A stretch of DNA of 64,000 nucleotides from Allacma fusca. Its lineage: Eukaryota > Arthropoda > Collembola > Symphypleona > Sminthuridae. Positions 1 to 64,000 of the stretch are shown here, in pieces. The DNA lies in NCBI GenBank assembly GCA_947179485.1, contig OX359245.1, forward strand, positions 23,547,067 through 23,611,066, in the 5' to 3' direction. A program made the translations under genes and the position numbers. Below the pieces are notes generated by a model. The model was not told where the DNA came from. It did no database searches and was given only the letters and a program-made list of their open reading frames with translations. Position 1 is the stretch's first letter. Each line of letters begins with the position of its first letter.

Positions 1-2700
1 ATATCTGTATAATAACAGATTATTTACAAATAAAAATTGATTTACCCTAGAATCTTGTGTATTGTTTAGTGAAGTCTTATTTAGCGCACTTCGTATTATG
101 TATAGCCAGTATTGTAATGTATTCGGGATTAACGCCGCGCACGGCACTTGTCGGCCAACGCACCTACGCTGGGAACGTAATGTAAACAAATGGCGCTACG
201 CTGGGTACATACCTAGTGGAAGGATAGCGCAAGTTAGCGTGCGTCTGAAGGGATCCAGGGGCTCGTCTCGACTTACAGACGTCCTTGCTAATGTTAGATA
301 TAGGCAATAAGGTTAACGTCAGTTTCCGACATCCAGAGTTACCTTACTCTGCATGCTTAACCATACAGAAATATTGTGTCACTATGCAAATACTCATTAT
401 ACTTATTATTGATATTATTTCTATTGTAAAATATCTATTTTTATTGGCTACATTAATGTGTTATGATACGATGCTATGAAATTTTACTATGTATTAATTA
501 GTATAATATTTGGGATCACTCTCTCTTCACCGATCAAGACATCAACATTGTGTCTCATTTGTCTCCAGTTGTCCCTAAATTTTCACCTCTTTGGTTTTCT
601 TCGCGACCCTGAGAATATTCTCTTTTATCAATAATAATTACTACTTACGAGTTATTGTTGTTGAAAGTAATCCCTAATTATTAATATATTATATTACCTA
701 TAGTAATTCCTACATAAACCCTCAATTACTTTTAATAAACGTTACTCCTGATTCCTCTACTGAACTCCGGACCTCATCGCATTATCCCTTACTCTCGACT
801 TTCACAGTAGTCATTATAAGAGCATACCGTTAAAAGAGCGCTTTTGGAGTGCTTTTAGGGGTGCTCTTAAAGAGAGAGTGCCCTGAATTATGGTAAGTAT
901 GATTTACATTTTGCATGTCCTTGTGCCATATTCCTTAACATTTAAATGTTCGCTCAAATCTTACAACACCAATTCTGGATTGCTAATACTTCATATCATG
1001 GAAGCTTCCAAAAGACCAGCCTTGTGTGTATCCTTTAATTTAATATCGTTTCTCTTTAAATTATAATATTTATAGTAGTGGTTCTATGAATTGCTAACAA
1101 TTTTGTTTCAGATTGTAACGTATCCCTTATGGTCAATCTACCGTTCCAACTTTAGATCGCATTCATTTTCATTTTTATAGAGTTGTCAGCGGTGCAGCGT
1201 TTTCCAATATGTATTTTCAGATACACAAGTAGTTTTACTTTGATGCCCCGAAGTATTGCATATTTTCAGCTCCTCAACTTTGTGATTGTGAGCATGTGTT
1301 TTTATTTATTTTTAGCATTGCAAACAAATTGTATTTTGCATTAAAAATACTTTTCACCGAAATGACTTACCTCGAACTACGTAATTTCTAAGAAAAACGC
1401 AAAACATACGGTTAATACACACTACTCAAGCAGTAGATACATATACAACCCAGTATAATACTTAATTCGATTTAATTTGTTTCAGTTTGCAGTGCCAGAT
1501 TATTCAATAAACCGAATCAATGTTTTTCAAAAATGGACAATGACGGTGGTAGCAACCCCGGATCAAATTTTGTTTTCAAAATGTTTAATTTATTATAATT
1601 TAATTAATTAATTTTATTATTATTTCTTTTTAAATTCTTTTGTTTCTTGTTAAAAAATGTTCTTTTTAAACTGAGACAAATTTCAGGGAAAATGTAAAAT
1701 ATGCCGAGCTTGTGCATTCAGGGATGGCACGGAATTTTTAAAACGATATACAAAAGACTTGCCAGGAACTTATTTTAAATAGTCCACCTGGGTTCCAAGT
1801 GTCGAGAAACAAGTTTGAGGTCTCTTGAGACTGGGGTGCTCGAAACATTACCATACATTACTACTAATTTTAATTTAATTATTATTATATAGATAGATTG
1901 CATTATTCATCGGCACTGTATTGAATTTGTTTCCTGTATAACAGTGTTGATTTGCAAGCAAACGTTTTCAAATACCACTCAATACACGACTTTATAGTTT
2001 CTAGAAGTAAAATAAAACGAAGTACAAGGTAATTTAGTATTAAATTAGTACTACATTATGGACTTACTGCAGGTCACCATCCCCTGCCTGTAAATATACT
2101 GTTGTTTGTTGTTTCACTGTTTGCCTTCACCCGCTTGGTGGCAATTATTTAATTGGCACTGCAAAATAAACTGCAAAAATACATTATAACATTTCGCCGC
2201 CCGGCAATGTTAATACTCGGTCTTGGCGAGGTTTCACGAGATGCATGCCCGTATTCCCAAAGTTATTGTTAAGGCAACGTTTCAATCAAACTACAAGTAA
2301 ATTATGTAGAGGAAGGAAATTGCGTATGATCGAGGTCGTATATACGTGTACGACTACCATACATATTTAGAAATTTACGCTTAATGATAACTACATATTA
2401 GGAATGACCAATGTTTCTTTTCGTAAAGAAACAATGATCACTGTAGCGATTTTTATTATTGAAAATCTGCTGATTTGAGTAAATGGGAGACCCAACTGAA
2501 GAAATGTTGCCATCTTCAGTTGAACCTCCGAAAATAATGTAAATTAGGTTCGGGATAATTTTCTATATAAGCATATGTCCATAACCAAAGAATATTCACT
2601 CAACTACTACTATTTATACATTCTTTTGGATAAAGCCGTATCGCTTTATCACAGCCTGAAAATTAAGCTAATTTCTTTAATTAAATAAAATTATTTTAAA
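1..2700. other. AT-rich DNA with no recognisable gene
   Basis: I find no coding region or element with defined ends here. The DNA is AT-rich with short chance ORFs. The only structured item is the small foldback at 817-869, listed separately. A stretch at about 510-800 with an AATAAA near 735 has the feel of a retroviral-type LTR, but no partner copy is present in the window. Confidence 0.5.
817..869. repeat. short foldback (about 53 bp)
   Basis: The left arm TAAGAGCATACCGTTAAAAG faces the inverted right arm CTTTTAGGGGTGCTCTTA. The arms pair imperfectly around a GC-richer loop. It could be a very short MITE or a chance hairpin. No target duplication is evident. Confidence 0.4.
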
Positions 2701-2718
2701 TAAAAACGTAGCAGTCGC

Positions 2719-2726
2719 TATAAAAA
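2719..2726 (+). promoter_or_regulatory. candidate TATA box
   Basis: TATAAAAA lies 120 bp upstream of the ATG at 2839 and could drive that small reading frame. In AT-rich DNA such a motif is common by chance, so the assignment rests only on position. Confidence 0.25.
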
Positions 2727-2838
2727 CCGGAAAGTTGGAGCTGTATTGCTTTTACATTGTACTCGAGTAGAGAGCTTGCAAATATCTGCCCGGCTTACCA
2801 TAATAGCTTTGGAAGGCCCTTTAATCTCATACCCACTG

Positions 2839-3309
2839 ATGTACGCATTACTCCTGTGGACAATTTTGCTGACATTTAATACTAACTTTGCGGCACTATT
2901 AAGGAGATGTAGCTCACCTCATACCTCGTCGTTTGCATTTGAATGCAAACTTAAATTTCGTCCGCATTTCTTATATGATAGCGTAGTTAACATCATAGGT
3001 TCCAGCATAGCAAATGTGGGCAATACAAAATTTTATGTTGTTATTTTTAACGATAAGGAAACGTATTGTTTCAATTCGTTGGATATTTCCGGATCAAAAC
3101 AAGTGTTATTGGCCCAATGTAACTGGAAGAATACGTTTAGATGTTTTTGCTACCTTCTTGATATTTGTCCGAGAATTTCTCGTTATTATTATAATATATC
3201 CGACTATATTGAAGAGAAATTGTATGGCTTCGTTAATGATATTATTTATAGTTACGAAGACAAATTTAAGGGGAAAATATACCCATGCCATATGCGTGAA
3301 TATTATTAG
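2839..3309 (+). CDS. hypothetical small protein with signal-peptide-like N-terminus
   Basis: From the first ATG this frame encodes 156 residues; the frame is open upstream, but without an ATG. The start MYALLLWTILLTFNTNFA is short and hydrophobic, ending in small residues, as in a secretory signal peptide. The rest contains roughly a dozen cysteines and many aromatic residues. A TATA-like box sits 120 bp upstream, but no AATAAA follows closely. I recognise no family. A frame this long is unlikely but not impossible by chance in 64 kb of AT-rich DNA, so it may be a secreted protein, one exon of a larger gene, or a chance frame. Confidence 0.3.
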   Translation: MYALLLWTILLTFNTNFAALLRRCSSPHTSSFAFECKLKFRPHFLYDSVVNIIGSSIANVGNTKFYVVIFNDKETYCFNSLDISGSKQVLLAQCNWKNTFRCFCYLLDICPRISRYYYNISDYIEEKLYGFVNDIIYSYEDKFKGKIYPCHMREYY

Positions 3310-3856
3310 ACAAAAATGTCGAGAAAATAATTGAGTACATAATCAAATCAATATCTACCACAGTACCGTTAGTAACCGAATATCACAGTTCAACACGAAA
3401 CGATTGCAATAGTTTACCAGGGGAGGATTCAAGTAGTATAACAGGTGATCTGACGGATGTACGAGATTTGCATTTCCCACACGTACTGCCGGTCCCACAG
3501 AATGACGCCCAAGTCTTGCATTTTGTACACTCAGCCAAGCGATTGGAAGTAGCTCCGCATATACAGTTCTAGCGTGTAATAGAAATTGATGTTGTTTTTG
3601 GAAAATATTTGCGGTCACTAGCAAACGTTGGCTCTTGAGATACATATGCAGGGGGTGTTACAACCTCATATGAACAGTTTGGTGGTGTTAAAACCTCGTG
3701 GTGTTGTTGACGTTCTACTAAACATTGTACTGCAAGAAATATCTAGAGCACAGCGTGCCTCTATAAAAAGGAAACATTATTATAAACAATGACAATTTTG
3801 GGCTTGACTATAATAAAGTAACACTGAAGTAAAATGTAGTAGCTAAGAAAACAAAC
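3310..3856. other. no gene recognised
   Basis: This stretch lies between the small reading frame and the PHD exon. I see no domain, repeat or RNA gene in it. Confidence 0.4.
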
Positions 3857-4114
3857 CAGGAAAACTGTCCTTCCAATCTTCAAACATGAGGCGCACATCC
3901 ACAAATCATCTACGCGTATAGCATTCACATCAACGTTGATACAAATACCATGAAACCAGTATTTGCAAGCACTGCATTCAACCATTGTAGGGTAATCGTC
4001 ATCGAAGGTTCTCTTGCAAATCCAAAATTTCTGCCCCTTTGTCTTAGGAGTTGACGCCAAAACAGGAGTAACATCTTGAAACAACTCGTGACCAATTATG
4101 CGTCGAAAGATATC
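3857..4114 (-). pseudogene. degenerate PHD-finger exon
   Basis: Read on the minus strand, this stretch encodes a recognisable PHD zinc finger. It has an ICKR start, a CxxC pair in ECSAC, a WFHGIC core and a final WMCASC. A polypyrimidine tract and CAG acceptor precede the exon at 4115-4120, and a weak CTG|GTTTGT donor follows near 3856, so it looks like one exon of a host gene. PHD fingers bind histone H3 tails in chromatin proteins. The first zinc ligand is missing: the residue that should begin the first CxxC pair is Trp in FWIC. No matching flanking exons are evident. It may be a relic, or a retrotransposon-borne finger, since the CR1 elements in this window also carry PHD fingers. Confidence 0.45.
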
Positions 4115-4130
4115 CTGGTAAAAAAGAATG

Positions 4131-4375
4131 AAAATGTTATTTTGCACCAATAAAAAGAAAATATGAAAATGTTATTTTGCACCAATAAAAAGAAAATATG
4201 AAAATGTTATTTTGCACCAATAAAAAGAAAATATGAAAATTTTATTTTGCACCAATAAAAAGAAAATATGAGAATGTTATTTTGCACCAATAAAAAGAAA
4301 ATATGAAAATGTTATTTTGCACCAATAAAAAGAAAATATGAAAATGTTATTTTGCACCAATAAAAAGAAAATATG
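4131..4375. repeat. tandem repeat, seven exact-length 35-bp units
   Basis: Seven head-to-tail 35-bp units begin at 4131, 4166, 4201, 4236, 4271, 4306 and 4341. Each starts AAAATGTTAT and ends AAAAGAAAATATG. They differ by only one or two substitutions, so the array is young. It begins just upstream (minus sense) of the PHD exon acceptor. There are no spacers, so it is a minisatellite. Confidence 0.95.
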
Positions 4376-4436
4376 AAATACAAATTTGTTTTATTTCCAC
4401 ACCTTAATATTCCGCCTATTTACACGAAAAACCGTT

Positions 4437-4720
4437 CATAACCAGAAGCGATCAACCCTCTGTATCAAACCGCGTCCAAAAACATGCAAAGCTAACTGCT
4501 GCCACAACGATGTTACATCGCCGTAATCTTCACCTAACCAGCAATCTAAATTATGGAAAATCCCAGCCATTCCGAACGCAAACTGCTCAGGGGTAATTCC
4601 CTTCCAACGGGCATCTCGACGTTATCCGAAAGTGTTCGTACGCAATATGGACAAACTGGATAGGTTGCAAAAAGAACGTTAAGCTTTATTAAGTTGGAAT
4701 TTTCTAAAAACCTCAGATGT
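4437..4720 (-). pseudogene. unidentified frameshifted coding remnant
   Basis: On the minus strand, about 60 codons from roughly 4622 down to a TGA at 4437-4439 read as protein-like sequence rich in Trp, Gly and Phe (for example GITPEQFAFGMAGIFHNLD). Just upstream a second frame reads TYPVCPYCVRTLSDNVEMP and breaks off where the first becomes convincing, which suggests one frameshift. I do not recognise the family. It may be a transposon or an endogenous viral protein remnant. It lacks an ATG and is overlapped upstream by the 165-bp satellite. Confidence 0.35.
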
Positions 4721-6105
4721 TCACCTTCAGCACGCGTTGTTCTTTAGAATGGTGTTACTGTTAGTAATTAGCTTAAAGACTGGCCGAGTAAAGTGTACCC
4801 AACCATGATACCTCAAGCCAAGTCAAAAACATTAAATTCTGTGGAAATTCTAATTGTTAGAATTTTGGAGAAACGTCAGATGTTCTCCCTCAGCACGAGT
4901 TGCTCTTTCCATTGGAACTGCTGCTTAGTGATTAGGTTGAAGATTGGTCGAGTAAAGTGTACCCAACCATTAAACCTCAAGCCAAGTCAAAAATATTAAA
5001 TTCCACAAAAACTCTAATTAATGGAATTTTCCAATAACCTCCAATGTTAAATGTGAGCATTAGTTGTGTTTTCCATTGGTAAACCCCTGGTTCATTCGCT
5101 TGAAGATGGGCCGAGCTAGTGCATCTCATTTGTTCAAAACAGTCGAACCTGAACCTGAACCTGGACCCAAACTTTGGGTACCTCAAAAGTGTGAACCTGT
5201 ACCTGAAAATGTACCCATTTAACAGGTTAAAATATTTCGATCCTGAACCTGACCCAATTGCATTTTTGTAGTACCCGCACCTGATTAGTACCTGAACCCG
5301 AAAAAGTACCCAAAAGACGACCTGAACCCGGGTATTTTTGAACCGGACCTGAACATGTTTGGGTACTTGAGAATCCGAACTTTTTTAAAATTTTATCTTG
5401 TATTAAAGTAGAAATATTACAAAATATATTTAAAATGAATAAGAATGCAAGTTCTCTGGTTGCTGGGACACCCTGCCATTGCTTTTGCGATAGAAATCAT
5501 ATTGGAAGCTTGAAATTCTCCGGCCTTTAACCTTCAATTAATGAACCCAAACATTTCAGGTCTTTTGTGATCAGGTTCAGGTCTTTCATGTGTTACACCT
5601 GGTCCTGACAGGTAAAATCAAAACGGGTTTTTCTCTGTGCCTGGTCCTGAACCTGTACCCAATTTCACGGGTAAAAAATATTGTACCCAGAAAGGACCCA
5701 AACTTATTGGGTCCAAAATACTTGCACCCATACTGAACCTGAACCTGGACCTGAACCCAAATACCCGGGTGCGACCTGAACCCATGCGATGCACTAGGCC
5801 GAGCATACTGTACCCAAATATGATACCTTAAGCCAAGTCGAAAACATTAAATTCAACCGAAAATCTATTTATTAGAATTTACAGAAACCTCAGATGTTCA
5901 CCTCCAGCATGAGTTGCTCTTTTCATTGGTACTACTGCTTAGTGATTAGTTCGAAGATTGGCGGAGTAAAGTGTACCCAACTATGATACCTCAAACCAAG
6001 TCGAAAATATTAAATTCCGTGGAAATTCTAATTGTTGGAATTTTGGAGAAACCTCAGATATTTACCTTCAGCAGGAGTTGCTGGTTCCATTGGTACTACT
6101 GCGAG
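4680..6105. repeat. tandem satellite, ~165-bp unit, about 4.6 copies, split by a hAT element
   Basis: Diverged head-to-tail units share the blocks GTAAAGTGTACCCAAC, ATACCTCAAGCCAAGTC, CCTCAGATGTTCACC and TTCCATTGG. Full units begin near 4767, 4931, 5095 and 5943, with a partial unit before the first. The third unit is interrupted by the hAT element at 5117-5796; without it the spacing is regular. Confidence 0.85.
5117..5796. mobile_element. non-autonomous hAT element with GAACCTG stutter
   Basis: Both ends are visible. The left end reads TAGTGCATCTCATTTGTTCA and the inverted right end TAGTGCATCGCATGGGTTCA. The 680-bp body is flanked by the 8-bp duplication GGCCGAGC at 5109-5116 and 5797-5804, the length typical of hAT transposition. 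The interior has no transposase. Long stretches are the hexamer-like motif GAACCTG or GACCTGAACCC, stuttered on both strands. It lies inside one unit of the 165-bp satellite, and its removal restores that unit. Confidence 0.9.
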
Positions 6106-6712
6106 AGAAACTCACTGGGAGAGAATGCAAGAGAAAGAGAGGTTAAATAATTGTATAAAGGATTAAAGCAAAATTAAATTAAAAAATCATTTTACCGTAT
6201 GTTATTCTACGTTATTTTTACTAGGGTTGTGCTATTATTAGGCTATTGTATACAACTATTTACTGCTTTCCCTATTTAAATTTGTCTCGCTGAGCCAGCA
6301 ATTGCTTACTGTGCAGTGCGCGTTAATTGTAAGACTAACAAGTGGTTTCAAAAAGCTAGTTGGCAATTCATCATCAACAAATTATGGTACAACGATCCAG
6401 TCCACTAAAGTTCTCTTCCAAACTCAATATTTGGATATACACCAGGAATTTAACTAATCGCTTGATCAACTTAATACCAACCAACATTGTTATAAATCTT
6501 GCTGTTGAATCACTGTATGGTGCTTCACCCCTTAGTGGATCTTTGATTTTTTATGTTATTACAATTTGTATATATCTCAGTTGTACCGTAATAATGTAAC
6601 CGAAACCTCAGACACTGGACGCACTGATAATTTAAAATAGGAAAAGTGAAAGGAATTTATATTTGCGCAACATTTTTCCATTGCTATTGTTACTAAAGTC
6701 CATGGTTCCTAC
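6106..6712. other. no gene recognised
   Basis: Unique AT-rich DNA between the satellite and the next hAT element. A short 79-codon frame at 6360-6599 has no recognisable domain. Confidence 0.4.
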
Positions 6713-6720
6713 AAATCAAT

Positions 6721-7753
6721 CAGAGCTGTTTTCAAGTCCATGTCTGTCTTGGCTCATTCAAGTCAAGTCCCAAGTCCAAGCCATGTGCACGCAAATTTTG
6801 ACTTGAAATTTCAAGTAGGAGGGTCAATTCCGTAACGAAATTTGAACACGAACTCATGTTCAAGTCTATTCAAGTCCATGTTCTTCTAAAAGACTTGATA
6901 ACCAAGTCTATTTTATGTTCAAGTCAAACGACATGACGTGACTTGAGAAATGACTTGACTCCTCAAGTTCAATTCCCATGTCTAAACGAGCAGTTGACGT
7001 TTACTCACGTGTTGCAAATTCCTACAGAAATCGCACTCCCTACTGTCGTTGCAGTGATGGTTGCACATGTTTTAAATCTTTCCCAACCTGAGAAACATTG
7101 ACTAAGATTCGCATGAACCATCAAGGAGCCCTAAACCTTCGAGAAAGCGTTTTTTATTATACGTTTGTCTGTCGTTAAAAGTGTAGTGTTAGGATTGACA
7201 AACATTAATGGACAATTTAAGTGTCTTCAACTATAGTTCCAATGGAATTCTTGTTTTCAATGGAAACCGGTCTTTTAACCCAAAGGAGACTATCAAGAAT
7301 GATGGATGAAGCTATTCAGCTGTGCATGAAAATAGTTAGATGCATGGCTAAGATTAAAATCCCATTTGCAGCATTTTGATCAAGTTCGAGCTAAAAAAGT
7401 TTTAGGAGATACGGATGACTGAATTGCATAATATTTTTTAATACTCGTTAATATATTTAAACGTTATTTGGTACTTTGGTAATTTAATGATTAACAACAT
7501 GATTAAATACAACTTGATTGATCCCATGTTCAAGTCATGATCAAGTCACTTCATTTTAAACCACACATTCCAAGTCCTATTCATGTCCAAGTCATGTAAA
7601 AAATGACGTGAAGGGATCTGATTTGAAAATTCATGTTCAAGTCTCAAGTCAAAATATCAAGTCCAGGTTGAACATATTTTTGGACGTGATATTCAATTCC
7701 AAGTCAAGTCCATGGTCGGGTCAGCGTAAAGACATGACTTGAAAACAGCTCTG
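6721..7753. mobile_element. non-autonomous hAT element with CAAGTC stutter
   Basis: The termini are an 18-bp perfect inverted repeat, CAGAGCTGTTTTCAAGTC. The 1033-bp element is flanked by an exact AAATCAAT duplication at 6713-6720 and 7754-7761. The CAGAG start and 8-bp duplication are canonical for hAT. Both subterminal thirds (about 6735-6990 and 7515-7745) are stuttered CAAGTC, CAAGTCC and TCAAGTCA, with the reverse complement also present. A central stretch of about 500 bp is non-repetitive and non-coding. The termini are closely related to those of the 14112-15315 element. Confidence 0.95.
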
Positions 7754-7761
7754 AAATCAAT

Positions 7762-8170
7762 CCTTAATTCCTAATGATATTTTAGGGGATATAAAGACCA
7801 AATGTTTGGATGTATAAAGACTTGTAATTAAAAAATAGTGAGCAAATAACTTTAACTGTGAGCAATACAAATTCTGAGAATTTATCTGACGTTATATATA
7901 AAAACTGTTGCAATAAGTACGTTCAATTCCATTAGCTTTTTCCTAATAAGAATCCCACACTTATGTGTACAAAGTTCAGTCATTAAAATTCTCTTCTCCT
8001 CAAATTCGTCAGTGCTGTAATCGAACGTAGTTTTTCTCACTACCAGACTTAATTTAATCGAAATTTGATGATTTATGTCTAATGTTTATAATAATTATGA
8101 TTAGCGCTTTTAAGTGATAATCTAAAATTGCGTAATATTGCAAGCTTCCAGTATGCTGCAAGCAGTTGGT
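7762..8170. other. no gene recognised
   Basis: Unique AT-rich DNA between a hAT element and the foldback region. I see no domain or element ends. Confidence 0.4.
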
Positions 8171-8171
8171 A

Positions 8172-8262
8172 TATGCCGAGAAGCGAGCTGAGCGAGCTGA
8201 AAAGGGTCTCCTCTGCAACAGAGTTTCAGCCCGCTGTGCTTCTCGGCTTGTGTATACCACTG
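8172..8262. repeat. hairpin
   Basis: GTATATGCCGAGAAGC on the left pairs with GCTTCTCGGCTTGTGTATAC on the right around a GC-richer loop containing GAGCTGAGCGAGCTG. It stands immediately before the 343-bp MITE. It may be a relic of a related foldback element. Confidence 0.6.
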
Positions 8263-8292
8263 ACCTACTTGGCTATGTAGTGAAATAATATA

Positions 8293-8635
8293 GTACTGTC
8301 GAGTCAAGCCAGACTGATACTTTACCAATTAAGGACAGGTGTGTTACGCACGCCTCTCTTGCCTGCGATTGGCCGATAATTTTTCATGCGTTTCAGCGCG
8401 AAATAAAAGGATGTATGCATATGCAATGTAAATATCTTGCAACATGATTACGAAATTGAAACTCAATGGTTCACTCACTCATTACAAATACAGAGTCAAT
8501 CTATGGTTGACAAGTAAACGATGGTTGACAGTCACTCTATGGTAACTAGCATAAGCCTATCGGAGGCAAGAGAGGCGTGCGTAACACACCTGCCCTTAAC
8601 TGGTAAAGTATCAGCCTGGCTTGACTCGACAGTAC
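8293..8635. mobile_element. foldback MITE with about 80-bp inverted arms
   Basis: The outer 18 bp, GTACTGTCGAGTCAAGCC, are perfectly inverted at the two ends. Similarity continues for about 80 bp (8293-8372 against 8556-8635) with few mismatches, including a CACGCCTCTCTTGCC block. The 343-bp element is flanked by ATA on both sides, too short to fix a superfamily. No coding capacity. Confidence 0.8.
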
Positions 8636-8774
8636 ATAGCGGCTTGCTACACAGTGAAATCAGCCGCGAAGGTTTGAATTGTAAAGCCAAAGCCGCGAAA
8701 GTTTAAATCAACGGACAGGTCGAGACCAATAATAATAAAAAATATAACAAGAAACAATTGGAACTATTTGGCAT

Positions 8775-8930
8775 AAGGTACTGGTTCTCTAGTCTAGTCG
8801 TTAATAGGAAGCGAAATGAATAGACTCGAATAGACTAGCGATATGCGAAGTTTAGAAGGACTAGACTAGAATAGACTAGTCAAGTAAGGAAAACACGTAG
8901 AATAGAATAGACTTGACTAGGAAAATATAC
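8775..8930. repeat. degenerate GAATAGACTAG array
   Basis: The motif GAATAGACTAG and its variants are stuttered about ten times on both strands. A second array of the same motif lies at 15510-15705 in the same orientation. I could not find inverted termini or a target duplication, so these are arrays rather than proven elements. Confidence 0.6.
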
Positions 8931-9269
8931 CTATTACTGCTCACAGATTTCGTACAAATTAGGCTGCATAGTGCGAGCTCTAGCACTCGTTTTCACAAAA
9001 AATACTCCGTATTCTTTTGTCATAAATATGCACACGACCTTTACGCGTGGAAACGAATGGGTATCCTTGAATCTTGCACTCCAGCAGCAGCTAGAAAGTA
9101 GTATTTCGTCGTTGAGGCTGACTGTGAGTAAACTAGTTTCAGTTATGACTGAAAGCAAAATTGAATACACGCTGTACACATATATTTATTATTTATATGT
9201 AGACCATTGTACTTTTCGTGAAACCTGTTGGAAATAATTTTACTTGTAATCAAAACACGTGTAATTCAT

Positions 9270-10125
9270 TTTAGCACTTTACCTAAGACTGGCTCAGTCC
9301 ATTTATAACTTTTTACAAGTATAGTATAGCTTTTTAAACAAAAATAAAAATATTGCCGTGTATGAAGACATTTTTTTACATTTACGTTTTAGGATCAAAT
9401 TTGCTTTAGTAGCTCCTTTTTAGTTTTGATAAAAGTTGGTACACATGCAATATATCAGTAGTAGATAACGAAACATTGGCAAACAATTTACAACGAATCT
9501 CTAGTTCCCGAGATATGAGTGGTCAAAGGTCACATTTGTTATTAAAGCATAATTTTTGGATTTAGCTAACAAAAACTAACCTGATCGTTAGAAATTGAAT
9601 ATCAACTTGGTGAGCATAATCTAATAGATATAACTTCAAAATAATTTTATCAGTAAAATTCAAGTCCGGAATTGGAAATTTTCGGTTCAGTTCAATTCAG
9701 TTCAGAATTTTGAATTGAACTGAATTGGAAAAAACTGAACTGAATTGAAAATCTAGTTTCCATTTAGTTCATCATGTGAATTGAAATGAAATGGAAAAAC
9801 TTAAATGAATTAAACCGTTTCGACCACTAGGTGAAACCGGTTGAAGATGGGTTTGCTTTAAAGCGAAAGAGCATATAATTCATTTGAGTTCTTCACCACG
9901 ACTAGACCACCCCGTTTATAACTATTTTTACAAGTATTTTATAGCTCTTTCAGCAAAAAGGTAAATATTACCACATGAACGGATGATTATTTAAGGTTAT
10001 CATTTGAGAACATGTTAACTTTCGTAGCTCCTCACTTATTTTGATAAAAATTGATACACATGCAATATTTCTGTAGCAAATTACGAAACTGAAAGAATTT
10101 TTGCCAGCAAATATCTAGTTTCAGT
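9270..10125. repeat. diverged direct duplication of about 240 bp
   Basis: The stretch from about 9270 to 9520 recurs at about 9889-10125. Shared blocks include TTTATAACT, TTTACAAGTAT, TAGTAGCTCC or CGTAGCTCC, TTTTGATAAAA and TACACATGCAATAT. The copies are well diverged. A degenerate GGTTCAGTTCAATTC array lies between them. The ends of a parent element are not visible. Confidence 0.6.
9661..9835. repeat. degenerate TTCAGTTCAATTC array, one hAT-like end
   Basis: The motif TTCAGTTCAATTCAGTTC and its complement are stuttered over about 170 bp. The right end, read in reverse, is TAGTGGTCGAAACGG, closely matching the TAGTGGTCGGAACG terminus of the element at 61700-62791. The left end and target duplication could not be found, so it may be a truncated relative. 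Confidence 0.55.
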
Positions 10126-10189
10126 ATTTTAATCTGCTATTGAAATATTGCGTGTGTACCAATTTGTATTTACACCCATTGCATTAATA

Positions 10190-10500
10190 TCTGATTATGC
10201 GGTAGCGTGACTAAACGTACGTAGATATTAACGACAATAATTGAATAGGAAAGATTATCGTTTATTCCAAGAAAGCCGAATGTGAAGTAACGGAGAGAGA
10301 GAGTAAGAGTAGATAGTGAGTGAGACGCTACTGAGGTAGCAGAAGGAAGGAATCCTTTATATACGGGCACGAGAGTGTGTCTCAGCCTGGCAAAGGTAAC
10401 GGCTGCAGAAGGATTAGGTTGGAACAGGATGATTCCAGTTCAGGCAGGTTGAGGCAAGAATGAACAGGTTTATTCTGGTTAGGACAGGTATGAAGTGTAA
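10190..10500 (-). mobile_element. solo LTR or LTR fragment
   Basis: Reverse-complemented, this stretch aligns with 58150-58420. Shared blocks include TTCGGCTTTC, GGAATAAA, CCTATTCAATTA and GTTAATATC. It contains a TATATAAAGG promoter-like box (minus strand, near 10352) and an AATAAA poly(A) signal at the expected later position, as in a retroviral-type LTR. No gag or pol lies beside it. Exact TG/CA ends are not resolved. Confidence 0.55.
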
Positions 10501-10509
10501 CGGAAGAAA

Positions 10510-11612
10510 CATGTATATTTTGTACACACCCATGAGAAGCTACTTAATGAAACTCAAGCTATCATTTTTAATTATGAGAAGTTAGTTTTAGTTCATGAGT
10601 GTTTGAGTTGTCAATTGTACTCATTTTTGAGCTGCACAAGTGAGTGCACTAACCGAGGAAATCTGCTAGTGTTTTATTTGCGACGATTAGTAAGGTAATT
10701 TTTATGTTAATAATAGTGCGAACTTTCTTTTAAAGGAGTGCCGTGCAAGCACTTGCATTCGATTTTTTAGTTCATGAGTGCTTGACATGGTTCTCACACT
10801 CATATTTTTGGGCTACACGGGTACTGACTCAGGGAGTGTGCCCAGAAGCACTGTTACAGCCACAATTGGATATAAATATAAATGTTTGGATTGCAACTCC
10901 AACTACTCTCGTTGGATACTAAAACTTCGAAGGACCAGCACTGCTTCTACAGTGCACGTAATCTTTGTTTCACAAATCCCTATTTCTCAGCGTCCCTTGT
11001 AACTGGTGATAGCCTTTGCTACCCAACGTGAGTGAAAATACAAGGTTGATAAGAGAGAAAATCAAAATGAATATTTCTTTATTGCTCACAAAGTAGTTGT
11101 CAACTCACTCACGCTAAAATTCATAATAATAATTTCCCACGCCACATAGCATCTCCTCCCACTCTATTGCATTACATCTGCAACACTCAGCTTACAATAA
11201 TTCCATTCATTCTCATACGTTCAGAATTCCGTCTAACAATTAGTGCTACAAATAAATCCTATGGTAACCACTGCAGTAGAGGAGACCTTCAACCCAATGT
11301 GCGCCAAATCTTACTGCTGCTGTCGCTTTACTCAATGAAATCTTCTGTGGCCTCCTCTGCTCCACTACCTGCTATTGTTGTAGACGTTACAAGTACTGAG
11401 GAAATCTAATGTTTTAGTTATGAGGGTTTGTTGTTGGTTTGGTTCACCAAATTTTGGGGGATTTTTTTTATTCCAAATTGTAATGATTAACTAGGTGCAT
11501 ATACCGTCTTTCGCCCCACATTATATCTCTCACCCAGCTATCTGACAAGTCCGTCATATTATATCCTCATCCCAGCCTTCCCCATTTGACCCATGAACTT
11601 CTGAACCCAAGA
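10510..11612. other. no gene recognised
   Basis: Mostly unique AT-rich DNA. The phrase TTAGTTCATGAGTG occurs twice (about 10588 and 10768), suggesting an old local duplication. Short frames here show no domain. Confidence 0.4.
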
Positions 11613-12023
11613 CCAGGATCCAGGGTTGAAAATTGGAATTGGAATCGAAAAAGAAACCGAAAATTTAAAGTATTAGAATCGGAATCGGAATAAAAAATAC
11701 TGTAATATTAGGTATTGGAATTCTAATCGGAATTGGAAAGTAAGTATCGGTATTGGTATTAGAATTTAATGATATTCCGATAAATTCCAATTCCATTTCT
11801 GATATTGCATTATACAGCCATAAAGAGTCCTTTACGACCAAATATAAAGTACCTTTACATTTTACACTTCCACATGGTTTTTTGCGCAAATAGTTTTGTA
11901 TCGTAGTAATAAAAATGGAAAGAAAGCCAGAATCATTTGTTCATGATTACTAGGACTACAATAGAAACCTATATATACAACAAAAAATGAAATACATGTT
12001 CCAACGTATTCTGTGGAACAATT

Positions 12024-13828
12024 ACCCTACTAGCACAACTGGGTCGGGAAGGCGCGGGAACGACGCAAGCTGTTTGCACTGGTCAGACGCACGGTTTGGC
12101 CAAGTTTCCCGATCATTATAATGCGCACAAGTTGTCACGCTCATTTTGCGCCAGTTTTTATTTCTTCACCAGTTATAGGCAAACACTCGCGTACCACTGG
12201 AAGCGTCGTTTTGAAAGAATGTATATCCTCATCCTTATAATTGCACTGAGCTATAAATGAGTCGGCTAGGCTATCACATATTCCTTTAAAGTTACTTACA
12301 ATATTATCATTATCATTCAATGCGTCAATTTGCATCCTAGGGTTACTCTCTTTACCACATAGTTTATCAATTACCTTCCAAATGCCCTGGCTCGTGTTGT
12401 TTAGGTACAGTTCATTATTAAATTGCAAAATTGTTGATATTTAGGTAGACAAAATTTACCAGTTTGCCCTGGTGAGAGTGATTCCTGTGTGTAGTAGGAA
12501 TATAGGGCAAACAACATTCCGTAACAGCGTCATTTGGTAGAATACATACAGCGACTGTTTCTGTTGTACTCACACAGGCAACACAAGACCACAGGTCTAG
12601 ATTTATAGATCTGTATGTTTTTAGACTTAGTTTCATACAGGTGTGGTGATATAATAATTTGCAGCCATAACATTTCAGAAACAAAACCCTAGTTCTAATT
12701 TTTGTTTGACAACAGGCACATGTATGAGAAGCCAAAACCATGGCTAAGCAATAATAAGTGCGAACGTCAAGACACTTACACTGTAAGGATAGGGAGTATA
12801 AGAATGGGGAAGGAAAAAACACTGCACTAAGGGGCTGGGAGTAGACTCAAAAAAGAAAATGCCTGGACCTTGTCCAGGAGTAGAATAAATGAAGTGGAAA
12901 GCATGGAATTCCTGATTTGTCTATGCTTGAGACTGCTCGCTGAAAAATCTTAAGTGTTTTCGGATCCTCTAATATCTTTTCGGTAGAAATTAGTTTGGTG
13001 ATCCCGAACTCTAAATCAATCAAAATATTGAAAACTGTTAAATATGTGACTACAGCAAGATACTTAAACACGTATTCTCATTTCCGCAAGTGCAACATCA
13101 TATATATCTGAGGCACTTATATTGATGTCATGATCTAAGCAAAACGACATTCTGTAGATAAATGGTGAATATATAATTTGATTATCCTAAAGTAAAAAGT
13201 AAAAACCTAACCATACTATGTGTGATTTTGAAGCAATACATATCCATCAAACAACACTCACTTGGGCGGATGATGGAATTGTGGATTGATTTGGAGTTCC
13301 TGCAACTTCTTCAGAGGACAATTGGGATAAGTGGCTAATAGTCTGGTCAAAAGGAGGCTATGGTTACTTATAAAAATAAGAACAATAAACCTGGACACTA
13401 CTTCTCGTTTGGCCGTCGTTTCTCCTTCCGCGAGTCAGCCTCCATCCAGTCCGACTGCAATTCCGAGTTATCATGCAGCACAATTATTTTTAACATACCA
13501 TTATTTTATTCCGGAAATATGATTGATGATACTATTAAGTGCTTCGTATTAATGACATGTTTTTTTGTTGACTCTCTAATTTATTATGTGACTCTAATGC
13601 CGAAAGTTTGTTTGAAGAATATGCGCCGATTTTGCGATATTTTATCCTCTTGTGTAAATGAGCTGTAAAACCGGTGCTATATTGATGCAAAACGATGTCA
13701 TGATAATTGGCGCAAATTTTTGTGCGATTAACATGCGCTGGTTATGTGCATAGCTTCCTGCCTATGCACGTTTCCGACACCCAGGTCATGGAAAATGCGC
13801 TGGGTCTAGTTTCTTGTGCTAGTAGGGT
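12024..13828. mobile_element. TIR element flanked by TA (Tc1/mariner-like ends)
   Basis: A 16-bp perfect inverted repeat TACCCTACTAGCACAA occurs at 12023-12038 and 13814-13829. If TA is the target duplication, the element termini are CCCTACTAGCACAA, consistent with Tc1/mariner-type integration, though no transposase is present. Its body contains a deleted CR1 copy. The superfamily call rests only on the TA flanks. A larger, non-TA duplication was not found. Confidence 0.6.
12141..12891 (-). pseudogene. internally deleted CR1-like LINE copy
   Basis: On the minus strand, from 12891 down, the sequence shows the same 5' leader as the copy at 21.5-25 kb (CTCCTGGACAAGG, then CTACTCCCAGCCCCTT). It continues into a PHD finger beginning CACCQTK, with a YHHTC core and a WSCVAC end. 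The frame reaches VYLNINNF, the start of the endonuclease, and then jumps at about 12420 to the region just before the RT (ELYLNNTSQGIWKV). The endonuclease, over 1 kb in the longer copy, is thus deleted. It stops near 12141, before the RT. It lies inside the 12024-13828 element. Confidence 0.75.
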
Positions 13829-14111
13829 ATGAACCGCACAAAGAAACAAATGAATTAATTTTTCAAGTGGTGAACTGATTCCGAAAGTTCTGAAATTCTC
13901 AGCAAGTAAAATCTGTAATCTTGAGCATTCCAGCAACTTGTTACTGTGTTAAGACTTTTCTCTGCACCGTTTAATTTAAAACTATAACCTAGGTTGACTA
14001 CCGGAGGAATCCCTGCAAATCATGTTGTTTGTTCGAGTAAACAAACAGTATAAATGACGTGGTCGATTGACTTAAAAATGACAAAAATAACAATAAATTG
14101 TAAGTTACATG

Positions 14112-15315
14112 CAGAGCTGCGTTCAAGTTCAAGTATAACTTGAAGAGTTCAAGTGCGTATCAAGTTCAAGTCAAGTGCAGACAATTTTGGAACTTGAAAC
14201 TTGAACAAGTTCAAGTGAAATTATAATTTTAACTTGAATTTTCAAGTTCAAGTTCGATCAAGTCTAAGTTAATAATTTAATACTTGATAACAAAATCAAG
14301 TCAAGTTCAAGTACACTGAATGGAAGTACTTGAATAAAACTTGAGTATTTGGTATAACTTGGGTTTTTTGTCACTGAATGGAAGCATTGCGGAATTATTG
14401 GCATCTTTGCATCTCACTAAAAATAATATCGAATGCGAATCATCATAATAATATCTTTGAGTTTGTTTTTATTCCATCGGCATTAAAGTGGCCTCCACGA
14501 AGCTAAGTGGTCGAGATCGAGAATATTTCTTGTGTCCTGTTTCCACACTTTGAATAATTAAAAGTCCCGACTTGTTGTTTTCTAAGGATGTTCTTGATAC
14601 TCGGTGTTCTTGTTCCATTATAAAAATGAAGTGATTGTTTAGTTCAGATGTTCTGAAGCTAAGAAGAAGTTTAAGAGAAATTTTATTATTCCCTGTAAAA
14701 ATGATTTTTGCTGATATTAAAGATGATGGAGCAGATGAACAACAATCTTATAAATAAACATTGGTTAAGCAAAATTAACGACGAGAAATATTCATGATTA
14801 TAACTACTGTTTACACTAACCACATTCACGATTGCAACATAATGTGAACAGGTCGATGATATGATTGCTAACCTGTTAATTATAGAAACTAATCAATTAG
14901 ACTACAATGCTTACAGTTATTTGATAATGTATTTTAAACTTTAATTTTAAGGTAAAGAATTTCGTCCGCATGCTGTTTAGTTTATCCTAATTATGGCCTA
15001 ACCATACCATTATCAGCTATAATATATAATTGTGGACGAATTTCTAGTAATGTTTATTCATCTACGAAAAAAATATTTGAATAATCAAGTTCAAGTACAA
15101 GTTCAAGTCAAGTTATGTGTCCAACTTGAACGTCAAGTTCTAATCAAGTTCAAGTTCTACAAATTAACTTGAAAAACGTGTACTTGAATACTCAAGTGGC
15201 TTGAGAAACTTGGTTCATCAAGTACAAGTGCGAATACCTCAATTAGACAATTTTTCAAGCTCAAGTCAAATTCAAGTCAAGTTATCTAAAATAACTTGAC
15301 TTGAACGCAGCTTTG
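14112..15315. mobile_element. non-autonomous hAT element with CAAGTT stutter, nested
   Basis: The left end CAGAGCTGCGTTCAAGTT and inverted right end CAAAGCTGCGTTCAAGTC define 1204 bp flanked by an exact GTTACATG duplication at 14104-14111 and 15316-15323. Subterminal DNA (14120-14350 and 15085-15300) is stuttered CAAGTTCAAGT. The centre is unique, AT-rich and non-coding. The ends are sisters of the 6721-7753 element. It sits inside the older 11621-15488 insertion, so it is younger. Confidence 0.95.
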
Positions 15316-15509
15316 GTTACATGCACAGAATCGGAATTGGAATCGGAATTATTTAAAAGTATTTGAATTAATTGGTATCGGAATTCAAAATTAATTATTT
15401 GGATACATCGGAATCGGAATCTAAATTAAATTTGAACAGGTATTGTAATTGGAATCGGAATTTTTATTTTTCCGATATTTCATCCCTGCCAGGATCATAG
15501 GGTTGCTTT

Positions 15510-15705
15510 TAGTTTGAGGCTTGAATAGAAATTGAATAGGAATAGGAACTGACTAGGAGTAGACTAGGAATAGACTAGGAATTTTAAGAAAATGTGTGAA
15601 TAGGACTAGACTTGACTAGCGCAAAGAAATTTGCAGAAGAATAGACTAGAACTGAATAGACAACGGCAATCCTCCGAAAAAATAGAATAGATTAGGCCAC
15701 CTCGT
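15510..15705. repeat. degenerate GAATAGACTAGG array
   Basis: The motif GAATAGACTAGGA and its variants are stuttered about twelve times just outside the 11621-15488 element. It is in the same orientation as the array at 8775-8930. Termini are not resolved. Confidence 0.6.
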
Positions 15706-15918
15706 GGGGACCTGTGGCCTGAGGGAAGAACGAACAGGGAGCTGCGCCATGCGGTTGTTTGTGTACATTTAAGGGGTCCATTCTCATTACGCTGTGTTAC
15801 AGCGAGCCTCTCACCTACACAAAGACAATCAAATACGTCTAATTGTAAGCACACTTGCATGGCCACTTATTTACATATGTATATGAATTACCCGTTTCAG
15901 TTTTTCTCAATTTTGACG

Positions 15919-16002
15919 GGGGCCCGCTGTAATGTGACACATTTTTAAATTAAGCTTATTTTAAGCTTTTAAAATTGTTCACATTAGAGTGGGCCCCTAG
16001 TG
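15919..16002. repeat. 84-bp palindromic foldback
   Basis: GGGCCCGCTGTAATGTGA on the left is answered by TTCACATTAGAGTGGGCCC on the right. The inner AAGCTTATTTTAAGCTT is also symmetrical. It may be a tiny MITE or a transcript hairpin. No target duplication is clear. Confidence 0.6.
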
Positions 16003-16004
16003 AA

Positions 16005-17384
16005 AGAGTCTTGAATGTGTACAAGTTTACATTGTAATTTTTTTGAACTCTTTTTTAATTGGATGTCAAGTCATCCACAAATACTAGCATTTAGCATCCG
16101 GCAAAAACTATTTTCTAAATATCTTAATACTCGTGTTTTTTATAAAAACTGATATACAAATGAACTGTCTCTAAGTTAAGAATTGGGTATTGGCGGATAA
16201 ATAATCGGAGATTTCTGGAGACACAAATTTGTTACTTTCTCAATTTTTTAAGAACACCAGAACCATCATTATAACATGGCACTATCAGAAATACCTTGTT
16301 TTTCATGAATGTTTAACAATCATCAGCACACACAACGTGAACTGATTGATAACTCGTTGGAAAGGACATACAATTTCCTACAACTAAGCGTGAAAATATT
16401 GAAGAATTTTGGAAGAGTATGCAATTTCAAGCTCAAAATTTGAGTTAATCAAAAAGCTTTGAAACTACTCCACCGCTAGCAGGAACAAATTTTCATACAA
16501 CTTGGTAAAATACTTGCTAAAAGTTGTAAGGTTCCTTGTCAAACTAGACGAATAAACCGTAACTCTGATTATCAAAATTATTTCCAATCCCAATGGAGTT
16601 TTAAATGCTGCTGGAAACTTCTTTCAAATTTTCCAAATGAGTTTAAATTTTTACAATGAACTGTTAATAGGACTAATTATTTTGAACGGAAAAGTAGAAG
16701 AGATTATGCTAATGAACTGATTTGTTAGTTTCTATACCAGGGCAGTATTAAGCCGTCCTTGTACTTACGTGACGAATATATTTCTTGGTGTAATTTTGTG
16801 AGGATGACATCATTGATCATTCACATCTACTTGATTTTCTGCGAGGGGGAATTAAAAAGAAGCTTATCTATATTATATTATTATAGTCTAAACACGGGAT
16901 AATGTTTTGAGTTATGCTAATGCTCAGATTCCACTTTGCAAAATACCTCTTGCGTATTTGACTTTTTACACGTTTCTTTACAGGTGTACTTATTACGCAG
17001 CCAAACGGTATCATGCTTATATTAAGATATGACAAATATGATCATACGTGTGTATTCGTGACTTTCACTTCGATTGTGAGGATTAAATTATCAATTCAGT
17101 CTGTCCGAGGTCCCCTGTCACATATGACCTAGATTAATCAACACATCGAAAGTTCGTTTCATAAAGCTCAATGTGACCTGAGTCATGTTAGTTCATTTGT
17201 ACAAAGGGTTAAAGCGTTGTCTAATCAAAAAGGATTAGCATAAATTAAATAAATTGTTCTGTTTTCCTTAAGTATTTTATTTTTTCTTAATATATGTGAA
17301 ACCCAGGAACATCTGCAATGCGATTCTTTGTAAGTCCAAGTGCAGTGCTCGGGATGGGTAGTAGAATTTACTCATAAAAAAATA
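16005..17384. other. no gene recognised
   Basis: Unique AT-rich DNA. I find no frame with a domain, no repeats and no element ends. Confidence 0.4.
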
Positions 17385-17703
17385 AAAACAACCAAAATCT
17401 CCAATCAATTAAAAAAGGGAATTTTCACGATACTGGATTTATCTACCTTTAATTCTGATGCACGATCCATATTGGGTAACATAATACCAGGTAGATCTAA
17501 GTGGTACAGCACTGTCAATAAAATTCTCAATTCTTGAAGTGTATTGTTGCATGAAGTACAAGTTCATTGATAGCGCTGTACAACTTAGACCTGCCTGGTA
17601 TTATATTATCCAGTGTGGATCGTTCATCAGAACTAAAGGTAGATCCATCTAGTATAGTGAGAATTCCCTTTTGTAAGTGATTGGAGATTTTGGTTGTTTT
17701 TGT
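17385..17703. repeat. 319-bp near-perfect palindrome (foldback element)
   Basis: The left arm from 17385 (AAAACAACCAAAATCTCCAA) is repeated inverted in the right arm ending near 17703. Similarity continues through GGGAATT, GGATTTATCTACCTTTA, CACGATCCA, AATACCAGG and GTACAGC almost to the centre at about 17543. Transcribed, it would form a long imperfect hairpin. It is probably a palindromic MITE. The flank CCGGGTATCATGCTACCCGG at 17710 resembles other copies of that motif nearby. Confidence 0.75.
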
Positions 17704-17799
17704 CAAGGTCCGGGTATCATGCTACCCGGATACAGCCATAGCGACATCAATAATAACAGCTTTTTTATGGAAACCGTGCTTCAAAATTAAAGAATGCAT

Positions 17800-18420
17800 A
17801 GCCAGGCAGTGGTGGCTGAGTTGTCAGAGCGTCCCGTTCGTTGCGGCTGGAGTCGGTTTTCGATTCCAGTAAAGCTCTAATACTTTCAAAATAATTTCCA
17901 CTGCTCTTTCTATCTTCTACTGTAGCTTTGTGTGAGGGGAGGAGAGGGCGTGAAAGGGACTTGCACTCTGAAGACTGGAACCATGGCCTGGAAGCACAGA
18001 GGAACTAACAGTGGACATCCTTAAGACGGAGGGGAACTAGGAGAAGCTGCCAATCTGCAAAGATCGCTAGACATTCCAGTCAAATGAGCGTCCGTTAATC
18101 CGTTTCTAACCTTACTCCTCTCCCTCCCAAATTACCTCCTACTCTACATTTCCCCAGCAGGAGCAAAGACTTGTAATATACTCCCTAAATGGGAGGAATG
18201 GACTGATGGGTATTTGTCCCACTCGTCTAGCTCTGTGCCAGCTCTAGGTGGATGCCGTGTGTACGATACCCAGTTTCCAACCATCTATCAACCGACGAGA
18301 GCCGGTATAAGCTTCTCAGTTGTAACCTCACAAGTTAGAAAATCTGTGTATGGCATGATGACTAATGGTCAAGTGCAAGAATAAAATGTGCCCTTGTGGG
18401 CCTAAAGTTAAAGTTAAAAA
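17800..18420 (+). mobile_element. tRNA-derived SINE with 16-bp target duplication
   Basis: The 621-bp element begins with a tRNA-like head. An A-box-like TGGCTGAGTTGTCAGAGC at 17813 is followed about 35 bp later by a B-box-like GGTTTTCGATTCC, two bases longer than the tRNA consensus GGTTCGATTCC. It ends in an AAAGTTAAAGTTAAAAA tail. The 16-bp sequence AAATTAAAGAATGCAT stands directly before it (17784-17799) and after it (18421-18436), a typical LINE-assisted target duplication. The tail would be matched to the partner LINE. No functional tRNA is encoded. Confidence 0.8.
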
Positions 18421-18464
18421 AAATTAAAGAATGCATTCATTTGGTACAAATTTTAAACGCTTGG

Positions 18465-18650
18465 CCATCCCGGGCATCATGATGCCCACTTCTGATGCCG
18501 GGGTGAAACATTGGTTATCAAAATTAGAATTCGGGATTTGATTTTAAGCACAAAAGCATTTTATTTGGTATATCGGCATACAAGAAATAGTATTGCTTTT
18601 CTAAATGGCCAAACCCAGGCCGGGTATCGTGTTATCCGATCGGTTTAAAA
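18465..18650. repeat. region with CGGGTATCATGATACCCG-like palindromes
   Basis: Two palindromic phrases, CCCGGGCATCATGATGCCCAC near 18469 and CCGGGTATCGTGTTATCCG near 18621, bracket unique DNA. Related phrases occur at 17477, 17710 and 63845. They may be ends of a short inverted-repeat family, but I could not delimit a complete copy. Confidence 0.35.
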
Positions 18651-19581
18651 AAATTAATTTAAGATCCTAGTATGCGAGTGAACAAGTTTGCATCATCTCC
18701 GAGTCTCTTAATACCCTATTTAAGAAATAGCATGGGTGTACCACCTCCCGTCATCTCGGGACGTCCAAGAGGGTCAATCGTCAATCCTGCCAGTAGTTGC
18801 TCATGCCTGGGTATGAGTAAAGATACCACATTTAAAAGAACCCGGAATCGGGCGTGGTTACGAGTACACAAATTTAATGTACATGTACTGACCACTGGTG
18901 GAATTATGCACATGATGCTTAATAATACCTACCAATAAAAAGTTTTATCATCCTTGCAAACTTTTATGCTCATGTGATATTTTGTGCATAAATAGCTGTC
19001 CAGATGTTTAGTGTATGTAAAGTGTTTGCTTGACATTTGCCAAGTGCTTAGTTTTCCTTTACACACATTTCTAGTTAAAAATAAGCCATGTGATGATATA
19101 CATATTGCATCACACGTTACATTATAAGGAACCAAAACAAGATAATTAAGCGAGCATTGAGTCAATATAAAATCAAAGCGAAGAACCCTCTTTCTTTAGT
19201 TAGCTTCATTTCTTTCCGTGTGGTTTAACAAATTGAATGGAAGCTCAACAAATTGTAGGTGTGCGAATTTTAGTAAATGTGACCGCATTATAATCACATT
19301 TTTGGCTTTTTTGAGGTACTCAATGTTGTTATTTTCAGCTACCTATGCCTGGGCTCAAGTTGTAACAGGTACCCGATTTTAATATTCTAATTATCTTTGT
19401 TTTCACCAATATACCTTCCGAGAATCTTTTTAACAATGCAGTTATTTATTGCAAAATATTTTACGAGGGAGTAGTTTATATAGTAATCGTCTTTGTAACA
19501 ACCGTTTCTGGATTATTATAATTTTAATTTACTTATATAGGTTAGGGAGCGTTTCGTGGACCATAAAAGAATTATTTTTAA

Positions 19582-20695
19582 ATGCCAATAAATTCTGTTG
19601 CCAAAATGGTATACAATACTAATGCGGAGACAATGGGAGGATGTCGCATAAACCTTCGAAGCATTAGATGCGAGAAAGTTTACGGATACTTGGATCTGTT
19701 TAAGTATATGGGAGATTCATGCCCCATGCAAACGTACCCGATGACACTGACCAAAGTGACGATTGGACGGAACAGTGAATGTCAGATTCGGATAAAAAAC
19801 AACAGGGTATCAAGACAACAATGTGCCGTTACTGTTGTATACAACCATCAGCGCCACTTGGAGGTACTTTTCGTCTGCCATCAGTAACTAAATTATTAGG
19901 GAAAACTGTTCATTGTCATTATTATTACCTAGCTGATAGTATCCTATGATCCACACACATTAGTGTTAAGACTTCCAGGATAACACGATATCAATCTGTG
20001 ATAAAAATATTACGGTAGTATTATATGAGAATTTATATGACGTGTCTATTTTTTCTTGAAAACAGGTGCGTTTAAAGAATTTGACGTCGAGACTGACGAC
20101 GGTTCATCGAAATAAGGCAATCAACCCAGGGGAAGACGTTGTTCTTCACCACGGAGACCGCTTCCGCTTGTATGACGTCGAGCTACGCTATCGCTTGTAC
20201 GACCCTATTAATGAAAAGGGGCAATTGGACTGGACTCGTCCTATCCCAATTATAAAACTTACCCCACTCACACCCCAAAAGACATCTGACAAGATGTTGC
20301 CATTGATAAAAATCACAGCGCCTGCTAATGAACTACAAGCAAACCCCAATCCTTCTAACCTCAACACTCGTAGACAGAGCTTCCCCCTGTCCACAAGCAA
20401 AACCAAAATGGATTTTCTGAAACTGCCCCGTAGAAATTCTACACCTGTGGATGATTCACGCCGAAGGCTGACAGACCTGGATGTGGCGAACAAACACAAC
20501 AACAAAAAGCCACTGTTGATAAGTAATAACAAACGAAGGGGCAGCTCAGATTTTGACATGAGAAAGGCAGTCCTGCAACGATCCTTTCGACGCGCATTTA
20601 AAGAGAAGATTATCCAAGGATCTTTCGTAGATGTAGACGACGGTCGGTTTCGGAAGGCCTTGGAAGATTTTATTGTCTTATCTTCTGCTGCTTAG
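19582..20695 (+). CDS. FHA-domain nuclear protein, Ki-67-like FHA domain (two exons)
   Basis: The coding sequence joins 19582-19863 and 20066-20695 and encodes 303 residues. The intron (202 bp, phase 0) has a GAG|GTACTT donor and a TTTTCTTGAAAACAG|GT acceptor. An FHA phosphothreonine-binding domain spans about residues 35-136. It has GRNSECQIRI at 62-71 and VSRQQC at 76-81, where the usual SxxH histidine is Gln. The strand LKNLTS follows, split between exons, and then HHGDRFRLYDVELRY. The layout GR-EC-IRI-VS-Q-C closely follows Ki-67. The remainder is basic, low in complexity and rich in Ser/Thr-Pro sites (LTPLTP, NSTP), as expected of a nuclear mitotic protein. The ATG at 19606 (AAAATGG) has better Kozak context than the first at 19582. 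An AATAAA lies at 20711-20716. A Ki-67/mitotic chromosome role is inference. It could be another FHA protein or lack further exons. Confidence 0.8.
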
Positions 20696-20710
20696 GCAAT
20701 ATTCTAACTA

Positions 20711-20716
20711 AATAAA
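20711..20716 (+). terminator. poly(A) signal of the FHA gene
   Basis: AATAAA lies 16 bp after the stop codon of the FHA gene. A second AATAAA lies near 20778. Either could define the 3' end. Confidence 0.6.
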
Positions 20717-20789
20717 TGTTTATTGCTATTACTAATAACTGTAGGTTCCCACCTCTGTAACTCTATCATTAATTCAAAAATAAAATTAC

Positions 20790-21535
20790 ATCATGTGCGC
20801 AACAACTGTATACTAATTTTAAGAACAGAAAGTGTGGAAGATTAGGACGAACTAGCACAGCAGATTGCTTTTTCTGATGTGTAGATATGTAGTTGATATA
20901 GTTGGTAATATCATTATTACGTTGTCATAAAATGACCCTTACAATTAGAATAACAAACGGCAATACGGATTCCAGTCTTGACAAGCGAAGCTTTATATCG
21001 GATAAAGCAATGATTACCTCCCGTTGGAAACCTACGAATATTTAACAATGGAAATAATAATAAACATAATTATGTTTTTAAACTTGCGTTTGGTGAGTCG
21101 ATGATTTACTGCTGGCTGAAAGGAAGTTTTTGGAGCTGATGTTGTACTATTGAGAACACTTATTCGTAAAATATATGAATTCTGATACTAATTTACCCGA
21201 TCGAGATTCTTCAATTGCTTGCGGAAAGAGGTTACCGAATCCATACTTGACTCAACCACATAAGGAGCTTCAACATTTTGATCTACGGTTATTGAAGCAG
21301 AAGCACTTTTACTATATGCAGGCATAGGTTTCTGATTTACGGTATGTCTTCATTTGCTTAGATCTAAGCTCATCGGCGGAGACTTGTAATTCAACAGCGC
21401 CATTTTACCACATTTCGATCCCTATTGATCACCTATTGATCCTCGTTTACGTAAGCACCGATTACTCGCATCTGCTTCAGATTCACTTAGGCCCGATGTA
21501 AATGTTGACTTTTCCAAGTTACATCTGGCTGCTTC
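20790..21535. other. no gene recognised
   Basis: Unique AT-rich DNA between the FHA gene and the 3' end of a CR1-like LINE. I see nothing to annotate. Confidence 0.4.
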
Positions 21536-21694
21536 ATATGTTATTATTATTATTATTATTGTCTTTATTTCAGTGTCAAAGATATCAATACAAGTATTGG
21601 TTTTCATTCCAGAAACTACAGAGTCAAAATCATTCATAAGTACTATCAAGAGTAGGCCGAGTCAGTTTACCAAGTGTAGGAACAATTGACATAA

Positions 21695-23623
21695 TTATAT
21701 AAGTGTATTATCTGAGTTACGGTTTACCAGGATAAGTTTAGTTAGATTCCTAAGAAAAGTACACAAATGTAATTTACGGAGTCTGAGCTCAGATGGTAGG
21801 TCATTCCAGATTTTTACACAAGAATACATAATATTTTTTTGTGCAATACAGAGTTTAACAAGGGGATGATAAAGTGCAATACAGCTTGCTGAACGCAACC
21901 TCGAAGGATTAAGCTTTGCTAGCACAAGTCCATTTATATACATAATTGAGTGACCAAAGTGTACAAGGGAAAAAGTAAACTTATTACTGGTAAATATAAT
22001 GCGTTCCTGAACGGTTAGGACATTAAATGTTTCATAGAGCAAGGCTAAAGGGATTCTTTTCATTATACGTATATCTCGTTTTGAATACAGCGTAAGCAAA
22101 AATCTGTCGATTTTTGCTTGTAAAAGGTCAAGACTAGACTTACAAGTGATACACCATATGAGCAAACAATATTCAATATGCGACATAACGAAAGTATTTA
22201 TAAGCATGCACTGAGTATTCATATTCAGATATCTGCGTACATGAGTAATTGTTCCCATCGTCTTAGTTACCTTTTTTAGTACATAGTGACAATGTTCCTT
22301 AAAACTTAGTTTTTCATCAATTATAATTCCCAGATATTTAAATGACCATAATCTTTCAATTTCCTCATTACCGATCTGTAGTCTTTCATCCACTACCAGA
22401 GCTTTGGTTGACTTGTTAAAAATTACATACTTTGTTTTCTGTGTACTAATTACAAGGGAATTTAAATTCATCCAGTTTTGGAGTTTGTCCAACCAGAGTT
22501 GCATATTTATAAACAGGCTAGAAATACATACATCAGAAATAAATAAAACCAGATCATCAGCATAAGCAACGTAGTCAATGTTTAGGCAGTTATCGATGCC
22601 ATTTAAGAAAAGTATAAATAAGAACGGTCCTAATATAGAACCTTGAGGTACACCACTAAGGTCAGCGTATTCAGCTGATTGCTTATTATTTACATATATC
22701 ATGAATTTTCTGTTATATAGATAATCCGATAGCACTCTTAACAGTATAGAATTGCACTTGAAGTTTCTGTTGATCTTCTCTAGTAGTAGTAAACGGGAAA
22801 CTGAGTTGAATGCCTTCTTCAAATCGATAAATACAGCCAACATTTTGACAGAAGGCACACACAAGTACATACAAAGTTTATGCACGAAGCAAAAGATAGC
22901 AGTGAAACAAGAGCGTCCCCGGCGAAATCCATGCGGTCTCTCATCCAAATTACTTTTACACTCGAAGAGTAATCGCTTGTAGATAATTTTTTCAAATATT
23001 TTGTTGAGAAAAGGTAAGCAATGAATGGGACGGTATGAATCAGGACAAGTTCTGCTTCCTTTTCCTTTGTATATAGGAGTGATGATTGCTGTCTTGAACT
23101 TTGTTGGTATAGTGCAATTTAATAGCATTAGGTTAAACAAGATCACAATAGGAGTTACAAGTGGGGCTTTACAGAAAAGCTTACGGTTGATGCATTCATA
23201 AGAACTAGACTTGCACTGTAGCTGGTTCACAGCAGTCCAAATTTCTTTACCAGTTATAGGAGTACAGTCGGTATCACTGGATATAGAATTTTTGAACGCA
23301 AGTATATCCTTATCAGTATAGTTGCATGGAACTACAAAGGAATCTGCAAGACTATTGCAGATGCCAGTGAAGGTAGTTACAGTAGTACTTTGGACATTAA
23401 GCTCATCAATACATGTACCAGTCTTCTTATCTCTACCAGCTATCTTATCAACAACTTTCCATATTCCCTGACTCGAGTTATTGATATTAAGCTGTTGAGT
23501 AAAATACATTCTTTTGGCTTCATAAATGGCATGCTTCACTTTGGCACGATATCTTTTGTACTCAGTCCACATAGGTGACGATCTATTTTCACTTGCTATA
23601 CTCTTAATCCGGTCTCTCTGCAT
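21695..23623 (-). CDS. CR1-like reverse transcriptase (open 642-codon frame)
   Basis: This frame carries the full RT domain. A VYxRG-type linker leads to ITPIYKGKG and YRPIHCLPFLNKIFEK. Palm motif A is FIDLKKAFNSV with the catalytic Asp, followed by SGVPQGSILGPFLFILF. The catalytic YADD box falls at 22553-22564, and FKYLGIIID follows. The C-terminal tail VKIWNDLPSELR is typical of CR1 and Jockey-like LINEs. It would copy LINE RNA at a nicked target. The ATG at 23623 is internal to the ancestral ORF: the frame is open upstream into NDIRKLI, and the endonuclease lies in another frame after a one-base shift near 23650-23670. Confidence 0.85.
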   Translation of the reverse strand: MQRDRIKSIASENRSSPMWTEYKRYRAKVKHAIYEAKRMYFTQQLNINNSSQGIWKVVDKIAGRDKKTGTCIDELNVQSTTVTTFTGICNSLADSFVVPCNYTDKDILAFKNSISSDTDCTPITGKEIWTAVNQLQCKSSSYECINRKLFCKAPLVTPIVILFNLMLLNCTIPTKFKTAIITPIYKGKGSRTCPDSYRPIHCLPFLNKIFEKIIYKRLLFECKSNLDERPHGFRRGRSCFTAIFCFVHKLCMYLCVPSVKMLAVFIDLKKAFNSVSRLLLLEKINRNFKCNSILLRVLSDYLYNRKFMIYVNNKQSAEYADLSGVPQGSILGPFLFILFLNGIDNCLNIDYVAYADDLVLFISDVCISSLFINMQLWLDKLQNWMNLNSLVISTQKTKYVIFNKSTKALVVDERLQIGNEEIERLWSFKYLGIIIDEKLSFKEHCHYVLKKVTKTMGTITHVRRYLNMNTQCMLINTFVMSHIEYCLLIWCITCKSSLDLLQAKIDRFLLTLYSKRDIRIMKRIPLALLYETFNVLTVQERIIFTSNKFTFSLVHFGHSIMYINGLVLAKLNPSRLRSASCIALYHPLVKLCIAQKNIMYSCVKIWNDLPSELRLRKLHLCTFLRNLTKLILVNRNSDNTLI

Positions 23624-23646
23624 AATCAGCTTACGAATATCATTAT

Positions 23647-24550
23647 TTACCCAGGAGTTTTGTACGTTACACGTTTCCTTATTAGAGCAGCATGTTGGTC
23701 GAGTAGGACCTTCACAGTTGTACTGATAACATTGTAAACAAAGTCAACACTGTAATTTGCATTATTAAGAAAATCCCAATTTATCTTGCATAGCTCAGTG
23801 TTGAACGACATCCAGTCCATATCATCAACATTACGGAACTGTATTTCTTTTACATTATTGGAAGAAGGTTTCTTAAAACTATACTTAAAAGTACTGTAGT
23901 CATGGTCAGATAGACCTGTAATGCAGCTATTCCAATCAAGTACAAGATTTACAGGGATGTATAAATGATCTATAAGAGAACTAGAGCACCTTTTACCAAA
24001 ATCTCTCCTAGTCTGTACATTTACTACTTGCTTATAGTTGTACATACGCAAGCAAGACAATAACTTAATTACATCAGTTGACATATTGGACAGGTCAATA
24101 TTTACATCCCCAACAAGTACGCATAAGCATTTCATATTAGTAATATGCTGCATCAGTCCATCCATGAAAAGCATAAAGTTTGCTATAGAGCTGTTAGGAG
24201 GTCTGTAGATCAAGATAACTACTAGCGATTGGAATTCTGTTAGGCCAATTTTACATATTAGCAGTTCTACATCAGAGTTAAAATAATCAATGTCAAGTTC
24301 GATGACTATACCTGATTCGATTATGTAAATAAATTAAAAGACCACCTCCTTTCTTTTGGGACCGATTTTTCATTACCAAATTATAACCAGGGATTTGATA
24401 CATGTTAACATTCGTGCTTTTATTAAAAAACGTTTCAATAAGTCCGACAAAATCTAAGTTTAGGTTACAGATAATGGTTTTTAACTCTTCTTATTTATGA
24501 ACTGTAAAGTTATTGATATTCAAACAGAAGAGATTTACAATTTTACATGA
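23647..24550 (-). pseudogene. CR1-like APE endonuclease domain, frameshifted
   Basis: The minus strand shows FCLNINNF, VGLIETFF (the ExW/F box with catalytic Glu), KKGGGLLIYLHN, IYRPPNSS, GDVNIDL (catalytic Asp and Asn) and ending LSDHDYSTF. These are the hallmarks of the apurinic-type endonuclease that nicks the target. A TAA or TAG-type stop interrupts it near 24490, and a frameshift separates LLIYLHN from IYRPPNSS. It continues toward the RT with another shift. Confidence 0.8.
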
Positions 24551-24663
24551 GAGAGAGTGTACCTTATATGAAGTCGGTGGAGGCAGGCAAATACTTGCGT
24601 CAAGGTCAGTCACACAAGTGCTATCAGGAATTATTTCAGTATGATTTAGGCAGGTTAGGCATT

Positions 24664-24850
24664 AGGCACAGCACCACAAGTCCAAATTAATTGAACGATA
24701 AACATTGAGGCTGAGATTTAAGCAAGTTTGAAGAAAGAAGCGTTTGCATGTATAACAAAACAAGTGTAGTGCTCTCGTTTCGATTTTTAGAGAGCAGTTT
24801 ACACAAACCTGAGTAATTACACCCATAGCACAACGTGAGTAACCAAGACG
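24664..24850 (-). pseudogene. PHD-like zinc finger of the CR1-like LINE
   Basis: The minus strand encodes VCVNCSLK, then LFCYTC, FLQTC and LDLWCCA, in register with the CACC, KCYGC, YHHTC and WSCVAC finger at 12.6 kb. The final CxxC is broken by a stop in this copy, and the His of the core is replaced by Gln. Fused in front of the endonuclease, such a finger may steer integration toward chromatin marks; that role is inference. Confidence 0.65.
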
Positions 24851-25018
24851 GAATAGGAGAGGGGAAGGAAGAAACACTGCACTGGACAAGGGGCTGGGAG
24901 TAGATTCAAGAGAGAACCTGCCTGGAACTTGTCCAGGAGTGGAATGATCCTGTAAAATCCTGTTGACAAAGTACGTCAATAAAAATATTATATAAATATT
25001 ACCTATGAACTTTTCTTC

Positions 25019-25406
25019 CAGGGGTAGGATTTTTGTAAATCTCCCTGAAAAATTATTTCTGAAATTCCCTGCTGAATCAAATGACCCTGGTGGAAGGTCC
25101 TCAGCAATTTCAAAAATCCCTGCTGAAATAAACGTCAACGATTTTCAAAATATCTGTTGGAAAAAACATTTTCATTTGCAAGTCGTCATCCAGTCCGTCA
25201 AATCCAAGTCAAATAAGATCAAATAATCTAAAAATCCTTGTTTGCCTCACAAATTTCCCCGAAACAAATTTGAAAATCCTTGCCAAAAAATGAAATTTAA
25301 AAACCCTGTTCGCAAAACAGAATCCCTTTTCGTTGAGATTTTCCCTCCCGGAAATTTTTGTCCTTGGGACAAATCTTCCCGTCTTTCCACAAAAATCCGA
25401 CCCTTG
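25019..25406. mobile_element. short hAT element with AATCCCTGCTGAAA stutter
   Basis: The left end CAGGGGTAGGATTTTTGTAA and inverted right end CAAGGGTCGGATTTTTGTGG define 388 bp. The flanks TTTTCTTC (25011-25018) and TTTTCCTC (25407-25414) match at seven of eight positions. The interior is stuttered AAATCCCTGCTGAA and similar. The termini are related to those of the larger element at 44787-47215. It lies just downstream of the DUF4806-like frame (minus sense). Confidence 0.8.
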
Positions 25407-25439
25407 TTTTCCTCTACGAATTGGCTCAATTATTTGAAA

Positions 25440-25658
25440 TGTTAATTTTAATCTATCATAATGATGTACAACTTCGATTTTGCAACGCTTCCAGTCATCT
25501 GATTTAGTGGGCATTTGACCTTGCTTAACAGCTCTTAAAATCTTCTGTGGATTTGTTTCATAAGGGGGCCACATGCACCAGCCATCTTCCATTATGCACG
25601 TCATGGGAACAACAGCAACTGAATTATCGTCTTCCAACAATTTTACAATGCACCACAT
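25440..25658 (-). pseudogene. DUF4806-type protein N-terminus, truncated
   Basis: The frame begins MWCIVKLLEDDNSVAVVP and continues with CMWPPYE and VVHHYDRL. This pattern (VxxLEDxSVxVVP, CxWPPY, a later Y) is what I recall for the N-terminus of DUF4806-family proteins, which are common in arthropod and cnidarian genomes, often in transposon-rich DNA. It runs out of homology near 25440 and reads into the short hAT element. It lies 3' of a decayed transposase on the same strand and may be its accessory gene. The family recognition is from memory. Confidence 0.5.
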
Positions 25659-25724
25659 GTTGTTTACAAAATTAATGAAAATGCGTAAAATTTATTATCA
25701 ATCACATTAGCCTGCAGCTTCAAT

Positions 25725-27480
25725 TTAATACCCGTAAACAAAAACACTCTGCCGTGGAAACTCAAAGGGTTTAATTTCGCAGATTCCCACTAGGCTAAAT
25801 GGAAATTTAGACGGGCATGCATCTACTTTCTTCCAAATATTTCCAACTCCAAAGTTATAGTGCAATAAACTGTAGCAAAAATTCGTTATTTCAACCAGTT
25901 CACTGCTTATCAGTTCGCAAAATTTGTCATTGGTAGCTACGTTTAGTTTTCTCTTATACTGTGGATTGGAACAAGATGATGGCAATGTGCCTGAAGAATG
26001 AGGGCCACTAAATGCAGTTGGTAAGATTGGTTCACAATCTACTTCACTTTGTTCTTCTATCCGCCTAAATGCTGCAAAGAATGGTCTTGTTTCTTTAACA
26101 AATGCTTAATTCCACACAATGCATTTTCAAACGGAAACGCGCTGAAAGAGTGGAGTGGACCCAAGGTTAATACATCTGCTGCCACGTGAAGAATTCCATG
26201 CATATTATATGAGAGATTTTCTTCACCAAATAAAATAGCGAAGTTTCTGACGAAATCTACAATAAGGTTATTTACATAGCTTTATAAGTTTCACATAATT
26301 GAGTGGAGCAAAAAATTCTGCAAGCAATATTTAGTGACAAATATAAATTGTAGTGCTCTCTAGGCACAATAGTTTTAAAAGCAAGTACTCATGTATACAA
26401 TAAAAGCTGCCGGAGCTCTGTAGCTTTATAACTGTCAATGAAACGAAGTGAACGCGGAGGTCGGTTAAAATCACAACACATACAGTTTTTGCAAATTTTC
26501 AGACAACCGGAAATTTGTTCCACTTGTCCACTACTTACCCAAAACTTTTCAATATTTCCCCGCATCCACAGAAGGATAAGTTTCTTGAAAACTCCGAAGC
26601 ACACCAAAAGCACATACTCATAAGGACATTTTTATTATATCAACTGGCAGATTTAAAAGGTACGTGTTTCCATTGTGGTGTTTTTCTTGCAACTGATTTC
26701 GAAAACTTTCATTCGTTCGTAGGGGGATTCATATTCTGTAAACGCAACGCAGTTATTTAGATAAACACCTTTGAAAGTACACTTTAAGCAGGAATAGTAC
26801 CTGGAATACCTTTGTACCGGTTATATAGGATCTCGCGGGTGCATCGCACACGATTGAATGCAGTGACACTGGTTTTATGTTTTCCCGAACCCGTATTCCC
26901 TGATGAAGAAGTTTTGACAATTCGTCTACAAATAATTTCAGATAACTGTTGACGTCGTTAGGTTTAGTCCCCATAATATAATGCAATTACTAATGGTTTA
27001 CATGATAGTTCTTTTGCAAACCCTAAAATTGGCCAAACTTGTTTGAGCTGTTTGAAATAGGGAGTTGTATATTAATTTGCAACGAAATTTTATCATCATT
27101 TTTCACCAGTCTTAGTAATTGTTTTTCCAATCCAAAGTGTACATATTTTTCTGGAGGAACAGATATCTTATCAATTATGCTCTGCTTTTTCAGCAAACTT
27201 CTAGCGTAAGATGAAAGACTTGAAATTTTTTATCTCTTTTTAAAATGTTTAGTAAATCACTAACGGTTTGATGGGATACGTTATGAGCCAAGCTCCATAT
27301 TCAAAGAGACATGATTGTTATTCCAAAACGTCGAACTCATTTTCATCGCTTGAGTTATCAGCGGAAGATTCAGTAGACGAAACTAAATTATAGATATTTA
27401 TTTCTTCACTATTTTCTGTGTCAACAGGGTAATTATGAAATAATAAACTGTCGTTCGTCGGAGGCACATTGATCTGCTGA
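25725..27480 (-). pseudogene. decayed EnSpm/CACTA-like transposase
   Basis: On the minus strand, in order and in shifting frames, it shows: SLAHNVSHQTVSDLLNIL; KYVHFGLEKQLLRL; INIQLPISNSS (a worn form of the INIDGLPLFKSS box); GTKPNDVNSYLKLFVDEL; HSIVCDAPARSYI; LVCFGVFKKLILLW; FNRPPRSLRFIDSYKATELRQLLLYT; NMHGILHVAADV; and LHSFSAFPFENALCGIK. This succession is that of a widespread animal transposase related to the Tnp2/DUF4218 proteins of CACTA elements. Several frameshifts and stops make it dead. No terminal repeats were found. The superfamily name is inference; the homology itself is clear. Confidence 0.65.
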
Positions 27481-27733
27481 CTGAATTTTTTTGTTGTGGG
27501 AGCTGGATGGAAGGAGCTCCAGAAATAAGTACCAGCATCAGGAACACATGAACTAGTGTCAAGTGTAGTGTATCAGCTCTTATTCAGTATCAATAAAAGC
27601 AGAATTTTGCGTTTATTGAGTGGACAATCAAGAAAATTTACAATTTTTTTTTGTTCCAAGTGAAATCCGAAAAATATTGTGAAATTTGTGAAATTGCACA
27701 GAGGTGAAGGGGGAACCCTTGAAAAGCCTCGTT

Positions 27734-28864
27734 ATGGATAGTATTGGGAACATACGGAAATTTGGGTTCGTCATTGAAGGTGACCCAGAACTGAAGATAG
27801 AGGACTATGTAGATGCTATTATAAGAATTGTTGAAGAGTGCAACATTGACTCATTTGGTTATGTTAGGAAGAACCTAGGGGTTTGGGTCAAAACAGAAGA
27901 GGCAGCTAACAAGATAAAATTAGAGAGTACATTAGAAGTGAAGGATAGAACCTTACAAATGTGGCAGTATACGAACCCGATAAGACAAGTGAAATTGATG
28001 CATGTGCAGCCTTTTCTAACCAATGAGGCATTATGCAAAGAGCTATCTAAGTATGGATCTATTCAAACACAAATGAGAACCGAGCTGCTATACCTTCCCA
28101 GTGGGAGAGCGACTACAATTAAAAGCTTTACAAGAACCGTAGGTATGTCCTTCAGACGAGATCAAATCCTGCCACCTAAGCTAAACCTTGAGTTTGAGAA
28201 AGAGTTGTATGTTGTTACAACACAAGTGGGTAGAAAAAAATGCTTTATATGTCGAAGCACATCACATGTCAGCAAGGACTGCCCGGAAAAAGATAAAAAT
28301 GATGTTAATACTACTAATAATAACGGGATAGATGCCACTGCAACCTTTAATATGCAGACACCCTCATATGCTGTAGTAGCTAGTGGAAGCAATGTTGTGA
28401 CAGTGTCATCACAGCTGAAAAGACAAACCCCTAATCGTAGGAAAACGGATACTGATGCAAACGATACAAACACAACAACGCAAAGCCCAATTGGGCCTAT
28501 TTTCGACAATTTAACAAATAGTAACTCAAACTCGCCAGTGAGCAAACGCACGCTCGAAATAAGCCCAACTTTCTCCCTAAAGTGGAATAAGAAAATGTCA
28601 AGAGACTCTCCTGCAATTTGTGAAGTAAACCCTAGCTGGAATTTCGGTGAATGGAAAGATTGGAACTTTTGCAAGGGGAAAGCTCCTATGTCACCTAGTG
28701 AACTTCTTATTATACTACAAGATTATGACCAAAACCAAAATGTTTCAGTATCCTGCGATCGAAACCAATTCAAAGAACTTCTTCTAGAATTAAAACCCCT
28801 CTTGCGTGAAGCCTCATTGAAACAGAAAATCTCTGAAATCATACAATCAATTCCACCAATATAA
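27734..28864 (+). CDS. LINE ORF1 protein with CCHC zinc knuckle
   Basis: ORF1 from the ATG at 27734 encodes 376 residues; the frame is open a little further upstream, but only from a GTG. An N-terminal region is followed by VKLMHVQPFLTNEALCKELS, which resembles the RRM-like region of Tx1 ORF1 proteins. A CCHC knuckle with C170, C173, H178 and C183 then follows. The C-terminal half is rich in Asn, Thr and Ser and is probably disordered. ORF1 proteins coat LINE RNA. The stop TAA at 28862-28864 overlaps the ORF2 start codon. Confidence 0.85.
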   Translation: MDSIGNIRKFGFVIEGDPELKIEDYVDAIIRIVEECNIDSFGYVRKNLGVWVKTEEAANKIKLESTLEVKDRTLQMWQYTNPIRQVKLMHVQPFLTNEALCKELSKYGSIQTQMRTELLYLPSGRATTIKSFTRTVGMSFRRDQILPPKLNLEFEKELYVVTTQVGRKKCFICRSTSHVSKDCPEKDKNDVNTTNNNGIDATATFNMQTPSYAVVASGSNVVTVSSQLKRQTPNRRKTDTDANDTNTTTQSPIGPIFDNLTNSNSNSPVSKRTLEISPTFSLKWNKKMSRDSPAICEVNPSWNFGEWKDWNFCKGKAPMSPSELLIILQDYDQNQNVSVSCDRNQFKELLLELKPLLREASLKQKISEIIQSIPPI

Positions 28865-30939
28865 TGCATTTCAAAATACATACTCACAATATACAAGGGC
28901 TCGTAAACCCAAAGAAACAGACAGAACTAAAAAAGTATCTCCATATAACTCAACCAGAAATATTATGTCTCCAAGAAACCAACTATGACCCACGAATACA
29001 CACATTTAAAAATGTCAAAAACTATTCAACATACTTTAACACAAAAATACAAGCATGCAGTGGCACGTGTGTCATAATCAAGAAAGATATAACAGTTGTT
29101 TCACACAAATTACTAAAACCCGGTAGACTCCAAACAATAAGTATAAATTGCAATAAAACAGTTTATCATATCTACAATATATACATGCCTCAAAATGATT
29201 TCGAAGCCTCCGAAGTGCTAGATAGAATGAGTGAGGCTATCAAAAAACATAAAAGTGATGAGAAAATAATACTCTGTGGTGACTGGAACTACGTCGATAA
29301 CCCTGTTTTAGATAGAAAGCACTCATTTGAAAGGCGTAAAAAGCTTTTATTAAAAATGAAACAAGTAATTACAAATTTCAAGCTAGTGGATTCATACAGG
29401 ATCCTATTCCCCAATGGACAAGACATGACTCATGTTGGAACTCAAAAGCATCAACCAATGGCGAGACTAGACAGGATTTACATGAGTTCCAATATCCAGC
29501 ATCTTATTACTAATGTAAAAATTATGCCTTTTCTCAGTGATCATGCAACATACCAAGTAATGTTAAAACTCCAAATCGAAAATGGAAAAAGGGCTATATG
29601 GAAGTTTGACAACAGTCTTTTAAAAAGTGATGAATTTATATGTCATTTGAATAGAAAGTTTGGCAAATTTCTAGCTAAAGACCTAAAATCAATTGATGAT
29701 TATGAAATCCTTAAGAGTGACATAAAAACGTGCTCCATTTCATTTAGAAATTATTTTGAAAGACAACTCCAACAATGTATAAACAGAATGTGTCAACAGT
29801 ACCAAACAGCTATTGTGAGTGCTAAAACCAACTCAAAAGATTTGTATGAAACTTTCTCCAGAGATTTTCTTGTGCAAGAAAAACTATGTGATGCCATCCA
29901 CAAAATACCTGAGCAAAAAATGGAAGTCTCTATTGGAGATGCGCTTGCTAATCTCACTGTAACTGAAAGACTTAAACACGCCAAAGATTTCTTTAAAAAT
30001 AAGTATCGACCATCTGAAACAATACCCATGAGAATTGAACACCACCTTAAAGAACTTCCTGAAATAAGTACTGAGATCCGTGAAAAACTCAATTGTGATT
30101 TTAGCGAGGAGGAATTTGATAAAGCCATTTCATGTCTCCAGAACAACAAAAGCCCGGGAGTTGATGGACTGACCTCAGAATTTTTCAAAGCATTTAAAGA
30201 AAAATACACCAAGGTTGTGTACTGGCTACATAATGAAAGTTTGAAGAATGGAATGCTACCCAAATCTACGCGACTAGGGTGCATTTCTCTTATTCACAAG
30301 AAAGGCAACCCGCAAGACTTACGCAACTGGAGACCTATAACCCTGTGCAACACAGACTACAAAGTGATTTCACTTGTGATCAAAAATCGTATCGCTCCAG
30401 TGTTACCTCATGTAGTTGGACAATATCAAACGTGTAACATAGCAGGACGAACTATTTTTGATAACTTATCATTTATAAGAGACGCATTTGATAACACAAC
30501 AGATGGAGCATTAGTATCACTAGATCAGGAGGCTGCGTTCGATAATGTCAACAGGTTCTATATGTTAAAAGTGCTACAAAAATTTGGTTTCCCTGAAAAA
30601 ATCTGCGCTACAGTGAGTCTAATGTACATGTTGAATAAAGTCATTGTAAAAGTGGGAATTTCTCTAACAGTAAGTATAGAAGTGTCACGAGGTATAAAGC
30701 AGGGAGACCCAATTGCGTCAATAATCTACGTTTTGTGTGCAGAACCATATTTGAGGAGTATGAACAATAAGCTAACTGAATCAGGGAAAAGCCCCGTCAC
30801 CAATTATCCAAAAACTTTCTTGAGTGCTTTCGCTGATGACACTCATATATTTGTATGCTCCTCAGAACAAATCAGTATTGTTGAAAATGAAACATCGCTT
30901 TACTTAAAAAACTCGGGCGGGAAATTAAATAGGTTAAAG
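28864..30939 (+). CDS. LINE ORF2, 5' part: APE endonuclease and reverse transcriptase
   Basis: Starting at the ATG overlapping the ORF1 stop, this part (692 codons up to the insertion) contains an apurinic-type endonuclease: HTHNIQGL, CLQETN, GDWNYV, ARLDRIYMSS and FLSDHATY. The RT begins with NNKSPGVDGLTSEFFK and has motif A LDQEAAFDNVN, SRGIKQGDPIASIIYVL and the catalytic FADD box near 30830. All catalytic residues I can check are present. The frame is broken after codon 692 by the hAT element at 30940-31863 and resumes in the same frame at 31872. Confidence 0.9.
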
Positions 30940-31863
30940 CATACTTGCAGCCGTTCAGTTCATAAGGTTGTGAACTGAACTGAACTAGCCCTTATTTTCA
31001 ATGTTTTTGAATGAACTTGAACGAACTAGTTAAATACAAAATTATGATTGAATGAACTTGAATTGAACTCAGCAGAACTTATTATGAATGTGAACGAACG
31101 TTCATCGTACGTTCAAGTAACACAAACTGAACTGAATTGAACTTAAGAGTCGAGGTTGAATATAAACTTTTCTATTCGTGAACGCAACACGAATATCAAC
31201 TATGTATGTATCTATAAACTGCATGAACATATATGTATTTTATAGTTGTAATCGCAAAAGCTAACACGCTGGCTTTTGACTATTAATTTGAATGACCTTA
31301 AATTACAAATCAAAAAAATAGTTATTTACAAGCAAGCTGGTTTCTTATATGTATTTAATAACGCATTTATTTGGCATATTTCGGGCGAAATCGTATGAGT
31401 TAAAACGCGCAATAATTGTAAGCATATTTACATGATTTACTAACTTGTTTACCAGAAAGCTCAAAATTAATACTGCTTTCACAACGCAAGTGTTTTGAAA
31501 GCAGTAATTTAATAAACAATTTAGCCAAAAATAGTTTTTTAGTTAAAGTTCAAAGTCAGTTACAAAAATCGAACTAAATGTCACTTAAATATATCATAAA
31601 TGACTTGAACTAATTGGCTCGCTAATGACAGATAAATTGAACTGAACTGAACGACCGAAAAGTATATTATGAATTGAATTGAACTTTGAAAAAATACTGC
31701 CAGGATGAACTGAACTGAACGTAACTACTGGAAAGTACGCAGTGAATTGAACTGAACTACGACAGGATTTTAACAAGGGGAACTGAACTTAACTGAACGG
31801 CACGAAAAATTTGGGGATGTGAATGGAACTGAATTTGAACTTTGGACCAAAACTGCAAGTATG
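30940..31863. mobile_element. non-autonomous hAT-like element with GAACTGAACT stutter
   Basis: Left end CATACTTGCAGCCGTTCAG and inverted right end CATACTTGCAGTTTTGGTCC (11 bp perfect) define 924 bp, flanked by an exact GGTTAAAG duplication at 30932-30939 and 31864-31871. Both subterminal parts (30952-31200 and 31610-31855) are stuttered GAACTGAACTGAA, with unique AT-rich DNA in the centre. The CATAC start is not the usual CAGNG, but the 8-bp duplication and architecture fit hAT. Removing it and one copy of the duplication leaves ORF2 in frame. Confidence 0.92.
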
Positions 31864-31871
31864 GGTTAAAG

Positions 31872-33329
31872 TGTTCCGTATACCTCTTTGGCACCTGGAC
31901 ACAATCCTCTCCTGTAATTAATTTTCCCCGTGCTACTGAAGGAACAAAGATCTTGGGCATATACTTTGGAAAGCCAAACTATATGCTACAAAACTGGGAA
32001 ACCTTACTCTCAAAGGCAAAAGCCAAGATTAGTTACTACGAAACCAAATACACTGAGGCAAATCTCTTTACGAAATCCGTAATTCTCAATACTTTTGTGT
32101 TATCTTTGATGTGGTTCACACTGAAAACATTAGACCCTCCTAAAGAATTTATTGATGAAATGCATGAACTAATTAATAATTACCTGTGGGGAAAGAGAAG
32201 AAAACTTGTTAAAAAACTTTTTGTTTTCTTACCACATAGCAGCGGTGGACTTGGTGTCAAGGACATACTTGTTCAAACGTCCATATTTAGACTTCGATTT
32301 GTTAATATACTAGTAAATGCTTGTAACGAAAACTATTTTCTTGGACATGCCTCCAGAACTGTCAAGGAGATAATTGCGAGTCATAAAAAACAATCTCTTA
32401 ACAATTTCTACGAAAATATATTTAATGTTATTGGTGATTCAAAAGTTTGTTTTCTCCAAGCAAACGAGGATTTGCTGAATACGATAAAAACTACTAACCG
32501 TAACTACATTAGTGAATCAAATGGTACATTTCTTCAGAGCTTAGGGTATCACCACCTTTTTAGCGTAAATGAAATAAAACCCTCAGACGAAATGATATCT
32601 AGTGTCAAAATGAGAAGACTCAACAAATTAAGAGCTGAAATATCGTCTATAAACATTACACGCCACGAAAATAATTTATTATCAGTTTTCCACCCAATTA
32701 GCAAGCAATACGTGAGTCTCAAAGACCGAAATTTCCAAACCGCGTTAGTTCTCAACCAACACGTACCAAGCCAGCAAATAATCAAAAAGATAACAAATTT
32801 TAAGTGGCAAAATCTTAGACCCTGTCTATCATCTCAAGAAAAACTAGTCACATGGAGAATATGGCACGGAGCAGCTCTAACTCCTAACTTGGCCTTCCAC
32901 ATGGGTATGATTGAAACATCGGATTGTCCATTCTGCTTGAAGAAGAAACCGCAAGTAACTCATTTTCTCTACTGCAACTACTTTGAGGACATCTGGATAT
33001 TTATCAAAAGCATAGTACAGAAGAAATTCCCGATGAAAATGAAGCATAGGATACATGGACCAGAGAAATGGAGCTGTTTTAATCACTTTATATATGCAGC
33101 ACACCAATTAATTTTCCAAGAGTTATATCTCTATATTAATGGTCTAAATATAACGAAAACTCCACTACTCAAATATAAGCAGAAAATTTATGAGTTACTC
33201 TACGGAGATTTCCAAAGACATGTACTTGCTATGGGCTTAAAACTAGGCTCTTTGAAATTCCATGTTTATTGGTTGGATGCTGAATTCTTATTTAAACTAA
33301 CGGATGTAAGCATAGATATACGGCTCTAA
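31872..33329 (+). CDS. LINE ORF2, 3' part
   Basis: In frame with the upstream part, this stretch of 485 codons includes the thumb region (GTKILGIYFG), LMWFTLKTLDPP and SGGLGVKD typical of the L1/Tx1 group, and a zinc-binding CPFCLKKKPQVTHFLYC motif. It ends in a TAA at 33327-33329. With the upstream part the interrupted ORF2 totals 1177 codons, the usual size for Tx1 ORF2. There is no stop or shift in this part. Confidence 0.9.
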   Translation, partial: CSVYLFGTWTQSSPVINFPRATEGTKILGIYFGKPNYMLQNWETLLSKAKAKISYYETKYTEANLFTKSVILNTFVLSLMWFTLKTLDPPKEFIDEMHELINNYLWGKRRKLVKKLFVFLPHSSGGLGVKDILVQTSIFRLRFVNILVNACNENYFLGHASRTVKEIIASHKKQSLNNFYENIFNVIGDSKVCFLQANEDLLNTIKTTNRNYISESNGTFLQSLGYHHLFSVNEIKPSDEMISSVKMRRLNKLRAEISSINITRHENNLLSVFHPISKQYVSLKDRNFQTALVLNQHVPSQQIIKKITNFKWQNLRPCLSSQEKLVTWRIWHGAALTPNLAFHMGMIETSDCPFCLKKKPQVTHFLYCNYFEDIWIFIKSIVQKKFPMKMKHRIHGPEKWSCFNHFIYAAHQLIFQELYLYINGLNITKTPLLKYKQKIYELLYGDFQRHVLAMGLKLGSLKFHVYWLDAEFLFKLTDVSIDIRL

Positions 33330-33699
33330 TGACAAAATACGTTCTGAGCGCATTCTTTAAATTGCATCGCATCCAAAGTGCAAATGCAAAATACTTCACA
33401 TGAGTATCTCTCTCAAAGTCAATAAAAATGCACTTTATTACGACAGAAGTGATAACCAGACTGCTCGTCTAGCTGGGAGAATTCGGCCACTCCTGTAATC
33501 CATTAGCCGTGAAGCGTACGAGTGTGGATGGGTAAACTTACAGATTCATAAGATAATGCGAATGTCCAACCTTAAACAGAGAAAATCATAGACCCCAAAA
33601 TCCCAAAGGCGTCAAATTTTGTAATGAAACGATCAAGTCACTGTAAAACAATATTTCTGCAACAACTTTAAATAAAGATAATATGATGAAAAAAAAAGA

Positions 33700-34275
33700 C
33701 TATGATCACTCGCACTTGTCGTGAGTCTATTCTCCTCAAAATACTTTCTGACTCTTTAGTCACTAAACGTCGAAAATGCCGTCACTAACACTTGAAATGG
33801 ATAAGTCACTTGCTCGCTTCATTTCATTAACTCCAAAATTAACAATACAAATATTTTCAGTCTCAATTCAATAAATGTCATTGAAATTCTAAGCTAAAAC
33901 TAACGCTTGAATGTTTACATTTTCGGACCAGATTTAGAAATGTTCAGCACTTGTTGCCTGTTATGGCAGCAGTGCGTATATTTATTAGACATCTGGTTAA
34001 TGTTGTTTGAGGAGATCCACAGAACATTATGTTAGTTACGTCAATGGGATACCAAATTTGGATGCCAATGAGACAAAAATTTAATAACAAGCGCAAGACA
34101 CTGCTACGAAATCCCCTCAGTTGCCCCCAGTACATTCATTCATGATTGCCTCAGGAAGACATGTGTCAAAATATTACGTTTCAGGGTCATACTGTTGACA
34201 TCATAAATCTAAAATCCGGAATTGATTTTATAAAGATATCCTAGGGTGTTTATGTGCTATCTGGGATGGTAGATA
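33700..34275. other. no gene recognised
   Basis: Unique AT-rich DNA downstream of the LINE. Short frames here show no domain. Confidence 0.4.
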
Positions 34276-34279
34276 CTAA

Positions 34280-34440
34280 CAACGTTTTTTATAACCAAAA
34301 CGGAAACCGATACAAGCAAATTCGGTTAAACGATTTTAGCCGTTTACCCGTTTTGACCGTTAAATAAACTTGTTTAAGTAAAAACGGAAACGATAACAGA
34401 AACGGTAAAATACATTTTTCCGTTTTCAAACTACTACAAG
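34280..34440. repeat. AAACGG stutter array resembling Ac subterminal DNA
   Basis: About 160 bp are built from AAACGG, AACGGAAACGATAAC and the inverted CCGTTTT. AAACGG is, as I recall, the hexamer to which maize Ac transposase binds. The right end read in reverse, TAGTAGTTTGAAAACGG, resembles an Ac-type terminus. A matching left end and an 8-bp duplication were not found. Confidence 0.55.
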
Positions 34441-34970
34441 CACACAATCGATTAGTACCATCTGATCACCAACTAGAACCAGTTTGACGGCACATTATAT
34501 GAATACGAAGTTAAAGGTTATCAGATATTATCAAAATTGTGGAAATAAAAAGCAGGAGATAAAAATATATCGAAGATTAGTACAATGTACTAGACTTTAT
34601 TCAATCAAATGAAAAGAGCGATCAAACGAGACGCACCACGTCTGTTAAAACATAAAAGTAGAGTGATCCTTAACAACTATCTCCTTTAGGAGAGATTGGC
34701 CTTCCACTCTTTAGCATTTGCTTCATTTTGTTAACATTCTTGTTAACAATATAAATTAAAAAAGAATATAAATTAAAGATTTAAATTCAACGCTTGAATA
34801 ACTAAAATAAATATTTTAGTTATAAACAAACAAGGCCAGTCGATGCTGCTTGCAGCGGAGACGACCATGACATGACACCTCCCACTAGGGGTACTACGGG
34901 CGCATAAGGATCCCTCTTGATCTTAATAAAAGGCTTGTTCGATAAAAATCAGCGTAAGGACCCGGATGAA

Positions 34971-35837
34971 CTAGTTGAGGCCTACGAACTTCCGTAGTGG
35001 TCCTTGACTCACGACCAGAATTCGCTGGTTGGTTTTTGGTTCACGGATTTTCGTAGAAACATCTGTAACAACCCGCTTAAGTCGACGTCGTACCGTCAAT
35101 ATTGGAGGTTCAACTACAATGTCCAATAAAATAGATATCCGTTTTATTTCCGGAACAGTACAAATATCCATAGAAGAAGTAATGGTTTCCACTTCAGTGG
35201 CTGGTAAAGTAGATGGTGAAGCCAATCCAAGAAATAAATCCATAAGAATATCGGTCTCCTGAACATTATTAGGTTCACGAAATGGTAATGGTAATCGTTT
35301 TAGCACGTGACCACAATCTGGAACTTCAAAATTTAATAAGTAAAGAGGTTCACGATTAAAAATTGGGGGATCAGGATCATTGAGGATAGCATCTGCCTCT
35401 TTCTCAGGAATTGGAGATCCCAAATCGAAATCCAAAAGTAAATCCAAATTATTTAAAACCATCTGAAATGTAGGGTAAATACAATTTAAAAACATTGTAT
35501 CGGGGTATTTATTTGAAGGGGTAACTTTTCTACGGCTCCGTCTAGGGCTTTTATGGGGACTCAAATTTGAAGTATCAGGTTTAGGAAAGGGTACATTTGA
35601 ATTGTATGGATTATCACAATCATTTTCACAAGAGTAGAACGGTTTCAATTTTTGAGTACTAATAACAATGCGTTCAGGAAACTTTGGGTTATCGCGTAAA
35701 TCTTTACACAAATAAGTGACATCATTAATTTGCGAGACAATTTTAAATGGGCCTTTCCAGCAAGGTAAAAATTTATTGACACATCCAATTTTTCTGGAAT
35801 GGTCTGGAATAAGAACTTTTTCATCAGGGAGATACAA
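34971..35837 (-). pseudogene. retroelement integrase C-terminal domain and tail
   Basis: The frame starts LYLPDEKVLIPDHSRK and contains KFLPCWKGPFKIVSQI, DVTYLCKDL and TQKLKPFY, the chromo/GPY-F type integrase C-terminal module seen in gypsy-like elements. A long tail follows with SPRRSRRK. It is contiguous in frame with the preceding linker except for one TGA at about 35838. The catalytic core is absent. Confidence 0.65.
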
Positions 35838-36278
35838 TCAAAGGTAGGGGTCAAACAGTTCGCGTTGGAATTTATGATAATCTGCTACATTGTCGTCTGA
35901 TGTAAAATTGATGTTGGGGAATAATTTATCACAAGGGCTTTCTTGGTTGTGGGAGATAATGTAAGTATCTGGAAAATCATTTTGATCTTCTGGGTTAGCG
36001 AAATCAACAAGGTGGTCGATAGGGGTATCAGTATAAAAGGAAGCATTTGAAAAATCAGGTTTAAAATTTTCAAATCCAGGAGGAATACAACTATTTGAGG
36101 GAATAACTGGGGATTGAATGGTACACTTCAGAGGGACTTCAATGGGATAAATTGCTTTCTCGTAGATTTTTCGAAAATGGTTAGATTCAGAAGTAATACT
36201 ATTTTCAAATCCAGTTTGAACAGCAATTGAAGAAAGAGTAGGTTTGGGATTTGGACATAAGGATAGAATGGTGGACAA
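35838..36278 (-). pseudogene. retroelement linker region, unidentified
   Basis: About 146 codons are rich in Pro, Asn, Asp and Phe (for example SFYTDTPIDHLVDFANPED), with no recognised domain. A single in-frame TGA separates it from the integrase C-terminal part. It may be spacer sequence that was never catalytic, or scrambled remains of a deleted pol. Confidence 0.4.
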
Positions 36279-36539
36279 CTCGGGGAAAGAAAGTAAACAA
36301 GAGCCAGTCTAATACAGCTTTGTAAGTTTTGAGAAAATTTAATCCCTTTTATTGCATCAAATGATGCTTTAGGAACTATCCAGAATTTTCTTTCGGTGAA
36401 TAAACCATCAATTTTCACAGGGAGTTTAACTTCATGAGTACATAATAAGTTAATTACAGGAATCTTGGACAGCGATGGGCAGGGACACCGGTGTAACTAA
36501 TGGGGTAACAAATCCTTGAGTGGTCTTCGGTAACTTAGT

Positions 36540-36660
36540 AAAGAAATGTTCACTTATTACCGATACAGCTGCTCCGCTATCAATGAGAGCTTCACAATCA
36601 AAGAAGGCAATATTAGCCGATAATTACAGAAATTTTGAGTAAGATGAATTCTCTTTTGGA
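36540..36660 (-). pseudogene. aspartic protease remnant
   Basis: The minus strand encodes CEALIDSGAAVSVIS at about 36560-36600, with the DSG catalytic triad of retropepsins, then SEHFFTKLP. Stops interrupt the region before and after. Its place between gag and the later parts fits a gypsy-like pol start. Confidence 0.65.
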
Positions 36661-36959
36661 AGGACTGGGAGAAATGAAAAGGTTTGCATGTGTGGTATAT
36701 CTGGAGCAGGGGGAATAAAATGAATTAGGTGAGATTGTGGAATTTCTCTGTCATTTGAAATATCAGCAGGTAGGGATGAATTGCTACATAAAGGGGTTGA
36801 AGTTATAGTCTGATTTGTCCGCGTGGTCAGACTATTAAGTTTTACGGAATTATCAATTGTTGGGTATTGGTATTGAGAATTTTGACTAAAATGGGACGCT
36901 GGGATTTGATTAATCGAATTCTTAAATGTAGTTTTGGAATTTCCATTGGGGTTCCAGTT

Positions 36960-37680
36960 TCAATTTTGACGATTATTAGTGGAATTATCTTGGAAATAAT
37001 GGTGACTTTGTGTAGAACGTTGTAATTTTATAAATTCATTACACTTAGCAGCAATGTGCCCAAGTCTTCCACATAATTGACAATTGGGACGGGTAGGTGA
37101 GTTATGAGGAGCAGGGGTTATAATATGGGGTTTACGAGTAAAATCTTCTGTGGGTTGAGAAGTAGCAAGTTTATATAACTCTGAATGAGTTGGATACTTT
37201 GTTGGGAGAGGATTATAAGGATGGGAATAAAATAATTGGAAATGGATATTTTCACAGTGATAAAGGAAGTATTTCTCGAATTGGGCAACAGTACTATCTG
37301 GATTTAATTGGGATCGTAGCGTAAATCCAAGTTGAATGGGTAGGCCTTCAACTAAATGGTCAATCTTTACGTTATCATTCATTTGGGGATCAACATCATA
37401 AAATAACCCTAACTTTTCTAAAACATAATCCATTGGGGACTCTTTGCCGATTTGGAATTTTCTATTTTGGTTTAATTCAATTGCAACTTTTCTAGAATCG
37501 GGTTCTGGGAATTGTAGGAATAGCAAATGCTTAAAAAAGAAAAATTTGTAGTAAGCATTGTACGCTTCTAAATCACTAATTACACTTTGATTAGTGGATT
37601 TCCACCAGTTGGCAGCTTGACTTTCGAGCAAACGGTTGCATATTCCTAAGGATCCAGTGGGTATTAATTTTTAATAACAT
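36960..37680 (-). CDS. gypsy-like gag with CCHC knuckle
   Basis: The frame is open from a stop near 37680 and includes ESQAANWWKS, KVAIELNQNRKFQIG, LVEGLPIQLGFTLRSQL and a knuckle CQLCGRLGHIAAKC (CX2CX4HX4C). The capsid-like region with an A/NWW start and a LxxGLP phrase is that of retrotransposon gag proteins. No ATG lies at the apparent start, so the first codons may be lost. It stops at 36960, before the protease. Confidence 0.7.
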
Positions 37681-37856
37681 GCAATCTTAGTATGAATAAC
37701 GCAACCAGGATTTGGCTTAGGATTTAATGTCAAATTTCGGAATCTTGGAAATTAATTCAGTATAAAATAATTGGGACAGTTCATACTGATTTATCAGTAT
37801 TAAGTTTAAAAGAATTAAGGGGGAAGTTAGATTAAATAGGAATTGTGGGAGGGAGA

Positions 37857-38156
37857 GTTAAACGTTTGAAGGAAATTATGGGGGAGGAGGTGTTAAAAGT
37901 TTGAAGGAAATTATGGGTAGGAGGTGTTAAAAGTTTGAAGGAATTTATGGGGAGGGGAGGAGTTAAAAGTTTGAAGGAAATTGTGGGGAGGAGGAGTTAA
38001 AAGTTTGAAGGAAATTGTGGGGAGGAGGAGTTAAAAGTTTGAAGGAAATTGTGGGGAGGAGGAGTTAAAAGTTTGAAGGAAATTTTGGGGAGGAGGAGTT
38101 AAAAGTTTGAAGGAAATTGTGGGGAGGAGTTAAAAGTTTGAAGGAAATAATGGGAG
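37857..38156. repeat. tandem repeat, ~33-bp unit, nine copies
   Basis: Nine units of the form GTTAAAAGTTTGAAGGAAAT followed by TGTGGGGAGGAG stand head to tail, with unit lengths from about 28 to 37 bp because the G-rich part varies. The strand is strongly purine-biased. It lies between the gypsy-like element and the BEL/Pao element and may belong to an LTR or leader of one of them. Confidence 0.9.
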
Positions 38157-38749
38157 AAGTAATTACAGCTTGGAAAAGAAATGGGAGAGAGGAGGGTGGT
38201 TTAAGGGTGTAAATTTAAAAATATAGTAGGTTAACACAAGTACCCAATTCTGTTAAGCTGTAATTACAGATAATAATTACTGGTAGTATTTATAATCCTC
38301 ACCAAAATAATAAACATATGCACAAATGATATTAATTGTGTATAAATGTGTAATTGCGACTGTGATTATTGCAATTTGCAATTAATCACGATGTGAATTG
38401 TAACCACAAAATTAAATTAAATATTCAATAATAGATTATTAGTAACTCGCTTGGCACAATTAGTACTCAAATTATATGAGAGGCACTTTTCACGTAACAC
38501 CACTTTTTTTTATTGGAGGGAAGTCATAAACAGGAAAGGGTGGGGAAAATGCCTAATAGTTAAGGATAGGGAATTTAATTTAAATCGCCTTTTCTCAAAA
38601 TGGAATTTAAGAAAATAAATGGTTTAATTTTGTTCGAAAATTATTTATTATTGTGCCAATATTGAGGCGCAACATTGGTCCTTCGAACCGGATCGTTTAT
38701 TAACAGTTTATACAAAAACAAAATAGTTCAGCGAAAACGTCTGGAGAAG

Positions 38750-39753
38750 ATGACGGCACACGAGGGCTGCAAGGCGAGTATCCCGAGGTAATCTGTACAC
38801 CATTATTAAAGGTTCGAGATGAAGCAAAGAGAGTGTTAGGTCAAGCTGCAGTAGTTGCAAAAGATTCTAGGCCAACCATCAATTTCCCCGAAACCGCTTC
38901 AGTAACCTCAGGATCATCCCAAAACTCAGGGTCTAGAGCAGGCTCAACTTCAAGTGAAGCTGCGAGACTAAAAATGCTAGCTGAGATTCAGTCACTGGAA
39001 CGTATTGGAAAATTTGAAGATGAGTACACTATAGCAAAACGTAAGTTTGAACGTGAAAAGCTCATAGAAGAAAAACGGCTGCAAATTGAGAAGATTTCAT
39101 TTGAGGAAGAGCTCGGTGAAGAGGACGAGGACAACAAGAGTCGACAACTCGAAATAGAACCAGAAGTGCCTTCCACCGACGAAAGGGAAAATGTACTGAA
39201 GTGGCTTCAACAGAAAGATAAACCACCTATTTCTGAATTAGATCCGACTACAGCTATGGTCGTCAGACTTAACAAGCTCCTTACACGCCACGCGGTACCC
39301 AAAGAGTTGCCACTATTCTCCGGTGAACCAGAGGAATGGCTTATGTTCTCCAAACAATACAATCGTACGACAAAGCTTTGCGGACTGTCCAACGAAGAGA
39401 ACATCATCCGACTCCAGAAGTGTCTCAAAGGGAGGGCTCGTGAAGCAGTTTTGCCAATCCTAGGGATTCTGGACAACGTTAGTCGTGTTATGGAGTCCCT
39501 CGAAATGTTATTTGGACGTACCGATCAGATTATTCGTAGCATGATTCATAAGGTGAGGATGGCTACACCTACTTCAAAGAGTAAGCCAGAAAGTTTTACT
39601 TTATCCAATATGGTAGCTAATCTTGTTGCTACTATGAAAACACTGAACAAGTTAGGACATATGAGCAACCCGGAACTCTTGGAGAACTTGGTCCTAAAAT
39701 TGTCGTTGGAAAATCAGTTCCAATGGTGTAAGGTGGTAAGAGAGCTACAATAG
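38750..39753 (+). pseudogene. BEL/Pao gag region
   Basis: The open frame (no in-frame ATG at its head) contains a charged coiled-coil-like stretch rich in Glu, Lys and Arg, then KELPLFSGEPEEWLMF, EENIIRLQKCLKGRAREAV and MLFGRTDQIIRSM, the conserved capsid core of BEL/Pao gag. It ends at a premature TAG at 39751-39753. The knuckles follow in another frame. Confidence 0.8.
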
Positions 39754-39779
39754 GACCCGAGTCTAATCGATTTTGACAA

Positions 39780-40349
39780 GTGGTTAAACGGGGTTCCATG
39801 ACAGCCAGTCTTATGCCTACACAAATCAACAGCTTTTGGAAAATTCCTGATACCACCAAAACGATCGAAAAGTCTGTGTTTGTCTCATTTGGAAGAGAAA
39901 ATAAGAAATGCTTCCAATGTTCTGATGCAGGTCATAAATTAGAAGACTGTAAGCATTTTGAAGCAGCAGACGTACAGACTAGGTGGAAAACAGTTAAGGC
40001 TAGTAAGCTGTGCTACTGTTGCTTATGTCCTGGCCATCGCGGGGGTTACTGTCAGAAGAGGAAGCAATGCGGTATCGACGGTTGTGACAAATTTCACAAC
40101 AACTTCCTTCACAAGTCTCAGGTAAAATCAGAGGAGACTAAAGCAGTGGCAAAACCGGAGGACTGGCTAGGACACATGAACCCAACTGAAGGAAAACCGA
40201 ATGTACTGCTGCGGATACTTCCTGTAAAACTGCACTGTCCGAAGGGCGTTATGTCAACATATGCTATGCTTGACGATGGTTCAACTTTAACAATGATAGA
40301 CGCTGTAGCGGCAACTCACCTCTGTCGCTACGAAAACCTGGTTGGGTAA
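39780..40349 (+). pseudogene. BEL/Pao zinc knuckles and aspartic protease
   Basis: Two cysteine-rich knuckles (CFQCSDAGHKLEDC and CYCCLCPGHRGGYC) are followed by CGIDGCDKFHNNFLH, a signature of BEL/Pao nucleocapsids. A retropepsin start, YAMLDDGSTLTMID, has DDGST at the active site. The frame then stops at 40349. Confidence 0.8.
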
Positions 40350-40509
40350 TGCATGGTAATCTGCCAAGGTTTAACTACGTTGACACTCGACTTAATTTTC
40401 ACGTTTGTGAAGCTAACCCTCAGGACAACGAGATAGCGTGATTAAGTAAAGAGTATTTCTCTACTAAGTCCTTTGGGGTCCGACTAACAGAAGATAGAGG
40501 ACGTTTTTA

Positions 40510-41230
40510 GGAAGACAAGAGAGCTCTAAGTATTTTGGAATCCACAACTAGCAGAGTTGGAGCACATTTCCAGACCGATCTGTTATGGCGCACACCAAAT
40601 ATTACGATTCCAGAAATTAGGAGCAACGCTGTTCGAAGACTTTTTTGCATGGAAAGGAAAATGGACAGAGACCAAAACTTAGCTGATGCTTACTGCAACA
40701 ATATTGACGAATATTAACGGAAGGGCTACTGTAGGAAGCTGTCAACTGAAGAAGCAAAACGTAAGGGTCCCAGGACCAACTTTCTCCCCCATTTTGCTGT
40801 CTACAACATCCACAAACAGAAACTTAGACTGATATTCGGTGCTTCAGCTAAGAACCATGGAGTGAGTCTAAATGACTGCCTATTAAAAGGACCAGATTTT
40901 CTAAAGCCCCCTCCTGCCGTACTGATTAGATCTAGAAAGCACAACATTGGCATCGTGGGAGACATCAGGCAGATGTTCCATCAGATAAGGATCATTCCAG
41001 AGGATACGGACAGCCAGGACAGTTTGGAGGGGGGAAACATTGCACGAAGGAACTCGAGGAGTACATCATGTAGGTGATGATTTTGGGGGCTGTCTATTCA
41101 CCCAGCTCTGCTCTGTATGTTAAAGACATTAACGCACGTGAGTTTGTAGAAGAGTTCAGTGAAACTGCAGAGAGCATCATCCACAACACATACATCGATG
41201 ACAACTTAAACGGAGCGCCAACAGAGTGAA
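40510..41230 (+). pseudogene. BEL/Pao reverse transcriptase fragments
   Basis: ILESTTSRVGAHFQTDLLWR and ERKMDRDQNLADAY mark the region before the RT. SLNDCLLKGPDFLKP and IGIVGDIRQMFHQI give motif A. SPSSALYVKDINAREF and the catalytic YIDD box (about 41191-41202) follow in another frame. Several shifts and stops interrupt it. Confidence 0.8.
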
Positions 41231-41353
41231 TCCATCAAAAGGATGCAAGAAGCAAGACACAAGATCCGCACAGTTTTTTGTTTTTCAACATTTTGAATTC
41301 AGAAGCGAGGAGCAAACCTCTTGATGTTTAGTGGAAAGCTGTGATTCAGTAGT

Positions 41354-41734
41354 ATGAGTGAAACCAAAATTTCGTGTCGATTTTATGAAGCACGGATTTC
41401 TGGTAATCAATGTTGTTATGGTAGTTACATGAAGCCGAAACCGCTTGAAGTTGTGGAAATTGAAGATGGCAAAACGATGTCCGAGAACATCAAAAAACTT
41501 GTGGAAAACATATTACATGAATGCAAACTTGCATCAGATCACATCTTATCAGTCACATCTGATAATGCGAGAAATATTTTAAAATCAGTTCACCTAATGA
41601 ATAAAAGTACTGCAGAATTAACCGTAAACCCAATTGAAGATTCAGACGCAACCCAGGAAAATGATATAAATCAATGTGAGGATTACACTGGAAGTTGTCA
41701 ATCATGTGTAAATTACAAATTCAGAAATAAATGA
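41354..41734 (+). pseudogene. hAT transposase fragment
   Basis: A 126-codon frame from an ATG includes GKTMSENIKKLVENILHECK and ILSVTSDNARNILKSVHLMN. The VTSDNAxN phrase, where the Asp is catalytic in the RNase H-like fold, is the mark of hAT transposases of the ZBED type. Only this core segment is present. It abuts the broken end of the BEL/Pao element. It belongs to a different hAT lineage from the scrap at 56.6-57.3 kb. Confidence 0.6.
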
Positions 41735-41759
41735 AAATCGTTACCAGAAAAGTTTGATG

Positions 41760-42440
41760 AGACGCAGTATAACACGATATATTCCTACCAGGGTTTCAAC
41801 AAAGTGCGCAGCACATACTTTGAAGCTTTCAATTAGGGACGCACTGTAGATTGGAAGCGTTAAACAGCGATTGCAATGAGCGCGACAGGTTGTAAAGAAC
41901 TATGTCTGTGGTATCAATAGTTGTTAAGCGATTTGGGGTAAACCAATTCTCGATAACACTACTCACTGTGGTAGCTGGGATACGTTGGACGCATTCCCTA
42001 ACATTCAAGATAGTAAACGGAATGGGGCACCGCGAATCCTGATTTAAATATATGTTAGAATTGTACTCAAGCATGTTGGAGAAGCCACTAATTTGTTAAT
42101 GTGAAAATCTGATCACTTTGAGAATTTAGCTGCAGTAGTTTACTGCTTCACCGTTTGCAAAGCTACTTCTTGAAATGATTCATATTCTTAAAAGCAGAAA
42201 ATCCAATCATGCTGAAACCAATATATGTATTCCCAAGATATTACGTCTATAAATAGCTCTTGAAATTAAGCACAATCTTTCGGATGATAATGCACTCTTT
42301 TCAAGAGTTACTGAAGAACAAGGATAGAAATAAAGAACATACGCAGATGGATTCTACTTAAAGACGTGTATTACTCTGCAGTTATGAAAATATTCCGATT
42401 GAAAAAATAAATAATTCATTTGATTGGTGGGATAGCAATG
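41760..42440. other. no gene recognised
   Basis: A minus-strand frame at 41829-42074 has no domain I recognise. It may belong to the neighbouring transposase scrap. Confidence 0.35.
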
Positions 42441-42449
42441 GTCGTAATT

Positions 42450-44045
42450 CGTTAAGACGTGGCTATAGAACCACCAACACTATGAATAAAAAACGGCGAC
42501 GACGTTGTTCTTTTTGTGTTTCATTTTTATTTACATGAGTGCAAAGTCAGCTACTAATACTGCATCAACAACCGCGCGCTGATGGTTGGTTAGGTGTCTG
42601 TACATTGCTGTAACATGTTTTACATCGTCAGTAGTAATTCTGTTGTCTAATTTTTTCGTCACATTTTATTGCGGGGCTGGAATACGATTCTTAGACGCGT
42701 ATTTTGGCGTTTAAAATCTTCCCAAAGATTAAGTCTTTAAATTCACTCCAAAGTGCAGCCGGATCTACTATCTCGCAAAAATTGTCGCAAATGCTCGACA
42801 AAGCTCAGCAGGTAAAGAAAAGGTGGACTCGTTGTCGTCTTTAATTAATTGCATTGCCCTGGCGGCGGCGTGAAATAATAAATGTTGTTTACCATTACCA
42901 TTTTGAAGACAATCAAACGACACAGCACCACAGATAATGAGCAGCTGTAGACGAAGAGCGTGTCACTCGTTGTCGTCTTTAATTAATTCCATTGCCCTGG
43001 CGGCGGCGTGAAATGATAAATGTTGTTTACCATTACCATTTTAAAGAGAATCAAACGACAGGGCACCACAGATGTTGAGCAGCTGCAGACGAAGAGCGCG
43101 TAGTTCTTGATCGCGACAGCTTACTGTATACATTCTGCGAATTTGGTTGAATATCCGTTGGTTCTCAAGTTCGGCAAGTTGTAAGCAAAATATTTCGGTA
43201 TTTCTTTGTAATGATATTTCCACGAATCACCAGTTTGCGCCGAAATCGCTTGGTAATTTAATTTAAACCACGCAGTCAACGTCATATCTGTTCTTCCGGT
43301 AACGCTAATCTGGCTTCTTGGTCTTCATGGAAATAAATTGTCTCTTCAGATGGAAGATGCACGACCAGGTGGTAGATGGAGTGAGAACGGCCGTGCATCG
43401 GAAAGTCCAAAATACGTCGCCTTGCTTCCGCTCGAGAGACAGCTTGTGTCTAAATGCGCATGTATTTCATCGTACTCTGCATTGCTTTCTGATCCAACAG
43501 CGTGTTCTTAAAGCCGCTCGGTCATGCCCTTTGAAGATGTACTTGTAGATTTATTTAATATTCGCAATCGTAGCACACACTTCTACATGTATATGGGCAT
43601 TGAATCGTAACAGAAGGTACGGATTATATGGAACCACCCGAGTATTATTAATTTGATACCAACCAACGTTTGTCCACGATCCGGTAAAACGACGTCGGTA
43701 CACAGGAAATCCATTAATGTTCGGGTTTGTGTGGTCAATACATTTGTTTCGTAGCCCGTACTGCATTCTGCATCTTTCATACACGGAGATTGCGAATTTA
43801 GATTTCCACATGGACAATGAATCATCTGTTTGCTTACAATTTCTTGTAGTTCCGGTTCTTGCAGTTTATCAGGTAATTCAGCTGACACAATGGAATCAAC
43901 GTCGTACGAAGTTTTAAGGTTTTCATGTTTGGCAAATGAAACCAGAGCATGGCAATGGGGTAATCCATGTTTTTGTTGCTCGATTGTGTCAGCGTAGGCT
44001 ATACCGGTCCTGCCAAATGCTTTTTCAGTCGGTATTTTGTTGATC
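42450..44045 (-). pseudogene. Helitron Rep/helicase fragment
   Basis: The minus strand shows the Helitron-like N-terminal domain: FGRTGIAYADTIEQQKHGLP with the HUH-type HCH motif at about 43940-43968, SIVSAELPDK, EIVSKQMIHCPCG, SPCMKDAECSTGY, NGFPVYRRRF and VVPYNPYLLLRFNAHIHVE. Downstream are LRLQLLNICGALSFD, HAAARAMQLIKDDNE and HLTNHQRAVVDAVL, then a worn Walker A near 42470, the start of the Pif1-type helicase. Shifts and stops abound. A 138-bp internal duplication is listed separately. The 5' part is cut off by the CR1 copy whose tail begins at about 44050. Confidence 0.8.
42827..43102. repeat. 138-bp direct tandem duplication inside the Helitron
   Basis: Two adjacent 138-bp copies (42827-42964 and 42965-43102) share ACTCGTTGTCGTCTTTAATT, CCCTGGCGGCGGCGTGAAAT and AATGTTGTTTACCATTACCA with few differences. 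The unit is 46 codons and so keeps the frame. It falls between the Rep and helicase parts. Confidence 0.9.
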
Positions 44046-44769
44046 AAGTCCATTTTATTATTATTATTATCTTTATTCAATCAGGTGTCAAAGGAGTCAA
44101 TATAAATACTGGTTTTCACCCCAGACACAACTCAAATGTCAATTAAGTAATTCAGTACAATCAAATAAAACAGATCATATCAATATCAAAGGAAACAATT
44201 CAGACAATATCGTCATGACGTAGAGTTAGAATATACTTAACGAGCATTTTGTCAAATTTCCGTATCCTGAGATTACAAGGAAGCATTTTCCAAGTTTTTA
44301 CACAGACAGACATAATAATCTTCTGGGAGATGGCTAGTTTGAGAGAATTTTTGGTTAATTCAATGTTCTTGGTGGACCTTAGTCGCGAGGCACTAACTTT
44401 TGCAAGTAACAGGCCATTTATGTAGTTAACACTGCCCAACATGCAACAAGGTATACGAAAACTTAGCACTACAATTACAGATTATACGTTCACGTACAGT
44501 TAGTACGCTAAAATATTCATAGATATTAGCAACACATTGAGATCTCTTGAGCTTGTTTATTCGTGTACAGTGTTAGCAAGAAACTATCTAGCCTGTGCTG
44601 CAGGAGGTTAAGTCCAGATTTACACACGTTCGTCCATGCAGAAGCTGTGATATACATGTATCATAAACAAACATTACTAAGTCATCAGCATAAGCCACAT
44701 AATTTATCTCCAACACATTACACACATCCGAGAAAAATAACAGAAATAAGTATGGGCCAAGTATTGAAC

Positions 44770-44957
44770 TCCATTCAGGTCCTGGACAGGCGTCGGATTT
44801 TTTAAATCTCCCTGGAAGATTTTTTTCATTTTCCCTGCTGTTCATGATGTCCCTGTTTGAAGCAAGTTTAAAACTCCCTGTTGACAAACTAATTTTCGTA
44901 ATACACCCCAACAAATTCAAAAATCACTGCTGAAAAAAGGTCAACAAATATGAAAAT
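44770..44957. repeat. long direct repeat, copy 1
   Basis: These 188 bp recur at 46793-46969, with an 11-bp difference and few substitutions. The repeat begins in CR1 sequence (TCCATTCAGG), crosses the hAT left end and ends in TGAAAAT. Between the two copies lies a 5'-truncated LINE, so the pair is best read as a very long target-site duplication. Confidence 0.85.
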
Positions 44958-46792
44958 AATATTATAATAATAGTTTATTCAGGTCGATATATGGCCTCAG
45001 CCAAAACAACCTCACATTCGTTTTACAAGTAGACTGCGTATAGTAATTATTAGTTGAAAAGTATGTATAAAGCCTGGCGTTTTTTCACAAAATATGTACA
45101 TATATAGAACCACAGAGTGGTTTTAAGGTTAGGTAATTTACAAAGTATATTGTAGAATCAAAGGTTGCTAACAAATTTAGTGGTTTATTCCCTGCCAGTT
45201 TTTCGGATTTTGTTGTTCAATGAAAAATCGGGCGTGACCCGTGTCCTCATCGCATCGTCGCAAAGTCCGTATTGTCAGTTGTCTTCTGCCCCGCATGGTT
45301 AATGTCAACAAAGTGACCAGACGAATGAAGGCACGGACTTTAGTACAATTCGCTGGCGAAAAGATGAAATTCACTTCCACTTACTTAAACTGTCTTATTG
45401 ATTACAGAGTTAACATACACGGAATACTGGAATCCTAAATTTGGATGATGTCCAACAAAGCACACCACTTGCAACCTAACAGTAGTAATTACATTTCATT
45501 TTAGTCTTCTTCCATACATTCGTAGAATTAATTTCGTGTTCTTTGGATATTGCACCAGAAGTAGTATATACTCATACAATTCTCTCTCGTCATTTCAGTT
45601 CTAAAAATAATATTTATAAAATTATCTCTGTTTACATTGATCTGCTTGTATGCAGAGAGAAAGCTTGTTTGCGATGCTCTGTAGTGTACGCATACAAACA
45701 CGACATGGAACAAGTCTTCGATCTCATTTTGGTTACATAATTCACATTTGCAGCATTTTCCCTCACTCTTCCAAATGTTCCACATCCCATTTAAGGTTAA
45801 ATTTCCCCCTAGTGTACTGTACACCCTTGGTACGTTAGCTCTTATAGTTTTTATTAATCTGATTACGCTCCACTTTAGATTCAACTTGTAAAAGAAACTA
45901 GTTTCACTTGTTTTAATTTTTTAGTTGTATAAAACTCTTGGTTGTTTCTCAGCCTGTCATATCTATGGTTATTAGCGATAGGGTGTATTTTTCAATGATT
46001 GCTTTGTAGTTTTTGTGCAAATATTCTGCTTTTATTTGTGCAAATTCTGCAGTTAAACCTGACCTTTCAAATTGACCTTTTAATTTAATCTTCCAATCAT
46101 ACTTCACGGTTTTGTTTCTGTACCACATTTCCTTATAACTAATTTTACATAGGGACTCATCTGGTTTGTTTATACTTCTCTGTAGAAAGGTAATTATTGC
46201 TGTAAAGAGTGCCCGTTTTACATTTGATATCTCAGTCTCAAGCCTTAGCAGATAACCCGGTACTAGATTTGTGGTGTTTAGAATTTTTTTAAGGAATTTC
46301 GTCTAAAGTTGTTCTATTTCGTCTTCATAATTGAGAGCCCAGATAGGACAGCAGTATATTAATACAGAGTATACAAGTGTGTTAAACAGGTTGGATATAA
46401 TATTAGAGATTTTGCTCTTATATATTACGTGCAGCAGTTGCGTTTCCGCTGACTTTGCTTTCAAAGAAGTGAGCCTTTGCTGTATAGTACGTTCCATTGT
46501 AAGGGAAAGGGACTCCTAAGTATTTGTAGGAGTTTTTAATTTCAATAGGCTCATCTCTCCAATATATTTATATATTTTGGGACAACTTGTGCCCCTTTCG
46601 AAATACCATTACTTTAGTTTTGCTAAGGTTTAATTTCAAGAAATTACTTTCAAAAAAGCTCTTTAGTGTTTTTATATGTTTTTGTAGCTCACATTGCGTT
46701 GTGGCTACTAGCACCATATCATCTGCATACATGAGTATTACAATATCCTGAGCATTAATTTAATACCTGTTACTTTACTATCCTTTAGAATT
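44958..46792 (-). mobile_element. 5'-truncated LINE (R1/I-like RT C-terminus)
   Basis: On the minus strand the element starts inside its RT: YADDMVLV with the catalytic pair at about 46718-46729, then NLSKTKVMVFRKG and YKYLGV-like sequence. MERTIQQRLTSLKAKSAETQ and LVYSVLIYCCPIWALNYEDE follow. Near 45.6 kb comes a C-terminal zinc-type stretch CKCELCNQNEIEDLFHVVFVC. It ends in an AT-rich TTATTATAATATTATTTT tail at 44958. Shifts and stops interrupt it. The clade is uncertain (R1, LOA or I group). It lies between the two long direct repeats. Confidence 0.7.
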
Positions 46793-46969
46793 TCCATTCA
46801 GGTCCTGGACAGGCGTCTGATTTTTTAAATCTCCCTGGAAGATTTTTTTCCTTTTCCCTGCTGTTCATGATGTCCCTGTTTAAAACTCCCTGTTGACAAA
46901 CTAATTTTCGTAATACACCCCAACAAAATCAAAAATCCCTGTTGAAAAAAGGTCAACAAATTTGAAAAT
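46793..46969. repeat. long direct repeat, copy 2
   Basis: The partner of 44770-44957. After it, the hAT element continues toward its right end, while after copy 1 the LINE tail starts. That is the arrangement expected when a LINE inserts with a long staggered cut. Confidence 0.85.
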
Positions 46970-48140
46970 CCCTGCGTACAAAAATGTTTTTCGTAAATCA
47001 CCTCAGCAATTTCAAAAATCCCTGTTGAGAAAAATCATTTTCTGTAAAACACCTCAACAATTTCAAAAATAAATTGTTTTCAATAAAACACCCTGCCAAA
47101 AAAAGGTTAACAGATTTGAAAATCCGTTTGCAATCCCTTTTGAAAATTTCGCTGCTGAAAGATAATTCTCCCTGGGAAGATTCTTCCCGGTCTTTTCACC
47201 GAATTCCAATCCCAGGTCCTGGAATTCCTGTGAGAGTGTATTATTTAAAAATATTCTAAATCGTCGGTTTTGTAAATAGTCACATAAACTCATTAATAGC
47301 CTATCATTACATTTAAAGTTAGCAAGTTTTTTACGAAGTTAAAGTATCCTCGAGATAGAATTGAACGCTTTCCGCAGGTCAATAAATACTGCAAGCACTT
47401 TGACTACATGGATGCCTAGATACGAGCATATTTTATGTAAAAAGACAAGGACAGCAGTAATACAGGAACGACCACGACGAGAACCATGTTGGTTTTCATC
47501 CAACTGTTTATCACAAACCGTTAGAAGACGTAAGTAGGTAGTAAAGTACTTTTTCAAGTACCTTATTAAGGAATGGCAGACCATGAATAGGGCGGAAACA
47601 ATCAGGGCTTAGAGTTCTGCATTTACCTTTGTAAATAGATGTAATCACTGTTTTGAAGTTTTGTCGTAATTTATATGTATATAAGATAAGGTTAAGAAGT
47701 AACAAAACAGGGCTTACCAAAGCAGCCTTACAGAAAATTTCACGATTTATAATGTCATGCTTATTAGAATTGTGGCTTAGACTATAGACGTTATGCCAAA
47801 TTTCCTTAGCAGAATTAGGGTCTCATACAACATTAGCGTTCAGATTATTCTTAAAATCCAGTAAGTCATTATCAGTGTAGTCACATGGAACCGTCAAAGA
47901 TGATGCTAGAGAACTACATATTTCTTCAAAGTTACTTATAATGTTGTTATCAGTGCTGAGTTTATCAATTCAAGTACCTACATGCCTTTTGTGAACCATA
48001 ACTTCATCGAATACTCTCCAAATACCATTTGTTGACATATTTCTATTGATTTGCAAACTGAAATAATTCTTTCATTACATATATGTCGTTTTTAAGAGTT
48101 TCTCTTAGTTGTCTGAACACGATAACATAGGTTTTAGTTA

Positions 48141-48300
48141 GGAAGTATGTATGTATGTATTTGTGGATACCAGAGTCGATACCAAGAAGTATTAATTGTA
48201 ATACGAAATTCCTCCTCTGGAGGCGCTCAAGTCCGAGACTTATTGAGCTCGCCCTATTACAGTTTTACTGATAGGTCTTGCCAAATCTTCTTGTCGCCGT
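48141..48300. other. (TATG)n-like start and unassigned DNA
   Basis: A short GTATGTATGTATGTATT run marks the likely 5' junction of the CR1 copy. The following GC-richer sequence could be Helitron or LINE leader, but shows no domain. Confidence 0.35.
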
Positions 48301-48374
48301 GAGAAAGGTGACAATTGTGTGTGGCTGAGCTTCAGCGATGGAACTTCTGCATGCTGTGTTCTCATGCAGATAAA

Positions 48375-48590
48375 CTAGCCTCTCTGCAATATATACAACG
48401 GACACTCACACCTGATTTGCTTCATTGTTTCATCCGTCTGCCCACAATTGCACAATTGCAAAATCCTAGCTTCCGTATAGACATGTTCAGATTGCTCTGC
48501 ACATGACACGGAGGGAGTGTGCATAAATACTTGCATTTCGATACTGGTGCTTAGCTCATTTTCAATTATCATTGAAACATATATTCCTGC
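48375..48590 (-). pseudogene. LINE C-terminal scrap with CCHC-like motif
   Basis: The minus strand encodes EARILQLCNCGQTDETMKQI followed by RCECPLY. The CxCGxxDETMxHIxxECPxY phrase is the usual C-terminal zinc-like tail of Jockey and R1-type LINE reverse transcriptases. The conserved His is Gln here. Only a scrap remains. Confidence 0.5.
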
Positions 48591-48599
48591 AAAATTAAA

Positions 48600-49370
48600 G
48601 CTAAAATATGAATGTTTTTTCTACGTCGTAAATTTATATACTCTTTGAAAATAGATCAGAATTTTTGACTAGAGGATAAGACCACAAAAAGTAATTACGT
48701 AACCATTAGAAAAATGGTCAAAAGGGAGCAATAACATTACGGGGCATGTTGAACCTGGAAGAGTACCCACGAAAAATAAATCAAAATTACCGTATTACAT
48801 TGTAGAGTTAAACTAGCATTAAAATAAATCTTGTACTGAATCTAATGTGAACCCATAGTAATATGACCTGAAATTCATTGATGTGTATGAGTGTCTTAAC
48901 AATTAAAATCTTAATCCATTAATTCATGTCCTTTTCTAAGGGGTAAAAACTTCCAGGGGTATTATTACAACGAGGAACAATACATGTTGGCGTTTTCAAT
49001 TGATTAGCGTTTATTTACCTCATCAAAATGCGTTTTTAAAATTTTATAAACTTGTACTTAGGGAGTATGCACATATTACGTTTCATTTTTTCACGATATT
49101 TGAACCCTACCCTCCATATCGTCATTCTAAAGTTATTTTTCCGTGACACCCCCTCCCCTGTACGCGTCATCAAATAAAAAACGCAGACAAAAACCGACAC
49201 GAAAAGTGCAAATAGTTTTTCTTTTTTTACTGACAGTGATTTCGCTATCGTTGTATACAGATCAAAAACATGTTCAGCACAGCCTCTTACTCGTCTGTAG
49301 GAGGCCTGGTTTTCGAATAGGACATTATCGGAGCCACAAAGTATGTGTGATCTTCCCGTGATTATGGACG
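48600..49370. other. no gene recognised
   Basis: Unique AT-rich DNA between two LINE scraps. I see no domain or element ends. Confidence 0.4.
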
Positions 49371-49379
49371 TGTACAGTT

Positions 49380-50480
49380 TTGTAATTGCGTTGAGGAGAC
49401 TAATATGGCGATAGTTTTTAGCTTCATTCTGGTCACAAATCTTGTGAATTGGGAATGTAATTATTTCACTTCAGTACTTGGGAAGACCGTGTTTATGTGC
49501 GTTGGTTAGTATGTTACTTAAGTATTCGAGGCTGACGACGTCTAAGTTTTTATACATTTCATTAGGAATCATATCGGTTCCGACTGCTTTATTATTCGCC
49601 CGCTGTTTTTCCACAATGTGTACTTCAGCTGCACGGATCGGTTGATCCAGGATGTAACAGTCTTCTGGATTTTCTGAATGAATTCTAGTTTCGTCGTCAT
49701 TTCTTTCTGGTGCGCTTTCAAACACTTTTCGAAAATTGTCTAGCCATTGTCCGTTCAAAATAGAGTTACGGATATTTTATACTTCCCAGTTCTAAACTTA
49801 TTCATAGCTTTCCAAAATTCGAGAGAATTTTTACATCAATTTACACATTTTTGTAAATTCTCATAGTAAATTCGTATTTTGCTATTGCATTATTTTTATA
49901 TTCATTTTTCAGATTTTTGATTTTTTCGAGCACTGAAGTTGTGTCATTGTTGACTCTGGTTAGTTTTCTTTAAGGTTCATATGCTAGCCTTGACTTCTTT
50001 TTTCAACAGTTTGCAAGTTCGATCAAACCATTCTGGGCCAGTGTTGTTTGTGTGATTTCTTTTACAAAGCATCCTTCATACTTTGCAAGTGGCTCGGATA
50101 AGGTTATTAAAATCTTCTACATTCGGGTTTAGGGAGCTAATATATTGTGGGTTAAATGCTTGAAGTTTATTTTTAAATTCACCTGCGAACTCGGGGGTCC
50201 AATGGAATTTATTGCGCATTTTGATGGATTTAATTTTTAAATCTCTTGTTTTGTATAATAATATGATAATTGGAATATGGTCTGACAGTTCATTTACAGC
50301 TATATTTAGATCCTCTACTCTTTCACACAGTTTTGCCGAACTTAGTGCTATACCAATGGTGGTGCACCCAAACGGACCAGGGTAAGTGAATTCCCATTGA
50401 CAGTCACCGTTATTTCGTCCGTTTATGATGGGAAAGTTCCTATCACATTATAATGTAGTTCATCCCGTTCTTTTTAAAAG
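49380..50480 (-). pseudogene. LINE fragment: endonuclease C-terminus to RT start
   Basis: Minus-strand translation gives the end of an APE endonuclease: INGRNNGDCQWEFTYPG, then TTIGIALSS and NELSDHIPIIILL with the SDH box. A linker follows with FHWTPEFAGEFKNKLQAF and EWFDRTCKLLKKEV. The RT start is RANNKAVGTDMIPNEMYKN near 49.6 kb. Frameshifts and stops occur. It may be the 5' half of the LINE family seen at 44958-46792, which begins where this one ends. Confidence 0.65.
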
Positions 50481-50890
50481 TATCGTTTACCGTTACCGTA
50501 GAGTGGAAAACCCCGGTAGTATTTTTAAAGTACGGTCTCGTAAATTAATCAGATTGTGGGGAAAACATGAATATAAGTCGATTTTTATGTTATGCCTATA
50601 AACATATTAAGCGCATAATCCAATATAGTTATTCAACAATGAGTTTATCGTCTTTTAGGGCAATTAATGTATGCGAACATATTAAGTAACGAATGTGCCG
50701 AAATTCATAATATAATAGCTAATTTGAAAAAAAATCGTTTTCTCACGTATGAAAAATATGAAAATCTTGTGATACAGACAATATAGCAGAAGGGTTAGTT
50801 TAACTAAGCAGCAGTATAACGTACACAAATATATCACAGTTAATAAAGTGCATTATCTACTTAAACAAGAGTGTTGCTAAAATCGATGAA
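50480..50890. other. no gene recognised
   Basis: AT-rich unique DNA before the CATGG arrays. Confidence 0.4.
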
Positions 50891-50896
50891 AATTAT

Positions 50897-53540
50897 CCAT
50901 GGCCATGGAGACAATGGATAGGTAAAAATATGCCAAATTTACAAGCATGGGTTGCATTTCCATGGAATACCCATGGAATGGCTACCCATTGAATACCCAT
51001 GGAATGGCTACCCATTGGGTAGCTACACATGGAATACCCATGGAATTTCTGCCCATGGAATACCCATGGACTGGCTGACCATGGAACAACCATGAAATGG
51101 ATACCCATTGAACATCCATGAAAACGATACCCTTGGAATATCCATGAAAGGCCACCCATGGAATCCGCATGGAATGGCTATCCATGGAATACCCATGGAA
51201 TGTCAGCCCATGGAATACCCATGGAATACCCATGGAATGTCAGCCCATGGAATACCCATGGAATGTCAGCCCATGGAATACCCATGGAATGTCAGCCCAT
51301 GGAATACCCATGGAATACCCATGAAATGGCTGCCCATGCAGTGCCCATGGAAGGTCTGCCTATGGATTGTCCATGGAATACCCATGGAATGGCTGCCCAT
51401 GTAATACCCTTGGAATGACTGCCCATGTAATACCCTTGCAATGACTGCCCATGGAATACCCTTGGAATGGCTGCCCAAGGAATACCTACGGAATAGCTGC
51501 CCATTGAATACACATGGAATAGCTGCCCATGGAATACCCATTGAAGTACTCTTAAGGAAAATTTAAACCTGAGCATTTAAAGGACACTCATATATACATA
51601 GGTTTAGACATTTTCTCTCTTCTAGTTTGGTAAAACTGCACTCTGTGTGAAGTGCGTTTATTCCGATCTTTTTGTTTGATTAGGCAGTATAAAGACATGC
51701 TCAAGAGTATTTAATTTTCAGGTGTTGTATATATATTTGGTATCGCATCCGAGAATGTTGCCACCATATTTTTCCTCTCACTTGCTTGTACATAGGCACA
51801 ATAAGCGCATTTCAGATATCGGGCACTTTACGTTTCACAGATTTGAGTTAACTGTCACAGCCGCAGTCCAACGACACCACCATGGTATGCAGTTGACCAG
51901 GCTTACCAGTATTAAAGGTATTCGTGAGTTCGTTTACACATACACAGAATTACTTTGAGATAGAACTTTTGAATGTTTTCAATCTCGCAATAAACTCTTT
52001 ATTAGTTTCGCACTTTAGATTTGCATGCTGGGATATTCGTTTTGTCACAAAAGAAAGTATACACAAATAGCTATACAATGCATGTAATATTATTTATAAA
52101 ACACCGCATCTTATGGCAAGCTTGTATGTAGATTTTCTAAACTTTGTTGTTGGTTTCATATCAAGTTTTAAATTGGCATAGTATGTCAGCTCAGCTAAAT
52201 TCACAAATTGAAATTTAGACAAATTTGTCTCACTTTTGAACTAACGCCATTTCCAGAAACCATTACTACAACAGCCGTTTTCTGCAATTGTGTTAGTGAC
52301 CTGCATGGGGATACCTATGATTTCTTCAGGTGATAATAGGCTTCCAGGCAATGTCATTGAAGTCTAGTGTATACATGCCTTGAGCCCTACTTTCGTATTT
52401 ATACATTTTCTCAAAACGTATCTTCGTCTTCGCCAATGGGTCAATAATTTTTGATTCGTTTGCCCTTGCTGCCAATTTTCGTTGCACGTTAATTTTGCGA
52501 GGAGTCTCAGTATTTATATAAATGCCTTTCAGAGCCGGTTTGTTTTTATCAGAAACTAGCAGTGAGTGTCGTAACTTTTCTCCGAGCATAGGAAAGGGTG
52601 ACTCTGATTGGTCTGGATTTTCCGATAAATTTCTTTCCCATTCGCCTCACATTGTCAATATTTACTTTTTTATTTTTCCATTTTTTAAAGGCCTCTTGAA
52701 TATCTTCAGGTAATTACTCCAAAAATAGCTAAATTTTTCATTCCCCTTCATTGCATGAATTCTAGGCAGGTCTCCAATGCATCAATTTTTTGTTGGTGTT
52801 CTGTTAATTTCTGATTTATAGCGATATCCTGTTTATAAGATACTCCTTCCACCAATAATTTGTCAACAGTCAGTGGAGAATCAAAACATGCCACCATAAA
52901 GGGGATCCAACCCCGTGCAAACCCCATATAGAATCTACACTGTGTATATACAAAGTCCTTAATCGAGTATAATTATCGGTCTTGATCTCCAAAAATCTCA
53001 CCTGTAAATTAATATAATCAATACCAAAACACACATGGAATTGGCCACGTGTAGCCATTCCATAATAAGTCATTCCATGTGCAATCAATATGTAGCCAAT
53101 CCATGGGAAACCGATGGGCGATCATTCCATGGGTATTCCATTGGCTGCGATTCCACGGGTGTTCCATGGGCCGCCATTCCTTGGGTATTCCTTGGGTATT
53201 CCATGGGCAGCCATTTCATGGGTATTCCATGGGTAGCAATTCCGTGGGTATTCCATGGGTAGCAATTCCGTGGGTATTCCATGGGTAGCAATTCCGTTGG
53301 TATTCCATGGGTAGCAATTCCGTGGGTATTCCATGGGTAGCAATTCCGTGGGTATTGCATGGGCCGGCATTCCATGTAATTTCCATGGGTAGACATTCCA
53401 AGGGAATTCCATGGGCAGCCATTTCATGTTCAACTATTTCATGGGTATTTCATTGACATGGAATCCATGGTTGCAAATTGGCATCTTTTCACCATTCACC
53501 GGTCTGCATGGCTATTTCGTTTTTCCATGGATTTTCGCAA
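50897..53540. mobile_element. putative TIR element with long CATGGAATACC arrays
   Basis: A left array at about 50940-51545 (CATGGAATACC and CATGGAATGGC units) faces an inverted array at about 53035-53450. Outside them lie related inverted ends: left GGAGACAATGGATAGG and ATATGCCAAATTTACAAGC, right (inverted) GCAGACCGGTGAATGG and AGATGCCAATTTGCAACC. The 1.4-kb centre is unique and shows no transposase. Flanks CATGGCCA and CATGGCTA match at seven of eight, but the sequence is CATGG-rich, so this may be coincidence. It is likely a hAT-type stutter element. Confidence 0.6.
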
Positions 53541-53589
53541 CACCACTTATGCGCATTGATGTCAGTTTCCAATTTTTTGATTACAAATT

Positions 53590-53904
53590 ACAATTGATGA
53601 TTACTTCAAAAACAAAATGAATTCTTAATTAAATTATTAACGATTAAATTGCGTATAACTACTAGTTAATAATTACGATTCACGATTACTTTAAAAATAT
53701 TTTTCATTGATGACTACGATTAACGATTATTTTCAAAAATCATTTAATTGTCGATTACATTAACGATTATATTTTTAAAACAATTATATAATTGTCGATT
53801 ATAATTTACAATTCTATTTTTTAAACAATTATATAATTGTCGATTATAATTTACAATTCTATTTTTTAAACAAATTTATATTATTGTCGATTATATCTAC
53901 CGAT
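53590..53904. repeat. degenerate AACGATTA/ATAATTGTCGATTATAAT array (left arm)
   Basis: AT-rich units such as CGATTATAATTTACAATTC and TTTTTTAAACAATTATATA are repeated, with the last units nearly identical. Reverse-complemented, they resemble the 42-bp units at 54931-55218, so the two arrays are inverted arms around the CAAGT-type stretch between them. Confidence 0.6.
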
Positions 53905-54930
53905 CAGTCAAGTAAATCCCAAACTTGACCCTGAACTTGACTTGAACCTGACAGTCAAGTAGGTTTTTCAGGCGGTCTTGACGGTTAATGGTCAGAAAAT
54001 TACTTTAAAATTCAGGGTCAAGTATTCAAGTACTTTTTGCTGAACTTGAACCTGGTCAAGTATTGGAACAACTCTTGACTTGACCATGACCCGAACGTGA
54101 ACTTGATTTGAAGTGTCAAATCTTTTTCAAAATACATAGAAATAAAAAAAATATTATTCACACTTACAATACAGTAAGTTATAAGTACTAATTTTATTGT
54201 GATTTTTATTTGCGGAACACTAAATAATTAATATGATGAAATGCTCGTGACGTTAATTACTGCGTACAATTAATCAACAAAAGCAGCAAATAACAATAAT
54301 ATTCACAATTCACAAGCTTCGTAAAACAATTAGGTTTACTATTTCAGTTCGAAGCTTTTTGGTCTTCGTATTTTAGTTTTAGCCAACCTTAAGAAACTGC
54401 GAATAGTCTGCGAAGCTAGAAAGTCTTTTAGGGGCAAGTAAATCAATTCCCATTAGATTTTACTTCTAATGATTACCTAAAATTCAAGCTTGGATCGCTT
54501 CACAGAAAATCGCCAAAGTTGAGCGTCCGCTCTTTTAATGAATAATCTGGCTTATGCATAGTGCAGCTATCAGAATGTGCAAATGTTAAATGCTTAAGAA
54601 GAAATAGTGGAGATATTGAATTGTAACATAAAAATATGAGTTTAGACTAGACGATCATGCACGGATATGGAATCCCGGAGTAGCGACGACGACATTTTGA
54701 AAGAAAACTTCTATTGATATACATGACACCACAACTTTGATATGCGTAACATTTCGTTACTTGAATAAGTGTTTGAAATACTAATGGTTCATGGTCAAGG
54801 ATTTAAAACTTTTTACTTGACCATGAACATGTCTTGAATCTCAAGTAAAACCTTTTGTCTTGCTCATGATAGCTACTTGACTCCAAATCTCAGGATCAAG
54901 TATACAAATAACTTGACCATGCCTTGACTG
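53905..54930. repeat. CAAGT stutter region, probable hAT relative
   Basis: The ends CAGTCAAG (53905) and inverted CAGTCAAG (54923-54930) enclose subterminal CAAGT, CTTGACCTGAACTTGA and similar stutters at 53905-54125 and 54780-54930, with a unique AT-rich centre. The immediate 8-bp flanks (CTACCGAT and TTATCTTT) do not match, so the boundaries or the element status are unproven. Confidence 0.5.
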
Positions 54931-55218
54931 TTATCTTTTTTAAAATATGCAATTGTTCATTATAATTAACGGTTATCTTTTTAAAAATATGCAATTGTTC
55001 ATTATAATTAACGGTTATCTTTTTAAAAATATGAAATTGTTCATTATAATTAACGGTTATCTTTTTAAAAATATGCAATTGTTCATTATAATTAACGGTT
55101 ATATTTTTAAAAATATGCAATTGTTCATTATAATTAACGGTTATATTTTTAAAAATATGCAATTGTTCATTATAATTAACGGTTATATTTTTAAAAATAT
55201 GCAATTGTTCATTATAAT
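54931..55218. repeat. tandem repeat, 42-bp unit, seven copies
   Basis: Units start at 54931, 54973, 55015, 55057, 55099, 55141 and 55183 and contain TTTTTAAAAATATGCAATTG and TTCATTATAATTAACGGTTA. They are nearly identical. Because 42 is a multiple of three, both strands show artificial open frames of repeated 14-residue peptides, which are not genes. Confidence 0.95.
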
Positions 55219-55735
55219 GTTCGTTTACAATATTTCTTTGTTTCTGTTTTAGACAGAGTCATGTTCAAGCGTCCGAAGGTGGAACACGTATTGTTTTTCA
55301 CTGCCTTATCAAATACTTATTCTTCACCTTTGCTTATCTTCCCGGCAGGAAAATACTTATCACCACTGAACCATGTGTTATCACCCTCAAAGTTCAAATG
55401 TTTCCTTCTCGCGTATGTATATATATAGTACAAACCAAAAGTTAGTAAAGTAGAATTATTTCATTGGGAGTAATTTGCATGCAATTTATTTCCAATTTTT
55501 TGATTTTATTGCTAACACGGAAGAAAATCTACCACATTCGGGAGTACAGTTACCCAACTGTCCACCAAATCTTGCCCGGGAATACAAGGCCGTTAGGTTG
55601 GCAAAATATTTATTTTTTGGCACAAAGGGCAAATGTTTGAGGTATTTCCATGGCGTTAAACTTGCGAGTCGTTCTTTGAAAAATTAAATTACAAAACAAT
55701 TGCATAAAAGTACGCCTACAGTAACGAGATAAAAT

Positions 55736-56012
55736 GAGTAGTAAAAAGGGAGATAAAACCAGCACTACAAAAAACCGGTTTCCCTAGAATGTGATGCCTC
55801 CGATGGAGAATGCGAAGGTGACATGTTGGCATTGCTTCGCGTCCTCCAACGAGATGTTAAGGCATCTAATTAAGGTCGCAGTCAACGCTCAAATCAAAAC
55901 GGTTGAGGCCTTGGACATAAAGTATGAATCCGTTGAGACCCGACTTGATACCGAAATAGTACATTTCAAAAATGAACTATGCCAGCAAAAGTACATATTA
56001 TACCGGAGTTAA
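55736..56012 (+). pseudogene. possible LINE ORF1 fragment
   Basis: An ATG frame MSSKKGDKTSTTKNRFP stops early. In the next frame ECDASDGECEGDMLALLRVL continues into a predicted helical stretch, VKTVEALDIKYESVETRLDT-like, shared between frames. Such short basic starts and heptad-like helices occur in ORF1 proteins of LINEs, but I see no diagnostic motif. Confidence 0.3.
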
Positions 56013-56599
56013 TGCATCATCGCCTGTATGGAACTCAGCAAGTCTTCATCACGTGACGTAATTAACACGGCTATCAGTGACGTATTTTTGATTGTCGGGA
56101 TTAAATCCGCCGTATATAACGATGCTCTCATCGTTCGTTGGGGTACAATCGGATGTAACTTTAAGGAGCTTTTCATTGTAGGGATACTGCTTAGAAACTC
56201 ATTGAAGCTACATTGCAAAGGCTATATATACTTTTGGGTTGTAGGATTTTCAAGCAAAAAGTCTCACAATCGGTCACATTTTCACAAATTGGTTTATCTC
56301 ACAAATACCATATAAATCAACTCTCCTCATCTCAGAATTATATTGTTTGTTCCCAATTGTTACCCATATGTTGGCATACATTTATATAAATCTTTTAATC
56401 ATGAATATTAACTCCTTAGAACTTACCACATCATTTACTAGTCCGAAAGTCGTATTTTTTGTGGTTTGTTGGTTTACGTAATTTCTTGTTGGGTGAAAAT
56501 TCTCTGTACATCTGAGAACAACTTTGGTTCTGATAATTTACAAGAATCTAAAGTTCCGCTTTTACACTCTCAATGATTCGCCCGTTTCGCTGTGCGGTC

Positions 56600-57330
56600 C
56601 ATATTGCATTAATGGAAAAAAATCTTACCGATTTGGCGTTGGTGCAGTTGGTATATGAGTACATCTATATATATGAGTATAAATAACAACTTCAGAAGTT
56701 GTGGACTCATGCCGTCAACATTTGTGAAATATTTTACATATTTTTCCACTACATTCAATGACTGCTGTTCTGAATTCGTGAATGAAATTCCAAATTTATA
56801 CAGCATAACATATTTATGAAACAATGTATCCATATCTATTTCGATGCTTACAGTTTTAGCTGATGCTTCCAACTCGCTAAATTTGAACTCATTTTGCAAA
56901 CTCAGATAATGTTTATGAAAGCTTCAGAAGAATCGCACCACGTTTTTCTATAATCAACAAAAGTGGTGTAAACACATTTCTTTTAATTGAAGCAGAAATC
57001 TCGACGTACATATTCAGCAGCAAATTATTCATTTTAGCCTTGTAAAAATCTTGCAGAACTCGTTTTTCAAATTTTTGGACGATCTCCTCCGTTAGGGAAA
57101 ACCCCCTAATTACCGCAAGATTATTGGCTTAGATTTTTAGCACATTAGCCTTGTTAACAGCATTGTGCAAGACGTGTGATAAGCAATTGGACTATAAAAA
57201 CCTCTGTGAACACCAAAGTTGACACTGCAGTTGTCTGCAGAATATGACTATGCTTTTTGTAAATTCAGCCGAGGTTTTTCATAATCTGCTCGGCTTCATT
57301 TTAACCATACTCATTCCAATCTTCATAAAA
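56600..57330 (-). pseudogene. hAT transposase fragment, decayed
   Basis: The minus strand contains ADNCSVNFGVHRG, then SNCLSHVLHNAVNKANVLKI (the CxxHxLHNA box of hAT transposases), VDYRKTWCDSSEAFINII and a C-terminal stretch around 56609-56899. The DNCxxNFG and CPAH-LHNA pairing is known from SCAND3/ZBED-like and related hAT proteins. Stops and frameshifts are frequent. No terminal repeats were found beside it. Confidence 0.6.
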
Positions 57331-57429
57331 AGTCAAGTAAAAATAAATTTAAACAAGTTTTAAGGACAGAAAATTGTAAAATGAATGGAAAGGACTTCAT
57401 TCCATTAATATTACTTGCACCTGACCCGA

Positions 57430-58145
57430 TTGAAAAGTAGCGTTCCTATGAAATTATATCCTGAGTAAATGTTTCAAGTAAGAAAGGTGCTGTCTTAGTG
57501 GCCTAGCGTTTCATCTTCGAATCTGCAAAAAGTTGTCGCACTGATCCAGAATTACAATCAAAACTTCTAAAAGATTGCCACCTTTCTGCTAGATTTAATA
57601 AAATTATACTCCCCACAGTAAATTGTAAAAACAGTTATTCTTTGGCAATTTAATATTTTGTGTAATACGAGCACTGTTAATTATTTTATTTATAAAATCA
57701 CTGAGGTATAATTAAAACTGGTGCTTACTAAGATTCCAAACTGCTACTAATTTTATGTGCGCATGGTTACTACTGAAGTTTCGATTATTTCAGTACTTTA
57801 ATATGAAAACGTTCGGCATATGTAATTTGCATGGATACATTATATATGAATGCCCATATAGGATTACCCGGAATAGGACCAAGAGATGGCCTAAGTAGTT
57901 ACAATCTGATTTTGTACTATGTGCGGGACGACTAATGGTACTTATATTTATGCACATACACTAACAAAGCAGAGAACAATCCGCCACAACTTTTTTTCAA
58001 TTGTTTACACGGTAACACTTCAATATTGGACTTCATCAATTCAACTTAAAAGCAATATTCGCACAAGTGTGGATACGCACTTATAAAATACACATAATGC
58101 ATATTATTTGAGCATCCATGTATGTACATGATAACACGTGTAAAT
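57430..58145. other. no gene recognised
   Basis: Unique AT-rich DNA. I see nothing to annotate. Confidence 0.4.
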
Positions 58146-58149
58146 TACC

Positions 58150-58420
58150 CTTACATAATGTCTGTATCGACTTCAGCTATTCTTGTCTGAACAGGAATAA
58201 TCCTGTCTCAACCTGCTCTTGCCAACCCTTACATTTACAGGGTCTGAGATTGACACTCATTCCTACAACAGTAACTCTTTCTCTGGCTCCCGCACTATTC
58301 ACATCTCTTTCCTATATCTTCTCTCCCTGTTTCTACCAATTCGGCTTTCTGGAATAAATACTCGTTCCTATTCAATTACGTGGTTAATATCCACGTTCAT
58401 ATTATTCACGAAGTGATATT
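58150..58420 (+). mobile_element. solo LTR or LTR fragment (partner of 10.2-10.5 kb)
   Basis: This stretch matches the reverse complement of 10190-10500, including CAACCTGC, TTCGGCTTTC, GGAATAAA, CCTATTCAATTA and GTTAATATCCACG. The pyrimidine-rich middle and the AATAAA agree with an LTR. It lies in the opposite orientation to its partner, 48 kb away, so they are separate insertions. Confidence 0.55.
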
Positions 58421-58429
58421 AATACATTA

Positions 58430-59793
58430 CATGCATCCGAAAAATCTGGACTTTTCGCCTACTCATCAGGTCATCAGGTGTGCACATCTCAAATCAGGAC
58501 TGGTGGACGCCCTAGGACTCAATAGTATACGAAGAACGCTAGAGCATTGTAATTTAATTCTAACTTACATTTGAAAAACAACCGTCTAGAATAGACAGGT
58601 ATTCAAATGCTATCATCAGCTCTATTCTATAATACTTGTTTAATTTACGTTTACAGTAGAGCATGCGTTTTTATGTAAAAACAAGCACACGGCAGAGATG
58701 CAGGACTAAAACCCCACTGTGCTATTTTGCTATGACGATGCTCCAAGTGTCACCGTCAAAAGTAATTACTTACATTTGCTTCACATTGAATTAAATTTTA
58801 CATGCAATACAAATTAATTACCTTATTCAACTCATTTATTTAAAGTTTTTATTTACAACATTTTATTATAAGTATACATTGGATGCATTGGGTTTAGTGT
58901 CAAAGACAAACGGTTTTCTATAATACGTAAAATTTAAATTGTTATGCGCACAATCCTTGGACAGAAATTTATTTAATTTCTATGTTAAAGTCCATGTCTG
59001 TGAATATCTTTAGTATGTTCTATGTGAGCCCCATCTTTCCATGTTGCATACACGTCAGATCACTTTTCAGGGGTGATCTTCAACGACTCAATTAACATAA
59101 AGGATTTATTAACTATTACAATTCAAATTATTTTTACACATGACTGCTGCTTGCTGCAGCTGACATAAGAAATTCTGCACTTTCTTACTTTATCTAAACA
59201 ATGTTTAGAATTTCTTTCAAGCCTTTCCCGAGTCCACGCTTCGGGCTCACGTTCTTCCCCATTCACTTTTCAGACTGATTTGAAGAACGTTGTCGTTGCT
59301 TTTGGTGTCGCTTACCACATTTTTTCGAGTTGCTACTTTCACCCTGTTTTATAGTCAGATAATAATCAGGGTCATCCGACAAAAAACCAAAGCTTGAACA
59401 CGAGACGATTTTTTACTTAACATATGCGTTTCAATGTCACAAATTGCTTTACGCATTTTGGCTAGCACGAAAATTCTATAATATGTGTATTGTCGAGTCC
59501 CCCAGTCGCAACTGATACATAATCATCGGCGGATCAATAGCATTGGCAATGCGAACTGTTGTTCCAGCCAACAAACTGATGAAACATTCATGATCATTTC
59601 GTAGTTTAATGAATGTTTTGCACAGTACTTGCAGTTTGTCCAGGAGGAAACGATGACTCGCTATATCCAAGAACAACCTCCAATCATTTTAGAATACACA
59701 ACATTTTGTTTGCTTCGTTTAGGAATGTGCCACAAATAACGTCATTCAAAAAATCTGGCATATTACAACTGACTGACTGTTTGATCATTGGTC
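58430..59793. other. no gene recognised
   Basis: AT-rich DNA with short frames lacking domains. I see nothing structured. Confidence 0.4.
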
Positions 59794-59801
59794 GTCACAA
59801 C

Positions 59802-60806
59802 CAGGCGCGTAGCCAGTAATTGGCCCAGGGGGGCAACATTAATTAGAACGTACATATGTAAACTGGCACATTCTATGCGAAATCCAATTCAGGAATGTAA
59901 AACTCATCAAATTCTGCAGACTGAATTTCAGATTTTAAAATTCTCCACGTTTTACGATTCCATGAAATTTGAACAATTTTGGACCAGATTTTTAATTGGG
60001 CTTGATCCGATTTCGGAGAATTTCGAGACCTGGGTTCGCTTCTATCGTTTCAGCTGGTGCTTAACCTACTGTTCCTGTGACACACGTCTTTACTTCGAAA
60101 AAAACTGCGGATATCAGGCGTGCTTGACCTTTTCATAATGAAGAATTAAATACAATTCACTAATTTAATAATTCTATCCAGCTTAAAAATTACCTCGAAG
60201 TGATGCGTGTAAGATACAGAAGCTAAAAGCTTTTAATATGAAAATATTTAAAGCCGCTGTTACGATACTTTTTTGCCGTTGAAGGTTGAAGTCAAATCGA
60301 CGAGGCAAAGGTCAAAATGAAATCGGGATTTCGCAATGCATTCAAATCAACCGCTAAGCAAGGATGGACACAATAAAAATATACTCTAGAATCACCCAAA
60401 ACGTCTCTTTACTGAATGTTTTATTACCCACGTCTTCTTCCCATCAAAAGTTGACCCATCCATACTCGCGAAAATCGTATCGAAATGCTTTTCCATTTTG
60501 ATAGAAATTTATTGATCTAGAAATCCTTGGCTCTCGCAATGGACAACATTTCGATACGATTTTCGCGCGTATGGATGGGTCAATTAATGACGGGAGGAGC
60601 CGTGGGTAATAAATCATTCACACGAAACATACAAACTTCATGGGTGATTCTAGAGTTATGCTGTTTATACACAGATATTTACATGGAATACTAAAAATTG
60701 TACTGTCAAATCACTAAAAAGGTTTGCATGTCTCGGTACTTTTTGAGTGATTTGAGAGTATTTTATTTCGAATGGGGGGCTATTTCCCCCTTTGGCTACG
60801 CGCCTG
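59802..60806. mobile_element. non-autonomous hAT element, CAGGCGCGTAGCCA termini
   Basis: The left end CAGGCGCGTAGCCAGTAAT and inverted right end CAGGCGCGTAGCCAAAGGG define 1005 bp flanked by an exact GTCACAAC duplication at 59794-59801 and 60807-60814. A G-run follows each terminus. Similar CAGGxGCGTAGCCA termini are, as I recall, widespread among animal hAT MITEs. The interior is non-coding and is interrupted by the MITE at 60383-60656. Confidence 0.95.
60383..60656. mobile_element. 274-bp foldback MITE, nested
   Basis: ACTCTAGAATCACCCA at the left is perfectly inverted at the right. Similarity continues for about 100 bp in each arm, including TTTATTACCCACG, GACCCATCCATAC and CGCGAAAATCGTATCGAAATG. 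The flanks are TAT on both sides, consistent with a TA-type duplication. It lies inside the 59802-60806 hAT element. Confidence 0.85.
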
Positions 60807-60814
60807 GTCACAAC

Positions 60815-61690
60815 GAATTGTCCTTGTTGTTGGAATCCCGCGTTTAACATGCTTAAAATGATCTTTGAAATGCGACAGGTTCGTCCATGCTTTAATTTGG
60901 CTGTGCTCTTGACGAAGTTATAGTTTTTCAGCTTTACTTTATTCCATCTTACACCAGCTTCCTGTTGAACAACAAATGTTAGTTAAAATCAAAAATGAAA
61001 TTTATTTTTAGCCAATGGATTACTTGCTTAGAAACCAAACATCTTTTCAAGTGGCTGAAGAAGTGTGGAATCTAATATTAAAGATGATGTTATTTTTGAA
61101 GATAAGGTGCTGTAAGCTAGTTCTAAGTACCACAGCAGAAACTATTCCACTTATTACTATTAATATTATTGGTCAAGAATCAATTTACAAATATTCGTTT
61201 TCATCCCCGACACTGGATTACCATGACAATATTACAAACGATCAAAGCACAAGCCAGGTCATCAACAATAAATTCAACATTACATCATTACATCTTAGTG
61301 CTTATTCCATAGTACATTCCTTCGTAAAGTTTAAAGGGGATTTCATATCTTAATGTGAAGTTCAGAGTATAATGTCACTAGGCAAATGCATTTAATCTAT
61401 TACAGCTGTGGAGAAATTGTCTACAATGTGTTTCGTAACCCATGCATTTTATAGACATAAACATCGATACTCAAAATGTTATCATGTTATTGACGTTTTT
61501 ATTACATAAATATCCAGTACAATAAAAGTCCAAAAAAGAAAGCGCGTTCAGCATAAAATCCCTTAAAGATGAGCGTCGCGACGAGCAAAACAAGCCAGCA
61601 ATTGAAAAAGCTCTTTCGATATGTACACTGCTTGCCCGTATTGAGAGTTAATAATTGGTAAACTAATTTCGAATGATGTTCCTTCCTGGC
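60815..61690. other. no gene recognised
   Basis: AT-rich DNA with a 112-codon frame at 61015-61353 that shows no recognisable domain. Confidence 0.4.
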
Positions 61691-61699
61691 ATCTCCAGA

Positions 61700-62791
61700 T
61701 AGTGGTCGGAACGATTCAGTTCGGTCCAGGATTTTTCGATTCGATTCAGTTAGGACACTGGACTGAACCGAAAATTGTTTTCCGGATCGGCTCATTAAAA
61801 AACGGTTCAGTTCGATTCGGTTACACCGAAGGGACTAAATCGAATCGAAAACCGTTTGCCTTTCGTGGATATTTAAATCTTAAGTTTTCGTCATTTCAAT
61901 TTTCCATTAGTGAGTTGTTACCTGCGAACTGCATTTTCAGCGTATGTCAGTGTAAATTATTATTTGTTTTATCAGCACAGTGCCATTTTGGATTGTCGTG
62001 ACTCAGAAATCAAAAAATACTAAACCATTTTTAAGTTTTCAAAAATGGACATCTCTAACTTTCAATGGGTACATAAAAATCTACGTACGCTTGAAAAAAT
62101 ATATGTCCACGTCTTTGTAGGAGTGTGACAGGTAGGACTTTGATTTATCTGTAAAATAATTTTGGCTTAAAAAATCAATACTTTTATTAGAAAGGAAAAC
62201 AATTGATTATAGCAACAATTCACCGATTTCGATGACAACGTGACGACGTTTAACATAACCCATAAAGTTTCCGGAACTTAGAACGTCCGACAAATCTTAT
62301 TTCAAATTCCTAATTTTAAATCCAAGTTTGTTTCTGATCCGATTTTCACCGAAGTCGATCAATAGCAGGTAAAATCTATTTAAGCCAAATTTAAAGCATA
62401 TAGGCGATAGCTTATGCAAACTCCGAATGGTTTATTTACCATAAATAATAAATTTTAAGCAATGGTCTCCCTTTAATTAGTATGACAGCAATCCCAAACT
62501 TATACAAATTGAATAATTACCTCTAAAATTAATTAACGTAGATGGATGTTGTATAAATAAATGTTTGTAGTACACTCACTTCCTGTTTAAGTGTTGTGAA
62601 ATGTGGGGACACACAAATATTTGCTCAAAAAAACCTTTTGGACTGCAGTCCACGAAAAACGATTCAATTTGGTCCAACATTGTGGATTGAATCGTTCGGT
62701 TCAATCCACCAATTGAGGATTGAATCGAAAAAATCGTGAATCGGACTGAATCGAAAATTTTTGGTTCCGGACTGAAACCGTCCGATCACTA
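61700..62791. mobile_element. non-autonomous hAT element with GGTTCAGTTCGATT stutter
   Basis: The left end TAGTGGTCGGAACGATTCAG and inverted right end TAGTGATCGGACGGTTTCAG define 1092 bp flanked by an exact TCTCCAGA duplication at 61692-61699 and 62792-62799. Subterminal parts (61715-61860 and 62655-62785) are stuttered GGTTCAGTTCGATTC and GATTGAATCG. The centre is unique and non-coding. The termini match the right end of the array at 9661-9835. Confidence 0.95.
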
Positions 62792-62799
62792 TCTCCAGA

Positions 62800-64000
62800 T
62801 TCGTAGAAACTTCAATTCCTTGGATATAATTGATAGCAAAGACGGAGTTTGGTTGACTGTGTAATACACGTGGCACGAGCACAATTTTGCGGCGTAGGTG
62901 GAGAAGAAGCATACACATAAACAAGCGAATTGTATGAAACCAAGTGATTTGAGCTTAGCGAGTTACCCGTGAAACTGTCCCACAATGCCATCGCAAATAA
63001 TGCGAAAGACCGATATTCTCGTTTGGAAAACCACCATCATCGACATTATTATGGATTAACAATTGGCGATAAAATTGTCTCGATATATCGTACCAGTCAG
63101 CACAAGATAGAGCAAAATACCTCAGTTCGCTGCTACCTAGAGCCAAATCGGAATATTGAAAGGGAAATCGAAACTCAAATATGGTTCTAGTATTGGTTGA
63201 CAGCTGCATGCCTCCCTGCCGAACTTTGGACAGAAGCAGTAGGCACTACTTCGTGTACTTATAATCATCTGCTGACATACACCAATGTGTCAAGAGTAAA
63301 GAAGAATGGGTCGACCGTAAACTGGGTAAGTCATCTTATGGACTATGTATGAGAAATATACACAGACGACCTGCTGATTTGGATTCAGGGAATGAGGGGG
63401 AAAATTCCGATCACCTCGGTTGCATTAAGGGATTGAGAGAAAAATTACGATCTTTAGAATTGAGCTAATTAATTGCAGGAAAAATTTCTGATAATTTTCC
63501 TTGTATTAAGGGATTGACGAGGAAATTACAAACACTTTGATTCGGTTGAAAGTTTGGTGAATAAAAAATCGCACATCGGATTTCCAATAAAGATATTAAG
63601 GATTGATGAAGAAAATAAAAAACAATTGATTAGCACATTGACCAATTTAAATTCCAATCTACATATTTATGATCAGACATGTGTAACCTCGTGTAGGATT
63701 CTCATAGGCGACGTCCCGTGATGAACCTGTGACGTTACACAAGTGTCCCCTCAGGTTATTTCTGTTTTCTGTGAAATACTGTGTTTAAGGCAAAACCAAC
63801 GACGTTTCCATATAATACCAGGAGCTTAAATTAATTTTTAGGACCCATTCGGGTAACATGATACCAGACCTAGGTTAGCATGTTTAAATGACAATTAATG
63901 CCGCTTGTGTTGGCCAATTAGGACCAAACAAAATGCAAACCCACTTATGGCTTATATTCTGTTGCTTAACTGTTAATGCAAATATTCGGCGGGATCTGAA
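62800..64000. other. no gene recognised
   Basis: Unique DNA. A CGGGTAACATGATACC phrase near 63848 resembles those at 17.4-18.6 kb. Otherwise nothing is recognisable up to the window edge. Confidence 0.4.

Follow-up and report, generated by a model that had tools for sequence, protein, structure and literature searches.

Ac of maize carries subterminal AAACGG sites, and the target-site duplications (TSDs) of Ac-type hAT elements prefer the form nTnnnnAn, with T at position 2 and A at position 7. In Hermes from Musca domestica, according to the parts of the Hermes study drawn on here, the BED site AAG(T/C) is present in 17 and 14 copies towards the tips, with the outer sites antisense at the left end and sense at the right (PMC10368747). 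Tgf2 carries STRs at both ends, in 17 and 18 copies, and the portion of its description cited here calls STRs a defining feature of hAT elements (PMC4890040). In the P superfamily, the relevant section of the Galileo work describes a copy in which internal direct tandem repeats have extended the ends (PMC4168063).

The elements that we describe from the collembolan Allacma fusca share features with each of these systems. As in Hermes, there are many short subterminal copies and the orientation of the outer sites differs between ends, and the CAAGT core common to two families (6721 and 14112, named like the others by start coordinate) contains AAGT. Unlike in Hermes, the putative binding word is 5-7 bp long and varies by family, forms tandem arrays at some loci and can be packed more closely (a single 6-mer occurs 37 times in the 500 bp of the two 14112 ends). 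The likeness to Ac/Ds lies in an autonomous/Ds-like pair with common subterminal repeats and in the T2/A7 preference, whereas motif and lineage are different. Repeats at both ends recall Tgf2 and Tol2, although the cited portion of the Tgf2 description mentions neither tandem expansion nor a strand rule (PMC4890040). Galileo ends are likewise extended by tandem repeats, but that element belongs to another superfamily with a THAP rather than a BED domain, and its units, in the section cited, are ~140 bp long, lie ~1.7 kb from the tip and are not site-sized (PMC4168063). What is new here is the one-strand layout of the sites, their apparent half-turn spacing (a post hoc observation) and the tandem expansion of motif-bearing units in the 14112 family.

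An earlier note on the window, the 64,000-nucleotide stretch analysed here, had claimed nine insertions with inverted ends, eight with perfect 8-bp TSDs and one with a 7/8 match. On inspection, all nine were seen to have inverted tips and 8-bp duplications of exactly this quality. The features are as follows.

5117..5796, + strand: non-autonomous hAT element; TSD GGCCGAGC, tips TAGTGCATC, arrays of the core ACCTG (ACCTGAACCTG) at both ends.
6721..7753, + strand: Ds-like hAT derivative with an internal deletion; TSD AAATCAAT, tips CAGAGCTGTTTTC, arrays of the core YCAAGTC.
11621..15488, + strand: older hAT element; TSD CCAGGATC, GGAATCGGAAT words at both ends; encloses the nested 14112 element.
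14112..15315, + strand: non-autonomous hAT element nested in 11621; TSD GTTACATG, tips CAGAGCTGCG/CAAAGCTGCG, CAAGTT arrays.
25019..25406, + strand: short hAT-like element; TSD 7/8 (TTTTCTTC/TTTTCCTC), AAAATCCCTG words, family of 46810-47215.
30940..31863, + strand: non-autonomous hAT element; TSD GGTTAAAG, tips CATACTTGCAG, GAACT arrays.
44770..46809, no strand assigned: 188-bp duplicated segment made of flank and the element's left end, then LINE-like DNA; outside the hAT element proper.
46810..47215, + strand: 406-bp hAT-like copy inside the insertion first given as 44787-47215; TSD GTCCTGGA, weak tips.
59802..60806, + strand: hAT-like element; TSD GTCACAAC, tips CAGGCGCGTAGCC, without a motif array.
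61700..62791, + strand: non-autonomous hAT element; TSD TCTCCAGA, tips TAGTGRTCGG, GATTC words as inverted repeats.

The 8-bp TSDs, also found at L091+L079 (ATTAATAC), and the short terminal inverted repeats, weak in 44787/46810, are those of hAT elements. The 44787-47215 insertion is not a single 2.4-kb element; it comprises the 406-bp element and the 188-bp duplication around LINE-like DNA. The 30940 element interrupts a LINE reverse-transcriptase reading frame, and a reading frame inside 11621 is weakly PHD-like, below the cut-off (20.1 bits, cut-off 24). Scanning the window for perfect duplications with a tip match of at least 10/12 returned 8 pairs (5 at 11 or better), against 30 (1 at 11 or better) summed over 30 block shuffles; seven of the eight correspond to noted elements, and the other falls within the 14112 array. 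The scan does not recover 25019, with its 7/8 TSD, or 44787, with its weak tips. Reversed sequence retains the structure and is therefore no valid control. The CCATGGAATACC arrays at 50.9-53.5 kb yielded no tips under the limits of at least 7/8 for the TSD and at least 8/14 for the tip match.

To judge the strength of each array, the most frequent 6-mer within 250 bp of either end (or within half-lengths) was counted and set against 500 dinucleotide shuffles; P values are uncorrected. Many subterminal copies at both ends, as in Hermes, are found in 5117 (14 copies, shuffle maximum 8), 6721 (22, maximum 8), 14112 (37, maximum 16) and 30940 (18, maximum 11), and more weakly in the outer 11621 element (11 copies, P<=0.020) and 61700 (10 copies, P<=0.036). 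By the same test, 25019 (0.79), 44787 (0.80) and 59802 (0.83) are no better than shuffles, so that a subterminal array characterises six of the nine insertions. The commonest 6-mer is concentrated at both ends, with no mid-element copy in 5117, 6721 and 14112 and two in 30940. Side by side, the family words are CAAGTC, CAAGTT, ACCTGA and GAACTGAACT. The idea that each element has a private motif must be given up, since 6721 and 14112 have the core CAAGT in common and 25019 and 44787 are one family. Motifs do occur on both strands, as first described, yet a single strand predominates in most elements.

Six families (5117, 6721, 14112, 30940, 61700 and 46810) were searched for in the 393-Mb genome, and all six have many copies there. 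Perfect 8-bp TSDs flank 25 of 27 full-length 6721 copies; for 5117, 27 of 30 loci match at 8/8, two at 7/8 and one fails at that register (window copies included in both). T at position 2 and A at position 7 are found in 19/25 and 18/25 of the 6721 TSDs and, as a weaker preference, in 17/27 and 14/27 of those of 5117, in keeping with the Ac-type pattern. Together, the perfect TSDs and the T2/A7 preference support mobility. The 46810 family gave 47 matches from 40 scored of 999 first-look candidates, the long ones (window copy aside) being 76-84% identical. L058/L059 and L015/L021 have common TSDs and look like recent duplicates. A long 61700 copy (L086) was read by eye, and its interior has no recognisable transposase.

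Three families were aligned (6721, 5117 and, for its left end, 30940), using the best-scoring copies rather than a random sample and merging identical elements before counting. All three keep their array from copy to copy. Shared variants fall in 1 of 122 subterminal motif columns against 38 of 358 elsewhere in 6721, in 0 of 113 against 21 of 367 in 5117, and in 0 of 47 against 23 of 193 in 30940. The corresponding private substitutions number 8 in 122 against 26 in 358, 4 in 113 against 22 in 367, and 6 in 47 against 47 in 193. When neutral change was simulated on the trees of the copies themselves, the shared depletion was reached in 0/4000 (6721), 34/4000 (5117) and 90/4000 (30940) runs. 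Private changes, too, are scarcer in the motif, with simulations at or below the observed value in 74/400 (5117) and 21/400 (30940), and the shared-against-private interaction, taken for 5117 by itself, falls short of significance (P 0.084). In 6721 the avoidance does not extend to the look-alike word ACATG (0.135 of columns; ACTTG, 0.008), and shared variants persist at positions a few bases from the motif. The 30940 result depends on register: with TGAAC in place of GAACT there are 3 shared variants in 63 columns against 20 in 177, with no depletion. Shared variants avoid motif columns and private ones show weaker avoidance or none, so the motif was kept during spread, which lends functional support to a binding-site reading.

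Autonomous partners of two families carry the same arrays. L065, the partner of 6721, is a 3846-bp element with 6721 tips, CAAGTC at both ends and a BED transposase, in which Pfam recognises PF02892 zf-BED (23.4 bits, cut-off 20.6) and PF05699 (43.6 bits, cut-off 21.4); through L065, the 6721 family has both a BED finger and a C-terminal dimerisation domain. Pfam found no hAT domain on L065:1434-1775, an exon named by eye as candidate catalytic. The L065 TSD, CAACATAC, is less telling, its flank being a tandem repeat. Positions 1-470 of 6721 correspond to L065 75-554 at 91%, and 487-1033 to L065 3313-3920 at 79%, so that 6721 has the ends of an autonomous element and a deleted interior, as Ds does. 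It retains most of the last transposase exon, and the description of these elements as lacking transposase needs qualifying accordingly. L118/L116, which has the tip and motif of 14112, is the partner of that family by its left end only: the tip, CAGAGCTGCGTTCAAGTTCAAG, is followed by BED exons recognised by eye, the left end of L118 is 88% identical over 145 bp to the 14112-family copy L061, and an inner exon is 64% identical to its L065 counterpart. Differences between 14112 and this partner avoid CAAGT (2/66 against 13/59, and 0/35 against 13/46). The 6721 consensus compared with the single autonomous copy, private changes included, gives no motif depletion (2/80 against 5/188; 6/70 against 13/198).

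The expected pairing of arrays with BED transposases is thus seen for 6721 and, at the left end, for 14112; for the other families no partner was found. From 860 transposase hits, 150 were scored and 20 of these chosen; their downstream flanks, scanned in outward orientation only for the tips of the window families, yielded no partner, and we regard a single match in L069 to the 30940 pattern, 126 bp in, as a chance event. Of the 20, 16 were read for arrays; inspection by eye with no shuffle comparison picked out other words in array form in 8 of the 20 (L069, L070, L071, L074, L079, L081, L084 and L085), with a further doubtful array in L082. The words differ between transposase lineages.

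Based on these data, we propose, with a probability of roughly 0.8, that these are non-autonomous hAT elements whose subterminal repeats are putative sites for the BED zinc finger of the lineage's own transposase, transposase binding being the most likely function of the repeats. The N-terminal BED finger of each lineage would read one 5-7-bp word, present in many copies per end. Copies losing sites would be mobilised less, keeping the word during spread while spacers drift. Neighbouring sites would offer homologies at which polymerase or exchange misaligns, copying a site-to-site unit in tandem and building, at some loci, a 300-560-bp array. Transposase lineages would have shifted to different words, each reading its own elements. 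Three points here are inferred: the BED finger as reader of the word, binding as what selection acts on, and misalignment as the mode of array growth. The first interpretation of amplified sites diverged by family is partly supported: array conservation, two BED partners and the variant test speak for it, and the shared motifs, the finding of partners for just two families and 59802 against it. This last element, with a TSD and tips and no array, counts against our explanation also. In the parts of the Hermes study considered here, mutation of left-end sites leaves about 70% activity and the authors think auxiliary transposase binding inside the ends unlikely (PMC10368747); extra sites may accordingly matter little.

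Slippage had been offered as an alternative to binding sites, with the arrays as unread by-products of slippage or gap repair at self-similar ends that persist by chance. Four 14112-family copies (L061-L064) do carry tandem expansions of motif-bearing units (36 bp x 15.5, 37 bp x 8.3, 12 bp x 43.5 and 11 bp x 43), and the Galileo section cited reports tandem growth of ends and names gap-repair slippage as a source of defective copies (PMC4168063). Slippage alone is nevertheless unlikely and we reject it, as shared variants avoid motif columns more than private ones in three families, the look-alike word in 6721 is not spared, autonomous partners also carry the array and the identical word stands at each end of an element. 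The two ideas are no true alternatives, since slippage or unequal exchange may grow arrays while mobility selection keeps sites. Very unlikely, in our judgement, is a word read by a host protein, for instance a silencing or transcription factor, that by chance helps the element spread. Constraint alone cannot tell which protein reads the word, and hAT-derived host proteins with diverse motifs exist, as the cited part of one study reports (PMC8097297), but the crowding of the 6-mer at the ends of 5117, 6721 and 14112, the different words of different transposase lineages and, in the passages cited, the known binding of such repeats by hAT transposases (PMC10368747, PMC4890040) argue against this. 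Least probable of all is gene conversion homogenising copies or array units, for although the arrays are repetitive and the L058/L059 and L015/L021 pairs resemble recent duplicates, conversion would also wipe out the shared spacer variants that 6721 retains, and identical elements were merged before counting.

In 9 of the 10 sequences tested, the two ends carry their motifs on one and the same strand, 61700 being the polarity exception. The best spacing period is 5.2-5.3 bp in five of nine sequences (5117, 14112, 30940, L079 and L117, where 5.85 ties) but not in 6721 (L065), 11621, 46810 or L115; the scans for a period were post hoc, and the distances that they use are not independent. A pooled jitter null gave 0/1000 at 5.25 bp but 55/1000 at 10.5, and the spacings may be half-turns of the helix (5.25 bp). 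We tentatively suggest, with the odds somewhat against it, that hAT ends are directional and helically phased, with sites on one strand across the element in half-turn steps that hold for 5-, 6- or 11-bp repeat units, each lineage having its own word and the run of sites lengthening or shortening by unit misalignment. One-strand sites would then show the two ends to the transpososome in opposite polarity, so that they cannot be swapped, and own words with unit misalignment would make a fast-evolving lock and key separating co-resident families.

Importantly, hAT elements are widespread, and this system bears on why long repeat-filled ends are needed, a question that arises even for Hermes. Because several families with words that differ live in one genome, with copies that are nearly identical and two or more transposases identified, word, strand, spacing and site number can all be varied within a single system. 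The shared-against-private test outlines a candidate binding footprint from an assembly alone and could be applied to other young MITE families. Half-turn phasing, if true, constrains how transposase multimers load on an end, and the expanded copies reveal a path by which a transposon end can turn into satellite-like DNA.

All nine hAT insertions of the earlier note, named here by their start positions, were inspected, and their coordinates, inverted tips and 8-bp target duplications proved correct, with eight duplications perfect and one at 7/8. A window scan for perfect 8-bp duplications with inverted 12-bp tips returned 8 pairs at ≥10/12 tip match and 5 at ≥11/12 (30 and 1, respectively, summed over 30 block shuffles); seven of the eight pairs are these elements, and 25019 and 44787 fall below the cut of a perfect duplication with ≥10/12 tips. 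The 30940 element interrupts a LINE reverse-transcriptase reading frame (28837-33326). The proposed subterminal arrays, scored by the commonest 6-mer of both ends against 500 dinucleotide shuffles (P uncorrected), exceed the shuffles in six elements, namely 5117, 6721, 14112, 30940 and, more weakly and likewise uncorrected, 11621 and 61700, but not in 25019, 44787 and 59802. The commonest end 6-mer is missing from the middle of 5117, 6721 and 14112 and occurs twice in that of 30940. The motif is not different in each element, as had been suggested: 6721 and 14112 have the common core CAAGT, their aligned left ends mismatching in 27/122 motif columns versus 60/111 columns elsewhere, and 46810-47215, within 44787, aligns with 25019-25406.

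The stretch 44787-47215 is a composite rather than one insertion. The element proper is 46810-47215, with a duplication (GTCCTGGA) identical to that of 44787-47215, and a 188-bp flank plus left-end stretch occurs twice (44770-44957 and 46793-46969, 91%), enclosing LINE-like DNA. As a target-site duplication, this 188-bp direct duplication is unusually long. The 46810 family has at least 47 matches, with 40 of 999 first-look candidates scored.

The genome searched was the 393-Mb, 91-contig assembly, with at most 40 candidates scored per family. For L093, a further hAT transposase encoded in this assembly, 5 of 12 hits are named, each from an arthropod, which is suggestive of an arthropod source.

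Copies of window elements (first-look candidates; matches among those listed)
6721: 59; at least 44
5117: 1307; at least 42
14112: 940; at least 101
30940: 417; at least 46
61700: 368; at least 88

Window copies included, 27 of 30 fetched 6721 loci are full length, the duplication being perfect in 25 and 7/8 in 2, and among 30 fetched 5117 loci it is perfect in 27 and 7/8 in 2, with none at the tested register in the remaining one (L056). In both families the second target position is preferentially T and the seventh A. A copy 100% identical to 30940-31863 lies in opposite orientation ~120 kb off (G000:C1:23457624-23458547), reflecting either very recent movement or a duplication.

Across copies of 6721, 5117 and 30940 the motif columns are kept, shared variants being nearly absent from them, which bears out the array conservation that the earlier note proposed to check. 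Identical elements were collapsed (24/27 kept for 6721, 26/30 for 5117 and 19/21 for the 30940 left end, from 20 fetched copies), and variants in the subterminal 240 bp were classed as private when a single copy had them (mostly post-insertion changes) and as shared when at least two did (mostly inherited via mobilisation). The cores ACCTG (5117) and GAACT (30940) were pre-chosen, and the 6721 site extends to YCAAGTC around its pre-chosen core. Because the motif mask was taken from the consensus, we ran a neutral simulation with even site rates, each family's own tree and the mask re-derived.

Variants in motif versus other columns, and neutral runs reaching the observed depletion
6721: shared, 1/122 versus 38/358 (runs 0/4000; earlier set 0/400); private substitutions, 8 in 122 versus 26 in 358 (174/400)
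5117: shared, 0/113 versus 21/367 (34/4000; earlier 2/400); private, 4 in 113 versus 22 in 367 (74/400)
30940, left end: shared, 0 in 47 versus 23 in 193 (90/4000; earlier 6/400); private, 6 in 47 versus 47 in 193 (21/400)

Fisher combination of the three families gives P 8e-6 for shared depletion. The shared/private interaction is at P = 0.001 for 6721 and 5117 pooled (Fisher; 0.008 for 6721 alone, 0.084 for 5117 alone). Leaving out CpG columns alters the motif-column counts very little in effect. In 30940 the depletion appears with GAACT only, the overlapping register TGAAC showing none, and the look-alike word ACATG in 6721 is not spared by variants. Such avoidance of shared variants is how transposase-binding sites required for movement should behave.

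The pairing of a motif with a BED-domain transposase, also proposed as a check, was found for 6721 (with L065) and 14112 (with L118/L116), these being loci fetched from the same genome. A genome search for the hAT dimerisation domain (150 of 860 candidates scored) gave two matches that each follow a left end of the 6721 type, 3.2 kb downstream of it. One of the two, L065, is 3846 bp long and has 6721 tips and CAAGTC arrays at both ends; it encodes a BED finger split by an intron (23.4 bits) and a dimerisation domain (43.6 bits), and its duplication (CAACATAC) is less telling, the flank being a tandem repeat. By sequence comparison, 6721 is an internal-deletion derivative of L065 that retains most of the last exon. 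With an inner L065 exon, presumed catalytic, as the query, six long matches reached ≥91%, four of them adjoining 6721-type left ends, and a tail from 71% downward followed; on full reading C9:33875163 has one stop and C8:9633556 two, and the partial match C35:80551 has a single stop.

Four loci were read from that tail. L116 with L118 carries a 14112 tip and array ~1.5 kb upstream of the inner exon; BED exons occupy the interval, in which 19 bases were unread, and the left end matches a 14112-family copy (L061) at 88% over 145 bp. L115 bears CAAGTT, and L114 has no clear array. L117 (180-450) has TCGGGT/TCAGGT words and a tip, CAGAGCTG, of the 6721 class; its word core is that of 5117's ACCTGA, though the L117 and 5117 tips differ, suggesting that words may change with tips unchanged. 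BED fingers identical at 23-31 of 53 residues pair with CAAGTC, CAAGTT or TC[AG]GGT, pairings too few for inferring a code. By eye, 8 of 20 chosen transposase flanks hold arrays of other words (TGAAGG, GTAGTG, GAGTAAGTA, GTGAG/ATGAGCG, AACCGTT), and one of the eight, L091+L079, is an element of 1692 bp that has AGTAAG arrays and the duplication ATTAATAC. At L087:340-590 a CAAGT array stands as a lone end, its tip resembling CAGTGCTG; a transposase lies downstream of it, followed by a flank that has GTAGTG words.

The motif had been placed on both strands; both orientations occur, but one mostly dominates, and in 9/10 sequences it is the same at both ends. One core per sequence was chosen by the analyst, and the ten are non-independent, as they include two related sets (6721, L065 and 14112; 46810 and 25019).

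Sites on the plus/minus strand, left end then right end
30940, GAACT: 10/1, 13/0
L091+L079, AGTAA: 13/2, 16/2
6721, CAAGT: 10/4, 9/2
L065, CAAGT: 10/5, 10/1
14112, CAAGT: 14/8, 14/6
5117, ACCTG: 10/1, 6/4
11621, GGAAT: 6/3, 9/0
46810, CCCTG: 6/0, 3/0
25019, CCCTG: 4/0, 1/0 (too few for judgement)
61700, GATTC: 4/1, 1/4 (inverted, the exception)

At 50.9-53.5 kb, the CCATGGAATACC arrays, whose class is unproven, also break the rule by being inverted. Since the dominant strand is the same at both ends, the sites are mostly not inverted repeats, unlike the tips, and the polarity at each end is opposite to its tip's. In Hermes, left sites are reported as antisense and right sites as sense (PMC10368747), which would be the same layout with the tip as the starting point at each end, as that paper's numbering implies and its text does not state. 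A narrow search found no literature account of a one-strand layout across hAT families.

Among the 40 of 940 candidates scored for 14112, some loci repeat subterminal pieces, and four were fetched.

Expanded ends in the 14112 family
L061, left end: 36 bp x 15.5
L064, left end: 37 bp x 8.3
L062, right end: 12 bp x 43.5, 83 CAAGT, all on one strand
L063, right end: 11 bp x 43, 80 CAAGT, all on one strand

Perfect duplications (CTCTTGTT, CAATTGAC, GTGTGAGA) flank the three with both ends in the stretch; that of L063 excludes the left tip. The left unit reaches from one TCAAGTTCAAGT pair up to the following one, so that a misalignment of one site with another would account for the left expansion.

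Same-strand site distances of 13-60 bp (238, non-independent, pooled from eight sequences) were scanned for periods of 4 to 16 bp, and a pattern found post hoc has its top period at 5.25 bp and its second at 6.0. With sites jittered by up to 8 bp, the 5.25 value was reached in 0/1000 runs and the 10.5 value in 55/1000. Scanned singly, 5117, 14112, 30940, L079 and L117 (tied with 5.85) are best at 5.2-5.3, and L065 (6721), 11621, 46810 and L115 are not. Half-turn phasing, in some families, is the natural and probable reading. The rival is a mix of 5-bp and 6-bp steps that has decayed; the commonest short steps are 6 bp in 5117 and 14112, 5 in 30940, 4/7/11 in L079 and 5/6/11 in L117, yet 30940, with its 5-bp step, scores -0.24 at period 5.0 versus 0.75 at 5.2.

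Further arrays lie elsewhere in the window.

50960-51545 and 53095-53423: two oppositely oriented CCATGGAATACCCATGGAATGG arrays, ~1.5 kb apart, resembling a further element absent from the earlier note; a search for matching tips plus an 8-bp duplication gave none
53905-54930: a 1-kb stretch with CAAGT-type arrays at either end and CAGTCAAG-like tips, no matching duplication; flanked by 42-45-bp tandem arrays (53730-53895 and 54930-55218)
8790-8920 and 15523-15582: words of the GAATAGACTAG type in short arrays that may be solo ends from a different family
9660-9830: one-sided GTTCAGTTCAATTC array terminating in CGACCACTA, resembling a lone 61700-type end

The phenomenon, subterminal repeats of hAT elements and their non-autonomous derivatives, is of a known type. 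The literature compared was PMC10368747, PMC4890040, PMC8097297 and PMC4168063; the coral piggyBac-type MITEs of PMC2872659 do not match the window elements. What is new here is the mostly one-strand layout of the sites, the probable half-turn phasing of some families, the tandem expansion of site-bearing units, two putative word-transposase pairings and a case, made from sequence alone, that the words were kept during spread.
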